From positions 496,001 through 560,000 of the forward strand of contig NZ_VKKG01000002.1 of NCBI RefSeq assembly GCF_007197885.1: DNA of 64,000 nt. The letters are read 5' to 3'. Of the stretch, positions 1 to 64,000 are shown in pieces. This DNA comes from Tessaracoccus rhinocerotis (GTDB lineage: Bacteria > Actinomycetota > Actinomycetes > Propionibacteriales > Propionibacteriaceae). The notes beneath the pieces were generated by a model. That model ran no database searches. It was not told the origin of the DNA and worked only from the letters and a program-made list of their open reading frames with translations. Both the position numbers and the translations under genes were made by a program. The first letter of the stretch is position 1. Each line of letters opens with the position of its first letter.

Positions 1-593
1 TCGAGGCCACCGACGACATCATCGTGCAGCGCCAGGAGTCCAGCCGCCGCCCGCTGCCGATGCAGGGTGACGACCGCCTCGTCGACGGCATCACGCGCGA
101 GCGCCGCCTGATGGCCGACATGCGCGCCAGCGCCGACATCGTGGTGGACACCTCGCGACTGAGCGCCCGGCAGTTGGCACAGCGAATCTCCAACCACTTC
201 GGCAGCGAGGAGACCGACAACCTCAGGATCTCGCTGATCTCCTTCGGGTTCAAGAACGGGGTGCCCGTCGACGCCGACATCGTCTTCGACGTCCGGTTCC
301 TGCCCAACCCGTTCTGGGTGCCGGAGCTGAGGCCCAAGACTGGGCTTTCGAAGGACGTGGCGGACTACGTCCTCGGGCAGGAGGCCGCCGGGCAGTTCCA
401 GGAGAACATGGTCGGGCTGGTGCGCACCGTCGCCCCCGGCTATCTCGTGGAGGGCAAGCGCCAGGTGACCATCGCCGTCGGCTGCACCGGTGGCAAGCAC
501 CGCTCCACCAGCATGAGCGAGGAGCTCGCCACCCGGCTGCGCGAGGAGGGCTTCGCAGTGAGCGTCCTGCACCGGGACCTGGGGAAGGAATGA
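1..593 (+). CDS. rapZ: RapZ-family RNase adapter / nucleotide-binding protein, 3' part
   Basis: The gene enters from the left edge (reading frame from base 3) and ends in TGA at 591-593; about 197 C-terminal residues are present. The Walker A part lies outside the window. The visible part has the family's ATDD..V.R.ES.RRPLP segment near the start, the FGFKNGVPVDAD block in the middle, and the C-terminal GCTGGKHRS motif that binds a phosphate-containing ligand. In gamma-proteobacteria RapZ directs RNase E to GlmZ sRNA; in Actinobacteria the role is less clear. It overlaps yvcK by 4 bases (ATGA), and rapZ-yvcK-whiA is the standard Gram-positive cluster. Confidence 0.95.
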   Translation, partial: EATDDIIVQRQESSRRPLPMQGDDRLVDGITRERRLMADMRASADIVVDTSRLSARQLAQRISNHFGSEETDNLRISLISFGFKNGVPVDADIVFDVRFLPNPFWVPELRPKTGLSKDVADYVLGQEAAGQFQENMVGLVRTVAPGYLVEGKRQVTIAVGCTGGKHRSTSMSEELATRLREEGFAVSVLHRDLGKE

Positions 594-1579
594 ACGCCCC
601 CCGGTCCGGCAGGGACGAGTTCCGGGGGCCGAAGGTCGTCGCGTTCGGGGGTGGCCACGGCCTCTCGGTCTCGCTCACCGCACTGCGCCGGCTGACGGAC
701 CAGCTCACCGCAGTGGTCACCGTGGCCGACGACGGCGGCTCGTCGGGGCGGCTGCGCGACGAGTTCGGGTGCCTCCCGCCCGGGGACCTGCGGATGGCGC
801 TGGCGGCGCTGTGCAGCGACGATCACGTCGGGCGCACCTGGGCCAGGGTGCTGCAGTCGCGCTTCGGCGGCGACGGCAACCTCGCAGGCCACGCCATCGG
901 CAACCTCCTGATCGCCGGCCTGTGGCAACAGCTCGACGACCCCGTCGCCGGTCTCGACATGGTGGGGGACCTCCTGCGCACCCGCGGTCGGGTGCTGCCG
1001 ATGAGCTCGGTGCCGTTGGAGATCGAGGCCGACGTGATAGGTCTCGACCCCGTCGCGCCCGACGAACTGGCGACCCTGCGCGGGCAGGCCACCGTCGCCA
1101 AGACCCGTTCCACCGTCCAGTCCGTGCGGCTGATCCCGCCCTCCCCGCCAGCGCGGCCGGAGGCCGTCGAGGCCGTCATGGCGGCCGACAGCATCGTGCT
1201 CGGCCCCGGCTCGTGGTTCACTTCGGTGATCCCCCACCTGCTGGTGCCCGACCTCGCCGAGGCGATCGTCACCACCGGGGCGAAGCGGATCCTGGTGTTG
1301 AACCTCGCCCCCTCCGACGAGACGGACGGGTTCTCGGCCTCCCGCCACATCGAGCTGCTGGCGGAGCACGCCCCCCGGCTGACACTGGACGTGGTGGTCG
1401 CTGACAAGGGCTTCGCCTCGACCGACCCGCACCTGGAGGCCTACGTGGCCTCGCTGGGTGCCAGACTGCTGAGCGCGGACGTCGCGATGCGCGACGGGTC
1501 TCCCCGGCATGACCCGAACCGGCTCGCGGCTGTACTCTCCGAGGTTCTGGAGACCGCCACGGGTCCAACGAGTCGATGA
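590..1579 (+). CDS. yvcK: YvcK-type gluconeogenesis factor (UDP-GlcNAc-binding CofD-like protein)
   Basis: A 329-residue protein, normal for the YvcK/CofD-like family. The N-terminal VVAFGGGHGLSVSLTALR glycine-rich loop, the VTVADDGGSSGRLR motif and GHAIGNLL are family signatures, and LGPGSWFTSVIPHLL lies in the C-terminal half. In Bacillus and mycobacteria YvcK binds UDP-sugars and is needed for cell shape and growth on gluconeogenic carbon; the role here is inferred from family. The ATG lies inside ATGA at the rapZ stop, so translation is probably coupled. whiA starts 12 bases after its stop. Confidence 0.93.
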   Translation: MNAPRSGRDEFRGPKVVAFGGGHGLSVSLTALRRLTDQLTAVVTVADDGGSSGRLRDEFGCLPPGDLRMALAALCSDDHVGRTWARVLQSRFGGDGNLAGHAIGNLLIAGLWQQLDDPVAGLDMVGDLLRTRGRVLPMSSVPLEIEADVIGLDPVAPDELATLRGQATVAKTRSTVQSVRLIPPSPPARPEAVEAVMAADSIVLGPGSWFTSVIPHLLVPDLAEAIVTTGAKRILVLNLAPSDETDGFSASRHIELLAEHAPRLTLDVVVADKGFASTDPHLEAYVASLGARLLSADVAMRDGSPRHDPNRLAAVLSEVLETATGPTSR

Positions 1580-1591
1580 CAGGATGAACGC

Positions 1592-2575
1592 ATGGCACTG
1601 ACGCAGAAGGTCAAGTCTGAACTCGCCGCCGTGGTCACTCCGCACCCGAATGCCCGGCGCGCCGAGGTGGCAGCAATGCTGCGCTTCGGTGGGGGGCTGC
1701 ACCTGGTCGGCGGCCGGATCGTGGTCGAGGCCGAGCTCGACACGAACGCGGCCGCCCGGCGGTTGCGCTCCTTCATCGCGGAGCTCTACTCGCTGGAGAG
1801 CGAGATGCTGGTCATCAACTCCTCGGGACTGCGCCGCACCACCCGCTACACCGTGCGGGTGGTCCGAGACGGCGAGGCGCTGGCCCGCCTCACCGGACTC
1901 GTCGACCAGCAGCGTCGACCGGTCCGCGGCCTCCCGCCGGTGGTGGTCGGCGGCTCGATGGCCGACGCCGTGGCCGTGTGGCGTGGGGCCTTCCTCGCCC
2001 GCGGCTCCCTGACCGAGCCCGGCCGCTCGATGTCGCTCGAGATCACCTGCCCCGGATCCGAGGCCGCCCTGGCGCTGATCGGTGCGGCCCGCCGACTGGG
2101 ACTCCACGTGAAGTCCCGTGAGGTCCGTGGCGTCGACCGCGTGGTGCTGCGCGACGGCGAGGCCATCGCGGACCTGCTGACCAGGATGGGCGCCCAGGAG
2201 GCGCGCCTGGTCTGGGAGGAGCGCCGGATGCGCCGCGAGGTGCGCGCGCAGGCGAACCGTCTGGCGAACTTCGACGACGCCAACCTGCGCCGCTCCGCCA
2301 GGGCCGCCGTCGCCGCCAGTGCTCGTGTCCAGCGGGCCCTCGAGATCCTCGGCGACGACGTGCCCGACCACCTGCGGATGGCCGGCGAGCTGCGTCTGGA
2401 ACACCGGCAGGCCAGCCTGGAGGAACTGGGTCGTCTGCACGAGCCGCCCCTGACCAAGGACGCCGTCGCGGGCCGGATCCGACGCCTGCTGTCCACCGCT
2501 GACAAGGCCGCCGACGCCGCCGGGGTGCCCAACACCGAGGCCAGCCTGCCCGTGGACCTGCGCGAGGCTGACTGA
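1592..2575 (+). CDS. whiA: WhiA sporulation/cell-division transcription regulator
   Basis: A 327-residue protein, the usual WhiA size. The N-terminal half (from [13 protein letters not shown]) is the degenerate LAGLIDADG homing-endonuclease-like fold; the C-terminal half, with [24 protein letters not shown] and then [16 protein letters not shown], forms the helix-turn-helix DNA-binding part. In Streptomyces WhiA works with WhiB to activate division genes; in non-sporulating Actinobacteria it is kept as a growth and division regulator. It is third in the rapZ-yvcK-whiA cluster. Start ATG 1592 follows a weak ribosome site (ACAGGATG). Confidence 0.95.
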
Positions 2576-2636
2576 GCCCTCGAGCGCCGGGTGCCCGCAT
2601 GTTGCACCCCGGCTGTCCCCCTGAAACGGGAGTGAT

Positions 2637-2642
2637 TAGGAT
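2637..2642 (+). promoter_or_regulatory. Putative -10 box of the gap-pgk-tpiA operon
   Basis: TAGGAT lies 86 bases before the gap ATG, giving a leader of roughly 80 nt that ends in an AAGGGG ribosome site. No convincing -35 box was found. Upstream, GCCGGGTG and CACCCCGGC (about 2586-2613) could form an imperfect hairpin ending the whiA transcript. Confidence 0.45.
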
Positions 2643-2713
2643 GGGATCGTCCGAATGGCGCGTGCGTGCTGCTGGATCAAGCCGTGGTGCGTAGCGTCAG
2701 GTATCTCTCTTGA

Positions 2714-3724
<1,011 letters not shown>

Positions 3725-3752
3725 CCCACAACTGAACAAGAAGGGAATGCCC

Positions 3753-4967
3753 ATGGTGAAATCCATTGACGATCTTGGTGACCTGTCCGGCAAGCGGGTC
3801 CTGATCCGCTGCGACTTCAACGTCCCGCTCGACGGCGAGACCATCACCGACGACGGACGCATCCGCGCCGCGTTGCCCACCCTGAGGAAGCTGCGCGAAG
3901 GCAACGCCAGGATTGTCATCATGGCTCACCTGGGCCGTCCCAAGGGTTCCGTGAACCCGAAGTTCTCCCTGGCCCCGGTGGCCGCGCGGCTCTCTGAGCT
4001 GCTCGGCACCGAGGTCCGGCTCGCCGGTGACGTGGTGGGGGACTCCGCCACGGCCACCGTCGAGGCCCTCTCCGACGGAGAGGTCGCGCTGCTGGAGAAC
4101 GTCCGCTACGAGCCGGCCGAGGAGTCCAAGGACGAGGCCGAGCGCGTCGGCCTGGCCAAGAAGTATGCCGCCTTCGGTGACGTGTTCGTCTCCGACGGCT
4201 TCGGCGTGGTGCACCGCAAGCAGGCCTCGGTCTACGACGTCGCGAAGCTGCTGCCGAACGCCGCTGGCTACCTGGTGGCCAAGGAGGTCGACGTGCTGAA
4301 CCGCCTCGTCGGCGAGCCCGAGCGCCCCTTCGTCGTCGTCCTCGGCGGTGCCAAGGTGGCTGACAAGCTCTCGGTCATCGACAACCTGCTGCAGGTCGCC
4401 GACACGCTGGTCATCGGCGGCGGCATGCTGTTCACGTTCCTCAAGGCACAGGGCCACGACATCGGCTCCTCCCTGCTCGACGAGGACAACGTCGAGACCT
4501 GCAAGTCCTACCTCGAGCAGGCTGCGGCCGCCGGCAAGCAGATCATCCTGCCCACCGACATCCGCGTCGCCGACGGCGCGGACTTCGACAACCGCACCGT
4601 CAAGGGTGCCGTCGACGTCGTGGCCGCCGACGCCATCCCCGCCGGCAAGCAGGGCCTCGACATCGGCCCCGACTCCGAGATGCTCTTCGCCGACGCCATC
4701 CGCGGGGCGAAGACCGTGTTCTGGAACGGCCCCATGGGTGTCTTCGAGATCGCGGAGCTCGCCAAGGGCACCGCAGCCGTCGCGAAGGCGCTCACCGAGG
4801 TCGACGGCCTGTCGGTTGTCGGCGGCGGTGACTCCGCGGCAGCCGTCCGCGTCCTCGGCCACGCCGACGACGAGTTCGGCCACATCTCAACCGGCGGCGG
4901 TGCGTCGCTGGAGTTCCTCGAGGGCAAGGAACTGCCCGGAATCGCTGTCCTGGAAGGAAGCAACTGA
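3753..4967 (+). CDS. pgk: Phosphoglycerate kinase
   Basis: A 404-residue phosphoglycerate kinase (1,3-bisphosphoglycerate + ADP to 3-phosphoglycerate + ATP). Substrate-binding RCDFNVPLD is near the N-terminus, AHLGRPKG follows, and the C-terminal nucleotide site GGGDSAAAV and [13 protein letters not shown] are intact. An ATG at 3747 touches the AAGGGA ribosome site; ATG 3753 has a workable 6-base spacing, so it is preferred. Its TGA shares a base with the tpiA ATG. Confidence 0.97.
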
Positions 4968-5752
4968 TGACCCGCAAGCCGATCATGGCCGGCAACTGGA
5001 AGATGAACCTGAACCACGTCGAGGCCACCGGAATGGTGCAGAAGCTCGCGTGGACGCTGGCCGACAAGGAGTACGACGGCAGCAAGTCCGAGTGCGTCGT
5101 CGTCCCGCCGTTCACCGACCTGCGGACCGTGCAGACCCTCATCGACGGTGAGCGCATGCCGTTCATCCTTGGTGCCCAGAACGTGTCCGAGCACGACTCC
5201 GGTGCCCACACCGGTGAGATCAGCGCGGACATGCTCGCCAAGCTGCAGGTGACCTACGTGGTCGTCGGCCACTCCGAGCGTCGCCAGTTCCACGGCGAGA
5301 CCGACGAGCTCATCAACACCAAGGCGAAGAAGGTCATCGCCGCGGGCATGACCCCGATCATCTGCGTCGGGGAAGGGCTGGACATCCGCAAGGAGGGCAC
5401 CCACGTCGAGTACACGTTGAACCAGGTACGCGGTACCCTCGCCGGCCTGACCGCCGAGCAGGTCGCCGGCCTCGTCATCGCCTACGAGCCCGTCTGGGCC
5501 ATCGGCACCGGCGAGGTGGCCACGCCGGCCGACGCGCAGGAGGTCTGCGGCGCCATCCGCGCCGAGGTCGCAGCGCTGTACGACCAGCCCACCGCCGACG
5601 CCGTCCGCATCCAGTACGGCGGTTCCGTCAAGTCCGGCAACGTGGCCCAGATCATGGCCCAGCCCGACGTCGACGGCGCCCTCGTCGGCGGCGCGAGCCT
5701 TCAGCCGGAGGAGTTCGCCGCCATCGTGCGGTTCTACGACCTCCCCGCCTGA
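4967..5752 (+). CDS. tpiA: Triosephosphate isomerase
   Basis: A 261-residue TIM barrel enzyme interconverting dihydroxyacetone phosphate and glyceraldehyde-3-phosphate. Catalytic residues are visible: Lys12 in GNWKMN, His in VVGHSERRQ, Glu in [11 protein letters not shown], and the phosphate-binding YGGSVK and GALVGGASL loops. The start overlaps the pgk stop (TGATG). It ends the gap-pgk-tpiA operon and is followed by a strong hairpin. Confidence 0.98.
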
Positions 5753-5767
5753 CGCACGACCAAGCTG

Positions 5768-5800
5768 CGAGCCCCGAGGACCTGGTCCTCGGGGCTCGTT
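5768..5800 (+). terminator. Rho-independent-type hairpin after tpiA
   Basis: Arms CGAGCCCCGAGGACC (5768-5782) and GGTCCTCGGGGCTCG (5784-5798) are perfectly complementary over 15 bases. Only a short T-poor tail (TTGC) follows, as is common in GC-rich Actinobacteria. Confidence 0.8.
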
Positions 5801-5819
5801 GCAATCCGGCGCCGACGCT

Positions 5820-5897
5820 CGACCCGACACGCCGACCGGATCGGCCGCAGGGGGTGCCCGCCACCCCCGACCCGGATCGACGAGGCGTGTCGGGTCG
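5820..5897. repeat. 78-bp palindromic intergenic repeat, copy A
   Basis: The left arm CGACCCGACACGCC (5820-5833) is the exact reverse complement of GGCGTGTCGGGTCG (5884-5897). An inner palindrome GGGGGTG / CACCCCC lies in the middle. A second copy of exactly the same length lies at 20144-20221 with identical arms and a diverged interior. This copy lies between the tpiA hairpin and the secG promoter. It is REP- or MITE-like; no target duplication is visible. Confidence 0.75.
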
Positions 5898-5959
5898 GCG
5901 TGGCTGTCCGGCACTTGGGCCGGGCCGCCCTCCGATGTGGAGATTCCTTTCTCCTCAGG

Positions 5960-5965
5960 TAGACT
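5960..5965 (+). promoter_or_regulatory. -10 box, leaderless promoter of secG
   Basis: TAGACT ends 7 bases before the GTG start of secG, so transcription probably begins at or next to the start codon. No ribosome site is present. Confidence 0.7.
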
Positions 5966-5972
5966 CACCAGC

Positions 5973-6233
5973 GTGATTGTCCCCCTTCTGAGCTGGCCCA
6001 TTACGACGCTTTCGATCATCCTGATCATCCTCAGCGCGCTCTTGGCCGCATCCGTGCTCCTCCACAAAGGCAGTGGCGGCGGGATGTCGGACCTCTTCGG
6101 TGGAGGCATGTCCTCCTCCATGGGTGGCGCCTCCACGGCAGAGCGCAGGCTGGATCGCCTGACCGTGGTACTGACGGGCGTGTGGGTGCTGACGATCGTC
6201 GCGCTGCTCGTGCTGTACAAGATCACTTTCTGA
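5973..6233 (+). CDS. secG: SecG, protein-export channel subunit
   Basis: An 86-residue membrane protein with two hydrophobic segments (about residues 8-26 and 60-83) separated by the glycine-rich KGSGGGMSDLFGGGMSSS loop that marks SecG. It is the small accessory subunit of SecYEG. The GTG start at 5973 is chosen because TAGACT lies 7 bases upstream (leaderless) and the protein then starts directly with the first membrane span. secG near the gap-pgk-tpiA cluster is standard in Actinobacteria. Confidence 0.95.
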   Translation: MIVPLLSWPITTLSIILIILSALLAASVLLHKGSGGGMSDLFGGGMSSSMGGASTAERRLDRLTVVLTGVWVLTIVALLVLYKITF

Positions 6234-6287
6234 GTAGCCCCGAAGTCGTAAGAAGAATGTTGAACACGAAGTAGTGGAGGAGTAGCT

Positions 6288-6644
6288 GTGGCAGGTGGCA
6301 ACGCCATCCGCGGTAGCCGTGTAGGTGCCGGACCAATGGGCGAAGCTGAGCGCGGAGATTCCGCACCCAGGCTTCACGTCTCTTACTTCTGCGCCAGCGG
6401 CCACGAGACCCGCCCCGCATTCGCCGTCGACGCAGCCATCCCGGAGTCCTGGGACTGCCCGCGTTGCGGACTGCCGGCGAACACCGACGCGGAGAACCCG
6501 CCGCCGCCGCCGAAGATCGTCCCCTACAAGACGCACCTGGCATACGTGAAGGAGCGTCGCACGGAGGCCGAGGCCAAGGAGATCCTGGAGGAGGCCGTTG
6601 CCGCCCTGCGCGCCCGTCGCGCCGCCGGCGAGGTCATCTACTAG
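6288..6644 (+). CDS. rbpA: RNA polymerase-binding protein RbpA
   Basis: A 118-residue protein matching RbpA, an actinobacterial factor that binds RNA polymerase and the principal sigma factor and stabilises open promoter complexes. Visible parts: the N-terminal basic tail GGNAIRGSRVG, the core with zinc-type pairs (YFCASGHE and WDCPRCG), and the C-terminal sigma-interaction segment from KTHLAYVKERRTEAEAKEIL. GTG 6288 follows GGAGGAG at a good distance. Confidence 0.96.
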   Translation: MAGGNAIRGSRVGAGPMGEAERGDSAPRLHVSYFCASGHETRPAFAVDAAIPESWDCPRCGLPANTDAENPPPPPKIVPYKTHLAYVKERRTEAEAKEILEEAVAALRARRAAGEVIY

Positions 6645-6658
6645 TCAGAACATGGAAC

Positions 6659-6691
6659 AAGGCCGGGTCCCACGACGGGGCCCGGCCTTTT
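6659..6691. terminator. Terminator between convergent rbpA and pgl
   Basis: An 11-bp stem GGCCGGGTCCC (6661-6671) / GGGGCCCGGCC (6677-6687) with one wobble pair is followed by TTTT on the plus strand and flanked by AA on the left. It ends rbpA and may also serve the minus-strand zwf-opcA-pgl operon. Confidence 0.8.
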
Positions 6692-6719
6692 CGCGTCCTC
6701 GACGAGGAGAATCGTCGGT

Positions 6720-7454
6720 TCAGAACTCGCAGCGGTACTGGTCCGGGAGATTCGCGGCTGCGGCGCGGTCGACGAACCAGTAGGTGGCCCGCTCGCCCTG
6801 CGGGTGGGCGGCCGGGAGCGACTTGTCGCCCTGCACGGCCCGCGCCACGACGTCGGCCTTCGGTGTGCCGTTGGCGATGAACCAGAGCTCGTCGGTGCGG
6901 TTGATCGCCGGGATGGTGAGCGTGATCCGCTCGGCGGGGGCCTTGGGGGACTCGGTCACCCCGATCACGGTCTTGGTGGTGGCCTCGAAGCTCTGGTGGT
7001 TGGGGAAGATCGAGCCGACGTGCCCGTCCTCGCCCACACCGAGCAGCGTGACGTCGAAGTGGGTCTCGCCCAGCTCGGCAGCGTACTCCGCGGCGCACTG
7101 GTGCGCGTCGAGCCTGCCGTCGGCCGCGGGCATCGTGTGCGTCGTGGCGGAGTTCACCTCGAGCGTTCGAGCCAGCCGGGTGACCGCCTGCAGCGAGTTG
7201 CGGTCGGGGTCGGTCGCCGGGACGAACCGCTCGTCGGTCCACCACAGCTGCAGCCGGGACACGTCGAGGCCGGAGCCGGGGACCAGGTCCGCGAACCGCT
7301 CGTACATCATGTTCGCGGTGTTGCCCCCGGTGAGGCAGACGTGCACCACCTCCTGGGTGGCCTGCAGCGCCACGATCCGGTCCAGCAGACGGTGGGCGAC
7401 GACGTCGGCCAGTTCGGCGGCGTCGGTGAGACGGGCCACGCGCAGGAAGCTCAC
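6720..7454 (-). CDS. pgl: 6-phosphogluconolactonase
   Basis: A 244-residue enzyme hydrolysing 6-phosphogluconolactone in the oxidative pentose phosphate pathway. Family motifs are CLTGGNTANMMY, WWTDERFVP and LGVGEDGHVGSIFP. The GTG start at 7454 lies inside the stop of opcA (GTGA overlap), so translation is coupled. It is last of the zwf-opcA-pgl operon and faces rbpA across a shared terminator. Confidence 0.95.
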   Translation of the reverse strand: MSFLRVARLTDAAELADVVAHRLLDRIVALQATQEVVHVCLTGGNTANMMYERFADLVPGSGLDVSRLQLWWTDERFVPATDPDRNSLQAVTRLARTLEVNSATTHTMPAADGRLDAHQCAAEYAAELGETHFDVTLLGVGEDGHVGSIFPNHQSFEATTKTVIGVTESPKAPAERITLTIPAINRTDELWFIANGTPKADVVARAVQGDKSLPAAHPQGERATYWFVDRAAAANLPDQYRCEF

Positions 7455-8359
7455 GGGCCGACCTTCACCAGGACCCGACCAACAGCCGCCTCGAAGATGT
7501 CGTCGGCGTCCATCCGCTGCAGTTCCTCGGTCAGCAGCTCGGTGAGGGGGCGCCGCTTCAGCGCCACCTTCCGCTCGGGCTGGCCGGGGACGTTGTACAG
7601 CGCGATCGCGTCGGAGTTGCCGCGGTTTATGACGATGTCGCCGTCGGCCGTCTCGAGGCGCACCTCGCTGACGCCGGGACGCTCGTGGACCTCCATCCGC
7701 GCCTCCACGTCGAGGCGGTCCTCCAGCCATGCGGCCAACAGCATCGCCGGGGCGTTGTCGTGGGCCGCCTTCACCACGGCTCCGGTGACGGTGTGTGGGT
7801 ACTGGTCCAGCGAGGCGGCCAGCAGCGCACGCCACCGTGTGAGGCGCGTCCACGCAAGGTCGGTGTCGCCGGGAGTGTGGTTGCGGGCGCGGGTGGTGAG
7901 CGCGACCTTCGGGTTCTCGCTGCCCGCCGCGTCGGTGATGCGGCGATCCCCGAGGGCGCCGACCGGGTCGTTCGCCGGATTCTCCGGGGCCTCGTGGGGC
8001 CACCACACGATGGTGGGGGAGTCCGGCAGCAGCAGCGGCAGGATGACCGAGCCGGCGTGCTCCCGGATCTCGGAGCCGTGGATCCGCAGGGCCAGCAGGT
8101 CACCGGGCGTGCCTTCTCCGACCTGGATCTCCGCGTCGAGGTGCGGGTCTCCTGAGTCCGAGTAGACCACGACTATCACGCGCGACGGGTGCACGCGGGC
8201 GGAGGCCTGGGCGGCCTCGAAGACGTCGGCGCTGTTGTGGTCCTCGGCGACGACGATCAGGGTGTGCACCATGCCGCCCGTGCCGCCGACGCTCTGGCGG
8301 GCCCGCAGCAACTCGGCTGCGATCTCCTTGGTGGAAGTGTCGTTCAGTTCGATGATCAT
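7451..8359 (-). CDS. opcA: Glucose-6-phosphate dehydrogenase assembly protein OpcA
   Basis: A 302-residue OpcA-family protein, the usual length; it activates or assembles G6P dehydrogenase. The segment TIVWWPHEAPENPANDPVG and the KRRPLTELLTEELQRMDADDIFEAAV tail are characteristic. ATG 8359 is preceded on the minus strand by GGAG. It sits between zwf and pgl with 12 bases to zwf, as in most Actinobacteria. Confidence 0.95.
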   Translation of the reverse strand: MIIELNDTSTKEIAAELLRARQSVGGTGGMVHTLIVVAEDHNSADVFEAAQASARVHPSRVIVVVYSDSGDPHLDAEIQVGEGTPGDLLALRIHGSEIREHAGSVILPLLLPDSPTIVWWPHEAPENPANDPVGALGDRRITDAAGSENPKVALTTRARNHTPGDTDLAWTRLTRWRALLAASLDQYPHTVTGAVVKAAHDNAPAMLLAAWLEDRLDVEARMEVHERPGVSEVRLETADGDIVINRGNSDAIALYNVPGQPERKVALKRRPLTELLTEELQRMDADDIFEAAVGRVLVKVGP

Positions 8360-8371
8360 GTCCGGTCTCCT

Positions 8372-9904
8372 TTACGGGCGTCGCCAGGTGAAGCCGTCGG
8401 CCGCGAGCATGTCGATGCCGCACTGCGGTCCCCAACTGCCGGCGACGTAGGGCTGGGGCTGCTCGGTCTGCGCGGCCCAGTGCTCGATGACCGGGTCGAG
8501 GATCTTCCAGCTCAGCTCCACCTCCTCCTGCAACGGGAACAGCGGCGGGTCGCCCAGCAGCACGTCCAGGATCAGGCGTTCGTAGGCCTCGGGGGAGCTC
8601 TCGGTGAACGAGCCGCCGTAGCCGAAGTCCATCGAGACCTCGCGGATCTCCATCTGGGTGCCGGGGACCTTGGCGCCGAAGCGCAGTGTGACGCCCTCAT
8701 CGGGCTGGATCCGCATCACCAGGGCGTTGACGCCGAGGTCCTCGGTGTCGGTGGCGGTGAACGGCAGGTGCGGCGCCCGCTTGAAGCTCAGCGCGACCTC
8801 GGTGACACGGCGGGGCATGCGCTTGGCCGCCCGGAGGTAGAAGGGCACACCCGCCCAGCGGCGGTTCTCCACGTCGACGCGGATGGCGGCGTAGGTCTCG
8901 GTGTTGGAGGCCGGGTCCACCCCGTCCTCCTCGAGGTAGCCCTTGACCGGGCGACCGCCCTGCCAGCCCGCGCAGTACTGGCCGCGGGCGGTGTGCAGGT
9001 CCATGTTCTCGGGGACCCGGGCGGCGGCGAGCACCTTCTTCTTCTCGGCACGCAGCTGGGACGCCTCGAACGAGGTCGGCTCCTCCATGGCGGTGAGCGC
9101 CAGCAGTTGCAGCAGGTGGTTCTGGATGACGTCGCGGGCGGCGCCGATGCCGTCGTAGTACCCGGCGCGGCCCCCGATGCCGATGTCCTCGGCCATCGTG
9201 ATCTGGACGTGGCTGACGTAGTGGTTGTTCCAGATCGGCTCAAACATCTGGTTGGCGAACCGCAGCGCCATCATGTTCTGGACGGTCTCCTTGCCCAGGT
9301 AGTGGTCGATGCGGAACACCTCGTGCGGGTCGAACAGGGAGGAGACCACCTCGTTCAGGTCCCGGGCGGAGGCGAGGTCGTGGCCGAAGGGCTTCTCGAT
9401 CACCACCCGGTTCCAGTTGTGCTCCGTGCGCTCGGTCAGGCCATGGCGCTTCAGTTGGCTGACCACGATCTCGAAGCTCGACGGCGGGATCGACAGGTAG
9501 AAGGCGTGGTTGCCGCCGGTCCCGCGGGCGTTGTCCAGCTCCTGGATGGTGTCGCGCAGGCGGATGAAGGCGTCGTCGTCGTCGAAGGTGCCGGGCACGA
9601 AACGGATGCCCTCGAGCAGCTGCTCCCAGACCTCCTCGCGGAACTCGGTGCGGGCGTTCTCCTTGACCGCGTCGTGGACCTGCTGCGCGAAGTCCTGGGT
9701 GGCCCAGTCGCGCCGGGCGAAGCCAACGAGGCCGAATCCGGGGGGAAGCATGCCGCGGTTCGCAAGGTCGTAGACCGCAGGCATCAGCTTCTTGCGCGAC
9801 AGGTCCCCAGTGACTCCGAAGATCACCAGGACACAGGGTCCTGCGATCTGTGGCAGGCGGCGGTCCTGGGGGTCGCGCAGCGGGTTCGTGCTCAGGATCG
9901 ACAT
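8372..9904 (-). CDS. zwf: Glucose-6-phosphate 1-dehydrogenase
   Basis: A 510-residue enzyme oxidising glucose-6-phosphate with NAD(P). It has the N-terminal nucleotide loop FGVTGDLSRKK, the active-site peptide RIDHYLGKE and the EKPFGHDL segment. ATG 9904 is preferred over an upstream GTG (9940) because GAGGAG lies just upstream of it. It is first of zwf-opcA-pgl and divergent from ctaB. In many Actinobacteria tkt and tal lie between ctaB and zwf; they are absent here. A weak minus-strand TAAGGT near 9950 could be its -10. Confidence 0.97.
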   Translation of the reverse strand: MSILSTNPLRDPQDRRLPQIAGPCVLVIFGVTGDLSRKKLMPAVYDLANRGMLPPGFGLVGFARRDWATQDFAQQVHDAVKENARTEFREEVWEQLLEGIRFVPGTFDDDDAFIRLRDTIQELDNARGTGGNHAFYLSIPPSSFEIVVSQLKRHGLTERTEHNWNRVVIEKPFGHDLASARDLNEVVSSLFDPHEVFRIDHYLGKETVQNMMALRFANQMFEPIWNNHYVSHVQITMAEDIGIGGRAGYYDGIGAARDVIQNHLLQLLALTAMEEPTSFEASQLRAEKKKVLAAARVPENMDLHTARGQYCAGWQGGRPVKGYLEEDGVDPASNTETYAAIRVDVENRRWAGVPFYLRAAKRMPRRVTEVALSFKRAPHLPFTATDTEDLGVNALVMRIQPDEGVTLRFGAKVPGTQMEIREVSMDFGYGGSFTESSPEAYERLILDVLLGDPPLFPLQEEVELSWKILDPVIEHWAAQTEQPQPYVAGSWGPQCGIDMLAADGFTWRRP

Positions 9905-10001
9905 CGGTCTCCTCGGGCAGGTTTCGACGAACGGCTTCACCCACCTTAGTGCGCAATCGCGGTGGCCGGTTCACGTATCGGCGTTCGCGGGCAACGCGGG
10001 G

Positions 10002-10007
10002 TAGACT
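10002..10007 (+). promoter_or_regulatory. -10 box of ctaB
   Basis: TAGACT followed by a short leader of about 25-30 nt containing GGAGG (10028-10032), 9 bases before the ctaB GTG. Confidence 0.6.
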
Positions 10008-10041
10008 CGCCGCGGAAGTGACGGGTTGGAGGATTGATTTC

Positions 10042-10968
10042 GTGGTGGCAGGAACTGTGGACCAGACGATGGGCGTCCGTGCGGGCGTCATGGACGTGGT
10101 CAAGGCCTACGTGGCACTGACCAAGCCCCGGATCATCGAACTGCTGCTGGTGACCACGCTGCCCGCGATGTTCCTCGCGGCGCAGGGCCTGCCCAGGTGG
10201 GACCTGGTCGTGTGGACCCTCCTCGGCGGGCTGTTCGCCGCGGCCAGTGCCAACACCTTCAACTGCGTCCTGGACCGTGACATCGACGAGGTGATGCGTC
10301 GCACCAGGCGCCGCCCCATGCCGCGCCACCAGGTCAGTGCCACCGCTGCGACGACGTTCGGGATCGTGCTCGGTATCGCGTCCACGCTGGTCCTCGGCTT
10401 CGGGGCCAACTGGCTCTCGGCAGTCCTGGCGCTGACCGCCAACGCCTTCTACGTCTTCGTCTACACGATGTGGCTCAAGCGCCGCACGTCGCAGAACATC
10501 GTGTGGGGCGGCATCGCAGGTTGCTTCCCGCCCCTGATCGGCTGGACCGCCGTCACCGGTGAGCTGGCCTGGGCACCCTTCGTGCTGTTCGCGATCGTGT
10601 TCCTGTGGACCCCGCCGCACACCTGGGCCCTGGCCTTCCGGTACAAGGAGGACTACGCCGCCGCCGGCGTGCCCATGCTGCCCGTGGTGCGTACCGCGCC
10701 GCAGGTGGCGATCCAGATCCTGGTCTACTCGGTCGCGACGGTGGCGGTCTCGCTGCTGCTGTGGCCGGTGGCCGGGACCGGCTGGATCTACCCGGTCGTG
10801 GCTGCCGTCACTGGAGCCGTGTTCCTCGTCGAGGCCGTCCGGCTGCTGCTGCGTGCACGCGCCGGAATGGAGGGCGCGCAGCTGGGTGCCATGCGCCTGT
10901 TCCACTGGTCGAACAGCTACCTCGCGCTGCTGTTCCTCGCCATGGCGATCGACCCGCTGCTCACCTGA
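10042..10968 (+). CDS. ctaB: Protoheme IX farnesyltransferase (heme O synthase)
   Basis: A 308-residue UbiA-type prenyltransferase with about nine membrane spans, adding farnesyl to heme b to make heme O for cytochrome oxidase. The first aspartate motif NCVLDRDIDEVMRRTRRRPM and the later NIVWGGIAGCFPPLIGW are family hallmarks. GTG 10042 is placed by GGAGG nine bases upstream; a GTG at 10045 is also possible. Its 3' end overlaps the convergent ctaA by 52 bases. Confidence 0.95.
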   Translation: MVAGTVDQTMGVRAGVMDVVKAYVALTKPRIIELLLVTTLPAMFLAAQGLPRWDLVVWTLLGGLFAAASANTFNCVLDRDIDEVMRRTRRRPMPRHQVSATAATTFGIVLGIASTLVLGFGANWLSAVLALTANAFYVFVYTMWLKRRTSQNIVWGGIAGCFPPLIGWTAVTGELAWAPFVLFAIVFLWTPPHTWALAFRYKEDYAAAGVPMLPVVRTAPQVAIQILVYSVATVAVSLLLWPVAGTGWIYPVVAAVTGAVFLVEAVRLLLRARAGMEGAQLGAMRLFHWSNSYLALLFLAMAIDPLLT

Positions 10969-11861
10969 TCCTTGCTGTTGGAGAACAGCAGCCAGGCGGC
11001 CGCGACGGTGACGAGCGTGAGCCCCAGCAGGTGGGCCACGACGACGACCACGGGCAGTCCCAGGAAGTACTGGACGTAGCCGATCACGCCCTGCAGCAGG
11101 CAGGTGGCCAGCAACGCCCAGGCGGCGCGGGTGGCGTGGGCGTGACGGCTCCTGCGGAACCACACGACGCACACGACGCTGCCGATGGTGGTGGCCCATG
11201 CCGAGAGCGCGTGGATCCTGGCGACCGACTCGATCTCCAGCCCGTTGCGCACCGCGTCCAGGTCGCCGGCGTGCGGACCGGCGCCGGTGACGATGGTCCC
11301 CAGCCAGATGCAGACCATCGCGGCGACGAAGGTGGCGATGGCGAAGAACCTCCCCGGCATCCCGACGGCGTCCCGCGCGGCACCGCGGGCCAGCATGACG
11401 GACCAGGTGCACAGGACCACCAGGGCCACCGACAGCAGCAGGTGAAGCGCCACGACGTAGGGGTTCAGCCGGGTGAGGACTGTGATGCCGCCGATGACCC
11501 CCTGCAGGGGGATGCCGATGCCGATCCCGAGGGTCAACCACCACAGCTTGCTGTTGAGGCCGCGGTTGCGCCAGGCGGCGAGGAAGGCGCCGAGCGCGGC
11601 GAGGATCAGCACGAAGGTCAGCAGGCGGTTGCCGAACTCGATGTACTCGTGGACGCCATAGGCGCCGTGCGGGACGTAGGAACCCTCGTGGCACTGCGGC
11701 CAGGTGGGGCAACCGAGGCCGGATCCCGTCACGCGTACCACAGCGCCCGTGACGATGATCCCCATGTTGCAGATCAGGGAGGCGATCAGCCACGTCCGCA
11801 GGGCGCGCTCGCCGTCGACGAGGCGGACAGCGAGGTTGCGTACGCGGTTCAGGAGGTCCAC
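10917..11861 (-). CDS. ctaA: Heme A synthase (COX15/CtaA family)
   Basis: A 314-residue multi-span membrane protein that oxidises heme O to heme A. Family features: VTGAVVRVTGSGLGCPTWPQC near residue 40, the following H-x2-EY...NR, and histidines in later spans. GTG 11861 has GGAAGG 7 bases upstream and overlaps the end of the ABC permease gene by 13 bases. The last residues (after SNSKDQVSSG) lie on the strand opposite the ctaB end, a 52-bp tail-to-tail overlap. With ctaB it completes the heme O to heme A pathway. Confidence 0.93.
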   Translation of the reverse strand: MDLLNRVRNLAVRLVDGERALRTWLIASLICNMGIIVTGAVVRVTGSGLGCPTWPQCHEGSYVPHGAYGVHEYIEFGNRLLTFVLILAALGAFLAAWRNRGLNSKLWWLTLGIGIGIPLQGVIGGITVLTRLNPYVVALHLLLSVALVVLCTWSVMLARGAARDAVGMPGRFFAIATFVAAMVCIWLGTIVTGAGPHAGDLDAVRNGLEIESVARIHALSAWATTIGSVVCVVWFRRSRHAHATRAAWALLATCLLQGVIGYVQYFLGLPVVVVVAHLLGLTLVTVAAAWLLFSNSKDQVSSGSIAMARNSSAR

Positions 11862-12592
11862 GAGAACACCTTCCGGGAGAGTGCGAGTCCGGCGATGCAC
11901 CAGACGGCGAGGACGAGGATGGACAGGGGGGTGCCGGAGCGCAACCCTTCGCCCAGGGCGCCGGTCGGCAGCGCCTGGATCAGCGGCTGCAGCCAGCTGG
12001 GGTAGCGGGCCACCGGGAGCATGATCCCGGCCGCCATGCCGACGAGGTACACGAGGTTCGCGACGGCGAGCGTCACCTCGGGGCGTGCGGTGCCGGCCAG
12101 CGAGAGCGCGAGCCCTGCGGAGGCAGCCATGCCGAGCACGGCGCACAGCAGCGCGACGAGCAGGTGCGCGGGATCCGGGTCGGGACGCCATCCGAGCAGC
12201 AGCGCCACCCCGGCGAGCACGACCACCTGCCCGGTGGTGATGGCCGCGATCCCGAGTGCCTTGCCGAGCAGGATGCCGGTCTTGCCCAACGGCGTCGCGG
12301 ACAGGCGCTCGAGCACGTTGTAGCGACGCTCGAACCCCGTCGCGATGGCCAGGGAGGTGAAGCAGGACGACCAGATCGCCAGCGCCAGCACCGAGGGGGC
12401 CGTGCTGGCGAATGGCAGGTCCAGGCGGTCACCGAAGAACCGACCGCCGAGCAGGATGGCGATCGGGATGACCAGGGCGAGCAGCGCCTGCTCCCCGTTC
12501 CTGGCGATCAGCAGGGCTTCCGTGCGGGCGTGGGCCAGTACCTGCTGCGTCCGCGGTGCGGCGGATCCGGTCGGGGAAAGGTCGAGGCTCAT
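11849..12592 (-). CDS. ABC-2 type transporter permease
   Basis: A 247-residue protein with six hydrophobic spans in the ABC-2 permease pattern (ERRYNVLERLSATPLGKTGILLGK loop between spans 2 and 3, PSWLQPLIQALPTGALGEGLR before the last span). It pairs with the ATPase gene upstream through an ATGA overlap at 12589-12592. Such pairs next to ctaA are widespread in Actinobacteria; the substrate is unknown. It probably forms one operon ATPase-permease-ctaA. Confidence 0.88.
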   Translation of the reverse strand: MSLDLSPTGSAAPRTQQVLAHARTEALLIARNGEQALLALVIPIAILLGGRFFGDRLDLPFASTAPSVLALAIWSSCFTSLAIATGFERRYNVLERLSATPLGKTGILLGKALGIAAITTGQVVVLAGVALLLGWRPDPDPAHLLVALLCAVLGMAASAGLALSLAGTARPEVTLAVANLVYLVGMAAGIMLPVARYPSWLQPLIQALPTGALGEGLRSGTPLSILVLAVWCIAGLALSRKVFSWTS

Positions 12593-13299
12593 GCGCGGTC
12601 TCCAGTGGTGTTCGCTAGGAAGACCTCCTCGAGGTCCACGTCCCGGGTGAGCTCCGCAACGGTCCCCTTCGCGGTGACGGCGCCACGGTCGACGATGTTG
12701 ACCTCGTCGGCCAGCGTGGCGGCCTCGTGCATGTCATGGGTTGTCAGGACGATCGCGACGCCGGCCGCCCGGACCTCGGAGACCAGCGCCCAGGTGTTGC
12801 GCTTGGCGCGCACGTCGAGCCCGGCCGTGGGCTCGTCCAGGAACACCAGCCCGGGCCTGCCGACGAGGGCGCCCGCGAGGTTCACGGCCTGCTGCTGGCC
12901 CCCCGAGAGGCGCCGGTACGGCGTGTTTTCGAAAGGCCCGATCCCGAGCCGCGAGACCAGTTCCGCGACGGGCTGCGGGTCTGCGTAGAGTCGGGCGAGG
13001 TAGCGCAGCAGGTGCCCGGGGGTGATGCCCGACCAGGCTCCGGTCGACTGGGGCATCAGGCCCACGCGGGCCCGCGCCGTCGCCGACCCCGGGGGAGAGC
13101 CGAACAGGTCGATCGAGCCGGCCTCGGGCGCCACGAGCCCGGTGCAGCAGCGGATGAAAGTGGTCTTGCCCGCACCGTTGGGGCCGAGCAGGGCGGTGAT
13201 CCTCCCCGGCGCGGCGACGAGGTCCAGACCGTCCAGTGCAGGGACGCCGCCGAAGCTCACGCGGACGTCTCGGGCCACGAGGACTGGGGAGGTTTGCAC
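12589..13299 (-). CDS. ABC transporter ATP-binding protein (ABC-2 exporter)
   Basis: A 236-residue ATPase with Walker A GPNGAGKTT, signature LSGGQQQ and Walker B VFLDEPTAGLD followed by TTHDMHEA. It energises the permease encoded next. GTG 13299 is chosen because the minus strand has TAGGCT six bases upstream, a leaderless arrangement. The substrate is unknown. It is divergent from sufR across a 163-bp region. Confidence 0.9.
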   Translation of the reverse strand: MQTSPVLVARDVRVSFGGVPALDGLDLVAAPGRITALLGPNGAGKTTFIRCCTGLVAPEAGSIDLFGSPPGSATARARVGLMPQSTGAWSGITPGHLLRYLARLYADPQPVAELVSRLGIGPFENTPYRRLSGGQQQAVNLAGALVGRPGLVFLDEPTAGLDVRAKRNTWALVSEVRAAGVAIVLTTHDMHEAATLADEVNIVDRGAVTAKGTVAELTRDVDLEEVFLANTTGDRA

Positions 13300-13305
13300 G
13301 GGGAC

Positions 13306-13311
13306 AGCCTA
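13306..13311 (-). promoter_or_regulatory. -10 box, leaderless promoter of the ABC-2/ctaA operon
   Basis: On the minus strand TAGGCT ends six bases before the GTG of the ATPase gene. Confidence 0.65.
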
Positions 13312-13382
13312 CCGAGGGTTCCGAGTGCGGAATCATCACGGCCCACCGCCGGCACGCGGACCCGAGCCCCGCGGTCCAAGAC

Positions 13383-13401
13383 TTGGGCAAGGCAACCCTT
13401 A
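13383..13401. promoter_or_regulatory. Candidate DtxR/IdeR-like iron box upstream of sufR
   Basis: TTGGGCAAGGCAACCCTTA matches 13 of 19 positions of the consensus TTAGGTTAGGCTAACCTAA as I recall it. It lies 62 bases before sufR in the AT-richer promoter region (another TTAGGAAAG lies at about 13420). IdeR control of suf is reported in mycobacteria; this assignment is weak. Confidence 0.3.
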
Positions 13402-13462
13402 TTTGAAAACACCCGATGATTAGGAAAGACTGGAGTGCGCAATTAGCGAAAGGAGGAGGCCG

Positions 13463-14152
13463 GTGTCGCAGGACCTGGAACTGGGCAGTGAGGCAGAGGT
13501 CTCCACCCGCCAGCGGGTGATCCGCAGCATTCTCGACGAGGGCCCCTCGACGGCGCGCCAACTCGCCGAACGGCTCCAACTCACCCCGGCGGCGATCCGC
13601 CGCCACCTGGGTGCCCTCCTGGCCGACGGGACCCTCGACCAGCACGAGCAGCGGGTCTACGGGCAGCGCGGCCGAGGTCGTCCGTCGAAGGTCTTCGCCC
13701 TGACGGATGCCGGACGCTCCGAGTTCAAGCAGGCCTACGACGACCTGGCCCTGGCCGCCATCCGCAAGCTGGTCTCCGCGGTCGGACCCACCGCCATCAG
13801 GGACCTGGCCACGGAGCGCCTCGCCCACCTCGAGGAGCGCTTCGAGCTCCTGCGGGCGACCGAGCCCGACCGGCCCGCGATGGAACTCCTCATCGAGGCC
13901 CTGGGCGAGGACGGGTACGCACCCTCCGTGCGCCCCGTGCGCTCGGGCGACCAGATCCTCCAGCACCACTGCCCGGTTGCCCACGTGGCCGCCGAGTTCC
14001 CGATGCTCTGCGAGGTGGAGACCCAACTGTTCGGCCGCCTCCTCGACTCCCACGTGCAGCGGTTGGCCACCATCGCCCACGGCGACGGTGTCTGCACCAC
14101 GCACGTCCCCCGACCACTACCCACCCCGATCTCGCTCACCAGCAGGAAGTGA
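13463..14152 (+). CDS. sufR: SufR-type Fe-S-sensing transcription repressor of the suf operon
   Basis: A 229-residue ArsR/DeoR-like winged helix protein ([21 protein letters not shown], residues about 30-50; wing with GRGRPSKVF). The C-terminal part has Cys170, Cys183 and Cys211, the spacing (x12, x27) reported for mycobacterial SufR, where they hold an Fe-S cluster; position 197, a fourth Cys in cyanobacteria, is His. It heads the operon, so autoregulation is likely. GTG 13463 follows AAGGAGGAGG. It ends 5 bases before sufB. Confidence 0.9.
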
Positions 14153-14157
14153 CTCCA

Positions 14158-15603
14158 ATGACACAGACAGCACCGCAGCAGGCCCCCGGCCTCGGCTCGA
14201 CCCAGGACGAGCACCTCGAGGCCCTCGGCAGCTACCGATTCGGGTGGCACGACTCCGACGTGGCAGGCCAGACCGCCCGTCGTGGTCTGAACGAGGACGT
14301 CGTCAACAACATCTCGGACCTGAAGGACGAGTCCCAGTGGATGCGCGACCTGCGCCTCAAGGGCCTCAAGCTGTTCGAGCGCAAGCCCATGCCGAACTGG
14401 GGCGCAGACCTCAGCGGCATCGACTTCGACAACATCAAGTACTTCGTGCGCTCCACCGAGCGCCAGGCCCAGACCTGGGAGGACCTGCCCGAGGACATCA
14501 AGAACACCTACGACCGCCTCGGCATACCCGAGGCCGAGAAGGCCCGTCTGGTCTCCGGCGTCGCCGCCCAGTACGAGTCCGAGGTGGTCTACCACAAGAT
14601 CAACGAGGAGCTCGAGCGCCAGGGCGTTCTCTTCCTCGACACCGACACCGCGCTGAAGGAGCACCCCGAGATCTTCGAGGAGTACTTCGGCACCGTCATC
14701 CCCGTCGGTGACAACAAGTTCGCCGCGCTGAACACGGCCGTGTGGTCCGGTGGCTCCTTCATCTACGTCCCCAAGGGCGTCCACGTCGAGATCCCGCTGC
14801 AGGCCTACTTCCGCATCAACACGGAGAACATGGGCCAGTTCGAGCGGACCCTGATCATCGTCGACGAGGGTGCCTACGTGCACTACGTCGAGGGCTGCAC
14901 CGCCCCGATCTACTCCTCCGACTCGCTCCACAGCGCCGTCGTGGAGATCATCGTCAAGAAGGGCGCCCGCTGCCGCTACACGACCATCCAGAACTGGTCC
15001 AACAACGTCTACAACCTCGTCACCAAGCGCGCCACCTGCGAAGAGGGCGCGACGATGGAGTGGATCGACGGCAACATCGGTTCCAAGGTCACCATGAAGT
15101 ACCCGGCCGTCTACCTGATGGGCGAGCACGCCCACGGTGAGACGCTGTCCATCGCGTTCGCAGGCGAGGGCCAGCACCAGGACGCCGGCTCCAAGATGGT
15201 GCACTGCGCCCCGAACACCACCAGCTCCATCGTGAGCAAGTCCGTGGCCCGCGGTGGCGGCCGTTCCTCCTACCGTGGCCTCGTCCAGATCGATCCGGGT
15301 GCAGTGCACTCGTCGTCCGGTGTGATGTGCGACGCGCTGCTCGTTGACACCATCTCCCGGTCGGACACCTACCCCTACGTGGACATCCGCGAGGAGGACG
15401 TTTCGATGGCTCACGAGGCCACCGTCTCCAAGGTTTCCGAGGACCAGCTGTTCTACCTCATGAGCCGCGGCATGGATGAGCTCGAGGCCACCGCCATGAT
15501 CGTGCGCGGCTTCATCGAGCCGATCGCCCGTGAGCTGCCCATGGAGTACGCGCTCGAGCTCAACCGCCTGATCGAGCTCCAGATGGAGGGCGCGGTCGGC
15601 TGA
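14158..15603 (+). CDS. sufB: Fe-S cluster assembly scaffold SufB
   Basis: A 481-residue SufB, a beta-helix protein that with SufC and SufD assembles Fe-S clusters. The conserved block [20 protein letters not shown] and the C-terminal [18 protein letters not shown] are present. ATG 14158 is preferred, with AGGAAG upstream; a GTG at 14149 overlapping the sufR stop is the alternative. It is followed after 54 bases by sufD. Confidence 0.97.
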
Positions 15604-15657
15604 CCGTCGACCCGCACCGCACACATCCAGAGTTCGAGCACTAGAAGGATCTATCAA

Positions 15658-16827
15658 TTGACCACCACTGTTGACACCCCGAACGTGGCCTCTGCCATCG
15701 AGACCGTCGAGTCCCACCTTCACCCCACGCCCTCGTGGGACCTCGAGGACCACGCGGTCCCGACGGGTCGCGAGGAGATCTGGCGCTTCACCCCGGTGAA
15801 GAAGTTCAAGCGTCTCTTCGACGCCGACGCCGAGGCCACGTCGCTGGACTGGGCATTCGACGTCCCCGAGGGCGTTACCGTCACCGAGATCAGCGCCGAA
15901 CAGGCCCGTGAACTGGCCGTCGAGGCCCCCGTGGACCGGGTTGCGGCCGTCGCCGGTGCTCGCAGCGGGCACCGCATGCACATCCAGATCCCCGCCGACG
16001 GCGACTACGCCGAGCCGATCGTGTTCACCGCGACCGGTTCCGGTGGCCTGGCCCGCGACCACTTCATCCTGAGCGTCGGGGCCAATGCCCGCGCCACCGT
16101 CATCATCCGCTTCGAGGGTTCGGCCCTGTTCGCGGAGAAGTCCGACTTCATCATCCGCGACGGCGCGCAGCTGAACCTCGTCACCGTCCAGGACTGGTCC
16201 GATGACACAGTGCACGGCGGCCAGCGGACGGTGAGTGTCGGTCGCAACGCGCACGTCAAGACCGTCACGGCCTCGCTCGGTGGCGCCGCGGTGCGTCTGC
16301 AGGAGAACATGCGCTACGACGGGCCGGGTGGGGAGCTGGAGAGCTACGGCCTGTACTTCGTCGATGGTGAGCAGCACGTCCAGCACCGCCTGTTCGTGGA
16401 CCACAACGAGCCGCACACCAAGTCCAACGTGGACTACCGCGGTGCCCTGCAGGGCAAGGGTGCGCACGCCGTCTGGATCGGTGACGTCCTCATCCGGAAG
16501 GCTGCGGAGGGCATCGACACCTACGAGTCCAACAAGAACCTCCTCCTCACCGAAGGCTGCCAGGCCGACTCCGTCCCGAACCTCGAGATCGAGACCGGCG
16601 AGATCGCCGGTGCCGGGCACTCGTCGTCGACCGGCCGTTTCGACGAACTGCAGCTGTTCTACCTGCGCAGCCGCGGCATTCCGGAGCAGGAGGCGCGCCG
16701 CCTGGTCGTGCACGGCTTCTTCTGGGACATCATCCGTCGCATCGGCGTCGAAGAGGTCCAGAACAAGATGCTGGAGCGCGTCGAGCGTGAGCTCGAGACG
16801 CTGGAAGCGGTCAAGGCGAAGGCATGA
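15658..16827 (+). CDS. sufD: Fe-S cluster assembly protein SufD
   Basis: A 389-residue SufD paralogue of SufB; together they hold SufC. The C-terminal core GRFDELQLFYLRSRGIPEQEARRLV is the shared SufBD signature. The start is TTG at 15658, placed by AGAAGGA eight bases upstream; no nearer ATG or GTG gives a full protein. The stop overlaps the next start (ATGA). Confidence 0.95.
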   Translation: MTTTVDTPNVASAIETVESHLHPTPSWDLEDHAVPTGREEIWRFTPVKKFKRLFDADAEATSLDWAFDVPEGVTVTEISAEQARELAVEAPVDRVAAVAGARSGHRMHIQIPADGDYAEPIVFTATGSGGLARDHFILSVGANARATVIIRFEGSALFAEKSDFIIRDGAQLNLVTVQDWSDDTVHGGQRTVSVGRNAHVKTVTASLGGAAVRLQENMRYDGPGGELESYGLYFVDGEQHVQHRLFVDHNEPHTKSNVDYRGALQGKGAHAVWIGDVLIRKAAEGIDTYESNKNLLLTEGCQADSVPNLEIETGEIAGAGHSSSTGRFDELQLFYLRSRGIPEQEARRLVVHGFFWDIIRRIGVEEVQNKMLERVERELETLEAVKAKA

Positions 16828-17159
16828 CCTTCGTCACTGTTGCCGAGGTGGGTGAACTCGTCGACGACGTCCCGCTGTCAGCGGAAGTCGACGACGAGCT
16901 CACCGTCGCGATCGTGCGTCATGGGGGAACCCTCTACGCCATCGAGGACGAGTGCTCACACGGCAACGTGCCGCTGTCCGAGGGCGACGTCGAGGGCGGG
17001 ACCATCGAGTGCTACCTGCACGGGTCCCGGTTCGACCTCGCCACCGGCGCGGTCCTGAACCTCCCAGCCACCGAACCGGTCCGGGTGTTTCCGGTCCGCG
17101 TCGAGGGCGAGAACATTCAGGTCGATCCCGACACGACCATCACAGACTTCACGAACTGA
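16824..17159 (+). CDS. Rieske-type [2Fe-2S] ferredoxin of the suf operon
   Basis: A 111-residue single Rieske domain. The cluster ligands are Cys44-x-His46 (CSHG) and Cys63-x2-His66 (CYLHG). Similar small Rieske proteins are common in actinobacterial suf operons and may donate electrons or act as a cluster recipient; the exact role is unknown. Its ATG overlaps the sufD stop, indicating coupled translation. Confidence 0.92.
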   Translation: MTFVTVAEVGELVDDVPLSAEVDDELTVAIVRHGGTLYAIEDECSHGNVPLSEGDVEGGTIECYLHGSRFDLATGAVLNLPATEPVRVFPVRVEGENIQVDPDTTITDFTN

Positions 17160-17186
17160 CAACTTTTTCCCAAGGAGTACCCACAC

Positions 17187-17957
17187 ATGTCCACTCTTGT
17201 CATCACAGACCTGCACGCCGACGTCCTCACCGAGGACGGACCCAAGCAGATCCTCAAGGGCGTCAACCTGACGATCAACCCGGGTGAGATCCACGCCATC
17301 ATGGGCCCCAACGGCTCCGGCAAGTCCACGCTGGCCTACGCCATCGCCGGCCACCCGAAGTACGAGATCACCACCGGCTCTGTCACCCTCGACGGTGTGG
17401 AGCTGACCGAGCTCAGCGTCGACGAGCGCGCCAAGGCAGGCCTCTACCTCGCCATGCAGTACCCCGTCGAGGTCCCCGGCGTCTCCGTCTCCAACTTCCT
17501 GCGCACCGCCAAGACCGCGCTGGACGGCGAGGCCCCGAAGCTGCGCCACTGGGTCAAGGACGTCGAGAAGGCGCTCGAGGGCATGCAGCTCGACAAGTCC
17601 TTCGCCAGCCGCTCGGTCAACGAGGGCTTCTCCGGTGGTGAGAAGAAGCGCCACGAGATCGCCCAACTGGAGCTGCTGAACCCGAAGGCAGCCATCCTTG
17701 ACGAGACCGACTCCGGCCTCGACATCGATGCCCTGCGCGTCGTCTCCGACGGTGTCAACCGGTTCGCTGAGAAGGGTGACCGTGCCATGGTCCTCATCAC
17801 GCACTACACCCGCATCCTGCGCTACATCGACCCGACTTTCGTCCACGTGTTCGTCGATGGCCACATCGTCGAGTCCGGCGGTCGTGAGCTCGCCGACAAG
17901 CTGGAAGCCAACGGCTACGAGGAGTACACCAAGGCCGCTGCTGCAGCAGCCGTCTGA
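17187..17957 (+). CDS. sufC: SufC, ATPase of the SufBCD complex
   Basis: A 256-residue ABC-type ATPase: Walker A GPNGSGKST, signature FSGGEKKRHE, Walker B AILDETDSGLD, then DALRVVSDGVN. These match SufC rather than a transporter ATPase, and no permease is nearby. ATP turnover drives cluster assembly on SufBD. It starts 27 bases after the Rieske gene with AAGGAG upstream. Confidence 0.97.
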   Translation: MSTLVITDLHADVLTEDGPKQILKGVNLTINPGEIHAIMGPNGSGKSTLAYAIAGHPKYEITTGSVTLDGVELTELSVDERAKAGLYLAMQYPVEVPGVSVSNFLRTAKTALDGEAPKLRHWVKDVEKALEGMQLDKSFASRSVNEGFSGGEKKRHEIAQLELLNPKAAILDETDSGLDIDALRVVSDGVNRFAEKGDRAMVLITHYTRILRYIDPTFVHVFVDGHIVESGGRELADKLEANGYEEYTKAAAAAAV

Positions 17958-18001
17958 TCTGTTCCCAAAGGATACAGACAACAAGTAACCAGGAAGAGAA
18001 G

Positions 18002-19249
18002 GTGAACGTGTTCGACGTCGACGCCATCAGGCGCGATTTCCCGATCCTGTCCCGGACCCAGGGGGACCATCCCCTGGTGTACCTGGACTCGGGGAACACG
18101 TCGCAGAAGCCGCAGGCCGTCATCGATGCGCTGTCGGAGCACTACTCCCGGCACAACGCGAACGTGGCCAGGGCGATGCACCTCCTCGGGGCCGAGGCCA
18201 CCGAGGCCTACGAGGGCGCCCGCAGCGCCGTCGCGGGCTTCATCGGGGCCGCCCGTCCCGAGGAGGTCGTCTTCACCAAGAACGCCTCCGAGGCGCTCAA
18301 CCTGGCTGCCAACACGCTGGGTGCCGGGCTGCAGCCGGGAGACGAGGTGGTGATCTCCGTCATGGAGCACCACTCCAACATCGTTCCCTGGCAGTTGGTC
18401 TGCGAACGGACCGGCGCCACCCTGCGCTGGTTCGACGTGACCGACGACGGCCGCCTCGACCTTGAGTCGGCCGAACGGGACCACCTGATCAACGAGCGCA
18501 CGAAGATCGTCTCGCTCACCTGGGTGTCCAACGTCGTCGGCACCCGCAACCCGATCACGGAGATCGCGGCCAAGGCGCACGAGGTCGGGGCCAACGTGGT
18601 GGTGGACGCCTCGCAGGCCGTGCCGCACCAGGCCACGTTCGTCCAGTCCCTCGGGGCCGACCTGATGGCCTTCACGGGCCACAAGATGCTCGGACCCACC
18701 GGCATCGGGGTGCTGTGGGGGCGCTACGACCTGCTCGCCTCCCTGCCGCCGTTCCTCGGTGGCGGCGAGATGATAGAGGTGGTCGAGATGGGCCACTCCA
18801 CCTACGCCGCCCCGCCGTACCGGTTCGAGGCCGGCACCCCGCCGATCGCCCAGGCCGTCGGCCTGGGAGCCGCGGTCAAGTACCTCGAGGGCGTCGGGAT
18901 GGACGCCGTCGAGGCCCACGACCACGAGATCACCGCCTACGCGCTGGACAAGCTGCAGGCCATCGACGGGCTCACCATCCTGGGACCGCGCGAGGCCGTG
19001 GAGCGGGGCAGTGCCCTGTCGTTCAACCTCGACGGCGTCCACCCGCACGACGTGATGCAGGTGCTGGACTCCCGCGGTGTCGCCATCCGCGGCGGCCACC
19101 ACTGCGCGCGTCCGCTGCACAAACGCCTCGGGCACCAGAGCTCCACCCGGGCATCGTCCTACCTCTACACGACCACTGCTGAGATCGACGCCCTGGCCGA
19201 CGCCCTGGTCCACACCCGCAACTACTTCGCACCGCGATTCGGGGGCTGA
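18002..19249 (+). CDS. sufS: Cysteine desulfurase SufS
   Basis: A 415-residue PLP enzyme taking sulfur from cysteine for Fe-S assembly. The PLP lysine lies in FTGHKMLGPTGIGVLWG and the active-site cysteine in RGGHHCARPLH. The GTG at 18002 has AGGAAG five bases upstream; GTG 18008, giving a protein starting at FDVDAIRRDF, is an equally plausible start. It is followed 4 bases later by its partner sufU. Confidence 0.96.
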   Translation: MNVFDVDAIRRDFPILSRTQGDHPLVYLDSGNTSQKPQAVIDALSEHYSRHNANVARAMHLLGAEATEAYEGARSAVAGFIGAARPEEVVFTKNASEALNLAANTLGAGLQPGDEVVISVMEHHSNIVPWQLVCERTGATLRWFDVTDDGRLDLESAERDHLINERTKIVSLTWVSNVVGTRNPITEIAAKAHEVGANVVVDASQAVPHQATFVQSLGADLMAFTGHKMLGPTGIGVLWGRYDLLASLPPFLGGGEMIEVVEMGHSTYAAPPYRFEAGTPPIAQAVGLGAAVKYLEGVGMDAVEAHDHEITAYALDKLQAIDGLTILGPREAVERGSALSFNLDGVHPHDVMQVLDSRGVAIRGGHHCARPLHKRLGHQSSTRASSYLYTTTAEIDALADALVHTRNYFAPRFGG

Positions 19250-19253
19250 ACAC

Positions 19254-19700
19254 TTGAACATCGACGAGCTCTACCAGACCATCATCCTCGACCACTACCG
19301 CGAGAAGCACCACAGCGGACTGCGGGACCCGCACGACGCGCAGGTGCACCACGTCAATCCGTCCTGCGGGGACGAGCTCACGCTGCGGGTCCGACTCGAC
19401 GGCACCACGATCGCCGACGTCTCCTACGAGGGGCTCGGCTGCTCGATCTCGCAGGCCTCGACGTCGGTGATGTCCGACCTGGTCATCGGCACCGAGATCC
19501 CACACTTCATGGGCCTGTACGATGACTTCCTGGAGATGATGCAGTCGAAGGGCAAGATCGAGCCGGACGAGGATCGCTTCGAGGACGCCATCGCCTTCGC
19601 GGGCGTCAGCAAGTTCCCCGCCCGCGTCAAGTGTGCGCTGCTCGCCTGGGCAGCGCTCCGCGACGCCGTCAGCCAAGCCACTGCCGAGGAGGCACTCTGA
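19254..19700 (+). CDS. sufU: SufU, zinc-dependent sulfur-transfer partner of SufS
   Basis: A 148-residue SufU. The zinc ligands of the family are present: Cys38 and Asp40 (PSCGDEL), Cys63 (GLGCSISQAS) and Cys127 (RVKCALL). SufU accepts persulfide sulfur from SufS. The start is TTG at 19254 just after the sufS stop; no ATG or GTG precedes the conserved NIDELYQTIILDHY segment. The stop overlaps the sufT start (TGATG). Confidence 0.94.
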   Translation: MNIDELYQTIILDHYREKHHSGLRDPHDAQVHHVNPSCGDELTLRVRLDGTTIADVSYEGLGCSISQASTSVMSDLVIGTEIPHFMGLYDDFLEMMQSKGKIEPDEDRFEDAIAFAGVSKFPARVKCALLAWAALRDAVSQATAEEAL

Positions 19701-20080
19701 TGTACGAAACCAACACCCGTCCCAGCGACCTCGTCAAGGACGACCTGCCCGACGTGGACGCCGGATCCACACTGCCCACCGAGGAAGAGGTCCTCGAGGC
19801 GATGAAGGACGTCGTGGACCCCGAGCTGATGGTCAACGTCGTCGACCTCGGCCTCGTCTACGGTGCCAGCGTCGACGACGAGGGCAACGTCACCCTCGAC
19901 ATGACCCTGACCTCGCCCACCTGTCCGCTCACGGACAAGATCGAGTACGACACCAAGTACGTCCTCGACGGCCTGGCCAAGTCCGTGACCATCAACTGGG
20001 TCTGGCTGCCGCCGTGGAGCCTGGAGATGATCACCGACGACGGCCGTGAGCAGCTGCGCGCCGTCGGCTACAACCTCTGA
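19700..20080 (+). CDS. sufT: SufT / MIP18-family (DUF59) Fe-S assembly protein
   Basis: A 126-residue DUF59 protein ending the suf operon. The core EEVLEAMKDVVDPELMVNVVDLGLVY and the TSPTCPLTD segment with its conserved cysteine are typical of SufT/PaaD-like maturation factors. ATG 19700 follows GAGGAGG. A GC-rich hairpin lies just downstream. Confidence 0.93.
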   Translation: MYETNTRPSDLVKDDLPDVDAGSTLPTEEEVLEAMKDVVDPELMVNVVDLGLVYGASVDDEGNVTLDMTLTSPTCPLTDKIEYDTKYVLDGLAKSVTINWVWLPPWSLEMITDDGREQLRAVGYNL

Positions 20081-20095
20081 CGAGACCGTCCACGC

Positions 20096-20122
20096 GGGCC
20101 GTCCCCCACCCGGGGGCGGCCC
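20096..20122 (+). terminator. Hairpin at the end of the suf operon
   Basis: GGGCCGTCCCCC (20096-20107) pairs with GGGGGCGGCCC (20112-20122) except for one position. There is no T tract. It probably ends the sufR-T transcript. Confidence 0.6.
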
Positions 20123-20143
20123 GTCGTCGTCCCCGGCCGTCGA

Positions 20144-20221
20144 CGACCCGACACGCCGAGGGGATCCGGGGCGGGGGGAGCGGGTCCCCCTTGCACCGAT
20201 TCCGTACGGCGTGTCGGGTCG
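20144..20221. repeat. 78-bp palindromic intergenic repeat, copy B
   Basis: Terminal arms CGACCCGACACGCCG (20144-20158) and CGGCGTGTCGGGTCG (20207-20221) are perfect 15-base inverted repeats. The 49-base interior aligns without gaps to copy A (5820-5897) with roughly 55 % identity, keeping GGATC and a central G-run/C-run stem. It lies between the suf operon end and the hydrolase promoter. Confidence 0.75.
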
Positions 20222-20227
20222 GGCGGG

Positions 20228-20233
20228 TAGCGT
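20228..20233 (+). promoter_or_regulatory. Putative -10 box of the alpha/beta hydrolase gene
   Basis: TAGCGT lies 32 bases before ATG 20266, giving a short leader with a strong GAGGAGGAGG ribosome site. It begins 6 bases after palindromic repeat copy B. Confidence 0.45.
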
Positions 20234-20265
20234 CGGTGGCAAGCAACTGCGAGGAGGAGGCACCG

Positions 20266-21096
20266 ATGCCCACACTGACCACCACCGGCGATGCACCCGT
20301 GGTTCTCCACTACACCGACACGGGCGGCTCGGGGCGCCCCATCGTGCTGGTCCACGGCTGGCCGCTGACCGGCGAGTCGTTCAAGGCCAACGAGGCGGCG
20401 CTCGTCGGGGCAGGAATGCGCGTGATCACTTACGACAGGCGCGGCTTCGGCCGGTCCGACAAGCCCGCCACCGGGTACCACTACGACAGGCTGGCCTCGG
20501 ACCTGCACGACCTCGTGACCCACCTGGGCCTCCACGACGCCGTACTGCTCGGCTTCTCCATGGGCGGGGGTGAGGTGCTGCGCTACTGCTCGACCTACGG
20601 CACCGACGACGTCGCCGCGGTGGTCCTGTCCGGCTCCATCGCGCCCGCACTGGCCCAGGGCGAGGACAACCCCGACGGCGCGATGCCGTTCTCGGCGTTC
20701 CAGGAGATGTCGGCGGCCTGTGAGGCCGACCATCCCGGCTTCCTGGACCAGTTCATCACCAACTTCTACTCCACCGGCGACGGCCTCGTGGTCGGTGAGG
20801 AGGTGCGGCAGGTCGCGCTCGCCCTGGCGCTCCAGAGCGATCCCGGGGCCGCCGCGGAGTGCATTCTCATCTGGGCCACCGACCTGCGCGACGACTGCGC
20901 CCGCGTCGACGTGCCGACGCTGCTGATCCACGGCGACGGGGACCAGTGCGTGCCACTGGCCGCGTCCAGCTCCCGTACCGCCGAGATCATCCCGGGTGCG
21001 AACCTCCACGTGGTCAAGGGCGGCCCGCACGGCGCCAACGTCTCCCACCGGGACGAGTGGGAGCGGGCGCTGATCGACTTCGTCAACGCACTGTGA
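20266..21096 (+). CDS. Alpha/beta hydrolase, non-heme chloroperoxidase-like
   Basis: A 276-residue alpha/beta hydrolase. Visible: oxyanion region VLVHGWPLTGESF, VITYDRRGFGRSDKP, nucleophile elbow GFSMGGGEV (Ser near residue 98), acid region LLIHGDGDQCVP, and catalytic His in KGGPHGANVSH. These match the esterase/'non-heme chloroperoxidase' family; real substrates are usually esters and are not predictable. ATG 20266 follows GAGGAGGAGG. It appears monocistronic. Confidence 0.88.
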   Translation: MPTLTTTGDAPVVLHYTDTGGSGRPIVLVHGWPLTGESFKANEAALVGAGMRVITYDRRGFGRSDKPATGYHYDRLASDLHDLVTHLGLHDAVLLGFSMGGGEVLRYCSTYGTDDVAAVVLSGSIAPALAQGEDNPDGAMPFSAFQEMSAACEADHPGFLDQFITNFYSTGDGLVVGEEVRQVALALALQSDPGAAAECILIWATDLRDDCARVDVPTLLIHGDGDQCVPLAASSSRTAEIIPGANLHVVKGGPHGANVSHRDEWERALIDFVNAL

Positions 21097-21112
21097 GACA
21101 CGTCGCCGGGCG

Positions 21113-21118
21113 TACGGT
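21113..21118 (+). promoter_or_regulatory. -10 box, leaderless promoter of the DUF456 gene
   Basis: TACGGT ends six bases before ATG 21125; no ribosome site. Confidence 0.6.
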
Positions 21119-21124
21119 TGGGGC

Positions 21125-21616
21125 ATGAACACCGATGTGGTCGTCTCCGTCATCACGGGCATCCTGGTCCTGATCGGGCTGGCGGGGATCGTCGTGCCCG
21201 TCCTGCCCGGCAGCGTCACCATCATCGTCGGGCTGCTGCTGTGGGCGGCCTTCATCGGCGGGCCGCTCGGTTGGGTGGTCTTCGGTGTCGGCGCGCTCCT
21301 GTGCGTGGCCGGGATGCTCGCCACCTACGTGCTGACGGGACGGGTGCTCAGGCGCGAGAAGATCCCGAACCGGTCCGTCGTGATCGGCCTGGTCATGGGT
21401 GTCGTCGGCATGTTCCTGGTGCCCGTCGTGGGGTTGCCGCTCGGGTTCGCGGTGGGCATCTTCGCCGCCGAGTACCTGCGTGTGGGGGAGGTGCCGGGTG
21501 CGCTGAGGTCCTCCTGGCAGGCGATCAAGGCCGCCGCGCGTGGGATCCTCGTCGAGTTCGGCCTCTCAGGCCTGGCTGTGGTGACCTGGCTGGTCGGGCT
21601 CTCGCTGCGCTTCTGA
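21125..21616 (+). CDS. DUF456 family membrane protein
   Basis: A 163-residue protein with about four membrane spans arranged as two similar glycine-rich halves (GLAGIVVPVLPGSVTIIVGL and VGMFLVPVVGLPLGFAVG), the DUF456 pattern. Its function is unknown. It is probably a leaderless gene of its own. Its 3' end overlaps the convergent membrane-protein gene by 51 bases. Confidence 0.82.
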   Translation: MNTDVVVSVITGILVLIGLAGIVVPVLPGSVTIIVGLLLWAAFIGGPLGWVVFGVGALLCVAGMLATYVLTGRVLRREKIPNRSVVIGLVMGVVGMFLVPVVGLPLGFAVGIFAAEYLRVGEVPGALRSSWQAIKAAARGILVEFGLSGLAVVTWLVGLSLRF

Positions 21617-22279
21617 GGCGGCTGGCCCGCGCCGGGTGAGCTTCAGCGATGCCACCGCGAGCGCGAGGTCGATGACGCTCTGCGACACCAGGAGGCCCAC
21701 CGCGATCCACAGCCGCGTCGCCGACGAGCCTTCGCCCAGGATCGCCACTGCGGCGAACACCGTCGCCAACAGCAGGGGCGCGAACCGGAGGTAGCCGGGC
21801 AGGACCACCTGCCACAGCCGAGCCAGGTGGCGGCCACCGCGGATGAACCAGCCGTCGGCCAGCGACCAGCCGTTGGACACGACGAGCGCCAGCGCCATCG
21901 GAAGCAGCGCCCACCAGCCGCCGCTGGGGCCACCCGTGACCACCAGCAGGATGACGGCCCAGACCCCGCAGACCAGGCTCAGGATGCCGATCATGATGCC
22001 GTAGTGCAGCATCATGAACCTCGACGTGGAGGTCTGCCTCGCCATCGTGTCGAGCCTGACGAGGGTCCCTGCGACGGACAGGGCCATCGCCAGCACCGTG
22101 TAAACCAGAAGGTCCGGGAGCCCGACCGCACCGGAGAGCAGCGGCACGAGCGGCAACAGGGTGCCGGCGACGATCAGGGAGAACTGCACGACGGTGGCGA
22201 CGGCGGGCGAGGTCCGGGCCGCGACGGACTGGAGCACGCCGATCCCGAGGACACGGAGCAGGAAGTTCACTGGCCACAT
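21566..22279 (-). CDS. Membrane protein of unknown function
   Basis: A 237-residue protein with about six hydrophobic segments and a basic C-terminal tail. I do not recognise a family; no motif or signal beyond the spans is evident. ATG 22279 is chosen because the first span follows directly; a GTG nine bases further in is possible. It is divergent from the ABC-F gene and overlaps the DUF456 gene tail to tail by 51 bases. Confidence 0.7.
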   Translation of the reverse strand: MWPVNFLLRVLGIGVLQSVAARTSPAVATVVQFSLIVAGTLLPLVPLLSGAVGLPDLLVYTVLAMALSVAGTLVRLDTMARQTSTSRFMMLHYGIMIGILSLVCGVWAVILLVVTGGPSGGWWALLPMALALVVSNGWSLADGWFIRGGRHLARLWQVVLPGYLRFAPLLLATVFAAVAILGEGSSATRLWIAVGLLVSQSVIDLALAVASLKLTRRGPAASEAQREPDQPGHHSQA

Positions 22280-22311
22280 GTTGCCGCATCGGGGGTTCTT
22301 CCTGGGGAGGG

Positions 22312-22317
22312 TAGACT
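22312..22317 (+). promoter_or_regulatory. -10 box, leaderless promoter of the ABC-F gene
   Basis: TAGACT ends eight bases before GTG 22326, with no ribosome site between. Confidence 0.65.
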
Positions 22318-22325
22318 CGCCCCTT

Positions 22326-23924
22326 GTGCTACAGGTCAAGGATCTTGAGGTGCGGGCGGGAGCCCGCCTGCTGCTGTCCCCGGTGTCCTTCCAGGTGATT
22401 GCCGGCGACCGCGTCGGACTCGTGGGTCGCAACGGTGCCGGGAAGACCACGCTGACGAGGATTCTCGCCGGCGAGGGCCAACCCGCCGGCGGGGACGTCA
22501 CCCGCTCCGGCCAGCTCGGCTACCTCCCGCAGGACCCCCGTTCCGGCGACCCGGAGCAGATCGCCCGTGACCGCATCCTCGGGGCCCGCGGCCTCGACCT
22601 GGTGATCCGACGCCTCCGCCGGGCCGAGGAGGACATGGCCCTCACCGACGGTGCGGAGCGCGACAAGGCGATGGCCGCCTACACCCGCGCCGAGGACGCC
22701 CTGCAGGTGGCGGGCGGGTACGGTGCGGAGGCGGAGGCGGCCCGGATCGCCGCCAACCTCGGCCTTCCGGACCGCGTGCTCTCACAGCCACTGAAGACGC
22801 TCTCGGGCGGGCAGCGGCGCCGCATCGAACTGGCCCGGATCCTGTTCTCCGATGCCGACACCCTGCTGCTCGACGAGCCCACGAACCACCTCGACGCGGA
22901 CTCGATCGTCTGGCTGCGCAGCTACCTGCAGAACTTCTCCGGCGGACTGATCATCATCAGCCACGACACCGAGCTGCTCGACGCCGTGGTCAACAAGGTC
23001 TTCCACTTGGACGCCAACCGTGCCGAGATCGACGTGTACGCCATGAACTGGAAGCGCTACCTGCAGCAGCGCGACACCGACGAGAAGCGCCGCAAGCGCG
23101 AGTTCGCCAACGCGGAGAAGAAGGCGACGCAACTGATGGCGCAGGCGGACAAGATGCGCGCCAAGGCCACCAAGGCGGTCGCTGCCCAGAACATGGCCAA
23201 GCGCGCCGAGAAGCTGATGGCCGGCCTCGAGGGGGAGCGGCAGGCGGACCAGGTCGCCAAGATCCGGTTCCCCGAGCCCGCCCCCTGCGGCAAGACGCCG
23301 CTGCGTGGCGACGGCCTCTCCAAGGCCTACGGCTCCCTCGAGGTGTTCACGGCCGTCGACCTCGCGATCGACAAGGGCTCCAAGGTGGTCATCCTCGGCC
23401 TCAACGGGGCAGGCAAGACCACGATGCTGCGCATCCTGGCCGGCATCGAGGAACCCGACACCGGGGAACGGCTCCTCGGGCACGGCGCCCGCCTCGGCTA
23501 CTACGCGCAGGAGCACGAGACGCTCGACGTGAACCGCAGCGTGCTGGACAACATGGTCTCGGCCTCGCCCAACCTGAACGACACCGAGGTGCGCAAGGTG
23601 CTCGGCTCCTTCCTGTTCAGCGGCGACGACGTCACCAAGCCCGCGAAGGTGCTCTCGGGCGGGGAGAAGACCAGGCTCGCGCTCGCGATGCTGGTGGTCT
23701 CCGCCGCGAACGTGCTGCTGCTGGACGAGCCGACGAACAACCTCGATCCCGCCTCCCGCGCCGAGGTGCTCAACGCCATCCGCACCTACGCCGGGGCAGT
23801 CATCCTCGTCACGCACGACCCGGGCGCCGTCGAGGCGCTGGAGCCGGACCGGGTCCTGGTGCTGCCGGACGGCGTCGAGGACCTGTGGAGCGACGAGTAC
23901 CAGGAACTGGTCGACCTGGCCTGA
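22326..23924 (+). CDS. ABC-F family ribosome-associated ATPase
   Basis: A 532-residue protein with two ABC ATPase domains and no membrane segment: Walker A motifs GRNGAGKTT and GLNGAGKTT, signatures LSGGQRRR and LSGGEKTR, Walker B LLLDEPTNHLD and LLLDEPTNNLD. The basic helical linker (KRRKREFANAEKKATQLM region, about 255-310) is the P-site tRNA interaction motif of ABC-F proteins. Such factors rescue or modulate stalled ribosomes; some protect from antibiotics, but nothing here points to resistance. GTG 22326 fits the leaderless -10. Confidence 0.92.
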   Translation: MLQVKDLEVRAGARLLLSPVSFQVIAGDRVGLVGRNGAGKTTLTRILAGEGQPAGGDVTRSGQLGYLPQDPRSGDPEQIARDRILGARGLDLVIRRLRRAEEDMALTDGAERDKAMAAYTRAEDALQVAGGYGAEAEAARIAANLGLPDRVLSQPLKTLSGGQRRRIELARILFSDADTLLLDEPTNHLDADSIVWLRSYLQNFSGGLIIISHDTELLDAVVNKVFHLDANRAEIDVYAMNWKRYLQQRDTDEKRRKREFANAEKKATQLMAQADKMRAKATKAVAAQNMAKRAEKLMAGLEGERQADQVAKIRFPEPAPCGKTPLRGDGLSKAYGSLEVFTAVDLAIDKGSKVVILGLNGAGKTTMLRILAGIEEPDTGERLLGHGARLGYYAQEHETLDVNRSVLDNMVSASPNLNDTEVRKVLGSFLFSGDDVTKPAKVLSGGEKTRLALAMLVVSAANVLLLDEPTNNLDPASRAEVLNAIRTYAGAVILVTHDPGAVEALEPDRVLVLPDGVEDLWSDEYQELVDLA

Positions 23925-23976
23925 TCGTTCGCGCAGCCCGCGTGCGCACTCGCGCACCGCGCGGGCGGCTTCTCAC

Positions 23977-23982
23977 TAGTCT
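23977..23982 (+). promoter_or_regulatory. -10 box of the phosphohexomutase gene
   Basis: TAGTCT lies 28 bases before ATG 24011; the short leader holds the AGGAGA ribosome site. Confidence 0.5.
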
Positions 23983-24010
23983 GGAGTCTCAAGGACGAAC
24001 AGGAGACACG

Positions 24011-25438
24011 ATGGCGCGAATCAAGTTTGGGACCGGCGGCTGGCGAGCGATCATCGGGGACGAGTTCATCCGGGCCAACGTCCGGCTGCTGTCCGCCGCG
24101 CTGGCCGGGAAGATGGTGGACGAGGGTGTCGCCGAGCGCGGCATCGTCATCGGCTACGACCGACGGTTCCTTTCAGACATCGCCGCCCAGTGGGCCGCCG
24201 AGGTGTTCGCGGGAGCCGGGATCCCGTGCCAGGTGATCAAGGTCGCCCAGGCCCCCACGCCGCTGATCATGTGGACCGTCAAGGACCAGGGCCTGCCCTA
24301 CGGCATGGCCATCACCGCATCCCACAACCCGGCCCTCTACAACGGCATCAAGGTGTTCACCGCGGGCGGCAAGGACGCCGACGAGGACGTGACGTGCGAC
24401 GTCGAGGAGCGGATGGGCGCCCTCGAGGGCGAGGCCGAGGCCGGGATCGCGAGCATCGACTACCCCAAGGCCGTCGCCAGTGGGGCGATCGAGGAGATCA
24501 ACCCCTTCAACGGCTACATCGACTCGATCATCTCCCAGGTGGACATGGAGGCCATCCGGGGCGCGCAGTTGAAGGTGGCGCTGGACCCGATGTACGGGGT
24601 CTCGCGCACCTCGCTGCAGACCATCCTGCTCACGGCCCGGTGCGAGGTCGACGTCATCAACGACCGCCACGACACGCTCTTCGGCGGCAAGCTGCCCTCC
24701 CCGACGAGCGCCGGCCTGTCCGCGCTGAAGCGGTTCGTGGTGGACAACAAGGCCGACCTGGGGATCGCCACCGACGGCGACGCTGACCGCATCGGCGTCA
24801 TCGACGACCTGGGCAACTTCCTGCACCCCAACCAGCTGCTCGTCATCCTCTACTACTACCTGCTCAAGTACAAGGGCTGGAAGGGGCCCGTGGTCCGCAA
24901 CGTGGCCACCACGTCCCTGCTCGACGACGTGGCCGAGCGCTTCGGCGAGAAGTGCTACGAGGTACCCGTCGGGTTCAAGTGGATCTCCGGCAAGATGCTG
25001 GAGACCGACGCCATCATCGGGGGCGAGTCCTCCGGGGGCCTCACCGTGCGCGGCCACATCTCCGGCAAGGACGGCATCTACGCCGCGGCGCTGCTGGTGG
25101 AGATGATCGCCGTGGTGGGCAAGTCGATGAGCGAGATCTACGAGGAGATCACGGGACAGTTCGACCCGCACTACATGGCCGAGACCGATTTCGCCTTCGA
25201 CCCCGAGCGCAAGCCCGAGATCCTGAAGACGCTCATGGAGGACCGGCTGCTGCCGGACTTCACCGCGAACGTGGTCGACACCAGCTACACCGACGGCTGC
25301 AAGGTCTACTTCGACAATGGCTGGATCATCGCCCGCTTCTCCGGGACCGAGCCGCTCCTGCGGATCTTCTGCGAGATGCCGGACCAGGAGCAGGCGGAGC
25401 AGGCCTGCGAGGAGTTCCGCCAGTTCCTGGGCCTCTGA
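24011..25438 (+). CDS. Phosphoglucomutase/phosphomannomutase
   Basis: A 475-residue alpha-D-phosphohexomutase. The phosphoserine loop ITASHNPALYNG, the metal site DGDADRIG, the sugar-binding GGESSGG and the C-terminal phosphate-binding RFSGTEPLLR are all intact. It interconverts hexose-1- and -6-phosphates; glucose versus mannose preference cannot be decided. It stands alone between the ABC-F gene and a bidirectional terminator. Confidence 0.93.
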   Translation: MARIKFGTGGWRAIIGDEFIRANVRLLSAALAGKMVDEGVAERGIVIGYDRRFLSDIAAQWAAEVFAGAGIPCQVIKVAQAPTPLIMWTVKDQGLPYGMAITASHNPALYNGIKVFTAGGKDADEDVTCDVEERMGALEGEAEAGIASIDYPKAVASGAIEEINPFNGYIDSIISQVDMEAIRGAQLKVALDPMYGVSRTSLQTILLTARCEVDVINDRHDTLFGGKLPSPTSAGLSALKRFVVDNKADLGIATDGDADRIGVIDDLGNFLHPNQLLVILYYYLLKYKGWKGPVVRNVATTSLLDDVAERFGEKCYEVPVGFKWISGKMLETDAIIGGESSGGLTVRGHISGKDGIYAAALLVEMIAVVGKSMSEIYEEITGQFDPHYMAETDFAFDPERKPEILKTLMEDRLLPDFTANVVDTSYTDGCKVYFDNGWIIARFSGTEPLLRIFCEMPDQEQAEQACEEFRQFLGL

Positions 25439-25454
25439 GGCCTGCAGGATGCGA

Positions 25455-25488
25455 AAGAACCCGGTGGGCGTGCGCCCACCGGGTTCTT
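25455..25488. terminator. Bidirectional terminator
   Basis: Perfect 15-bp stem AAGAACCCGGTGGGC (25455-25469) / GCCCACCGGGTTCTT (25474-25488), with T-rich ends in both directions. It separates the phosphohexomutase gene (+) from the secreted repeat-protein gene (-). Confidence 0.88.
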
Positions 25489-25505
25489 CACTGCCACGGG
25501 GTTGG

Positions 25506-26483
25506 TCAGCTGAAGCGGACCATGTTGTTGAAGACCTCCTTGGTGACGGTGCGGTAGCCGGTCCCGGCGCGCTCGATCACGTCAGCGGTCACGAAGGTGC
25601 GGCAGCCGTTGCGGCCGGTGAGGTCCGTGTCGCACTCGGTGCGCCACTGGCGCCCGTCGCTGCTCCACGTGGCCGTGCCCTGGTAGACGCCGTTGCCGGC
25701 CAGCGGGTTGCCTGCCCAGGCCGCGCGGGGGGCAGGCTTGTAGGTCAGGTTGTTGAAGTACCAACCCGACTTGTTGACGTAGCGGCCACCCGCATAGATC
25801 ACCTGGGTGGCCCAGATCTCTGTCTCGCAGCGGTCGATGGTGGAGGAATACGTCCCGCAGTCGGTGGCCCACTGGCGGCCGTTCTTGCTCCAGCGGCCCT
25901 CGGTCAAGTAGATGTCCACGTTCGAGCCGTCCTGGCCGGTGCCCGGAGAGGTGGAGCCGCCACCTGCAGCGGGACGGAGGTTGGCGCACTGGTCCTCAAG
26001 GTTGCCGTCGGCGGTGTTGCCGGTGCCCGTTGGGGCCGGGGTGTTGGACTTGCACTGGATGTTTCCGCCGACGCGGTTGTTGTTGAGGACCTTGGCGCCG
26101 GAGCGGTTGCTGAACAGCTGGATGTCGCCGTCGACGCGGTTCGCGGACAGAGTGATGGCGCCGCCCTGCTCGAGCTGGATGTTGCCTTCCACCCGGCTGT
26201 TACTGACGGCGACCGAGCGGTGGCCCTGGCTCTGGATGTTGCCGCCGACGGTGACGTTGTTGGCCGAGAGGGTGGCATTCGACCCGAGTTCGACGTTGCC
26301 GTCGATGCTGGTTCCGCTGAGGGTGCAGGACGCACCGGAGGGGACGATCACGTTGCCGTCGACGTGGGTCGCGCCGATGCTGCCGCGACAGGTTCTGTCG
26401 TCGGCGGAGGCTGTTGGGGCTGCGAGGGCGAGGCCGCCGATCGCCAGTGCCGCGCTGGCCGTGACGGCGAGGAGACGCTTCAT
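25506..26483 (-). CDS. Secreted beta-repeat protein with C-terminal GRQW/FNN double-repeat domain
   Basis: A 325-residue protein with a signal peptide (KRLLAVTASAALAIGGLALA, cleavage near ASA-DD). Residues about 40-160 hold six or seven short repeats of the form (V/I)(D/E/G)GN(V/I)xx spaced about 20 residues, a parallel beta-helix-like or polymer-forming pattern, closed by a Cys-containing segment (NIQCK ... EDQC). A Gly/Ser linker follows. Residues about 189-325 form the domain shared with the DNase at 34.4 kb and the lyase at 39 kb: two repeats, each GRQW-x-T-x-C-x8/9-C ... W-x-FNN. The function is unknown; extracellular binding or a structural role is inferred. ATG 26483 follows AAGG. Confidence 0.85.
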   Translation of the reverse strand: MKRLLAVTASAALAIGGLALAAPTASADDRTCRGSIGATHVDGNVIVPSGASCTLSGTSIDGNVELGSNATLSANNVTVGGNIQSQGHRSVAVSNSRVEGNIQLEQGGAITLSANRVDGDIQLFSNRSGAKVLNNNRVGGNIQCKSNTPAPTGTGNTADGNLEDQCANLRPAAGGGSTSPGTGQDGSNVDIYLTEGRWSKNGRQWATDCGTYSSTIDRCETEIWATQVIYAGGRYVNKSGWYFNNLTYKPAPRAAWAGNPLAGNGVYQGTATWSSDGRQWRTECDTDLTGRNGCRTFVTADVIERAGTGYRTVTKEVFNNMVRFS

Positions 26484-26569
26484 CGTGTTCTGCCTTTCGT
26501 TGGGGGGACCGTTGGTACAGATCCAACCGGCCGCAGATGAGGCCTCGATGTGGGGTTGGTTAGAGAGTT

Positions 26570-27382
26570 CTAATGCGCGGTGAAGGTCGCGATCGTGACC
26601 TGGAGCGTGACCTCGCCGGCGGGCACCCGGGCGGGGGTGGAGTGGAAGGCGTTCGGCCCCATCCCGACCAGGGCGGTGGCCTCTTCCTCGTCCAGCCGGA
26701 GCAGACGTCGGACCTCGGTGCGTGCGACCGGCCGAAGCAGGTCCCGGAGCTGGTTGGTGACCCCCTCCAGCTTGTCGGCGCCGACGTCCAGCAGGTCGTG
26801 CGCACGCCGCAGCTCCACCAGGTGTTCGGGGCCCGGGACCACCACTACGAGCAGGCCACCGGGGCGCAGCACCCGGGCGAACTCGGCGGCGTTGCGGGGG
26901 GCGAACACGCACAGCACCGCGTCCACCGAGGCGTCCGCCAGTGGCAGCCCGGCCCAGGTGTCGGCGACGGCGGCGGCCATCCGCGGGTGGGCCCTGGCGG
27001 CCCGGCGGGCGGCCGCGGGGGAGACGTCCGTCGCCAGGCCGAGGGACCTCGGGGAGGCGTCGAGGGCGCGGGCCAGGTAGTGGCCGGTGCCCGCACCCAC
27101 CTCGAGGAGTCGTTCCCGGCCGGCGACGGCGTCTGCCACCGGTTCGCTGACCGGCGAGTAGTGGCCGGAGGCCAGGAACCGCTCCCGGGCTGCCAGCATC
27201 GCCGGGGTGTCGGCGTTGGCCGGAGCGGCGCGCCCCAGCAGGTTCACGTGGCCCTGCCGTGCGACGTCGAAGCCGTGGCCCGACTCGCAGCCCAGCACGG
27301 AGCCCGCCACCGCCATCGTTCCGCGACAGTTCGGGCACGCGAGCCACCCCGCGACCCGGCGAAGTGCCTCAGTCGGCGGCAC
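26570..27382 (-). CDS. RlmA-type 23S rRNA (guanine-N1) methyltransferase-like protein
   Basis: A 270-residue SAM-dependent methyltransferase. The N-terminus has the zinc-type motif CPNC ... C-x4-H followed by FDVARQGHVNLL, then LEVGAGTGHYLARAL as the SAM site; this matches the RlmA(I)/RlmA(II)-TlrB family that methylates G745 or G748 of 23S rRNA. Position specificity is unknown. GTG 27382 is chosen because GAGGAAG lies six bases upstream and a later start would remove the zinc site. It overlaps the SURF1 gene by 14 bases. Confidence 0.85.
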   Translation of the reverse strand: MPPTEALRRVAGWLACPNCRGTMAVAGSVLGCESGHGFDVARQGHVNLLGRAAPANADTPAMLAARERFLASGHYSPVSEPVADAVAGRERLLEVGAGTGHYLARALDASPRSLGLATDVSPAAARRAARAHPRMAAAVADTWAGLPLADASVDAVLCVFAPRNAAEFARVLRPGGLLVVVVPGPEHLVELRRAHDLLDVGADKLEGVTNQLRDLLRPVARTEVRRLLRLDEEEATALVGMGPNAFHSTPARVPAGEVTLQVTIATFTAH

Positions 27383-28178
27383 TGGTGACTTCCTCGGCCT
27401 CCCGCTCGGTCCTGCGCGCCCGGGCCTCGGCCAGGCGGGCGCGCTTCTCGGCCCGCTGCCGGGCCTTCTTCCGGTCCTGCAGGTCGGCACGGATCAGCAC
27501 CCCGATGCCGATGAGGGCGATCCCGCCGAACGCGAACCACTGCAGCGCGTAGGAGAAGTGGTTGCCCTCGTCGAGGGTGGGCGGCTCCATGGGCACCAGG
27601 GCCTCCCCGTTCGCCGGATCGGAGGTGGCGAGGATCACGTAGCCGGGCAGGAGGACTCGTCCCAAGGAGGCGCCGATCGCCTCCGAGTTGATGAGCCGCA
27701 CCTTGAAGTCGTGGGGGACCACGGCGGTCTCGTCGCCCTGCTCATCCCGGTGGACGTAGCCCATGACGGCCACCTCGCCCGTGGGCGGTTCGGGCAGTAC
27801 CTCCGTGTCCGGCTGGCCGGCCTGGCGTGCGATGAAGCCGCGGTCCACGAGCACCGAGTCGCCCTCGAGCGTCTCGAACACCGCCGCGACCTCGATCCCG
27901 GCGGAGTCGTCGTAGTTGCGGTAGCGCACCTGGTACTGCTCGCCGGTGTAGCTGCCGGTGAGTTCGACCCGCTGCCACTGCTCGTCGTCGGCGATCGGGG
28001 AACCCATCACCTCGCGGTAGGGCACCGGTGCCAGGCCCTCGTTCGCCACGACGGCGCTGTTGCCCTCGCGACGCTGCTCCAGCCGGTCCAGCTGCCACTC
28101 GCCGAGCTTCACGCACGCGAATGCAACGAGGCTGAGGAACACCGCGAGGGCCACCCAGCGCAGGATCATCTTCTTCAC
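27369..28178 (-). CDS. SURF1 family cytochrome oxidase biogenesis protein
   Basis: A 269-residue protein with a membrane span near each end (residues about 4-20 and 215-235) and a large outside domain between, the SURF1 layout. Family motifs LGEWQLDRLEQRR, NYDDSAGIEV and the final YALQWFAFGGIALIG are visible. It assists heme A insertion into cytochrome oxidase, fitting ctaA and ctaB elsewhere in the window. The GTG start at 28178 overlaps the DUF3099 stop (GTGA). Confidence 0.9.
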   Translation of the reverse strand: MKKMILRWVALAVFLSLVAFACVKLGEWQLDRLEQRREGNSAVVANEGLAPVPYREVMGSPIADDEQWQRVELTGSYTGEQYQVRYRNYDDSAGIEVAAVFETLEGDSVLVDRGFIARQAGQPDTEVLPEPPTGEVAVMGYVHRDEQGDETAVVPHDFKVRLINSEAIGASLGRVLLPGYVILATSDPANGEALVPMEPPTLDEGNHFSYALQWFAFGGIALIGIGVLIRADLQDRKKARQRAEKRARLAEARARRTEREAEEVTSAAD

Positions 28179-28495
28179 TCGTCGTCCTCCACGACGCCCT
28201 GGATCACTTCGGAGGGGGGCAGGGCGATCCGGTCCTCGTCGACCTCCGGGGCCAGGGGCGGCGGCCGGTGGTCGGAGTTGTTGGCCATCAGCACGGCGAC
28301 CATCGGCAGGAACGCCGCCGCCAGCAGCGTCACCACCTTCCACCAGCCGGGGACGACCAGGAACGCGAAGAAGCACGCGGTCCTGATGCTCATCGTGATG
28401 AAGTAGCGACGTTCGCGCTCGTCCACGTCCAGCGTCCGGCTACGCGCAGCACTGGTGATGAGCTGCGAGTCCGAAGCGTGCCGTGAGAATGCCAT
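28175..28495 (-). CDS. DUF3099 family small membrane protein
   Basis: A 106-residue protein with two membrane spans (about 36-52 and 55-72) and an acidic C-terminal tail. The ITSAARSRTLDVDERERRYFITMSIRT segment is the DUF3099 hallmark. Function unknown; its place beside fabG is standard in Actinobacteria. ATG 28495; it heads DUF3099-SURF1-rlmA, with translational coupling to SURF1. Confidence 0.88.
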   Translation of the reverse strand: MAFSRHASDSQLITSAARSRTLDVDERERRYFITMSIRTACFFAFLVVPGWWKVVTLLAAAFLPMVAVLMANNSDHRPPPLAPEVDEDRIALPPSEVIQGVVEDDE

Positions 28496-28504
28496 GGTCT
28501 GTCC

Positions 28505-28510
28505 AGCATA
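28505..28510 (-). promoter_or_regulatory. -10 box of the DUF3099-SURF1 operon
   Basis: On the minus strand TATGCT ends nine bases before ATG 28495, giving a leaderless or nearly leaderless message. It is divergent from the fabG promoter 12 bases away. Confidence 0.5.
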
Positions 28511-28522
28511 TGCCCGTTGCGG

Positions 28523-28528
28523 TAGGTT
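28523..28528 (+). promoter_or_regulatory. -10 box, leaderless promoter of fabG
   Basis: TAGGTT ends six bases before GTG 28535, with no ribosome site. Confidence 0.65.
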
Positions 28529-28534
28529 GACGCC

Positions 28535-29245
28535 GTGGAAGAATCTCGCGTTGTCCTCGTAACCGGCGGCTCCAAGGGAATCGGCCGTGTGATCGCCGAA
28601 CGGTTCCGCGACGCTGGCCACCGCGTCGCGGCAACCTACCGTTCCGGGGGAGTGCCCGACGGCGTCCTCGGCCTGCAGTGCGACATCACCGACCAGGCCC
28701 AGGTGGACGCCGCCTTCGAGCAGGTCGAGTCCGAGCTCGGACCCGTGGAGGTCCTCGTCGCCAACGCCGGCGTCACGAAGGACACCCTCATCCTGCGAAT
28801 GAGCGACGAGGACTGGGACCAGGTGATCGACACCAACCTGACCGGCACCTTCCGCGTGGTGCGGCGCGCCGCCCGCCCCATGACGCGGGCCCGGTTCGGG
28901 CGCATCATAATGATCTCGTCGGTCGTGGGCTTCATCGGGTCCCCGGGGCAGTTGAACTACGCCGCCTCCAAGTCGGGGCTCGTGGGCATGGCCCGCAGCC
29001 TCACCCGCGAGCTCGGCAGCCGCAACGTCACCGCCAACGTGATCGCGCCCGGCTTCATCGAGACCGACATGACCGCCGTCCTGCCCGAGGAGACCATCAA
29101 GGGCTACAAGGCCCGTATCCCCTCGGGCCGGCTCGGCAGCTCCGACGACGTCGCCGCGGCGGCGCTCTTCCTCGCGGGCGACGGCGCGGGCTACATCTCC
29201 GGTGCCGTGCTGCCCGTCGACGGCGGCCTCGGCATGGGTCACTGA
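28535..29245 (+). CDS. fabG: 3-oxoacyl-[ACP] reductase FabG
   Basis: A 236-residue short-chain dehydrogenase reducing beta-ketoacyl-ACP in fatty acid synthesis. NADPH loop TGGSKGIG, NAG motif VANAGVT, catalytic Ser in MISSVVGFIG and Tyr-x3-Lys in NYAASKSG are intact. It is followed 16 bases later by fabI, the same pairing as mabA-inhA in mycobacteria. Confidence 0.94.
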   Translation: MEESRVVLVTGGSKGIGRVIAERFRDAGHRVAATYRSGGVPDGVLGLQCDITDQAQVDAAFEQVESELGPVEVLVANAGVTKDTLILRMSDEDWDQVIDTNLTGTFRVVRRAARPMTRARFGRIIMISSVVGFIGSPGQLNYAASKSGLVGMARSLTRELGSRNVTANVIAPGFIETDMTAVLPEETIKGYKARIPSGRLGSSDDVAAAALFLAGDGAGYISGAVLPVDGGLGMGH

Positions 29246-29261
29246 CAACCAGAAAGAAGAC

Positions 29262-30035
29262 ATGGGAATCCTCGAAGGCAAGAACGTCCTCGTCACCGGC
29301 GTGACGATGAACTCCTCCATCGCCTACGCGACCGCCGAGATCGCACAGCGGGAGGGGGCCAACGTCGTCGTGTCCGCCGCCGGGCGCGCCGTCAGCCTCG
29401 CGCGGCGCGTCGTGGCGCGCATGGAGCAGCCGCTGCCCCTGGTCGAGCTTGACGTGACAGACCCCGAACACCTCGCCAACCTGCCCGAGACCCTGGGCGA
29501 GCACCTCGAGGGCGGACTGGACGGCATCGTCCACTCCATCGCGTTCGCCGATCCCGCCAAGGCCCTCGGCGGCGCGTTCCTGTCCACGGACTGGGAGTCG
29601 GTCTCCAAGGCCATCGAGATCTCCGCCTACTCGCTGCAGAGCATCACCATGGCCGCGAAGCCGATGCTGAACACCGGCGCGAGCATCGTCGGCCTCACCT
29701 TCGACGCCCGTGTCTCGTGGCCGTCGTACGACTGGATGGGAGTGGCGAAGGCTGCGCTGGAGTCCACGTCGCGCTACCTGGCCCGCTACCTCGGCCCCGA
29801 CGGCATCCGCTCCAACCTGGTGGCGGCGGGCCCCATCGACACCATGGCGAAGAAGGCCATCCCGGGCTCCGCGGACTTCAACGCCATCTGGTCCGAGCGG
29901 GCGCCGCTGAAGTGGGACGCCACCGACGCCGTGCCCGCCGGCAAGGCGGTCGTCGCGCTGCTGTCCGACTGGTTCCCCGCCACCACCGGCGAGATGATCC
30001 ACGTCGACGGCGGGCTGCATTCCACCGGGGCCTGA
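29262..30035 (+). CDS. fabI: Enoyl-[ACP] reductase (FabI/InhA type)
   Basis: A 257-residue enoyl reductase of the SDR superfamily, completing the elongation cycle. The FabI-specific VTGVTMNSSIAYATAEIAQ dinucleotide loop, HSIAFADP and the catalytic Tyr-x6-Lys in SYDWMGVAKAALES are present. Length and sequence lie between FabI and mycobacterial InhA; a mycolic-acid role is not implied. ATG 29262 follows an AGAAAGAAG purine stretch. Confidence 0.93.
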   Translation: MGILEGKNVLVTGVTMNSSIAYATAEIAQREGANVVVSAAGRAVSLARRVVARMEQPLPLVELDVTDPEHLANLPETLGEHLEGGLDGIVHSIAFADPAKALGGAFLSTDWESVSKAIEISAYSLQSITMAAKPMLNTGASIVGLTFDARVSWPSYDWMGVAKAALESTSRYLARYLGPDGIRSNLVAAGPIDTMAKKAIPGSADFNAIWSERAPLKWDATDAVPAGKAVVALLSDWFPATTGEMIHVDGGLHSTGA

Positions 30036-30058
30036 CCACGCCCCACCCACCACCCCGG

Positions 30059-30064
30059 TAGGGT
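30059..30064 (+). promoter_or_regulatory. -10 box, leaderless promoter of the 30-kb ABC gene
   Basis: TAGGGT ends seven bases before ATG 30072; no ribosome site. Confidence 0.65.
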
Positions 30065-30071
30065 TGGTGGC

Positions 30072-30858
<787 letters not shown>

Positions 30859-30866
<8 letters not shown>

Positions 30867-31344
30867 CTTCCTTGCGTGGTTCAGGGACTTCGCGTGGGCC
30901 GGATGGGGCATCCTCGCGGTGGGCCTGGCCGCGCTCGAGATGCTCACCATGGACCTCACCCTGCTGATGCTGGCCTCCGGCGCACTGGCCGGTGGTCTCA
31001 CCGCGCTGGTGGTGCCCGGCCTGTGGTGGCTGCAGGTCATCGTCGCCGTCGTCGTGGCGGTGCTGACGCTGCTGTTGCTGCGTCCCACCCTGCTGGACCG
31101 GGTCCGCAACGCGCCGGGATACCGCTCGTCCCTCGAGAGCCTGGTGGGCTCGTCGGGCCGCGCCACCGCGCAGATCGACGCCCGTGGCGGCGAGGCCAAG
31201 GTCTCAGGGCAGGTCTGGGACGCCCGGTCCTTCGACCCTGACGTCACCATCGCAGAAGGCCACGAGATCGAGGTCTACGGTCTCGACGGCGTCACCCTCA
31301 TCGTCTATCCCGTGAGGCCGCAGGGCCAGCTCGGGAGCAACTGA
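30859..31344 (+). CDS. NfeD-like membrane protein
   Basis: A 161-residue protein with three hydrophobic spans (about 15-80) then a soluble OB-fold-like domain (SLVGSSGRATAQIDARGGEAKVSGQVWDARS), the NfeD layout. NfeD proteins work with SPFH/stomatin proteins in membrane microdomains, and an SPFH gene follows 14 bases later. It overlaps the ABC gene by 8 bases, suggesting one operon. Confidence 0.88.
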
Positions 31345-31358
31345 CAAACGGAGGAACA

Positions 31359-32534
31359 ATGGAGTTCATCGCAATCGGCATCGCCATCGTCGTGGTGCTG
31401 TTCCTGGTCATGATGCTGAAGATCGTCCGGCAGCAGCAGGTGGGGCTCGTCGAGAGGCTGGGCAAGTTCCGGCGTCGGCTGGACCCGGGGCCGCACCTGG
31501 TGATCCCGGTGTTCGACCGCATCGCCTACACGATGGACATGCGCGAGGAGGTGGTCCCGTTCCCGCCACAGGGCGTGATCACCGAGGACAACCTCATGGT
31601 CTCCATCGACTCGGTGATCTACTTCCAGATCGTCGATCCGGTGCGGGCCGCCTACGAGGCGCAGAACTACCACAACGCCATCGAGCAGCTCACCATGACG
31701 ACGCTGCGCAACATCATCGGCGGCATGGACCTCGAGGCGGCGCTCACCTCCCGCGAGGAGATCAACCAGAAGCTGCGGATGGTGCTCGACGAGGCCACGG
31801 GCAAGTGGGGGATCAAGGTCAACCGCGTCGAACTGCGCGCCATCGACCCGCCTCCCACCATCCGCGATGCCATGGAGAAGGGTGCCCGCGCCGAGCGGGA
31901 CAAGCGAGCCGCGATCCTGCTGGCCGAGGGCCAGCGGCAGTCGCAGATCCTGCAGGCCGGCGGTGACCGGGAGTCCGCCATCCTGCGGGCACAGGGCGAC
32001 CGCGAGGCGCAGGTGCTGCGGGCGCAGGCGGACCGGCAGGCGCAGATGCTGCGCGCCGAGGGCGAGGCACAGGCCATCACCACCGTCTTCGGGGCGATCC
32101 ACGCGGGCCAGCCCGACCAGGGTCTGCTGGCCTACCAGTACATGCAGATGCTGCCGCGACTGGCGTCGGGCGACTCCAACAAGATGTGGATCATTCCGAG
32201 CGAGTTGAACGACGCGCTCAAGGGACTCGGCCAGGTCTCGGGGGCCGACGACGTGCGCGACTACATCTCCAAGGTGGGCCAGAACTTCGAGGCCCCCGAA
32301 CGCATCGACGTGCAGGCCGAGATCGCTGCCCAGCGGGACCAGGACAAGGAACGGTCCAACGCCACGATGCAGCAGGCGATCGCCGAGGCGCAGGCGATGG
32401 AACAAAACCCGGTGGGTCGGCGGCCACGCGGCAACGGCCGGGCCGAGCTGGACCGGCCGCAGTCCGAGGCGCCCGTGGAACAGCCGGTCAGCGAGGTCCG
32501 GGACCCGGAGCCGGAGCCAGACGACCAGCGATGA
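31359..32534 (+). CDS. SPFH/band-7 (stomatin, QmcA-like) membrane protein
   Basis: A 391-residue protein with an N-terminal span (about 3-20), the SPFH domain (IVRQQQVGLVERLGKF to about residue 170) and a long helical region. Residues 178-243 consist of six 11-residue repeats beginning AERDK, AEGQR, AGGDR, AQGDR, AQADR and AEGEA, a right-handed coiled-coil pattern. The C-terminal 60 residues are charged and Pro-rich. With NfeD it probably forms an oligomeric membrane scaffold. The 3' end overlaps the convergent symporter gene by 47 bases. Confidence 0.92.
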   Translation: MEFIAIGIAIVVVLFLVMMLKIVRQQQVGLVERLGKFRRRLDPGPHLVIPVFDRIAYTMDMREEVVPFPPQGVITEDNLMVSIDSVIYFQIVDPVRAAYEAQNYHNAIEQLTMTTLRNIIGGMDLEAALTSREEINQKLRMVLDEATGKWGIKVNRVELRAIDPPPTIRDAMEKGARAERDKRAAILLAEGQRQSQILQAGGDRESAILRAQGDREAQVLRAQADRQAQMLRAEGEAQAITTVFGAIHAGQPDQGLLAYQYMQMLPRLASGDSNKMWIIPSELNDALKGLGQVSGADDVRDYISKVGQNFEAPERIDVQAEIAAQRDQDKERSNATMQQAIAEAQAMEQNPVGRRPRGNGRAELDRPQSEAPVEQPVSEVRDPEPEPDDQR

Positions 32535-33465
32535 CGGTGCAGGCCAGCAGCTGCAGTTGGTGGAACACCATCAGCGGCAGCACGATGAGGCCCACTTCCT
32601 GACCTGCGAACAGGACACTGGCCATCGGCACCCCGGTGGCCAGTGACTTCTTGGTGCCGCAGAACAGGATGGCGATCCGGTCGGCCCGGACGAAACGGAA
32701 CCAACCCCCCAGCTGCCAGGTGAGCCAGAGCATGGCTCCGAGCAGCAGCACCGACAGCCCCGCCATCACCAGTAGATCCGTGAACGGCAGGTCCCGCCAG
32801 CTGCCCTGCGCGAAGAAGTCGGAGAAGGCGCTGTAGACCACCAGGCAGATCACGCCCTGGTCCCAGTACTTGATCCTCCTCGCGTGCGCCGCCATGAACC
32901 GTGCGGTCCAGCGTCGCGACAGCTGGCCCAGCACGAACGGCAGCAGCAACTGGACAAGTACGCCCACGAACTGTTCCAGGCCGACGCCACCGGATCCCGT
33001 GGCGGGCAGCAGCAGGACGACCAGCAGGGGGGTGAGGACCACTCCGAGCAGGTTCGACGCCGTCGCGGAGACCATGGCGCCGGGCACGTTGCCACCCGCG
33101 AGCGAGGTGAACGTGATCGATGACTGCACCGTCGACGGCACGAGGCACAGGAATGCCAGGCCGAGCCTGGTGGCGGGCCCGACCACGCCGTCGGGCAGGG
33201 CCAGGAAACCGATCGCCACGAGCGGGAACACTACGAAGGTGCAGGCCAGGATCAGCAGGTGCAGCCTCCAGTGCCGCAGTCCCGCGACCGCCTCGTGGAC
33301 GGACAGCTTGGCCCCGTAGCCGAAGAACAGCACGAAGATGGCCACCTTCGTGGCCCAGTCGACCACCACGGCGGCGTCCCCGGTGGCGGGGAGCAGGAAG
33401 GCCAGCAACGCGGAGGCGAGGATCAGCAGCAGGAACGGGTCGATCCGCGACCGGGAGGAAGCCAT
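32488..33465 (-). CDS. Bile acid:sodium symporter (SBF-like) family transporter
   Basis: A 325-residue protein with nine or ten membrane spans, matching the SBF-like family: FGYGAKLSVHEAVAGLRHW after span 2, CLVPSTVQSSITFTSLAGGN in span 4, and LFCGTKKSLATGVPMASVLF. The natural substrate is unknown; relatives move organic anions. ATG 33465 is chosen because minus-strand TACGTT lies seven bases upstream. It overlaps the SPFH gene tail to tail by 47 bases. Confidence 0.85.
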   Translation of the reverse strand: MASSRSRIDPFLLLILASALLAFLLPATGDAAVVVDWATKVAIFVLFFGYGAKLSVHEAVAGLRHWRLHLLILACTFVVFPLVAIGFLALPDGVVGPATRLGLAFLCLVPSTVQSSITFTSLAGGNVPGAMVSATASNLLGVVLTPLLVVLLLPATGSGGVGLEQFVGVLVQLLLPFVLGQLSRRWTARFMAAHARRIKYWDQGVICLVVYSAFSDFFAQGSWRDLPFTDLLVMAGLSVLLLGAMLWLTWQLGGWFRFVRADRIAILFCGTKKSLATGVPMASVLFAGQEVGLIVLPLMVFHQLQLLACTVIAGRLAPAPGPGPR

Positions 33466-33472
33466 GTGAGCA

Positions 33473-33478
33473 AACGTA
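33473..33478 (-). promoter_or_regulatory. -10 box, leaderless promoter of the SBF-like transporter gene
   Basis: Minus-strand TACGTT ends seven bases before ATG 33465; no ribosome site. Confidence 0.55.
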
Positions 33479-33537
33479 CCGGCCACGTGCCCCCGGACGC
33501 GCGCCCGGCGCGGTGGTTGCGCCCGCTCGCCGGGCAC

Positions 33538-33543
33538 TACCGT
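33538..33543 (+). promoter_or_regulatory. -10 box upstream of the SpoU methyltransferase gene
   Basis: TACCGT ends seven bases before ATG 33551, the spacing of the leaderless promoters here. That ATG opens a 13-codon frame, not the methyltransferase frame (see 33551-33592). Confidence 0.5.
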
Positions 33544-33550
33544 TGGGACC

Positions 33551-33592
33551 ATGAACGATCGCCCCCCACACCGTGACGTCCATGCTCGTTGA
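33551..33592 (+). CDS. 13-codon upstream frame overlapping the SpoU methyltransferase start
   Basis: ATG 33551 opens MNDRPPHRDVHAR and stops at 33590-33592, 20 bases inside the methyltransferase gene. It lies at the correct distance from a -10 box for leaderless translation, and the downstream gene has no ribosome site. It could be a coupling leader peptide. Alternatively the run of six C (33562-33567) carries a one-base error or polymorphism: with five C the frame joins the methyltransferase. Confidence 0.35.
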   Translation: MNDRPPHRDVHAR

Positions 33593-34367
33593 GGTCACCG
33601 ACGCCGCCGACCCCCGACTGGGCGACTACGTCTCGCTGCGGGACTCCAAGCTGCGGCGCAACCTGGAGCAGGCCGAGGGCCTGTTCATAGCCGAGGGCGA
33701 GAAGATCATCCGCCGGGCGGCGGAGGCTGGTGCCCGGCCGCGCTCGTTCCTGCTGCAGGAGCGGTGGCTGGCCGGGCTCGACGACGTGCTCGCCGGCCAT
33801 GCCGACGTCCCCTGCTACGTCGTGAGTGCCGAGCTCGCCGAGCGGGTCAGCGGCTTCCACGTCCACCGTGGCGCGCTGGCCTCCTACGTCCGCCCGCCCG
33901 AGGCGCCGTGGGAGCAACTGCTGGGGGCCAAGCGTCTGGTGGTGTGCGAGGACATCGTGGACCACACCAACATCGGCTCCATCCTGCGGGTGGCGGCCGC
34001 GCTCGGCTGGGGCGGTGTCGTCGTCTCCGCCACTTGCGCGGACCCCCTGTACCGAAGGGCCGTGAAGTCCTCGATGGGGGCGTCGCTCCAGCTGCCCTGG
34101 CGCCGGATGGCCGACGACGACGAGCTGCAGCTGCTGCGCGCGGCGGGCTTCACCCTGGTGGCGGCCACCCTCACGCCCGGCTCCGTCGCCCTCGACGAGT
34201 ACCGACCCGAGGGGAGGGTCGCGCTCCTGCTGGGCAACGAGGGCCACGGCCTGAGCCGTCGCTGGCAGGAGGCCGCCGACGTCGCGGTCACGATCCCGAT
34301 GGCAGAGGGCATCGACTCCCTGAACGTCGCCACCGCCGCCGCGGTCATGGCCTACGTGCTGCGCTGA
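33573..34367 (+). CDS. SpoU/TrmH-family RNA 2'-O-methyltransferase
   Basis: A 264-residue SPOUT methyltransferase. The N-terminal L30e-like substrate-binding part (LFIAEGEKIIRRA) is followed by the catalytic knot: VVCEDIVDHTNIGSILRVA, LLLGNEGHGLSRRW and IPMAEGIDSLNVATAAAVMAY. It methylates a 23S rRNA or tRNA ribose; the target is unknown. The start is uncertain: GTG 33573 or ATG 33582, neither with a ribosome site; the 13-codon frame upstream may provide coupling or the true start. Confidence 0.88.
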   Translation: MTSMLVEVTDAADPRLGDYVSLRDSKLRRNLEQAEGLFIAEGEKIIRRAAEAGARPRSFLLQERWLAGLDDVLAGHADVPCYVVSAELAERVSGFHVHRGALASYVRPPEAPWEQLLGAKRLVVCEDIVDHTNIGSILRVAAALGWGGVVVSATCADPLYRRAVKSSMGASLQLPWRRMADDDELQLLRAAGFTLVAATLTPGSVALDEYRPEGRVALLLGNEGHGLSRRWQEAADVAVTIPMAEGIDSLNVATAAAVMAYVLR

Positions 34368-34384
34368 CCCTCGCCAAGACGCGA

Positions 34385-34424
34385 ACGAGCCCCGAAGGGT
34401 CTGTGAGGACCCTTCGGGGCTCGT
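34385..34424. terminator. Bidirectional terminator
   Basis: Perfect 17-bp stem ACGAGCCCCGAAGGGTC (34385-34401) / GACCCTTCGGGGCTCGT (34408-34424), loop of six. It separates the SpoU methyltransferase (+) from the DNase gene (-). Confidence 0.85.
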
Positions 34425-34442
34425 GGCTCTCGAGCGACCGCG

Positions 34443-34835
34443 TCAGCTGAAGCGGACGATGTTGTTGAAGACCTCCTTGGTCACGGTGCGGTAGGTGTTG
34501 CCGTTGCGTTCGATGACCGTGGCGGTCACGTAGCTGCGGCAGCCGTTGCCGCCCACGGCGGGGGTGTCGCACTCGGTGCGCCACTGCCTGCCGTCGGCTG
34601 CGGTCCAGCGTCCGGTGTGGCCCAGGGGGTTGTCGGCCCAGGCGCTGCGGGGTGAGCCGAGGTAGGTGAGGTTGTTGAAGGTCCAGCCGTTGTGCTGGTA
34701 GTAGGCGCCGTTCCAGGTGCCGATGGTGGTGCCCCAGATGTAGGTGAAGCAGCGCACGGTGATCGAGTAGGGCTCGCACACCGTCATCCAGCGGCGTCCG
34801 TTGACGTCGTGGAAACCGGGTGTCTCGTAGAGGTC
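34443..34835 (-). repeat. Left copy of a 393-bp inverted repeat
   Basis: This 3' end of the DNase gene matches 42435-42827 (3' end of the lyase gene) in inverted orientation, with three mismatches counted by eye over 393 bases (about 99 %). Similarity drops in the acidic linker just upstream and stops at the stop codon. It encodes the shared C-terminal domain. Confidence 0.92.
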
Positions 34836-37178
34836 CCCCTCGGGCTCCTCCGTGGGCTCCTCCGACGGCTCCTCGGTGGGCTCCTCGGTCGGCTCGGTCG
34901 TCTCGCCCAGCTGCAGGCCGATGATCACGGGGTCGTGGTCCGATGAGCGGTAGGGGTCTGCCGCCCAGAGAGCGTCCTCGTTGTCGGCCTTGAACTCCAT
35001 GGAGTAGTCGAACAGGTCCGACTCGTCGGAGTTGATGTGCCACGACGAGGTGCCGACGACGTCTGCCGCTGCGGCCTCGTTCGCGAGGCCGTAGTCGAGG
35101 TAGCCGAGCTGGCCGTCGAAGACGTAGGAGTACGCCTCGTCGCCGTTGAACCGCTTCTCGAGGTCGGTGTAGCCGGCCTCGACGAACACGTCGATCGGGT
35201 CCTCGTAGTCATAGGAGTTCAGGTCGCCCATGACGATGGTGCGGCTGGAACCCTGGCCGGTGGGGTCGGTCGCCAGCCACTCCACGATGTCCTGCGCGGC
35301 CTCCACCCTGGTGAGGTTGCAGTTGCCGGAGCCATCGCCGGTGTCCGGATCCTCCGGCAGGCAGTCAGAACCCTTCGACTTGAGGTGGTTGACGTTGAGG
35401 CTCACCAGTTCGCCGGAGGCGATGTGGCGGAACGTCTGGAGCAGGCTCGGCCGGTTCTTGCCGTCGTTGAAGTCGAGCGCCTCGAAGTCGCCGACCGGCT
35501 CCGCAGTGGCGGTCTTGTAGATGATGGCCTGGAAGATCTCGTCGGTGCCCACGACCCCGGTGTCGATGAAGTCGTAGGTGCCGGCGCCGACCTCGGCGTT
35601 CAGCCCGGCGACGAGGTGCGCGACCGCCGTCGGTGCGTTGTTCTCGATCTCCATCAGCCCGACGACGTCGGCATCGATCTCCGCGAGGGCCGCGACGATC
35701 TTGGCCTGCTGGCGCTCCAGCTCGGTGGAGGTGACGGCCCCGCGCTCGTTCAGCGTCGTGAAGTAGTTGAGCACGTTGAAGGAGGTGATCTTGAAGTCGC
35801 CGCCGACCTCGGGGACCGCCGGACGCTCGTTGACGGCCGTGTAGTCGGCCCCCTGCGTCGGCTGGACCTTGTAGGTGTTGTTGCGGTAGCTCATGATGCC
35901 GGTCAGGTTGGTCACCTTGTCGCCGCCGCGGAAGTAGTTGTCGCGGGCGAACGGCTCACCGTTGGGGTGGATGGCGGGGGAGACGTTCTGGGAGTTGAAG
36001 CCGTCGTCGGCGATCACGCGGTTCGCCGCGTTCTGCGCCGCGATCGCCTGGGCCGCCGGGCCGGGCTCGGCGACCCCGGTGGGGGTCCACTGCCGGTCGA
36101 GACCGTAGACGATCTCCCCGAAGCGGTCGAAGTTGAAGAACTCGAGGATCGTCAGGTCCTGCGGGAATGTCACGTACATGCCCTCGTAGCTCTCGAAGTC
36201 ACCCACCGGGACGGTGAGTTCGGTGGCTGCGATCGGGTCACCCGCGGCGGCGAGCACCGTCACCGAGGTGGGGTTGAGCTGCGTCTGGCCGAAGGCCTCC
36301 ACTACCGTTCCCGCGATGCGGACCTGCTCGCCGACGGCGCGTGGCTCGGCGTCCGGGGCGTAGACGAACAGGCCGTCGCTGGTGGCGTCGTCGCCGTCGC
36401 CCTCGTCCTGGACGTAGTAGCCGTTGAACTGGCCGTTGCCCTGGAAGGTGGCGGTCACCCAGGCGTCGATCGTGACGGCCTGGTTGACGTACGGGCTCGT
36501 GTCCGTGCTGCCCTGGATCTCGCCGATCGTCAGGTCGCCCGGCTGCGGCGTCTCCGACGGCTCCTCGGTGGGCTGCGGCTCGACCAGCGGGTCGCACTGG
36601 AACGTGCCGAGCGTGGTCGCGTCATTCTGTGGCGAGGCCTCGAAGTCGACTGAGGGGTCGTAGGCGTCGGACGGGTCGTTGTCGACCGTGCAGGCCTTCT
36701 TCGTGAGGGTCATCTCGCTGGTGGCGACCTCGTTGGCGGACCAGTTCGTACCCGGGTCGACGCCGAGTTGGCCGATCGAGTCCAGTACGGCGCCGCCTCT
36801 GCTCAGCACGAGGGTGTCGTCACCGTTGTAGTTCGCGACCGCGTGCGTCGTGTCCCCGGCGGGCACGAGGGCCCACTGGGAGTTGGTGACCAAATAGTGC
36901 CCGCCGGAGGCAACACTGCCACTCAGCGCCAAGGTCGACTGGGGGCTGGTGCCGCCGTTGGAGTACAGGGTGAGCGAGTAGCCGCTCAGGTCCAGTTCGG
37001 CTGTCGTGGGGTTGTAGAGCTCCACCGCCTTGTTGTTGCTGCTGCCCTCGACGTAGACGCTGATCATCAGGTCTGCCGCCGGCGCCGCCTGGGCGGGCGA
37101 CACGGCCAGGGCGCCGAGGCCGGCCAGCGTCGTTGCGGCCGCCGCGGAGAGCGCGGCGATGCGACTGCGAAGTTTCAT
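34443..37178 (-). CDS. Secreted ExeM/NucH-type nuclease with lamin-tail domain and shared C-terminal domain
   Basis: A 911-residue extracellular protein. A signal peptide (about 1-33, ending SPAQA-AP) precedes a lamin-tail domain (about 35-160), an acidic Pro-rich linker, an OB-fold nucleic-acid-binding domain (about 205-325) and an endonuclease/exonuclease/phosphatase domain (about 463-758) with SFNVLNYF, MEIEN, NHLKSKG, MGDLNSY and SSDHDPV, the metal and catalytic motifs of ExeM/NucH DNases. A TEEP-repeat linker leads to the 131-residue GRRW/FNN double repeat (781-911). It probably degrades extracellular DNA for nutrient or biofilm use. ATG 37178 follows AGGAGAAGG; a minus-strand TAGGGT near 37214 may be the -10. 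No LPxTG or other sorting signal is present. Confidence 0.93.
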   Translation of the reverse strand: MKLRSRIAALSAAAATTLAGLGALAVSPAQAAPAADLMISVYVEGSSNNKAVELYNPTTAELDLSGYSLTLYSNGGTSPQSTLALSGSVASGGHYLVTNSQWALVPAGDTTHAVANYNGDDTLVLSRGGAVLDSIGQLGVDPGTNWSANEVATSEMTLTKKACTVDNDPSDAYDPSVDFEASPQNDATTLGTFQCDPLVEPQPTEEPSETPQPGDLTIGEIQGSTDTSPYVNQAVTIDAWVTATFQGNGQFNGYYVQDEGDGDDATSDGLFVYAPDAEPRAVGEQVRIAGTVVEAFGQTQLNPTSVTVLAAAGDPIAATELTVPVGDFESYEGMYVTFPQDLTILEFFNFDRFGEIVYGLDRQWTPTGVAEPGPAAQAIAAQNAANRVIADDGFNSQNVSPAIHPNGEPFARDNYFRGGDKVTNLTGIMSYRNNTYKVQPTQGADYTAVNERPAVPEVGGDFKITSFNVLNYFTTLNERGAVTSTELERQQAKIVAALAEIDADVVGLMEIENNAPTAVAHLVAGLNAEVGAGTYDFIDTGVVGTDEIFQAIIYKTATAEPVGDFEALDFNDGKNRPSLLQTFRHIASGELVSLNVNHLKSKGSDCLPEDPDTGDGSGNCNLTRVEAAQDIVEWLATDPTGQGSSRTIVMGDLNSYDYEDPIDVFVEAGYTDLEKRFNGDEAYSYVFDGQLGYLDYGLANEAAAADVVGTSSWHINSDESDLFDYSMEFKADNEDALWAADPYRSSDHDPVIIGLQLGETTEPTEEPTEEPSEEPTEEPEGDLYETPGFHDVNGRRWMTVCEPYSITVRCFTYIWGTTIGTWNGAYYQHNGWTFNNLTYLGSPRSAWADNPLGHTGRWTAADGRQWRTECDTPAVGGNGCRSYVTATVIERNGNTYRTVTKEVFNNIVRFS

Positions 37179-37294
37179 GGAACACCTTCTCCTAGGGATC
37201 TGTCGCGACCCTACGGAGCCGCGGTTAATTCTGGGTCCAGAGAAGGTGAACGCTACCTTTCGGAGGGGGGTTCGTCAGGTGAACGTGGGGAACG

Positions 37295-37894
37295 TCACTC
37301 CGCGGCGGCGGCGGGGGTGGCGACGGCCTTGGGGGAGACCGGCCAGTCGTCGGGGTAGCGGTAGGCGAGCTCCGCAACCTGCTCGTCAAGCTTCCGGCGT
37401 GCACGCGACGAGAGCCGGTCACCGAAGACGGTGCCGTTGAGGTGGTCGGTCTCGTGCTGGTAGCAGCGGGCGAGCAGTCCGGTGCCGAGCAGGTCGACGT
37501 CGTTGCCCTCGGCGTCCTGACCGGTGCAGCGTGCCCGGTCCGGGCGCGCGACGCTCTGGTAGCCGCCGGGCCAGGACAGGCAGCCCTCGTCGCTGGCGTC
37601 AAGATTGCGGTCCTTGCCCGTGGGCAGCTCGACGACGGGGTTGCACACCACGCCACGCTCGATCACGTCGTCGTCGTTGGGGCACTCGTAGACGAACACC
37701 GACAGGCCGACGCCCACCTGCGTGGCGGCCAGCCCGACCCCCTCTGCGGCCCGCATGGTGGCGAACATGTCACGGACCAGCTCGTGCAGCTCCTCGCCGA
37801 ACTCGGTCACGGGCTGCGTCTGCTCATGCATCACCGGGGTGCCCCAGCGGGTGATCGGACGAATCTTGCCGCCAGTGGTCAGGTCCAGGGCCAT
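37295..37894 (-). CDS. def: Peptide deformylase
   Basis: A 199-residue metallo-deformylase removing the formyl group from nascent proteins. Motif 1 GVGLAATQVG, motif 2 EGCLSWPG (Cys metal ligand) and motif 3 QHETDHLNG (His ligands and catalytic Glu) are complete. ATG 37894 has AGGAGA upstream. It is divergent from xerC. The 116-bp gap downstream, before the DNase gene start on the same strand, holds that gene's promoter. Confidence 0.96.
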   Translation of the reverse strand: MALDLTTGGKIRPITRWGTPVMHEQTQPVTEFGEELHELVRDMFATMRAAEGVGLAATQVGVGLSVFVYECPNDDDVIERGVVCNPVVELPTGKDRNLDASDEGCLSWPGGYQSVARPDRARCTGQDAEGNDVDLLGTGLLARCYQHETDHLNGTVFGDRLSSRARRKLDEQVAELAYRYPDDWPVSPKAVATPAAAAE

Positions 37895-37948
37895 TTGGGT
37901 TCTCCTCGCCGGGGGTGTGTCTGCAGTGAACCAGTATGCCGTGTCCGG

Positions 37949-37954
37949 CACACT
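37949..37954 (+). promoter_or_regulatory. Weak -10 box of xerC
   Basis: CACACT ends seven bases before ATG 37962, the leaderless spacing seen elsewhere, though the hexamer is poor. Confidence 0.35.
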
Positions 37955-37961
37955 GGGGCCC

Positions 37962-38867
37962 ATGGCGAAGGACGACCACGGGTGGCGGGCGGTGATCGAG
38001 GAGTACCGCACGCACCTCTCGTCGGATCGCGGCCTGTCCGAGCACACGGTGCGCGCCTACGTCTCGGACCTCACCGCCCTGGCTGGTTTCGTCGGACGCC
38101 CCCTGTCCGAGGTCACGCTCCAGGTGCTCCGGGCATGGCTCTCCGACCTGGCCGAGGCCGGTGCCGCAGCCTCCACGATCCAGCGCCGCGTGGCCTGCGT
38201 GCGGGGGTTCTTCGCGTGGGCGACGAAGGTGGAGGGACTGCTCGAGGTGGACCCGGCCTCCCGGCTGCGGGCACCGAAGCGGCAGCGGAGGCTGCCGCGG
38301 GTGCCCTCGGCGACGGCGGTGGGGGAGAGCCTCGCCGCCACCCAGGCCAGGGTGTCGGAAGGTGAGGGTCCGGTGGCGGCACGCGACCTCGCCCTCTTGG
38401 AGTTGCTCTACTCGAGCGGTCTGCGCGTCTCAGAACTGTGCGGCATTCGCGTCCGGGACGTCGACACGGAACGCGGCACCATCCGGGTGCTCGGCAAGGG
38501 TGGCAAGGAGCGGAGCGTGCCGGTGGGTGCGCCGGCGCGTCGCGCCCTCGCCGCCTGGCTGGCAGCCCGTCCGGAGCTCGCCGGACCGCAGAGCCCGGAC
38601 CTCGTCTTCCTCGGGGCGCGCGGGGGTGCGCTCGACCCGCGGGTGGCGCGTCGGGTCGTCCACGAAGCGACCCGTGCAGGCGGAGCCGAGGTGGCACCCC
38701 ACGGCCTGCGCCACGCCATGGCCACGCACCTGTTGGAGGGCGGCGCGGACCTGCGCTCCGTGCAGGAGATGCTCGGCCACGCGTCGGTCGCCACCACACA
38801 GGTGTACACGCACGTCACCTCGCAGCGGCTGCGGGAGGCCTTCCGCCAGGCGCATCCCCGCGCCTGA
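37962..38867 (+). CDS. xerC: Tyrosine recombinase XerC
   Basis: A 301-residue site-specific recombinase for chromosome dimer resolution. The N-terminal SAM-like domain (about 8-95) is followed by the catalytic domain with Arg155 (SGLRVSEL), Lys179 (GKGGKER), His247 and Arg250 (APHGLRHAMATH), His273 (LGHAS) and Tyr282. Its place between def and the M23-rpsB cluster is that of the chromosomal xerC of Actinobacteria, so it is not treated as a phage integrase. Confidence 0.94.
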   Translation: MAKDDHGWRAVIEEYRTHLSSDRGLSEHTVRAYVSDLTALAGFVGRPLSEVTLQVLRAWLSDLAEAGAAASTIQRRVACVRGFFAWATKVEGLLEVDPASRLRAPKRQRRLPRVPSATAVGESLAATQARVSEGEGPVAARDLALLELLYSSGLRVSELCGIRVRDVDTERGTIRVLGKGGKERSVPVGAPARRALAAWLAARPELAGPQSPDLVFLGARGGALDPRVARRVVHEATRAGGAEVAPHGLRHAMATHLLEGGADLRSVQEMLGHASVATTQVYTHVTSQRLREAFRQAHPRA

Positions 38868-38871
38868 GCCC

Positions 38872-38901
38872 TTGACCGATCGACAGGTCTCGCGATAGGT
38901 T
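38872..38901 (+). promoter_or_regulatory. Promoter of the lyase gene
   Basis: -35 TTGACC (38872-38877), 18-base spacer, -10 TAGGTT (38896-38901): the best sigma-70-type promoter in the window. It begins 4 bases after the xerC stop. The expected start point lies inside the following palindrome. Confidence 0.75.
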
Positions 38902-38904
38902 GCG

Positions 38905-38918
38905 AGAAAGCGCTTTCA
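38905..38918. promoter_or_regulatory. LacI-family-type operator palindrome
   Basis: AGAAAGCGCTTTCA contains a perfect 12-bp palindrome GAAAGCGCTTTC (38906-38917) and differs by one base from the LacI/CcpA-type consensus TGAAAGCGCTTTCA. It begins 4 bases after the -10, covering the start point, a typical repressor position. Confidence 0.65.
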
Positions 38919-38960
38919 CGAGTTCTCGGCAACGTAGCCGAACCAACCCGGAGGTCGACG

Positions 38961-41900
38961 ATGAACCCACGTACTCCCACCCCGACGCGGAGGGTCCTGA
39001 CCCTCGCACTCGCGGTGGCCATGGCCCTCGCACTGGCCGTCACCGGGCTGGGGGTGGATGCCCCTGCGCGGGCGGAGGAGTCACCCGACGTCCTCAACCC
39101 CAGCGCCATGCCGATCGGTCCGATCACCTCCGACACCCAGGTGGGCCGCTACACAATCCGGGCCACGGAGGCCGCCGCGGTGGAGGTGGATGCGCAGGAA
39201 CGCACCGGCGGCGAGCACGTGTTCACCCAGCGCCTCAAGCTGAACGGTGGTGGGACCCCGGAGCGGCGCTCCGTTGCGTTCACCACCTTCGGGCCAGCAG
39301 TCCTGAACGCCTACGCGCTCAGCGCCAGCGCCAGCGCGGACCGCCAGTTGGCGCTCTACACGCAGGACGGCACCCTCGTCGAGAGCCTCCCCGCCTACGG
39401 TGCGCCCACCGACATCCCGCTCGCCCGGTTCACCGTGCCTTCCGCCGGCAGCTACTACGTCGCGTCCCCGTCCTCCGGGGTCAACATCTTCCACCTGGAA
39501 CTGGTCGACGGCGTGGCCCCCGAGCGCCCCGCCTGGGACCTTGTCGCCGCGCCGGTGGTCACCGGCGTGCACCAGGACGGACCCGACCTCCTGGTCGACT
39601 TCGACGGGCTCGTGGGCTTCGACGGCGCGGACATCGCCACCGCCACGCTCTACGACAGCGGCGGCACCGCCGTCGCTACTGGCATGTCCGGGGCCCAGGC
39701 CGCGTCCGGAACCATTGCGCTCACGCCGAGCACCTCCGGTGACTACGCGGTCGAGGTGGCGCTGCAGCGCACCGACGAGGACCTTCCGAAGGTCTCCCCG
39801 CGGGCGGACGCGCCCGGGTTCGTCCTGCCCCTCGGCGCCTCCGAGGTCCTCGCCGCCCTAACCACAGCCGTCGCCGACGGGAGCGCCACGGTCACGGTCG
39901 AGTGGGCCGCCGTGGCGGAGGCCGAGAGCTACGTCGTCGAGTTCCGTGAAAGCGGATCCACGGACTGGGGTGCGCTGGCTGCGACCACCGAAACCAGTGC
40001 CGACGTCACGGGCCTGGCCCCGGGCGACAGGATCGAGATCCGCATCATCTCGCACCGCGGTTCGGAGGCCACCTTCTCCGAGGTCCACACCGTCGAGGTC
40101 AGTGACGAGGTCGAGAGGTGGCTGGAGGCCCATGCCGGCGTGTCCAGCAACGGCACCCTGGTCCACCACGCCGACGGCTCCATGACCTTCGACATGCGCG
40201 GCAACAACGGCAAGATCGCAGACTCCGAGGACGGGTTCCACTACTACTACACGGAGATCGACCCGCTCACGGAGAACTGGACGCTCTCGGCCAGGTTCAC
40301 CGTCGACGACGCCTCCGGCAAGGACAACCAGTCGGGATTCGGCATCATCGCGGTGGACACCTTCGAGCCAAACAACCGGGACGCGCGCTACTTCAACAGC
40401 GTGGGCACCATGTCCGCCAAGTACGTCCGAGACCTCGGCGAATCCGTCGACACCCGCTACGGCACCCCCGGCAGCAAGGTGGTCACCGGCTACACCGACG
40501 GCCCCCGGGTCGCCACCCCTGCCCGGGACATGACCGGTTCGGAGCCGTTCGACTGGACCTGGCGCGACGGCCTGGCCGAAGGGGTGAACATGAACCCACC
40601 CCGCTTCGTGGACGGTGACGTCTACGAGTACACCCTGCGCAAGTCCAACACCGGTTTCCACGCCATCTGGAGCGTTGACGGCGAGCGGCACGAGATCATC
40701 ACCTACGAACCCGACCTCCTGCTGCAGCAGACGGGGGACTCCTACTACGTCGGGGTGTTCGCAGCCCGCAACATCGAGGTCAGCGTCAGCGACCTGGCCT
40801 TCAGCACCATTCACCCGGACGACGACGAGGAAGCACTGGAGCGTCCGGTCACCCGGGTGACGCCGTGGCTGACGGCCGACGTCACCCGCACCACCCCGCA
40901 CCGCAGTATCGAGGTGCCGCTGCTGTCGAACGTCCACGGCGTGGCCTCCGTCGTGGACCAGCGAGGAACCGTCATCGGCGGTCCTGTCGACCTCGAACCC
41001 GGAGCCGCCACCTCGGTGGTCGTGCCCCTCGCCGACGGCGTGAACGAGTACACCGCGACCCTCACCCCCGCACCACGCCAGGAGCAGACAGGCCTGGGCG
41101 AGTACGAGGACCTCGACTCCTACGAGCCGTTCAGCATCCCGCTGACGATCACCGTCGCCTCCTACGGGCAGCCCGGACAGTCGATCCACGTCGCTGCCGA
41201 CGGGAGCCCCGCCGGCGACGGCACGCCCGGCAGTCCGCTCGACCTGCACACCGCCGTGGCGCACGTGCAGCCCGGGCAGCAGATCGTTCTCCAGCCCGGC
41301 ACCTACCGACCGACCCGCAAGGTCACGATCGAGCGTGGCAACGACGGCACCCCCGCGCAGCCGATCGTCCTGATGTCCCGGCCGGGCAGTCGCGCCCTGC
41401 TCGACCTGTCCGGGTCACCTGACGGGGGCATCCACCTCCGGGGCGACCACTGGCACCTGTACGACCTCGAGATCACGGGATCGCGTGGATACCAGAAGCC
41501 GATGCTGATCAGCGGCCACCACAACGTCGTCGAGCGCATCGAGTCGCACCACAACGCCGACACCGGGATCCAGATCTCCGGGAACGCCGCCGAACCGCGC
41601 TCGATGTGGCCGTCGCACAACCTCGTGGTCTCGAGCGTCTCGCACAACAACGCCGACCCCCTGGCGAACGATGCGGACGGATTCGCCGCCAAGATCACCG
41701 CGGGGGAGGGCAACGTCTTCCGGCACTCGATCGCGCACCACAACGTCGACGACGGCTGGGACCTGTACGCGAAGTCGACGCAGGGACCCATCGGCGACGT
41801 GGTGGTCGAGCACTCGGTTGCCTACCGCAACGGCTGGCTCGAGGAGGCGCCCGACGTCACGGGCGAGGGAAACGGCTTCAAGCTGGGCGGTGAGAACATG

Positions 41901-42827
41901 CCGGGGGCGCACCTGCTGTCGAACTCCGTCAGCTTCGACAACGCCGGCGCCGGGGTCACCTCGAACTCCGGGCCGGACGTGATCGTTGACGACGTGACCT
42001 CGTATGCCAACGCGGGCCCCAACCTGAGGCTCTACACCTCCGCCGCGCAGACGGACTACCGGGTGCGCGGCCTGTTGTCCGCCGACGGTGGGGCCGCCGA
42101 CAGCATCGGCCTGCGGGAGCAGCCCGACGACATCACTGGCGATCCCTCCAACGTCCTGGACGGTGTCACCGCCGGCGGGGAGCCGGTGACCGACGACTGG
42201 TTCGCCAGCGTCGACCTCGACGTCGTCCCGCGGATCGCGCCGGACGGCAGCGTCGACATGCAAGGCCTGCTCGAGCTCCTCGAGCCGGGCGCCGGTGAGT
42301 GGGGTGCCCGCCTGGGAGCGCACCCATCCCCGACGGTGATGGAGCTGTACCCGCCAGTGCAGCCCGTGACGGAGGTGCCGACCCCGGAGCCGTCGCAGGA
42401 GCCCACGGAGGAGCCGACCGAGGAGCCGGATGGCGACCTCTACGAGACGCCCGGTTTCCACGACGTCAACGGACGCCGCTGGATGACGGTGTGCGAGCCC
42501 TACTCGATCACCGTGCGCTGCTTCACCTACATCTGGGGCACCACCATCGGCACCTGGAACGGCGCCTACTACCAGCACAACGGCTGGACCTTCAACAACC
42601 TCACCTACCTCGGCTCACCCCGCAGCGCCTGGGCCGACAACCCCCTGGGCCACACCGGACGCTGGACCGCAGCCGACGGCAGGCAGTGGCGCACCGAGTG
42701 CGACACCCCCGCCGTGGGCGGCAACGGCTGCCGCAGCTACGTGAGCGCCACGGTCATCGAACGCAACGGCAACACCTACCGCACCGTGACCAAGGAGGTC
42801 TTCAACAACATCGTCCGCTTCAACTGA
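38961..42827 (+). CDS. Secreted PL9-type pectate lyase-like beta-helix protein with FnIII and shared C-terminal domain
   Basis: A 1288-residue extracellular protein. A signal peptide (about 1-36, ending APARA-EE) precedes an unassigned beta-rich region, an FnIII domain (about 297-383), a concanavalin/LamG-like segment (about 393-620), a linker beta domain, and a right-handed beta-helix (about 742-1035) with family-9 polysaccharide lyase features: NDADGFAAKI (candidate Ca ligands and catalytic Lys), HHNVDDGWDLYAK and GNGFKLGGEN. A PTPEPSQEPTEEPTEEP linker leads to the 131-residue GRRW/FNN double repeat (1158-1288), nearly identical to that of the DNase. It probably cleaves an acidic polysaccharide such as pectate. 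ATG 38961 follows GGAGG. The promoter has a LacI-type operator. It separates xerC from the M23 gene. Confidence 0.88.
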   Translation: MNPRTPTPTRRVLTLALAVAMALALAVTGLGVDAPARAEESPDVLNPSAMPIGPITSDTQVGRYTIRATEAAAVEVDAQERTGGEHVFTQRLKLNGGGTPERRSVAFTTFGPAVLNAYALSASASADRQLALYTQDGTLVESLPAYGAPTDIPLARFTVPSAGSYYVASPSSGVNIFHLELVDGVAPERPAWDLVAAPVVTGVHQDGPDLLVDFDGLVGFDGADIATATLYDSGGTAVATGMSGAQAASGTIALTPSTSGDYAVEVALQRTDEDLPKVSPRADAPGFVLPLGASEVLAALTTAVADGSATVTVEWAAVAEAESYVVEFRESGSTDWGALAATTETSADVTGLAPGDRIEIRIISHRGSEATFSEVHTVEVSDEVERWLEAHAGVSSNGTLVHHADGSMTFDMRGNNGKIADSEDGFHYYYTEIDPLTENWTLSARFTVDDASGKDNQSGFGIIAVDTFEPNNRDARYFNSVGTMSAKYVRDLGESVDTRYGTPGSKVVTGYTDGPRVATPARDMTGSEPFDWTWRDGLAEGVNMNPPRFVDGDVYEYTLRKSNTGFHAIWSVDGERHEIITYEPDLLLQQTGDSYYVGVFAARNIEVSVSDLAFSTIHPDDDEEALERPVTRVTPWLTADVTRTTPHRSIEVPLLSNVHGVASVVDQRGTVIGGPVDLEPGAATSVVVPLADGVNEYTATLTPAPRQEQTGLGEYEDLDSYEPFSIPLTITVASYGQPGQSIHVAADGSPAGDGTPGSPLDLHTAVAHVQPGQQIVLQPGTYRPTRKVTIERGNDGTPAQPIVLMSRPGSRALLDLSGSPDGGIHLRGDHWHLYDLEITGSRGYQKPMLISGHHNVVERIESHHNADTGIQISGNAAEPRSMWPSHNLVVSSVSHNNADPLANDADGFAAKITAGEGNVFRHSIAHHNVDDGWDLYAKSTQGPIGDVVVEHSVAYRNGWLEEAPDVTGEGNGFKLGGENMPGAHLLSNSVSFDNAGAGVTSNSGPDVIVDDVTSYANAGPNLRLYTSAAQTDYRVRGLLSADGGAADSIGLREQPDDITGDPSNVLDGVTAGGEPVTDDWFASVDLDVVPRIAPDGSVDMQGLLELLEPGAGEWGARLGAHPSPTVMELYPPVQPVTEVPTPEPSQEPTEEPTEEPDGDLYETPGFHDVNGRRWMTVCEPYSITVRCFTYIWGTTIGTWNGAYYQHNGWTFNNLTYLGSPRSAWADNPLGHTGRWTAADGRQWRTECDTPAVGGNGCRSYVSATVIERNGNTYRTVTKEVFNNIVRFN
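42435..42827 (+). repeat. Right copy of the 393-bp inverted repeat
   Basis: See 34443-34835. Mismatches by eye lie at a third codon position near the start, one Thr/Ser codon and the final Asn/Ser codon. The stop codon is the right boundary. Confidence 0.92.
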
Positions 42828-43734
42828 GGCCACCCGCCACGGTGAGCGGGTCCACCAGTTCGCCGCCGCGCCAGGTCATCCAGTGCAGGTGGCAGCCGGT
42901 GGACAGCCCGGTGCTGCCCACGGCGCCGAGCACCGCGCCGACCCCCAGCCGCTGTCCCTCGTGGACGTCGATGCGTTGCAGGTGGGCGTAGGCGCTGCGG
43001 CCGCCGGGATGTTCGACGATGACCCGGTTGCCGTAGGCGACGTGGTGCTGGACGACGGCCACCCGACCGGCCCACGGCAGCCTTACGGGCGTGCCGCACG
43101 CGGCGCCCAGATCCAGGCCGTCGTGGAGCTTGCGGACGCCCGTGACCGGGTGGGTGCGCATGCCGAAGCGTGAGGTCACCCTCCCCGGCACGGGAGGCGC
43201 ACCGCCCGCCATGGCTGTGGTGGCGGCCCTGAACGAGGGAGGGGTGACGGCCACGGAGCCGGCCGGGAGGAGTCGCACCTCGCGAACCGCGAGGTGAGAC
43301 AGCGGGTCGAAGTAGTCGACGCCGTCGGTCAGTCCCCAGTGCAGGCAGCCCCCGGTGCAGTGCCCGGCCACCACTTGCCCGATGACCGCGCCCGCCGCGA
43401 CGACCTCGCCCTCGGACACCTCGGGCCGCACCGGGGTGTAGGTGGTCCGCAGCCCGTTGCCGTGGTCGACCGAGACCGAGGGGCGGCCCGCCACGCTGCC
43501 GGCGAAGTGGACCACCCCCGCGGCCGCGGAACGCACGGCCTCGCCCCGGCGGGCCGCGAGGTCAACGCCCCGATGCCCTGGGGACCATGGGTGCGGTCCG
43601 GCACTGAACCCCTCCAGCACGGCGCCCGGGACCGGTCTTCGGAGGAGCAGGTCTTCGGCGCGCGACGGGGTTGCGGTGGTCAGCAGCAGCGAGACGACGA
43701 CGAGGGCGGTCAGGAGCAGGGTTCGGGTGCGCAT
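42820..43734 (-). CDS. M23 (LytM) peptidase-like protein with two LytM domains
   Basis: A 304-residue exported protein with a signal peptide (about 1-27). Domain 1 (about 50-140) has His54-x3-Asp58 and CLHWG; it lacks the usual YxHL histidine and the first His of HxH, as in the M23-like protein normally found next to rpsB. Domain 2 (about 185-290) has the full set: His204-x3-Asp208, His251 (AYAHL), His282-Leu-His284. The second domain should be an active peptidoglycan endopeptidase. ATG 43734 is chosen, with minus-strand CAGAGT six bases upstream (leaderless); GTG 43740 is possible. It overlaps the lyase gene by 8 bases tail to tail. Confidence 0.88.
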   Translation of the reverse strand: MRTRTLLLTALVVVSLLLTTATPSRAEDLLLRRPVPGAVLEGFSAGPHPWSPGHRGVDLAARRGEAVRSAAAGVVHFAGSVAGRPSVSVDHGNGLRTTYTPVRPEVSEGEVVAAGAVIGQVVAGHCTGGCLHWGLTDGVDYFDPLSHLAVREVRLLPAGSVAVTPPSFRAATTAMAGGAPPVPGRVTSRFGMRTHPVTGVRKLHDGLDLGAACGTPVRLPWAGRVAVVQHHVAYGNRVIVEHPGGRSAYAHLQRIDVHEGQRLGVGAVLGAVGSTGLSTGCHLHWMTWRGGELVDPLTVAGGLS

Positions 43735-43788
43735 GCCCACACTCTGGGAGTCCGCGCGGGTGGTCCGTCTTTGTCCACAGGGGCGAGG

Positions 43789-43818
43789 TTGGCGATCGGG
43801 GTCGCCGGAGTCTAGAAT
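43789..43818 (+). promoter_or_regulatory. rpsB promoter
   Basis: -35 TTGGCG (43789-43794), 18-base spacer, -10 TAGAAT (43813-43818). It gives a leader of about 195 nt before rpsB. Confidence 0.65.
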
Positions 43819-43824
43819 GACGAC

Positions 43825-44018
43825 CGCAATCGGTTCGCCGATTGACTTCGCATGCGCTTCGCGGGAAACCGTCGGTGGCCGCGTGGTCCCGCCAGTCGGG
43901 TGCCGCCGCCGGGCGCGTCAGGAACGGCCCCGTCCGCGGGGTCCCGGAAACCACCGTGGGCCAACGTGCCCACCCGAGAAAGTGGCGGACCCAAGTGTCC
44001 GCTGTGAAAGGAACGGCC
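43825..44018 (+). promoter_or_regulatory. Structured rpsB leader, possible S2 autoregulation site
   Basis: Three clear stem-loops: CAATCGG-TTCG-CCGATTG (43827-43844) at the extreme 5' end with a UUCG tetraloop; GTGGGC-CAACGT-GCCCAC (43956-43973); and GCGGAC-CCAAGT-GTCCGC (43985-44002), which ends just before the GAAAGGA ribosome site. The last two have the same stem and loop lengths and similar loops. Ribosomal protein S2 represses its own leader in E. coli; control here is inferred. Confidence 0.5.
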
Positions 44019-45044
44019 ATGGCCGTCGTCACCACCCGCCAGTTGCTGGAGTCGGGCGTCCACTTCGGACACCAGACCCGTCGTTGGAACCCCAAGATGA
44101 AGCGGTTCATCTTCGCCGAGCGCAACGGCATCTACATCATCGACCTGCAGCTCTCGCTGAGCTACATCGACAAGGCCTACGCCTTCGTCAAGTCCACCGT
44201 CTCCCGCGGCGGCCAGGTGCTGTTCGTCGGCACCAAGAAGCAGGCCCAGGAGGCCATCCAGGAGCAGGCCACCCGCGTCGGCATGCCCTACGTGAACCAG
44301 CGCTGGCTCGGCGGCATGCTGACCAACTTCCACACCGTCGCGAAGCGCATCCAGCGCCTCAAGGAGCTCGAGGTCATGGACTTCGAGAACGTGGCGGCAA
44401 GCGGCCTCACGAAGAAGGAGCTGCTGCAGCTCGAGCGCGAGAAGACCAAGCTCGACAAGACCCTGGGCGGCATCCGCGACATGACCAAGACGCCGCAGGC
44501 CGTCTGGATCGTGGACACCAAGAAGGAGCACCTCGCAGTCGACGAGGCCCGCAAGCTGCGGATCCCCGTGGTCGGCATCCTCGACACCAACTGTGACCCC
44601 GACGAGGTCGACTTCGCGGTTCCCGGCAACGACGACGCCATCCGCTCCGTCGCGCTGCTCACCCGCATCGTCGCCGACGCAGTCGCCGCCGGCCTGATCG
44701 AGCGTTCCTCCGGCAAGTCCGGTGAGCAGGCCGCGTCCGAGCCCATGCCCGACTGGGAGCTCGAACTGCTGGCCAAGTCCGAGGCCGAGGCTGCTGCGGC
44801 CGCCGAGGCGCCGGCCACCGAAGAGGCCCCCGCCGCCGAGGCTCCGGCCGCTGAGGAGGCCCCAGCCGCTGAGGCGCCGGCCGCTGAGGAGGCTCCCGTC
44901 GCTGACGAGGCCCCCGCCGCTGACGAGGCCCAGGCAGAGGAGGTCGCCGAGGCTGCAGAGGTCGTCGAGACCAAGCTCACCGAGGAGGCCGACGTCGAGG
45001 CTGCCGAGGTCAAGGCCACCGAAGAGAACACCGAAACCAAGTAA
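44019..45044 (+). CDS. rpsB: 30S ribosomal protein S2
   Basis: A 341-residue S2 with a normal core (residues 1-244: [50 protein letters not shown]) and an unusually long C-terminal tail of about 95 residues made of Ala/Glu/Pro repeats ([20 protein letters not shown] pattern). Similar acidic tails occur in other Actinobacteria but this one is long. ATG 44019 follows GAAAGGA. It is followed by tsf after 29 bases. Confidence 0.98.
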
Positions 45045-45073
45045 TCCTCCTACCCAGACGGGAACACTGACTG

Positions 45074-45886
45074 ATGGCAATCACAGCCGCAGACGTTAAG
45101 AAGCTCCGCGACGCCACCGGCGCGGGCATGATGGACGCCAAGAACGCACTGGTCGAGGCCGAGGGTGACTACGAGAAGGCCATCGAGGTGCTCCGTGTCC
45201 ACGGTCTGGCCAAGGCCGCGAAGCGGGCCGACCGCGAGGCCAGCAACGGCATCGTCGCGGGCAGGGACGGCGCCCTGATCCAGTTCGCCGCCGAGACCGA
45301 CTTCGTCGCGAAGAACGCCGAGTTCGTCGCACTGGCGGACCAGATCATCGACGCGGTCCTCGCCAGCGGGGCCACCGACGTCGAGTCCACCAACGCCGCG
45401 GAGCTCGCCTCCGGCGAAACCGTCGCGGACGCCGTGAAGGAACTGGGCATCAAGATCGGCGAGAACATCGCGGTCGCGAACGCAGCCAACTTCGACGGCA
45501 CCACCCACCTGTACCTGCACCGTCGCGCCGCAGACCTGCCTCCGCAGGTCGGCGTGCTGGTCGAGTACACCGGTGGCGACGAGACGCTGGCCCACCAGGT
45601 GGCCATGCAGATCGCCTCCATGAGCCCGAGCTACGTCTCGCGCGACGACGTCCCCGCGGACGTCGTGGAGAACGAGCGTCGCATCGCCGAGGCCACCGCG
45701 CGCGAGGAGGGCAAGCCCGAGGCTGCCATCTCCCGCATCGTCGAGGGCCGTGTGGGCGGGTACTTCAAGGACGTCGCGCTGCTCGACCAGCCGGCCGTCT
45801 GGGAGGACAAGAAATCCGTCGGTGACCTCCTGAAGGCCGCCGGTGCAGAGGTGACGCGGTTCGCCCGCTTCGCCATCACCGCCTGA
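45074..45886 (+). CDS. tsf: Elongation factor Ts
   Basis: A 270-residue guanine nucleotide exchange factor for EF-Tu. The N-terminal UBA-like helix (AADVKKLRDATGAGMMDAKN) and the core AAETDFVAKNAEF are the EF-Ts signatures. It is cotranscribed with rpsB and followed by a strong hairpin. Confidence 0.98.
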   Translation: MAITAADVKKLRDATGAGMMDAKNALVEAEGDYEKAIEVLRVHGLAKAAKRADREASNGIVAGRDGALIQFAAETDFVAKNAEFVALADQIIDAVLASGATDVESTNAAELASGETVADAVKELGIKIGENIAVANAANFDGTTHLYLHRRAADLPPQVGVLVEYTGGDETLAHQVAMQIASMSPSYVSRDDVPADVVENERRIAEATAREEGKPEAAISRIVEGRVGGYFKDVALLDQPAVWEDKKSVGDLLKAAGAEVTRFARFAITA

Positions 45887-45897
45887 GCGCAACCAAT

Positions 45898-45937
45898 CGG
45901 TGGCGTGTGCCGCGAGAACTCGCGGTACACGCCACCG
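45898..45937 (+). terminator. Strong hairpin after tsf
   Basis: A 19-bp stem with one mismatch: CGGTGGCGTGTGCCGCGAG (45898-45916) / CTCGCGGTACACGCCACCG (45919-45937). It has no T run and lies just before the pyrH promoter. Confidence 0.75.
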
Positions 45938-45964
45938 TCTGCGTCCGGGGCATCCCCGGGACGA

Positions 45965-45970
45965 TAGGCT
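45965..45970 (+). promoter_or_regulatory. -10 box of pyrH
   Basis: TAGGCT lies 36 bases before ATG 46007; the leader has GAGGGG as ribosome site. Confidence 0.5.
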
Positions 45971-46006
45971 TCAACGGAAACGACCGCCACAACCCCGAGG
46001 GGACAA

Positions 46007-46720
46007 ATGACCAAGCAATACAAGCGGGTGCTGCTGAAGCTCTCGGGGGAAGTCTTCGGCGGCGGCAAGCTGGGTGTGGACCCGGAAACCCTCCGCGGCA
46101 TCTCCAAGGAGATCGCGGACGTCGTCAACAGGGGCGTGCAGGTGGCGGTCGTCGTGGGTGGCGGCAACTACTTCCGCGGTGCCGAACTCAGTCAGTCCGG
46201 CATCGCTCGTGATCGCGCCGACTACATGGGCATGCTCGGCACCGTGATGAACAGCATCGCCCTCTCGGACTTCCTCGAGAAGGAGGGCGTCAACACCCGC
46301 GTCCAGACGGCCATCACGATGGGCCAGGTCGCCGAGCCCTACATCCCGCGCCGCGCGGAGCGCCACATGGAGAAGGGTCGCCTCGTCATCTTCGGGGCGG
46401 GCTCCGGAATGCCCTACTTCTCGACCGACACCGTCGCTGCCCAGCGCGCGTTGGAGATCGGCGCCGAGGTCCTCCTGATGGGCAAGCAGGGAGTCGACGG
46501 CGTGTACAACGCGGACCCCGTGAAGGACCCGTCGGCAACCAAGTTCGAGCACCTCACCTTCGACCAGTTCCTCGCCGAGGACCTGAAGGTCGCCGATGCC
46601 ACCGCCATCGCGCTGGCCCGGGACAACGACCTCAACATCGTGTTCTTCAACCTCTCCGAGCCCGGCAACATTGCTCGCGTCGTAGACGGCGAGCAGATCG
46701 GGACGCTTGTCACCCGCTGA
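46007..46720 (+). CDS. pyrH: Uridylate kinase (UMP kinase)
   Basis: A 237-residue hexameric UMP kinase of the amino acid kinase family, making [25 protein letters not shown], the [20 protein letters not shown]-binding region and TDTVAAQRA are present. It heads pyrH-frr-cdsA-rlmN and is separated from rpsB-tsf by a hairpin and its own promoter. Confidence 0.97.
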
Positions 46721-46747
46721 CCCCAACAGGAAGGAGGGCGGTCGGTC

Positions 46748-47305
46748 ATGATCGCCGAAACCCAGAAGGAAGCCCAGGCCAAGATGCAGCAGGCGGTGGA
46801 CTTCGCACGCGATGACCTCGCCACCATTCGCACCGGCCGGGCGCATCCCGCGATGTTCTCGTCGCTCCACGCCGACTACTACGGCGCCCCGACCCCGCTG
46901 CAGCAGTTGGCGACCTTCACCTCGTCCGACCCGCGATCGATGCTGATCACGCCCTTCGATCGCAGCGCCATCACTGCCATCGAGAAGGCGATCCGCGACG
47001 CGGAGCTGGGCGTGAACCCGAGCAACGACGGCAACTCCATCCGCATCGTGATGCCCGAGCTGACGCAGGAGCGTCGCAAGGAGTACGTCAAGATGGCCAA
47101 GGCCAAGGCCGAGGACGCGCGTGTGGTCCTGCGCAACGTGCGCCGGCACGCCATGGACCAACTGAAGAAGCTGCAGAAGGACGGTGAGATCAGCGAGGAC
47201 GACCTCGCCCGCGCCGAGAAGGCGATGGACGCATCCACCAAGAAGTTCGTCGACAGCGTCGACGAACTGCTCAAGTCCAAGGAAGCCGAGCTCAGCGAGA
47301 TCTGA
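46748..47305 (+). CDS. frr: Ribosome recycling factor
   Basis: A 185-residue RRF that with EF-G splits post-termination ribosomes. RTGRAHPAMF, the YYGAPTPLQQLATF segment and the C-terminal three-helix part (RRKEYVKMAKAKAEDARV) are standard. Its TGA overlaps the cdsA start by one base. A ribosome site GGAAGGAGGG precedes ATG 46748. Confidence 0.98.
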   Translation: MIAETQKEAQAKMQQAVDFARDDLATIRTGRAHPAMFSSLHADYYGAPTPLQQLATFTSSDPRSMLITPFDRSAITAIEKAIRDAELGVNPSNDGNSIRIVMPELTQERRKEYVKMAKAKAEDARVVLRNVRRHAMDQLKKLQKDGEISEDDLARAEKAMDASTKKFVDSVDELLKSKEAELSEI

Positions 47306-48168
47306 TGCCCACCACAGTCGCGAGCGAGCCAGCCTCGACGCCGAGGGGTGGCCGGAACCTGCCGGCCGCCATCGGTGTCGGTCTGGGGCTCATCGTGGCG
47401 TTGGTGGTGGGGTTGGTCTGGGTCCACTGGTTCTTCGTCCTGCTCACCGCGGCCGCACTGTGCCTCGGTGCGGTCGAGGTGCACATGGCGCTGGAGCGCA
47501 AGGGCATGCACGCCGCGATCGTGCCCATCGTCGTAGGCACGGCCGTGAGCATCATCGGCGGTTGGGCGGTGGCCCGGTTCGACCTGATGGCGCCGTCGAA
47601 CTTCATCGTCGCCTGCCTGGGGGCGACACTGTTGGCGAGCTTCACCGCCCGCCTGCGCGGAGGGTCGGAGGGGTTCCTGCGCGACGCCGCCGCCTCCGCC
47701 CTGATCATCGCCTACATCCCGCTGCTGGGGGTGTTCGTCTCGCTCCTGATGGGCGAGCAGGACGGTGCCTTCAGGATCCTGGTCATCGTGCTGTGCGTCA
47801 CCGCTGCCGACACCGGGGCGTACACGTTCGGTTCGATCTTCGGCAAGCACAAGCTCGCGCCACAGATCAGTCCCAGCAAGACCTGGGAGGGCGTCATCGG
47901 CGGCGTCGCCACCGCTGCGGGGATCGGGGTGGCCGCCGTGCTCCTGTTCTTGGACTCTCCCTGGTGGGTGGGGCTCGTGCTCGGGATCTGCTGCGCGCTG
48001 GCGGGTACACTGGGCGACCTCGTCGAGTCGCTGATCAAGCGCGACGCCGGGATCAAGGACATGTCCAACTTCCTTCCCGGACACGGTGGCGTCATGGACC
48101 GACTCGACTCGCTGCTGGCCGCGGTCCCCGTCGGCTGGCTCGTCCTACACCTCGCCCTGGGGGCCTGA
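47305..48168 (+). CDS. cdsA: Phosphatidate cytidylyltransferase
   Basis: A 287-residue multi-span membrane enzyme making CDP-diacylglycerol for phospholipid synthesis. The C-terminal signature [12 protein letters not shown] ... [33 protein letters not shown] is complete. The N-terminal 25 residues are soluble. Start overlaps frr (TGATG); rlmN begins one base after its stop. Confidence 0.96.
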
Positions 48169-48169
48169 A

Positions 48170-49297
48170 ATGCCAACACTTCTTCCGCTCGTCTTCGAGG
48201 CACCGCGCCGCGGCAAGCCGCCGCGCCACTGGCTGGACCTCTCGCCCGAGGAGCGCCGCGACACCGCCGAGAAGCTGGGGCTGCCGAAATTCCGGGCGGA
48301 CCAGATCTCCCGCCACGTCTTCGACCACCTGTCCGACGATCCCGACGGCTGGTCAGACGTCCCGGCCGCCATCCGCGCCGACCTGGCCGAGCAGCTCTTC
48401 CCGTCCCTTCTGGAGCAGGTCACCCGGCGCACCGCGGACAAGGGCACCACCGTCAAGACGCTGTGGAAGCTGCACGACGGCTCACTGCTGGAGTCGGTCC
48501 TGATGCGCTACCCCAACCGCTCCACGCTCTGCATCTCCTCGCAGGCGGGCTGCGGCATGGCCTGCCCGTTCTGCGCCACCGGACAGGGCGGCCTGAAACG
48601 CAACCTCTCCCAGGCAGAGATCACCATCCAGGCGTTCGCCGCCAACCAGATGATCGCCGCAGGCGAGGTCCCGGGCGCCACCGGGCGACTGAACAACATC
48701 GTGTTCATGGGCATGGGTGAGCCGCTGGCCAACTACAAGCCGGTGATGGGCGCCATCCGGACACTGCTGGAGCCGTCCCCGAACGGATTCGGGATGAGCG
48801 CGCGCGGCATCACCGTCTCCACGGTCGGCCTGGTCCCGCAGATCCAGAAGCTCACAGAGGAGGGCCTGCCGCTCACCCTGGCCGTGTCGCTGCACGCCCC
48901 CGACGACGAACTGCGCGACGAGATCGTGCCGGTGAACAACCGGTGGAAGGTCGATGAGGTGGTCGATGCCGCCTGGGCCTACGCGGAACGCACCAAGCGT
49001 CGGGTCTCCATCGAGTACGCCATGATGCGCGACATCAACGACCAGGTGGCTCGGGCGAACCTGCTGGCCGACGTCCTGAAGCGGCGTGGCGACTGGGGCT
49101 GGGTGCACGTCAACCTGATCCCGCTGAACCCCACGCCGGGCTCGAAGTGGACCGCCTCCCGCAAGGAGGACGAACGTGCCTTCATCCAGACACTGGAGCG
49201 CCGCGGCGTACCGGTCACGCTGCGCGACACCCGCGGCAGCGAGATCGACGGCGCCTGCGGGCAACTGGCCGCCACCGTCGAGTCCGAGAGCGCCTGA
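48170..49297 (+). CDS. rlmN: Dual-specificity RNA methyltransferase RlmN
   Basis: A 375-residue radical SAM enzyme methylating C2 of adenosine in 23S rRNA (A2503) and some tRNAs. The cluster motif CGMACPFC, the [10 protein letters not shown] segment and RVSIEYAMM are present, with a Cys near the C-terminus (GACGQ) as the second catalytic cysteine. The ATG follows the cdsA stop by one base, so translation is coupled. Confidence 0.95.
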
Positions 49298-49298
49298 G

Positions 49299-49601
49299 TC
49301 ACTCCGAGGGCTGCTCGAACCCGCTCGGGGACTCCGAGGGGCTGGGAGCCGACCGGTTGCGTCGGCGCCGCTGGTACCTGCCGATCCTGGCCGCGCCCTC
49401 CGGCTGCTGGAACCCGGGGCCGCGCCGCTTGTCGACGTCGCCGCCGCGGAACCGTGCCCGCAGCCGCTCCAGCAGCGTGGGTTGGCGGACGCCTGCGGCA
49501 GGCGGTGTGGCGCCGGGGCGAGTCGGTGACTCGTAGTCCCCGATGAACACGCGCTGCTTGGCGGCGCGCTCGAACTGTGGTCCACGGGGCCTCTGCTGCA
49601 T
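49299..49601 (-). CDS. Small basic protein of unknown function
   Basis: A 100-residue protein, Arg- and Pro-rich, with the segment QPTLLERLRARFRGGDVDKRRG in the middle and a disordered Ser/Pro C-terminus. I do not recognise a family and there is no signal or span. ATG 49601 is chosen because minus-strand TACGCT lies six bases upstream. It ends one base from the rlmN stop on the other strand. Confidence 0.6.
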   Translation of the reverse strand: MQQRPRGPQFERAAKQRVFIGDYESPTRPGATPPAAGVRQPTLLERLRARFRGGDVDKRRGPGFQQPEGAARIGRYQRRRRNRSAPSPSESPSGFEQPSE

Positions 49602-49607
49602 GCACCA

Positions 49608-49613
49608 AGCGTA
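49608..49613 (-). promoter_or_regulatory. -10 box, leaderless promoter of the small basic protein gene
   Basis: Minus-strand TACGCT ends six bases before ATG 49601. Confidence 0.5.
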
Positions 49614-49659
49614 CGGGGGCCGCGCCCACATCATGGAAACTGGTCCTCGGATGGGGTGA

Positions 49660-51057
<1,398 letters not shown>

Positions 51058-51081
51058 GCCGAACCGCTGCACCCAGACTCC

Positions 51082-51117
51082 ACACGACCCCGCACCCTCG
51101 CAGGTGCGGGGTCGTGT
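51082..51117 (+). terminator. Terminator after gdhA
   Basis: Perfect 15-bp stem ACACGACCCCGCACC (51082-51096) / GGTGCGGGGTCGTGT (51103-51117) followed by TGT. Confidence 0.85.
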
Positions 51118-51129
51118 TGTCCCGCGTGA

Positions 51130-51135
51130 GAGACT
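51130..51135 (+). promoter_or_regulatory. -10 box, leaderless promoter of dxr
   Basis: GAGACT ends six bases before GTG 51142; no ribosome site is present. The first base departs from TAnnnT. Confidence 0.5.
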
Positions 51136-51141
51136 GGAGCG

Positions 51142-52344
51142 GTGCGAAGAATCGTCCTACTAGGCAGTACCGGCTCCATCGGGACCCAGGCCCTCGACGT
51201 CATCTCGTCCCGACGCGACGAGTTCGAGGTGGTGGCACTGGCCGCCTCCGGCGGGAACATCGCCGAGCTCGCGCGCCAGGTGATCCAGTTCGCCCCGGCC
51301 ACGGTGGCCCTCGCCAAGGCCACGGCCGGACGTGAGCTGCAGCAGGCCCTCTACGCCGAGGCCGCCCAGCGGGGCTGGGCCACGGGCGACTACAAGCTCC
51401 CGAGGATCCTGCTCGGTCCAGACGCCGCCACCCAGCTGGCCGCGAGCGACTGCGACCTCGTCCTCAACGCCATCACCGGCGCCGCCGGGCTGCGGCCGAC
51501 GCTGGCCTGCCTCGGGGCCGGGACCGCACTCGCACTGGCCAACAAGGAGTCGCTGGTCATCGGTGGCCGGCTCGTCACGGGGGCGGCCGCCCCGGGACAG
51601 ATCATCGCCGTGGACTCCGAGCACTCCGCCTTCGCGCAGGCCCTCCGCAGCGGCCGCGCCGACGAGGTCAGCCGCCTCGTCCTGACCGCCTCCGGAGGCC
51701 CGTTCCGCGGCCGCACCCGCGCCGAGCTCATGGACGTGCGCCCCGAGGACGCCATGGCTCACCCCACCTGGAACATGGGGCGCGTCATCACCATCAACTC
51801 CGCCACGCTGGTCAACAAGGGCCTGGAGCTACTGGAGGCCGCGCTGCTCTACGACGTCGCCCTGAACGACGTCGTCGTGACCGTGCACCCGCAGTCCGTG
51901 GTCCACTCCATGGTGGAGTTCTGTGACGGCTCCACCATCGCCCAGGCCTCGCCACCCGACATGCGCCTGCCGATCGGGCTCGCCCTGACGTGGCCGAGGC
52001 GGCTTCCCGGTGCCGCCGCCCCCTGCGACTGGAGCACCGCCGCCACCTGGACCTTCGAACCCCTCGACGAGAAGACCTTCCCAGCCGTCGAACTGGCGCG
52101 CCGCGCGGGCAGGGCCTCCGGAACCGCCCCCGCCGTCTACAACGCCGCCAACGAGGCCTGCGTCGACGCGTTCTGCGAGGGGCGCCTCCGTTTCCCGGAG
52201 ATCGTCGACGTCATCACCGAGTGCCTCGATGAGCACCTGGCAGCCGGCCACGTCGACGACGCCGACCTCAGCGTGGAGGCAGTCCTGGCCGCCGACCGCT
52301 GGGGCCGCACCCGGGCCGCCGAGATAGTCGCGGGGCGCGCATGA
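51142..52344 (+). CDS. dxr: 1-deoxy-D-xylulose-5-phosphate reductoisomerase
   Basis: A 400-residue MEP-pathway enzyme forming 2-C-methylerythritol-4-phosphate. [16 protein letters not shown] is the NADPH loop, [11 protein letters not shown] and [12 protein letters not shown] are substrate and metal regions. ispG, another MEP-pathway gene, lies two genes further on. Stop overlaps the rseP start (ATGA). Confidence 0.97.
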
Positions 52345-53627
52345 CCACCCTCATGATCATCGGGCTGGCCGTCCTGTTCTTCGCGCTGATCATGGCCTCC
52401 ATCGCGCTGCACGAGGTGGGACACATGGTCCCCGCGAAGCTGTTCGGCGTGAAGGTCACCCAGTACTTCGTCGGCTTCGGCAAGACGCTGTGGTCCCGCA
52501 GGAGAGGGGAGACCGAGTACGGCGTCAAGGCGATCCCGCTTGGCGGGTTCGTGCGGCTGGTCGGGATGTACCCTCCCGAACGCCCCTCCGACGGCCCCAA
52601 GGGCTGGCTCACCCGGATCGCCGACGAGGCGCGCAGCTTCGAGTACGAGGAGATCACCCCCGCCGACGACGGGCGGCTGCTCTACCAGAAGCCGGTGTGG
52701 CAGCGGGTCGTGGTCATGTTCGGCGGCCCCGCGATGAACATCCTGCTCGCCTTCGGGATCTTCCTCGGCATCAACACCCTCCACGGCACCTACCAGCCGA
52801 CCCTCGAAGTGGCCCACGTCAGCGACTGCGTGATCCCGCAGGGCAGGGAACCCGCCGAGTGCCTGGACACCGACCCGCCCACGCCCGCCGCGGAGGCTGG
52901 CATCGAGGTGGGCGACGTGCTCGTCTCCTTCAACGGCCACGCGCTCACGGACTGGACCCAGATGGGCGACCTGATCCGCGCGAACCGCGACGGCGGCGCC
53001 ACCATCGTCGTCGAGCGCGACGGCCGCGAGCTCACGCTGCCCACGGTCAACACCGTCCTGCACCACGTCCCGGACCGCCTCGACCCGACCACGTACGTCG
53101 AGGCGGGCTTCCTCGGTGTCTCGCCCAGCAACGAACTCACCAAGGCGGGCCCGCTCGCCACCCTCGAGCAGATGTGGGAGATGACACGGATGTCCGTGGT
53201 GGCACTCGTCGACTTCCCGGTCCGGGTGTGGAACGTCGGGGCCGACCTCGTCACGGGGCAGCCGCGCGACGCCAACAGCCCCATCTCCATCGTCGGCGCC
53301 AGCCGGGTGGCCGGGGAGATCGGCGCCGCCGACCAGATCCCCGCAGCGGACCGGGTGGCCAGCTGGATGTCCCTGCTGGGCAGCGTGAACCTGTTCGTCG
53401 CGCTGCTCAACCTGGTGCCGCTGCCACCCCTCGACGGCGGCCACATCGCGGCGGCACTCTACGACGGCCTCCGCCGGGCCTGGGCGCGGGTCCGGAACCG
53501 GCCCCGCCCGGCTCCGGCGGACACCGCCAAGCTGCTGCCGGTGGTCTACGTCGTCGGCGGATTCCTGCTCCTCGGCGGCGCGGTACTGATCCTCGCCGAC
53601 ATCATCAGCCCCATCCAGCTGTTCTGA
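52341..53627 (+). CDS. Site-2 protease (RseP/Rip1 type, M50)
   Basis: A 428-residue intramembrane zinc protease. His24-Glu25-x2-His28 (LHEVGH) in the first span, [10 protein letters not shown], a PDZ domain (about 165-260) and the second metal motif [12 protein letters not shown] are intact. In mycobacteria the homologue Rip1 lies in the same dxr-rip1-ispG order and cuts anti-sigma factors. Translation is coupled to dxr by ATGA. Confidence 0.95.
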
Positions 53628-53651
53628 TTCACCGGCCGCGGATCAGGTGGG

Positions 53652-53657
53652 TATTCT
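53652..53657 (+). promoter_or_regulatory. -10 box, leaderless promoter of ispG
   Basis: TATTCT ends seven bases before ATG 53665. Confidence 0.6.
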
Positions 53658-53664
53658 GGGGACC

Positions 53665-54807
53665 ATGTCCGTGAGTCTTGGAATGCCCGCTGCCCCCGCA
53701 CCAACGCTTGCGCCCCGTCGCACGACTCGCAAGATCAGGGTCGGGTCCACCTTCGTCGGCGGTGATGCACCCATCTCGGTGCAGTCCATGACCACCACCA
53801 AGACCACCGACATCAACGGCACGCTGCAGCAGATCGCCGAACTGACCGCCACCGGATGCGACATCGTGCGTGTGGCCGTCCCCAGCCAGGACGACGCGGA
53901 CGTGCTGCACATCATCGCGAAGAAGTCCCAGATCCCCGTGATCGCCGACATCCACTTCCAGCCGCGCTACGTGTTCGCCGCCATCGACGCCGGGTGCGCC
54001 GCCGTACGCGTCAACCCGGGCAACATCAAGCAGTTCGACGACAAGGTGGCCGAGATCGCGAAGGCCGCCAGTGACGCCGGGGTCTCCCTGCGCATCGGCG
54101 TCAACGCCGGCTCCCTGGACAAGCGCCTGCTCGCCAAGTACGGCTCGCCGACCCCGGAGGCGCTCGTCGAGTCCGCGCTCTGGGAGGCGTCGCTGTTCGA
54201 GGACGTCGGCTTCCACGACTTCAAGATCTCCGTCAAGCACAACGACCCGGTGGTCATGGTGCGGGCCTACGAGATGCTGAGCCAGCAGTGCGACTACCCC
54301 CTCCACCTCGGGGTCACCGAGGCGGGCCCGGCCTTCCAGGGCACCATCAAGTCCTCCGTCGCGTTCGGCGCGCTGCTCAGCCAGGGCATCGGCGACACCA
54401 TCCGCGTCTCCCTGTCGGCCCCGCCGGCCGAGGAGGTCAAGGTGGGACTCAAGATCCTGGAGTCGCTCAACCTGCGCCCCCGGAAGCTGGACATCGTCTC
54501 CTGCCCGTCGTGCGGGCGCGCCCAGGTGGACGTCTACTCGCTCGCCGAGAAGGTCACCAAGGGTCTGGAGGGAATGCAGGCGCCGCTGCGCGTGGCCGTC
54601 ATGGGCTGCGTCGTGAACGGCCCCGGCGAGGCCCGCGAGGCAGACCTCGGCGTGGCCTCCGGCAACGGCAAGGGCCAGATCTTCGTCAAGGGCGAAGTGG
54701 TCAAGACCGTTCCCGAGTCCGAGATCGTCGAGACCCTCCTCGTCGAGGCCCGGCGCATCGCCGCAGAGATGGGTGAGGTCGGTGCGCCTGAGGTCTCGGT
54801 CTCCTGA
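53665..54807 (+). CDS. ispG: 4-hydroxy-3-methylbut-2-en-1-yl diphosphate synthase
   Basis: A 380-residue [4Fe-4S] enzyme of the MEP pathway. The C-terminal cluster cysteines are in CPSCGR and [11 protein letters not shown]; the N-terminal TIM barrel has [14 protein letters not shown] 53665 is preferred over the in-frame GTG 53647 because of the leaderless -10. It is the kind of enzyme served by the suf operon at 13-20 kb. Confidence 0.97.
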
Positions 54808-54808
54808 G

Positions 54809-55642
54809 ATGTCCGTTGGCCTGAGGCCGCTCGGGCCCGATGACCTCCACGAGGTGGAGGCCCTGCTGGCGCAGCGCCCGGTGGAGAACCTGTTCCTCGC
54901 CGCGAAGATCGCCCAGTACGGCATCGACCGCCGCCGCGTCGGCAAGATCCACGGATTCGAGCGCGACGGCAGGCTGACCGCGGTCTGCCTCGACGGCGGC
55001 ACGATCTTCCCCGCCGGTTTCGACCCCGACGCCGTGCCCGCGTTCGTGCGCGCCCTCGGCCCGTCGCGTACGGCTGCCTCCATCCTCGGCCCCAGCATGA
55101 CCGCGCTGGGCCTCTATGTCGGCCTCATCGAGCGCTGGCCCGGTGCGTGGGGAAAGGTGTCCAACGTGCGGCAGCGGCAGCCGCTGATGGTCCTGGACAG
55201 CCCTCCCGCCAACGACGGCGACGAGCGGGTCCGGCTGCTCAGCACCCGGGAGTACGAGTCCTACCTGGCGGCGTCGGTGCACATGTACACCGAGGAGATC
55301 GGCAGCTCGCCGTTCAAGTACGGCGGCGGGTACGAGCGCTACGTCAAGGAGCGCCTGCATCAGGGCGACGCCTACGGCATCGTCGAGGGCGGCGAGGTGG
55401 TCTTCAAGGCGGACCTCGGACCGAAGCTCGGCAACCAGGCACAGCTGCAGGGCGTGTGGGTGCACCCGCACCGACGCGGTGAGGGCCTCTCGGTCCCGGC
55501 CCTGGCCTCGATGCTGCGGCTGGTGATGGAGCGCTACGGCCTGGTCTCCCTGTACGTGAACGACTTCAACACCCCCGCAATCCGCGCCTACGAGAGGCTC
55601 GGTTTCCGGACCGTCGGGGCGCTTGCCACCGTGCACTACTGA
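54809..55642 (+). CDS. GNAT-family acetyltransferase with DUF4081 domain
   Basis: A 277-residue protein: N-terminal DUF4081 part (about 5-125, LRPLGPDDLHEVEALLAQRPVEN) and C-terminal GNAT fold (LQGVWVHPHRRGEGLSVPAL as acetyl-CoA loop, SLYVNDFNTPAIRAYERLGF at the end). The ispG-GNAT-proS order is conserved in Actinobacteria. The substrate is unknown. ATG follows the ispG stop by one base, implying coupling. Confidence 0.9.
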   Translation: MSVGLRPLGPDDLHEVEALLAQRPVENLFLAAKIAQYGIDRRRVGKIHGFERDGRLTAVCLDGGTIFPAGFDPDAVPAFVRALGPSRTAASILGPSMTALGLYVGLIERWPGAWGKVSNVRQRQPLMVLDSPPANDGDERVRLLSTREYESYLAASVHMYTEEIGSSPFKYGGGYERYVKERLHQGDAYGIVEGGEVVFKADLGPKLGNQAQLQGVWVHPHRRGEGLSVPALASMLRLVMERYGLVSLYVNDFNTPAIRAYERLGFRTVGALATVHY

Positions 55643-55668
55643 GTGGCGGAGCACCCCCGCGGCTGAAG

Positions 55669-55674
55669 TAGAGT
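55669..55674 (+). promoter_or_regulatory. -10 box, leaderless promoter of proS
   Basis: TAGAGT ends seven bases before GTG 55682. Confidence 0.65.
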
Positions 55675-55681
55675 TGCCCCC

Positions 55682-57463
55682 GTGATCGCCAGACTCTCCT
55701 CCCTCTTCGTCCGCACCCTCCGAGACGACCCGGCCGACGCCGAGGTGCCCAGCCACCGCTGGCTCGTCCGCGCGGGCTACATCCGCCGCGTCGCCCCGGG
55801 CATCTACTCGTGGCTGCCGCTCGGGCTGAAGGTGCTGCAGAAGGTGGAGGCGATCGTCCGCGAGGAGATGGACGCCATCGGCGCCCAGGAGGTGCACCTG
55901 CCCGCGTTGCTGCCCCGCGAACCCTACGAGGCCACCAACCGCTGGACCGACTACGGCGACAACCTGTTCCGACTCGTGGACCGCAAGGGCACCGACATGC
56001 TGCTCGGGCCCACGCACGAGGAGATGTTCACCCTCCTGGTCAAGGACCTGTACAACTCCTACAAGGACCTGCCGCTGTCGCTCTACCAGATCCAGACCAA
56101 GTACCGTGACGAGGCCCGTCCCCGCGCCGGACTGCTCCGCGGCCGCGAGTTCGTGATGAAGGACTCCTACTCCTTCGACGTCGACGACGCCGGCCTGGAC
56201 GCCAGCTACCAGGCGCACCGGGGCGCCTACGTGCGCATCTTCGAGCGACTGGGCCTCGACTACGTGATCGTCTCGGCGATGGCCGGAGCCATGGGCGGGT
56301 CCCGCTCCGAGGAGTTCCTGGCCGTGGCCGCCAACGGTGAGGACACGTTCGTGCGCTCCGCCGGGGGCTACGCCGCCAACGTGGAGGCCGTGCGCACCGC
56401 CGCACCGGAGCCCCTGCCGGTGGCGGACGCGCCCGCCATGGCCACCGTCGCCACGCCCGGCGTCGGCAGCATCGCGGGGGTGGTTGACCTGCTGAACTCC
56501 GAGCACGCCCGGCCCGAGGGCTGGGGCGGCGCCGACACCCTGAAGAACGTGCTCTTCATGGTCACCGAGCCCAGCGGCGAGAGCTACCCGCTCGCGCTCG
56601 GCCTGCCCGGGGACCGCGAGGTGGACGCAAAGCGACTCGAGGCGGCCCTCGAGCCCTCCGTCGCCCAACCGTTCAGCGCGGAGGACTTCGAGAAGTACCC
56701 GGACCTGAAGGTGGGCTTCATCTCCCCGGTGAGCCTCGACGGCACCCGCGTGCTGGGTGAGGAGTCGGCAACCGGCATCCGCTACCTGACCGACCCCCGC
56801 GTGGTGGAGGGAACCCACTGGGTGACCGGCGCCAACGTGGTCGACGAACACCTCAGCGGCGTCACGGTCGGGCGCGACTTCACCGCCGACGGCGTCCTCG
56901 ACGTCGCGGAGGTCCGTGAGGGCGACCCGGCACCCGACGGCTCGGGCCCGATGACACTGGCCCGCGGGATCGAGATGGGGCACATCTTCCAGCTCGGCCG
57001 GCGCTACGCCGAGGCCATGGGACTCAAGGTGCTCGACCAGAACGGGAAGCTGGTCACGGTGACGATGGGGTCCTACGGCGTGGGCGTCTCGCGCGCGGTC
57101 GCCGCCGTGGCGGAGGCGACCGCCGACGACAAGGGCCTCAGCTGGCCCGTCACACTGGCGCCCTACCAGGTCCAGGTGCTCGCCACCGGCAAGGACCCGA
57201 GCATCTTCGAGGAGGCCGAGCGCATCGCCTCCGAGTTGTCCGCCAAGGGTCTGGACGTCCTCGTCGACGACCGCAAGGCCAGCCCGGGCGTCAAGTTCGC
57301 CGACGCGGAGATCATGGGCATGCCCGTGACGGTCGTCGTGGGCCGGGGTCTGGCCGACGGTGTGGTCGAAATCCGCAACCGCGCCACCGGTGAACGCAAC
57401 GAGGTGGCACTCGCCCAGGCCGTCCGGGCCGTCGAGGAACTGGTCGGCGCCAAGCGCTCCTGA
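55682..57463 (+). CDS. proS: Prolyl-tRNA synthetase (bacterial type)
   Basis: A 593-residue class II synthetase charging tRNA-Pro. Motif 2 region ([22 protein letters not shown]), the inserted editing (INS) domain (about 225-390) and motif 3 ([11 protein letters not shown]) are present, followed by the anticodon-binding domain (about 490-593). The presence of INS marks the bacterial rather than the archaeal type. GTG 55682 fits the leaderless promoter. It faces the DUF4439 gene 25 bases away. Confidence 0.97.
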
Positions 57464-57488
57464 GGACCGGCGCGGCGGGGTGCGGTCC

Positions 57489-58418
57489 TCAGACCTGCGC
57501 CCAGCCGGGCCAGTGGGGCAGGCGGCCGCCCCACGCCTGCACCTGCGGCACCTGCTGCAACATCTCCTGCAGCCAGTCGGTCCCCTCGGTGCCGGTGGCG
57601 ACCAGCCGCGCGAGCGCGTCCAGCAGCCCCTGCTCCAGGACCGCCAGCGCGTCCGTGATCTCCTCGGGCGTGGTCATCGGGTTGGGCATCTCGTAGGCCA
57701 CCTCCTGCTCGGGGGAGTCGCCATCGACCGCTGCCCGCAGGTGGTTGCGCTGTTCGCGCGCCTCGGCGAGCCGTCGCCGGGCGGCGTCGTGGACGTCGCC
57801 CTCGGGGAGGCGGCCGAGCCCCACCTCGAGGCCGTGCAGGAGGGCCCAGACGTGACTCAGTGCCACCAGCAGTGAGCCGTCCAAGGACGTCTCGGGGAAC
57901 CTGATGGGCGTGCCCTCGCCCGGCACCGGTGCCAGTGCCCTGTTGCGCAGCCCGGCTGCGGCCGCCGCCAGCGAGGCGTGGAGCAGCCGTTCGGGTTGGC
58001 TCTGCGCGTCGGTGACCAGCTCGCCGAACAGGTCCGCACCCTCCGCCAGCAGCGCCGCCAGCGCGTCTTCGAACGGAGCGGTTGTGGGCGCCGGCGCCGG
58101 GGACGGGGTGAACACCGGTTCGGCGTCCGGCACCAACGGATCCGCTGCGTCCAGGCGGACCAGGTGTGCGTCGGCCTGTGCCGTGACGGCCGCGGCCCAG
58201 TCCGCGTCCTGCGCCGGTGCCGTGCCAACCAGCGCCCGCAACCTCGTGGTCCAGTCGGCCGCGCGCGCTGCTCCGGGGGACTGCACGGGACCGGTGGGGG
58301 TGGGGGAGAAGGGTGCAGAGGGCCCACCTGTGACGATCGGGCTGGGGGAGCAGGCGGCGAGGACAGCCGCCGGAAGTCCCGCGGCCAGGGCGAGCAGGCC
58401 ACGACGGGTGGAACGCAT
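57489..58418 (-). CDS. Lipoprotein with ferritin-like DUF4439 domain
   Basis: A 309-residue exported protein. The N-terminus has twin arginines (STRRGLLALAAG) and a lipobox ending LAAC at Cys23, so Tat-dependent lipoprotein export is likely. A Pro/Ser-rich linker is followed by a helical C-terminal domain (about 175-300) with EQRNHLRAAV of the ferritin-like DUF4439 family. Function unknown. ATG 58418 has TAGGGT seven bases upstream on the minus strand. Its position next to proS and rimP is conserved. Confidence 0.85.
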   Translation of the reverse strand: MRSTRRGLLALAAGLPAAVLAACSPSPIVTGGPSAPFSPTPTGPVQSPGAARAADWTTRLRALVGTAPAQDADWAAAVTAQADAHLVRLDAADPLVPDAEPVFTPSPAPAPTTAPFEDALAALLAEGADLFGELVTDAQSQPERLLHASLAAAAAGLRNRALAPVPGEGTPIRFPETSLDGSLLVALSHVWALLHGLEVGLGRLPEGDVHDAARRRLAEAREQRNHLRAAVDGDSPEQEVAYEMPNPMTTPEEITDALAVLEQGLLDALARLVATGTEGTDWLQEMLQQVPQVQAWGGRLPHWPGWAQV

Positions 58419-58425
58419 GACGACG

Positions 58426-58431
58426 ACCCTA
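58426..58431 (-). promoter_or_regulatory. -10 box, leaderless promoter of the DUF4439 gene
   Basis: Minus-strand TAGGGT ends seven bases before ATG 58418. Confidence 0.65.
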
Positions 58432-58560
58432 TCGGCGATGCGGCGTGCCTGCGAAGGGTGTTTTCGCGGAGAGATCGCGCTGCGGGATGTCGATCGAGGT
58501 GTGGCGGCATATGCTTGGGGGTCACACAATCGAGTCACACAACCGAATCGGAGAATCCCC

Positions 58561-59076
58561 ATGCAAGAAAGCCAGCTCACCGAACTGGTGGAGCCCATCC
58601 TGGCCGACCACGGCCTCGAACTGGACAGCCTCGACGTCACGCCAGTGGGCAAGCGCAAGCTCCTGCGGATCACCGTCGACGGGGACGGCCCCGCAGGTCG
58701 CGGCCCGCTGCTCGATGACATCTCCGCAGCCTCTGCACGGATCTCCAAGGCCCTCGACGAGAGCACGGCCGTCGGACAGGCTCCCTTCACCCTCGAGGTG
58801 ACCAGTCGCGGCGTCAGCAAGCCCCTGCAGGAGGCCAAGCACTACCGCCGCAACCTCCACCGCCTCGTGAAGCTGTGGCTCGCCGACCGCGAGGTCACCG
58901 GACGCATCATGGGGGTGGAGGGCGAAGCCGTCACCCTGGACGTCAAGGGGCAGTCGAGGGAGTTCGCCCTCGCCGACGTGACCAAGGCCGTGGTCCAGGT
59001 CGAGATGAACCCACCGAAGGAGTTCCGGACCGGCTCCGACGACAACGAAGACAACGACGACACCGAGGAGGCCTGA
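58561..59076 (+). CDS. rimP: Ribosome maturation factor RimP
   Basis: A 171-residue 30S assembly factor. ELDSLDVTPVGKRKLLRITVDGD, then VTSRGVSKPLQEAKHYRRN, are family signatures; the last 20 residues are acidic (DDNEDNDDTEE). ATG 58561 follows GGAGAATCCCC. nusA starts three bases after its stop, so the two form an operon. Confidence 0.95.
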   Translation: MQESQLTELVEPILADHGLELDSLDVTPVGKRKLLRITVDGDGPAGRGPLLDDISAASARISKALDESTAVGQAPFTLEVTSRGVSKPLQEAKHYRRNLHRLVKLWLADREVTGRIMGVEGEAVTLDVKGQSREFALADVTKAVVQVEMNPPKEFRTGSDDNEDNDDTEEA

Positions 59077-59079
59077 GCC

Positions 59080-60054
59080 ATGGACGTGGATCTCGCAGCC
59101 CTGCGCGCCATCGAACGCGACAAGGAAGTCCCCATGGACTACCTCATCAGGACGCTTGAGGACGCCCTCCTCAACGCCTACAACAAGACCGACCACCCGT
59201 TGCGCGGCGTCAAGGTGGAGGTGGACCGCAAGACCGGAAAGGTCTCCGTCCTCGCGCCCGAGTTCGACGACGACGACCAGGTGGTGGGTTACTACGACGA
59301 CACCCCGGAGGACTTCGGTCGGGTGGCGGCCTCCACCGCCCGCCAGGTCATCTTCCAGCGCCTGCGCGAGGCCGAGGACGACCAGAAGTTCGGCCACTTC
59401 TCCGGTTCCGAGGGGGACATCCTCGTCGGCGTCGTCCAGGCCGACCGGGACTCCAAGGCCGTCCGGGTGGACCTCGGCGCCCTCGAGGCGATCATGCCGC
59501 AGGCCGAGCAGGTGCCCGGTGAGGACTACTCGCACGGTCGCCGCATCCGCGTCTACGTCGTCGCCGTCCGCCGTGAGCTCCGCGGCCCGCAGGTGGTCGT
59601 CTCCCGGACGCACCCCAACCTGGTGAAGAAGCTCTTCGCGATGGAGGTCCCGGAGATCGGCTCCGGAGTCGTCGAGATCAAGGAGATCGCCCGCGAGGCC
59701 GGCCACCGCACCAAGATCGCCGTCGTCTCGCACGACCCGAACATCTCGGCCAAGGGCGCCTGCATCGGCCCGATGGGGCAGCGCGTCCGCGCTGTCACCA
59801 ACGAGCTCGGCGACGAGAAGATCGACATCGTCGACTGGTCGGAGGACCCGACCCGGTTCGTCGCTGCGGCACTGTCCCCGGCGAAGGTGATGTCGGTGAC
59901 GGTGGTCGACGCCTCGGCGCGTGCCTGCCGCGCGATCGTGCCCGACTACCAGCTCTCCCTGGCCATCGGCCGCGAGGGCCAGAACGCCCGGCTGGCGGCC
60001 CGCCTGACCGGTTGGCGCATCGACATCCAGCCCGACACCCAGCCCCAGGGCTGA
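59080..60054 (+). CDS. nusA: Transcription termination/antitermination factor NusA
   Basis: A 324-residue NusA: N-terminal polymerase-binding domain (about 1-100), S1 domain (SEGDILVGVVQADRD), then two KH domains (GACIGPMGQRVR and SLAIGREGQNARLAARLTGW). It lacks the acidic C-terminal repeats of E. coli NusA, as usual in Actinobacteria. ylxR-infB would normally follow; here a hairpin and gluABCD come first. Confidence 0.97.
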   Translation: MDVDLAALRAIERDKEVPMDYLIRTLEDALLNAYNKTDHPLRGVKVEVDRKTGKVSVLAPEFDDDDQVVGYYDDTPEDFGRVAASTARQVIFQRLREAEDDQKFGHFSGSEGDILVGVVQADRDSKAVRVDLGALEAIMPQAEQVPGEDYSHGRRIRVYVVAVRRELRGPQVVVSRTHPNLVKKLFAMEVPEIGSGVVEIKEIAREAGHRTKIAVVSHDPNISAKGACIGPMGQRVRAVTNELGDEKIDIVDWSEDPTRFVAAALSPAKVMSVTVVDASARACRAIVPDYQLSLAIGREGQNARLAARLTGWRIDIQPDTQPQG

Positions 60055-60070
60055 CCACAGCACCCACCCC

Positions 60071-60108
60071 GATCGGCACGCCCGGACCCCGTCCGTGGCG
60101 TGCCGATC
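60071..60108 (+). terminator. Hairpin after nusA
   Basis: Outer stem GATCGGCACGCC (60071-60082) / GGCGTGCCGATC (60097-60108) encloses an inner stem CGGAC (60083-60087) / GTCCG (60091-60095). It separates nusA from gluABCD; the tail CCACGTTTCC is only weakly T-rich. Confidence 0.65.
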
Positions 60109-60187
60109 CACGTTTCCCGCGATGTCGGGCCGGGACCGGTTGGATAACGATGCGGTAAATTTCCCCGCCGTGAGCCCTTGTGGGGCC

Positions 60188-60193
60188 TAGTCT
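60188..60193 (+). promoter_or_regulatory. -10 box, leaderless promoter of gluABCD
   Basis: TAGTCT ends seven bases before ATG 60201. An AT-rich stretch (TTGGATAACGATGCGGTAAA, 60140-60159) upstream stands out and could bind a nitrogen regulator; no consensus was recognised. Confidence 0.6.
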
Positions 60194-60200
60194 GACGCCC

Positions 60201-60953
60201 ATGCCAGACGCGAGCAGCCCAGCCCCGCTTGTCGAAGTACGTGGGGTGAACAAGTACTTCGGCGAGCACCATGTCCTCAAGGACATCGACATGGAGGTCG
60301 CCAGGGGCGAGGTCGTCATCGTCATCGGACCCTCCGGCTCGGGCAAGTCCACCCTCTGCAGGGCGATCAACCGGCTGGAGACCATCAACTCGGGCGACAT
60401 CATCATCGACGGCCAACGCCTCCCGGACGAGGGCAAGGCGCTCGCCAGGCTCCGCAGCGAGGTGGGCATGGTCTTCCAGGCCTTCAACCTGTTCGCGCAC
60501 AAGACCGTGCTGGAGAACGTGACGCTCGCACCCATCCAGGTGAAGAAGATCCCGAAGGCGAAGGCGGTGGAGAGGGCGATGGAGCTCCTCACCCGCGTGG
60601 GAGTGGAGGCGCACGCGAACAAGCTGCCGTCGCAGCTCTCCGGAGGGCAGCAGCAGCGGGTGGCCATCGCGAGGACGCTGGCGATGGATCCCAAGCTGAT
60701 GCTGCTCGACGAGCCCACCAGCGCCCTGGACCCCGAGATGATCAACGAGGTCCTCGACGTCATGATCGCCCTGGCGCAGTCCGGCATGACCATGATCGTG
60801 GTGACCCACGAGATGGGCTTCGCCCGCAAGGCCGCCGACCGGGTGGTCTTCATGGCCGACGGCGCCATCGTCGAGGAGGCGCCTCCGGAGACGTTCTTCA
60901 CCGACCCCAGTTCGGACAGGGCCAAGGACTTCCTGTCCAAGATCCTGCACTGA
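60201..60953 (+). CDS. gluA: Glutamate-type amino acid ABC importer, ATPase
   Basis: A 250-residue polar amino acid transporter ATPase: Walker A GPSGSGKST, signature LSGGQQQR, Walker B LLDEPTSALDPE, His switch VTHEMGFA. Together with gluB, gluC and gluD it matches the GluABCD importer of Corynebacterium in order and type. ATG 60201 is set by the leaderless promoter. Confidence 0.94.
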   Translation: MPDASSPAPLVEVRGVNKYFGEHHVLKDIDMEVARGEVVIVIGPSGSGKSTLCRAINRLETINSGDIIIDGQRLPDEGKALARLRSEVGMVFQAFNLFAHKTVLENVTLAPIQVKKIPKAKAVERAMELLTRVGVEAHANKLPSQLSGGQQQRVAIARTLAMDPKLMLLDEPTSALDPEMINEVLDVMIALAQSGMTMIVVTHEMGFARKAADRVVFMADGAIVEEAPPETFFTDPSSDRAKDFLSKILH

Positions 60954-60981
60954 CGCGGAACCAACCAACAAGGAGACAGCA

Positions 60982-61824
60982 ATGAAGCGCAACAAGCTCG
61001 TAGCAGCGACGGTGGCGGCCCTGGCCCTGCCTGCCCTCGCAGCCTGCGGTGGCGACGCCGCAACGGAGAACGACTTCCCCGAGGGTTCGACGATGGCTCA
61101 ACTGGCCTCCGACCAGAAGATCACCATCGGCACCAAGTTCGACCAGCCGCTGTTCGGCCTGGCGGGCCCCACGGGCGAGCCCGAGGGCTTCGACGTGGAG
61201 ATCGGCAAGCTGGTCGCGGATGCCCTGGGCATTCCGGAGGAGAACATCGAGTGGGTCGAGACGGTCTCCCAGAACCGGGAGCCCTTCATCGAGCAGGGCA
61301 ACGTGGACATCGTGGTGGCCACCTACACCATCAACGACACCCGCAAGGAGGTCATCGACTTCGCCGGGCCCTACTACACGGCCGGCCAGACCTTCCTGGT
61401 CCCCAAGGGCAACCCCGACGGCATCACCGGACCCGACGCGCTGGGGGACACCACCACCTGCACGGTGACCGGCTCCACCTCGGAGAAGAATGTGCGCGAG
61501 TACACCGAGAACATCATCACCGTGGACAAGTACTCCGACTGCCTGGAACCCATCCGCACCGGGCAGGCCCAGTCGATGACCACCGACAACGTGATCCTCG
61601 CCGGCCTCGTCGACCAGAGCGGTGACGAGTTCGAGGTGGTCAGCGAGACCTTCACCTCGGAGCCGTACGGGATCGGGCTCGCCAAGGGCGACGACGAGTT
61701 CCGCACGTTCATCAACGACGTCCTCGAGGCGTCCTACGGGGACGGGTCCTGGGCCGAGGCGTGGGAGTCCACCGCCGGCAAGGTCCTCGACACCCCCGAG
61801 CCCCCGGCGGTCGACCGCTACTGA
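60982..61824 (+). CDS. gluB: Glutamate-type ABC importer, substrate-binding lipoprotein
   Basis: A 280-residue lipoprotein: signal peptide with lipobox ALAAC (Cys22), then a family 3 solute-binding fold with IGTKFDQPLFG, GFDVEIGKLVADALG and ATYTINDTRKEVIDFAGPYY. Glutamate or a related acidic/polar amino acid is the likely substrate by similarity to GluB. Ribosome site AAGGAGA precedes ATG 60982. Confidence 0.93.
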   Translation: MKRNKLVAATVAALALPALAACGGDAATENDFPEGSTMAQLASDQKITIGTKFDQPLFGLAGPTGEPEGFDVEIGKLVADALGIPEENIEWVETVSQNREPFIEQGNVDIVVATYTINDTRKEVIDFAGPYYTAGQTFLVPKGNPDGITGPDALGDTTTCTVTGSTSEKNVREYTENIITVDKYSDCLEPIRTGQAQSMTTDNVILAGLVDQSGDEFEVVSETFTSEPYGIGLAKGDDEFRTFINDVLEASYGDGSWAEAWESTAGKVLDTPEPPAVDRY

Positions 61825-61874
61825 CCACCGACCGGTTCGGCGAACCGCTCGAACCCTGACGACGGAAGGCGCCC

Positions 61875-62522
61875 ATGGACGCTGTGCTCAGCAACCTGGA
61901 CAGCTACTGGCTGGGACTGCGGATGACCCTGCAGCTCCTGCTGGTCGGTGCCCTGGGCGCCTCCGTCATCGGGGTGGTCATCGCCTTCCTGCGGATCTCG
62001 CCGATCCCGAGCCTGCGCTGGATCGCCACCGCCTACACGGAACTGGTGCGCAACACCCCGCTCACGCTGGTGTTCTTCTTCATCATCGTGGTGCTGCCGT
62101 CGCTGGACATGGGGGTGCACTCGGTCCTGGGCGCCTACATCGCACTGTCGCTCTACCACTCGGCCTTCGTGGCGGAGGCGCTGCGCTCCGGCATCAACGG
62201 CGTCCCACTCGGACAGGCCGAGGCGGCCCGATCCGTCGGGCTCAACTTCATGCAGACGGTCACGCTCGTGGTGTTCCCGCAGGCAATGCGGATGGTGGTG
62301 CCGCCACTGATCAACGTGTTCATCGCCCTGACCAAGAACACCTCGGTGGCCGGTGGCTTCCTCGTGGTTGATCTGTTCGCCATCTCCAAGACCCTCACCA
62401 ACGCGCACGGCAACGCAGTCATCGCGATCCTGCTGGGCGTCGCGTTCTGCTACCTCATCATCACCATCCCGCTCGGCCAGGTGGCCGGGCGGATCGAGAA
62501 GAAGGTGGCGGTCCTGCGATGA
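61875..62522 (+). CDS. gluC: Glutamate-type ABC importer, permease 1
   Basis: A 215-residue HisM-type permease with about five spans. The EAA loop EAARSVGLNFMQTVTLVVFPQAMR contacts the ATPase, and TELVRNTPLTLVFFF is typical of polar amino acid permeases. GGAAGG precedes ATG 61875. The stop overlaps gluD by ATGA. Confidence 0.93.
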   Translation: MDAVLSNLDSYWLGLRMTLQLLLVGALGASVIGVVIAFLRISPIPSLRWIATAYTELVRNTPLTLVFFFIIVVLPSLDMGVHSVLGAYIALSLYHSAFVAEALRSGINGVPLGQAEAARSVGLNFMQTVTLVVFPQAMRMVVPPLINVFIALTKNTSVAGGFLVVDLFAISKTLTNAHGNAVIAILLGVAFCYLIITIPLGQVAGRIEKKVAVLR

Positions 62523-63421
62523 GTAACACCGCCCCCGTCCTGTACGAGGAGCCCGGGCCCAGGGGTCGCGCCGTGTCTCGGACGGTTTCCGTGGTCACCG
62601 GCCTGGTGATCGCCGGCACGCTGGCCTGGCTCGTCTACCGACTCGGCCAGCCCCGCACCACGGTCAACGGTGCCGTGCTGCCCGGGCTCTGGGCCCCGGA
62701 GCGCTGGGACATCTTCGCCGAGGGCACCGAGGTCTGGCAGGCGCTGCTCTGGCGCGGGCTGGTGCAGGGCACGCTCAGCGCGGCCGGCCTGGCCGCGGTC
62801 CTCGCGATCGGTTTCGGCATCTTCCTGTGCTTCGCCCGCACGGCGCCCCAGAAGTGGATCCGGGTGCCGGCCGCGATCCTGCTGGAGTTCTTCCGCGGCA
62901 TGCCGGTGCTGCTGATGATGCTGTTCATCCTGCTGGCGCTGGCCACCACCGGGTACTGGGCGGTGGTGGGTGCGCTCGCCGTCTACAACGGGGCCATCAT
63001 CGGCGAGGCACTGCGGGCCGGGCTGCAGGCCCTGCCGCGCGGCCAGCGGGAGGCAGGCCTCTCCGTCGGGTTGACGCCCTTCAGCAGTCGAATCCTGATC
63101 GAGTTCCCGCAGGCCTTCCGGCAGATGCTGCCCATCATCGTCGCGCAGCTCGTGGTGCTGCTGAAGGACACCTCACTGGCCTACGTCGTGGCCTACCCCG
63201 AGATCCTGCGCATCAGCCAGCAGCTGAAGGACTACTACGGCTCCACCACCTACTCCTTCTCGATCTTCCTGGTCTCGCTCGCCATCTACCTGGTGGTGAA
63301 CCTTGCCCTGTCCGCGCTGGCGCGGTGGATCTCGCGACGCTCCGGGCCCAAGGCCGGCGTCGCCACCGACGAGGGCGGCATGAGCCTCGCCGCGATCGGA
63401 GTGTCGGCCAAGCCGCAGTAG
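62519..63421 (+). CDS. gluD: Glutamate-type ABC importer, permease 2
   Basis: A 300-residue HisM-type permease with an N-terminal span (about 22-42) and the usual five-span core; the EAA loop is EAGLSVGLTPFSSRILIEFPQAFR. Translation is coupled to gluC. Its TAG stop forms the first bases of the ylxR -10 hexamer (TAGGGT at 63419). Confidence 0.93.
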   Translation: MSNTAPVLYEEPGPRGRAVSRTVSVVTGLVIAGTLAWLVYRLGQPRTTVNGAVLPGLWAPERWDIFAEGTEVWQALLWRGLVQGTLSAAGLAAVLAIGFGIFLCFARTAPQKWIRVPAAILLEFFRGMPVLLMMLFILLALATTGYWAVVGALAVYNGAIIGEALRAGLQALPRGQREAGLSVGLTPFSSRILIEFPQAFRQMLPIIVAQLVVLLKDTSLAYVVAYPEILRISQQLKDYYGSTTYSFSIFLVSLAIYLVVNLALSALARWISRRSGPKAGVATDEGGMSLAAIGVSAKPQ

Positions 63422-63424
63422 GGT
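63419..63424 (+). promoter_or_regulatory. -10 box, leaderless promoter of ylxR
   Basis: TAGGGT ends seven bases before GTG 63432 and shares its TAG with the gluD stop codon. Confidence 0.6.
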
Positions 63425-63431
63425 TGGGGCC

Positions 63432-63710
63432 GTGATCCCGCAACGCACCTGCCTCGGCTGCCGCCGGAGCGACGACCAGGACGCCCTGATCAGACTCGTG
63501 CGCGTCGGTGACGAGGTGGTCGAGGGCACCTCTCCCCGGCTGCCCGGCCGCGGTGCGTACCTGCACCCCGACGCCGGCTGCGCCGAGACCGCGCGCAGGC
63601 GAAACGCCCTCCGGAGGGCCTTCGGCGCGGGTGCGCGTCCGGCCGAGTCATTGCTGCGACGACTCGGCGAGATCGCTCCCGGCTGGATTCAGACCGCCTC
63701 GGGGGAGTAG
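63432..63710 (+). CDS. ylxR: YlxR (DUF448) RNA-binding protein
   Basis: A 92-residue DUF448 protein with the RTCLGCRRSD motif at the N-terminus, LPGRGAYLHPDAGCAE in the middle and a basic helix RRRNALRRAF. It normally sits between nusA and infB; YlxR is a putative RNA-binding or RNase P-linked regulator. GTG 63432 fits the leaderless promoter, and its stop codon overlaps the infB -10. Confidence 0.93.
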   Translation: MIPQRTCLGCRRSDDQDALIRLVRVGDEVVEGTSPRLPGRGAYLHPDAGCAETARRRNALRRAFGAGARPAESLLRRLGEIAPGWIQTASGE

Positions 63711-63713
63711 ACT
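63708..63713 (+). promoter_or_regulatory. -10 box of infB
   Basis: TAGACT overlaps the ylxR TAG stop. TGGATT 18 bases upstream (63684-63689) is a poor -35. Expected leader of about 165 nt. Confidence 0.5.
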
Positions 63714-63719
63714 GGCCGA

Positions 63720-63886
63720 CGGCCCGGCGTCAATTCGCCGTGGCCGCATCGCTGAATGCCGACGATCCGCGTCGGCACGAACCAGAAAGTGGGCTAACGC
63801 TCATGACCACTCGATGAGAACCCAACGATGAGCAAGTCAACAAACTAACTGGTCCGGACCTGGGGTCTGGGCCGTGAAGGAGAGTA
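63720..63886 (+). promoter_or_regulatory. infB leader with hairpins and three chained mini-cistrons
   Basis: Stem-loops: CGGCG/CGCCG (63725-63740), TGCCGAC/GTCGGCA (63757-63777), and GGTCCGGACC/GGTCTGGGCC (63851-63873, two wobble pairs), the last just before AAGGAGAG. Between them three tiny frames are chained by ATGA overlaps: MTTR (63803-63817), MRTQR (63814-63831), MSKSTN (63828-63848). The role is unknown; translational control of infB is a possibility. Confidence 0.45.
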
Positions 63887-64000
63887 GTGGCCAAGCCTCG
63901 CGTCCACGAGATCGCCAAAGAGATCGGGATCACAAGCAAGGAGCTTCTGAAGAAGCTCAACGAGATGGGCGAATACGTTCGCGGCCCATCCTCCACGTTG
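63887..64000 (+). CDS. infB: Translation initiation factor IF-2, 5' part
   Basis: Thirty-eight codons from GTG 63887 run to the window edge. The sequence [20 protein letters not shown] is the conserved N-terminal start of actinobacterial IF-2. AAGGAGAG lies eight bases upstream. The GTPase domains are outside the window. Confidence 0.95.

What the first reader, a model, noticed from the sequence alone, without database searches (positions are those of the whole stretch)
25506..42827. Uncharacterised C-terminal domain shared by three secreted proteins
Residues 189-325 of the 25.5-kb repeat protein, 781-911 of the DNase and 1158-1288 of the lyase end in the same module. Seen directly: it is two repeats, each GR(R/Q)W-x-T-x-C, eight or nine residues, C, then a beta-rich part with W/K-x-FNN(L/I/M). 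The first repeat ends RxAWAxNPL. Four cysteines are conserved, so two disulfides are likely. All three proteins are exported, have Pro/Glu or Gly/Ser linkers before it, and otherwise share nothing. I infer a common attachment or binding role (cell wall, polysaccharide or a sorting system); no LPxTG, SLH or CBM is present. I recall similar sequences as 'hypothetical' in other Actinobacteria, so the domain may be widespread but undescribed.
Basis: partly seen in the sequence, partly recalled or inferred. Interest (0 to 1): 0.75.

Follow-up and report, generated by a model that had tools for sequence, protein, structure and literature searches.

The report
Mass-duplicated probable cell-wall attachment domain
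Three secreted proteins in this window end in a small, undescribed two-repeat domain that the same bacterium carries in more than sixty proteins, at either end of the protein, and that most likely holds them on the outside of the cell.

Summary
The ~130-residue module of the DNase, the lyase-like protein and the 325-aa protein has 67 matches in this 3.55-Mb genome. It is an internal duplication with four conserved cysteines and a confident all-beta model (pLDDT 95). No convincing Pfam, NCBIfam or PDB match was found. It sits at the extreme C-terminus (42 of 62) or just after the signal peptide (17 of 62), so a C-terminal cleavage signal is unlikely. N-terminal copies include peptidoglycan enzymes; C-terminal hosts are glycosidases, a subtilase, a DNase, phosphatases and others. 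Diverged relatives in another family sit on an amidase, a SpoIID protein and a third secreted protein. Within the genus 15 of 39 genomes carry it, with 1-66 copies. In two orthologous enzymes, 30 of 37 tails without it end in a short LPxTG-like tag lacking a membrane segment; on one gene tree the module state needs six changes. I conclude it is a new, lineage-expanded, probably non-covalent wall/surface retention domain. Its ligand is unknown and binding is untested.

The parts
25506..26483 (-). 325-aa exported protein: signal peptide, beta-solenoid-like repeats, Gly/Ser linker, C-terminal module
   Evidence: only a sub-threshold beta-solenoid Pfam match, residues 53-90
25509..25919 (-). module (residues 189-325), two repeats, runs to the last residue before the stop
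34443..37178 (-). 911-aa ExeM/NucH-type extracellular DNase with N-terminal lamin-tail domain and C-terminal module
   Evidence: NF033681 E 2.8e-172; PF00932 E 3.5e-15
34836..34907 (-). Pro/Glu/Thr-rich linker between nuclease core and module
   Evidence: by eye
34626..34835 (-). DNase module, repeat 1 (module residues 1-70)
34446..34625 (-). DNase module, repeat 2 (module residues 71-130)
38961..42827 (+). 1288-aa exported right-handed beta-helix (pectate-lyase-like) protein with C-terminal module
   Evidence: PF13229 E 6.3e-07; PelX-like NF041903 below its cut-off
42348..42434 (+). Pro/Glu/Thr-rich linker before the module
   Evidence: by eye
42435..42644 (+). lyase module, repeat 1
42645..42824 (+). 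lyase module, repeat 2; the stretch 42435-42827 is near-identical in DNA to 34443-34835 on the other strand
   Evidence: 99.7% identity over the HMM-delimited module, 64% in the 150 bases upstream, no evident similarity after the stop

Best explanation
The module is a new family of two-repeat beta domains, probably disulfide-stabilised, that hold exported proteins at the cell surface, most likely by binding non-covalently to a constituent of the cell wall (peptidoglycan or a wall glycopolymer). Shown: lineage-specific expansion, internal duplication, confident common fold model, placement mostly at mature termini, fusion to both peptidoglycan enzymes and exoenzymes, association with wall-type enzymes also in diverged relatives, and repeated exchange with an LPxTG-like tail at the same place in orthologues. 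Inferred: that the common denominator is wall binding, that two disulfides (module C20-C29 and C89-C99) form after Sec export, that the ancestral use was to target peptidoglycan enzymes, and that the domain was later copied onto the ends of secreted depolymerases so that the cell keeps them.
For: (1) 66 distinct frames in one genome; of 62 full or nearly full modules 42 end within 3 residues of the C-terminus, 17 begin within the first 70 residues after a predicted signal peptide, 3 are elsewhere. (2) N-terminal-type proteins include YkuD x2, NlpC/P60, M15_4 and DPBB lytic transglycosylase (5 of 17, each E<=6.4e-8), against 0 of 40 C-terminal-type proteins scanned (35 of them listed only to E 1e-5), Fisher p 0.0015; one of the 3 others has M23. 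(3) In 37 proteins of carriers with few copies, Pfam finds YkuD 2, M23 2 and one each of glucosaminidase, transglycosylase, DPBB, NlpC/P60 and M15_4. (4) Diverged modules in family f29 lie at or near the C-terminus of three neighbouring genes; of 8 such proteins from three genomes, 3 have Amidase_2, 2 SpoIID, 3 no match over a cut-off. They keep all four cysteines and the model has the same strand order, pLDDT 91. (5) Of 55 orthologue tails (25 ExeM, 30 5'-nucleotidase): 18 module, 30 PGLPxTG or like tag, 7 neither, 0 both. (6) On the nucleotidase tree the module state needs 6 changes, at least 5 forced by starred branches. (7) Hosts act on unrelated substrates, and some have their own CBMs.
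Against: There is no binding, localisation or expression datum. The tag used as yardstick is itself untested and lacks the membrane helix of a proper sorting signal, so it cannot prove surface anchoring. Twelve of 17 N-terminal-type proteins are not clear peptidoglycan enzymes (GSDH, LRR, C5-epimerase, M14, unknown). Three of ten ExeM tails in carriers have neither module nor tag, and two of 13 carrier nucleotidases have the tag. The module state on the nucleotidase tree is still clustered (as few changes in 9 of 500 shuffles). The fold gives no functional hint: best Foldseek E in PDB 0.077 and 0.051, in BFVD 0.0078, an SSB with TM-score 0.24. No phage record carries it, as a wall-binding domain of lysins might.
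Confidence: 0.65

Rival explanations
1. A docking module: it binds another surface protein (scaffold, S-layer-like or pilus component) rather than a wall glycan, as dockerins do.
For: Use on many exported proteins at either terminus, and many-or-none copy numbers per genome, would fit a single receptor.
Against: Fusion to peptidoglycan enzymes in two separate families points to the wall itself. No cognate scaffold was looked for, because genome-wide co-occurrence could not be computed here.
Confidence: 0.13
2. A carbohydrate-binding module that targets the enzymes to insoluble plant, algal or host polysaccharide.
For: Many C-terminal hosts are glycosidases (GH10, 13, 20, 30, 35, 43, 53, 59, 101, 127); the module is beta-rich and aromatic-rich.
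Against: The same module is on a DNase, a 5'-nucleotidase, a subtilase, CAP proteins and L,D-transpeptidases; some hosts already have CBM4_9, CBM6, CBM9 or F5/8C domains.
Confidence: 0.12
3. A sorting or export signal read by a dedicated machinery and perhaps cleaved off, in the manner of PEP-CTERM or type IX C-terminal domains.
For: Dozens of copies per genome at the exact C-terminus; sporadic presence within a genus.
Against: 17 of 62 copies follow the signal peptide; the module is a large folded domain by prediction; one protein has two copies in tandem.
Confidence: 0.07
4. A stability or export-folding cap with no ligand.
For: Disulfides and a compact fold could protect termini.
Against: Conservation well beyond cysteines (23 invariant columns in 60 paralogues) and the exchange with an LPxTG-like tag.
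Confidence: 0.03

Closest known systems
WXL domain (PF13731) of Lactobacillales/Bacillales
   Same: Large C-terminal module (last ~120-190 residues) shared by many secreted proteins, non-covalent retention on peptidoglycan (passages of PMC5817068)
   Different: No such Pfam match in any of 60 modules; here also N-terminal; other lineage
CWB2 repeats of Clostridium difficile surface proteins (PF04122)
   Same: Anchoring module shared by a family of surface proteins that include an amidase and proteases (abstract of PMC4973711; passage of PMC5817068)
   Different: CWB2 needs three tandem repeats with a conserved Ile-Leu-Leu; here one two-repeat beta module with four cysteines; no such Pfam match
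LPXTG sortase signal (PF00746)
   Same: An LPxTG-like peptide occupies the same C-terminal place in orthologues without the module
   Different: The module is a folded domain without the pentapeptide; the orthologues' tag itself has no hydrophobic or basic tail
PEP-CTERM, GlyGly-CTERM, MYXO-CTERM sorting tags (titles and abstract starts in the listing)
   Same: Many paralogous C-terminal copies with sporadic distribution
   Different: Those are short signals, with a membrane helix as I recall; here ~130 residues, folded by prediction, at either terminus

Membership tests
Any described Pfam/NCBIfam domain | profile match above curated cut-off | tested here: not met
   60 modules: best Pfam E 0.0051 in 1 member (Thaumatin), best NCBIfam E 0.017 in 1 member
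Known wall-binding domains (LysM, SH3 types, SPOR, CW-7, CWB2, SLH, WXL, ChW; Table 1 of PMC5817068, seen in passages) | match to the family's Pfam model | tested here: not met
   none among the 13 families matched at E<=1 by any of 60 modules
Wall-binding domains, as a kind | demonstrated binding to wall material | not testable with these tools
   no experiment
LPXTG sorting signal | LPxTG, hydrophobic helix, basic tail | tested here: not met
   C-terminal-type modules end in an xNN(I/L/M)VxF-like strand plus at most 3 residues
C-terminal sorting domain (PEP-CTERM-like) | strictly C-terminal | tested here: not met
   17 of 62 modules N-terminal
Any solved fold | Foldseek E <= 0.001 to a PDB chain | tested here: not met
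   0 matches for either model, best E 0.077 and 0.051; PDB sequence profile search 0 hits at E<=10
CAZy carbohydrate-binding modules without a Pfam model | match to a dbCAN/CAZy profile | not testable with these tools
   no dbCAN library on hand
ExeM/NucH DNase (host protein) | NF033681 above its cut-off of 300 bits | tested here: met
   574.4 bits

The most novel reading that the evidence does not exclude
One clade of Propionibacteriaceae has two interchangeable surface-address systems for its secretome: a membrane-free C-terminal RPGLPxTG-x peptide, possibly ligated by a sortase after release, and this domain of apparently new fold that does the same job non-covalently by binding a lineage-specific wall polymer. 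Individual genes have switched between them many times, and the domain spreads by copying its exact coding segment between genes.
Probability: 0.3. Interest if true: 0.87.

Novelty: new variant of a known kind. Interest (0 to 1): 0.7.

Why it matters
A domain found in 66 frames of one genome, yet without a match in Pfam, NCBIfam or the PDB, probably decides where these bacteria keep polysaccharidases, nucleases and wall enzymes. If it is a wall-binding module it gives a new handle for surface display in Actinobacteria, helps explain the surface biology of Tessaracoccus/Arachnia, and makes the function of an odd membrane-free LPxTG-like tag testable through natural swaps in orthologues.

Tried and rejected
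Mobile-element or phage origin: no match in phages or plasmids (tblastn with one module, E<=0.1) or viral contigs. Known fold: Foldseek against PDB with two models and BFVD with one gives mostly SSB/OB-like matches with TM-scores of about 0.2-0.3; I do not read these as homology. Linked dedicated sortase: a sortase gene lies between module genes in own contig C1 (L052:7994-8671), but sortases are in 39 of 39 genus genomes, so I dropped it. Rarity in the phylum: a profile that includes the diverged modules found only the own genome (1 of 396), but 10 candidates per genome were scored and it is not shown whether the f29 genomes were in that sample, so it says little. One search also scored 10 and 21 per genome; up to 107. 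Genome-wide profiling of partner genes was not possible. More swaps: of 20 tagged proteins compared with module proteins, 9 had a hit; 4 of these are the ExeM and nucleotidase cases, 5 are weaker (33-41% identity), 11 had none. Papers: 8 searches showed, in their listings, nothing on this domain or on a PGLPxTG terminal tag in bacteria; the library lacks most subscription papers. Read: passages of PMC6160142 (it notes that three proposed C. acnes extracellular enzymes lack a typical LPxTG) and PMC5817068, abstract and outline of PMC4973711.

Rows dropped: 2 of 62 modules (one frameshifted, one partial) left out of alignment A1; 8 of 66 frames not scanned with Pfam (L049, L051, L055:2862, L042:12345, L036:13393, L041:12537, L041:13874, L031:1314; mostly fragments or partial modules); 4 of 41 frames of low-copy carriers, all running off their contigs, left out, and 4 partial modules of 17 in G191 not fetched; of 34 genomes with a nucleotidase match 30 tails were read.
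Full report
WHAT IS THERE. Each ends in a module of about 130 residues. Pfam and NCBIfam cover host parts (lamin-tail domain plus ExeM/NucH nuclease in the 911-aa protein; right-handed beta-helix in the 1288-aa protein; only a weak beta-solenoid hint in the 325-aa protein) and list nothing over the modules at E<=1. A scan of 60 paralogous modules gives only scattered matches, in 1-2 members each, best E 0.0051 in Pfam and 0.017 in NCBIfam. A profile search of PDB sequences gives none at E<=10.

HOW MANY. The own genome (3.55 Mb, 49 contigs) holds 67 matches to the DNase module at E<=1. I fetched their surroundings and found 66 distinct frames, with 62 modules full or nearly full. Forty-two end 1-3 residues before the stop codon, 17 begin within the first 70 residues after a predicted signal peptide, and 3 are elsewhere (second of a tandem pair, one 68 residues from the end, one frameshifted). 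A home-made signal-peptide score of 66; the rest include fragments, cut frames and doubtful starts. By eye, C-terminal modules mostly follow Pro/Thr/Glu/Ser-rich linkers, and many N-terminal ones are followed by such linkers.

REPEAT, CYSTEINES, FOLD. The two halves of the module are homologous (hhalign score 80.4, E 4.9e-17; best of 100 shuffled controls at the same setting 17.2). Fifty-nine of 60 modules have exactly four cysteines, the other three; their places across predicted hairpins suggest C20-C29 and C89-C99 pairs, which is inference since no coordinates were measured. AlphaFold2 on the 60-row alignment gives pLDDT 95.0, pTM 0.83, with four strands in each half. No PDB chain matches at E<=0.001. 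Five modules are only about 100 residues long; in the two of them displayed (L035:13987-14310, L033:1243-1563) a gap falls at corresponding places of both halves.

WHAT CARRIES IT. N-terminal type (17 proteins, all scanned): L,D-transpeptidases (2), NlpC/P60, M15 carboxypeptidase, DPBB lytic transglycosylase, M14 carboxypeptidase, sugar dehydrogenases (2), C5-epimerase, LRR, beta-helix, fn3, CarboxypepD_reg and 4 without a match. C-terminal type (40 scanned, including the three of the window and one partial module): GH10 (2), GH13 pullulanase, GH20 (2), GH30, GH35, GH43 (5), GH53, GH59, GH101, GH127, GHL10, subtilase, 5'-nucleotidase, metallophosphatases (2), CAP proteins (3), DUF4185, the DNase and beta-helix protein of the window, PKD/VWA and others or unknowns. 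Clear peptidoglycan enzymes are 5 of 17 against 0 of 40 (Fisher p 0.0015). The lists stop at E 1e-5; the five N-terminal cases all pass that limit. Related copies are not independent, so the p value is only a guide.

WHERE IT OCCURS. In the genus 15 of 39 genomes carry it, with 66, 64, 59, 53, 48, 48, 43, 42, 38, 37, 29, 17, 16, 11 and 1 copies; 24 have none, some of these incomplete. In the family it is in 14 of 197 sampled genomes, all of this genus; by the handles, 38 of the 197 are of this genus, leaving 159 of other genera without a match. In the class it is in 6 of 394 including the own genome: four genomes of family f29 with three neighbouring matches each and one fragment at a contig end in f22. 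A scan of named genomes found 304 encoding stretches; the 79 loci kept are labelled Tessaracoccus, uncultured Arachnia, Propionibacterium or Propionibacteriaceae. The searches scored only 21 and 10 candidates per genome.

CARRIERS WITH FEW COPIES. From G167, G188, G191 and G124 I read 41 module frames. In G167 and G188 together 14 of 27 are N-terminal by my reading of that list. Of 37 scanned, the most shared families were LRR (3), C5-epimerase, polysaccharide deacetylase, YkuD, M23 and CAP (2 each); glucosaminidase, transglycosylase, DPBB, NlpC/P60 and M15_4 occur once each.

DIVERGED RELATIVES. In f29 the modules (22-41% identical to the first of them) lie at or near the C-terminus of three neighbouring genes. 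Of 8 proteins scanned from three of the four genomes, 3 have Amidase_2, 2 SpoIID, and 3 no match over a cut-off. They keep all four cysteines but lack the FNN motifs, and the model of one has the same strand order, pLDDT 91.3; it too has no PDB match at E<=0.001. A tree of 62 own modules with these eight as outgroup puts the modules of all five clear N-terminal peptidoglycan enzymes outside a 50-row branch (support 99/95) that holds 40 of 42 C-terminal copies. Columns are few, the outgroup branches are long and the f29 modules fall in two groups, so the order is suggestive only.

THE SWAP. I compared tails of two orthologous enzymes across the genus. ExeM, 25 tails: carriers 7 module, 0 tag, 3 neither; non-carriers 8 tag, 5 tag-like, 2 neither. 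5'-nucleotidase, 30 tails: carriers 11 module, 2 tag; non-carriers 11 tag, 4 tag-like, 2 neither. The tag is PGLPxTG with a few further residues and then the stop, mostly after a Pro-rich linker and without an evident hydrophobic segment. No tail has both. I defined 'tag-like' after seeing the tails. On the nucleotidase gene tree the module state needs 6 changes, at least 5 forced by starred branches; 9 of 500 shuffles need as few, so it is also clustered. This is a gene tree, so transfer between species is not excluded. A DNA pattern for RPGLPxTG has 22 matches in the 15 carriers and 99 in the 24 non-carriers (58 of them in five genomes), against 1 for the reversed pattern in all 39. Of 30 loci read, 19 show it within 12 residues of a stop behind at least 90 open codons. 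Carriers with few copies and the own genome keep the tag on some proteins, so the two coexist.

SPREAD. DNase and lyase modules are 99.7% identical in DNA, with 64% identity in the 150 bases before and no evident similarity after the stop. The module was thus copied between neighbouring genes with edges near its own borders, by gene conversion or duplication (inference). A second such pair is in L046 (96.6%).

MECHANISM. Shown: family, repeat, fold model, placement, hosts, distribution, swap. Inferred: the proteins are exported by Sec, the module oxidises, and it binds something common at the surface. Peptidoglycan enzymes among the N-terminal hosts and in f29, and the exchange with an LPxTG-like tail in exoenzymes, make the wall the best candidate (0.65). 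Rivals are a protein scaffold (0.13), substrate binding (0.12), a sorting signal (0.07) and a ligand-free cap (0.03).

KNOWN OR NOT. It would work like WXL, CWB2 or SLH modules but is a member of none by profile. Eight paper searches showed no description; the library lacks most subscription papers. I rate it a new variant of a known kind: a new domain family with an apparently new fold, serving what is probably a known job.

Noticed in passing
L186-L211, L213-L241, L242-L271: A C-terminal peptide RPGLPxTG plus often one residue, then stop, ends many secreted proteins of the genus after Pro-rich linkers, with no evident membrane helix or basic tail; it resembles a minimal sortase substrate (that comparison is recalled, not tested).
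   Followed up: partly
L321:1-4001 (own contig C45:56500-60500): The own genome keeps one RPGLPSTGN-ending protein, phosphatase-like by eye only, so tag and module coexist.
   Followed up: partly
window 34443-34835 and 42435-42827: Near-identical inverted module copies about 8 kb apart on opposite strands, with unrelated flanks: recent conversion or duplication.
   Followed up: yes
L035:10614-10946, L035:13987-14310, L036:7952-8287, L033:1243-1563, L068:4570-4887: Compact modules of about 100 residues; in the two displayed the gap falls at corresponding places of both repeats.
   Followed up: partly
L051:1599-1787, L055:2862-3032, L041:13874-14638: Module fragments or a frameshifted copy in the own genome, described only.
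   Followed up: no
L179, L180, L181, L182: Three neighbouring genes in another family (amidase, SpoIID protein, third secreted protein) each with a diverged module; a candidate wall-remodelling gene group.
   Followed up: partly
L052:7994-8671: A sortase gene between module genes; sortases occur in all 39 genus genomes, so probably not specific.
   Followed up: partly
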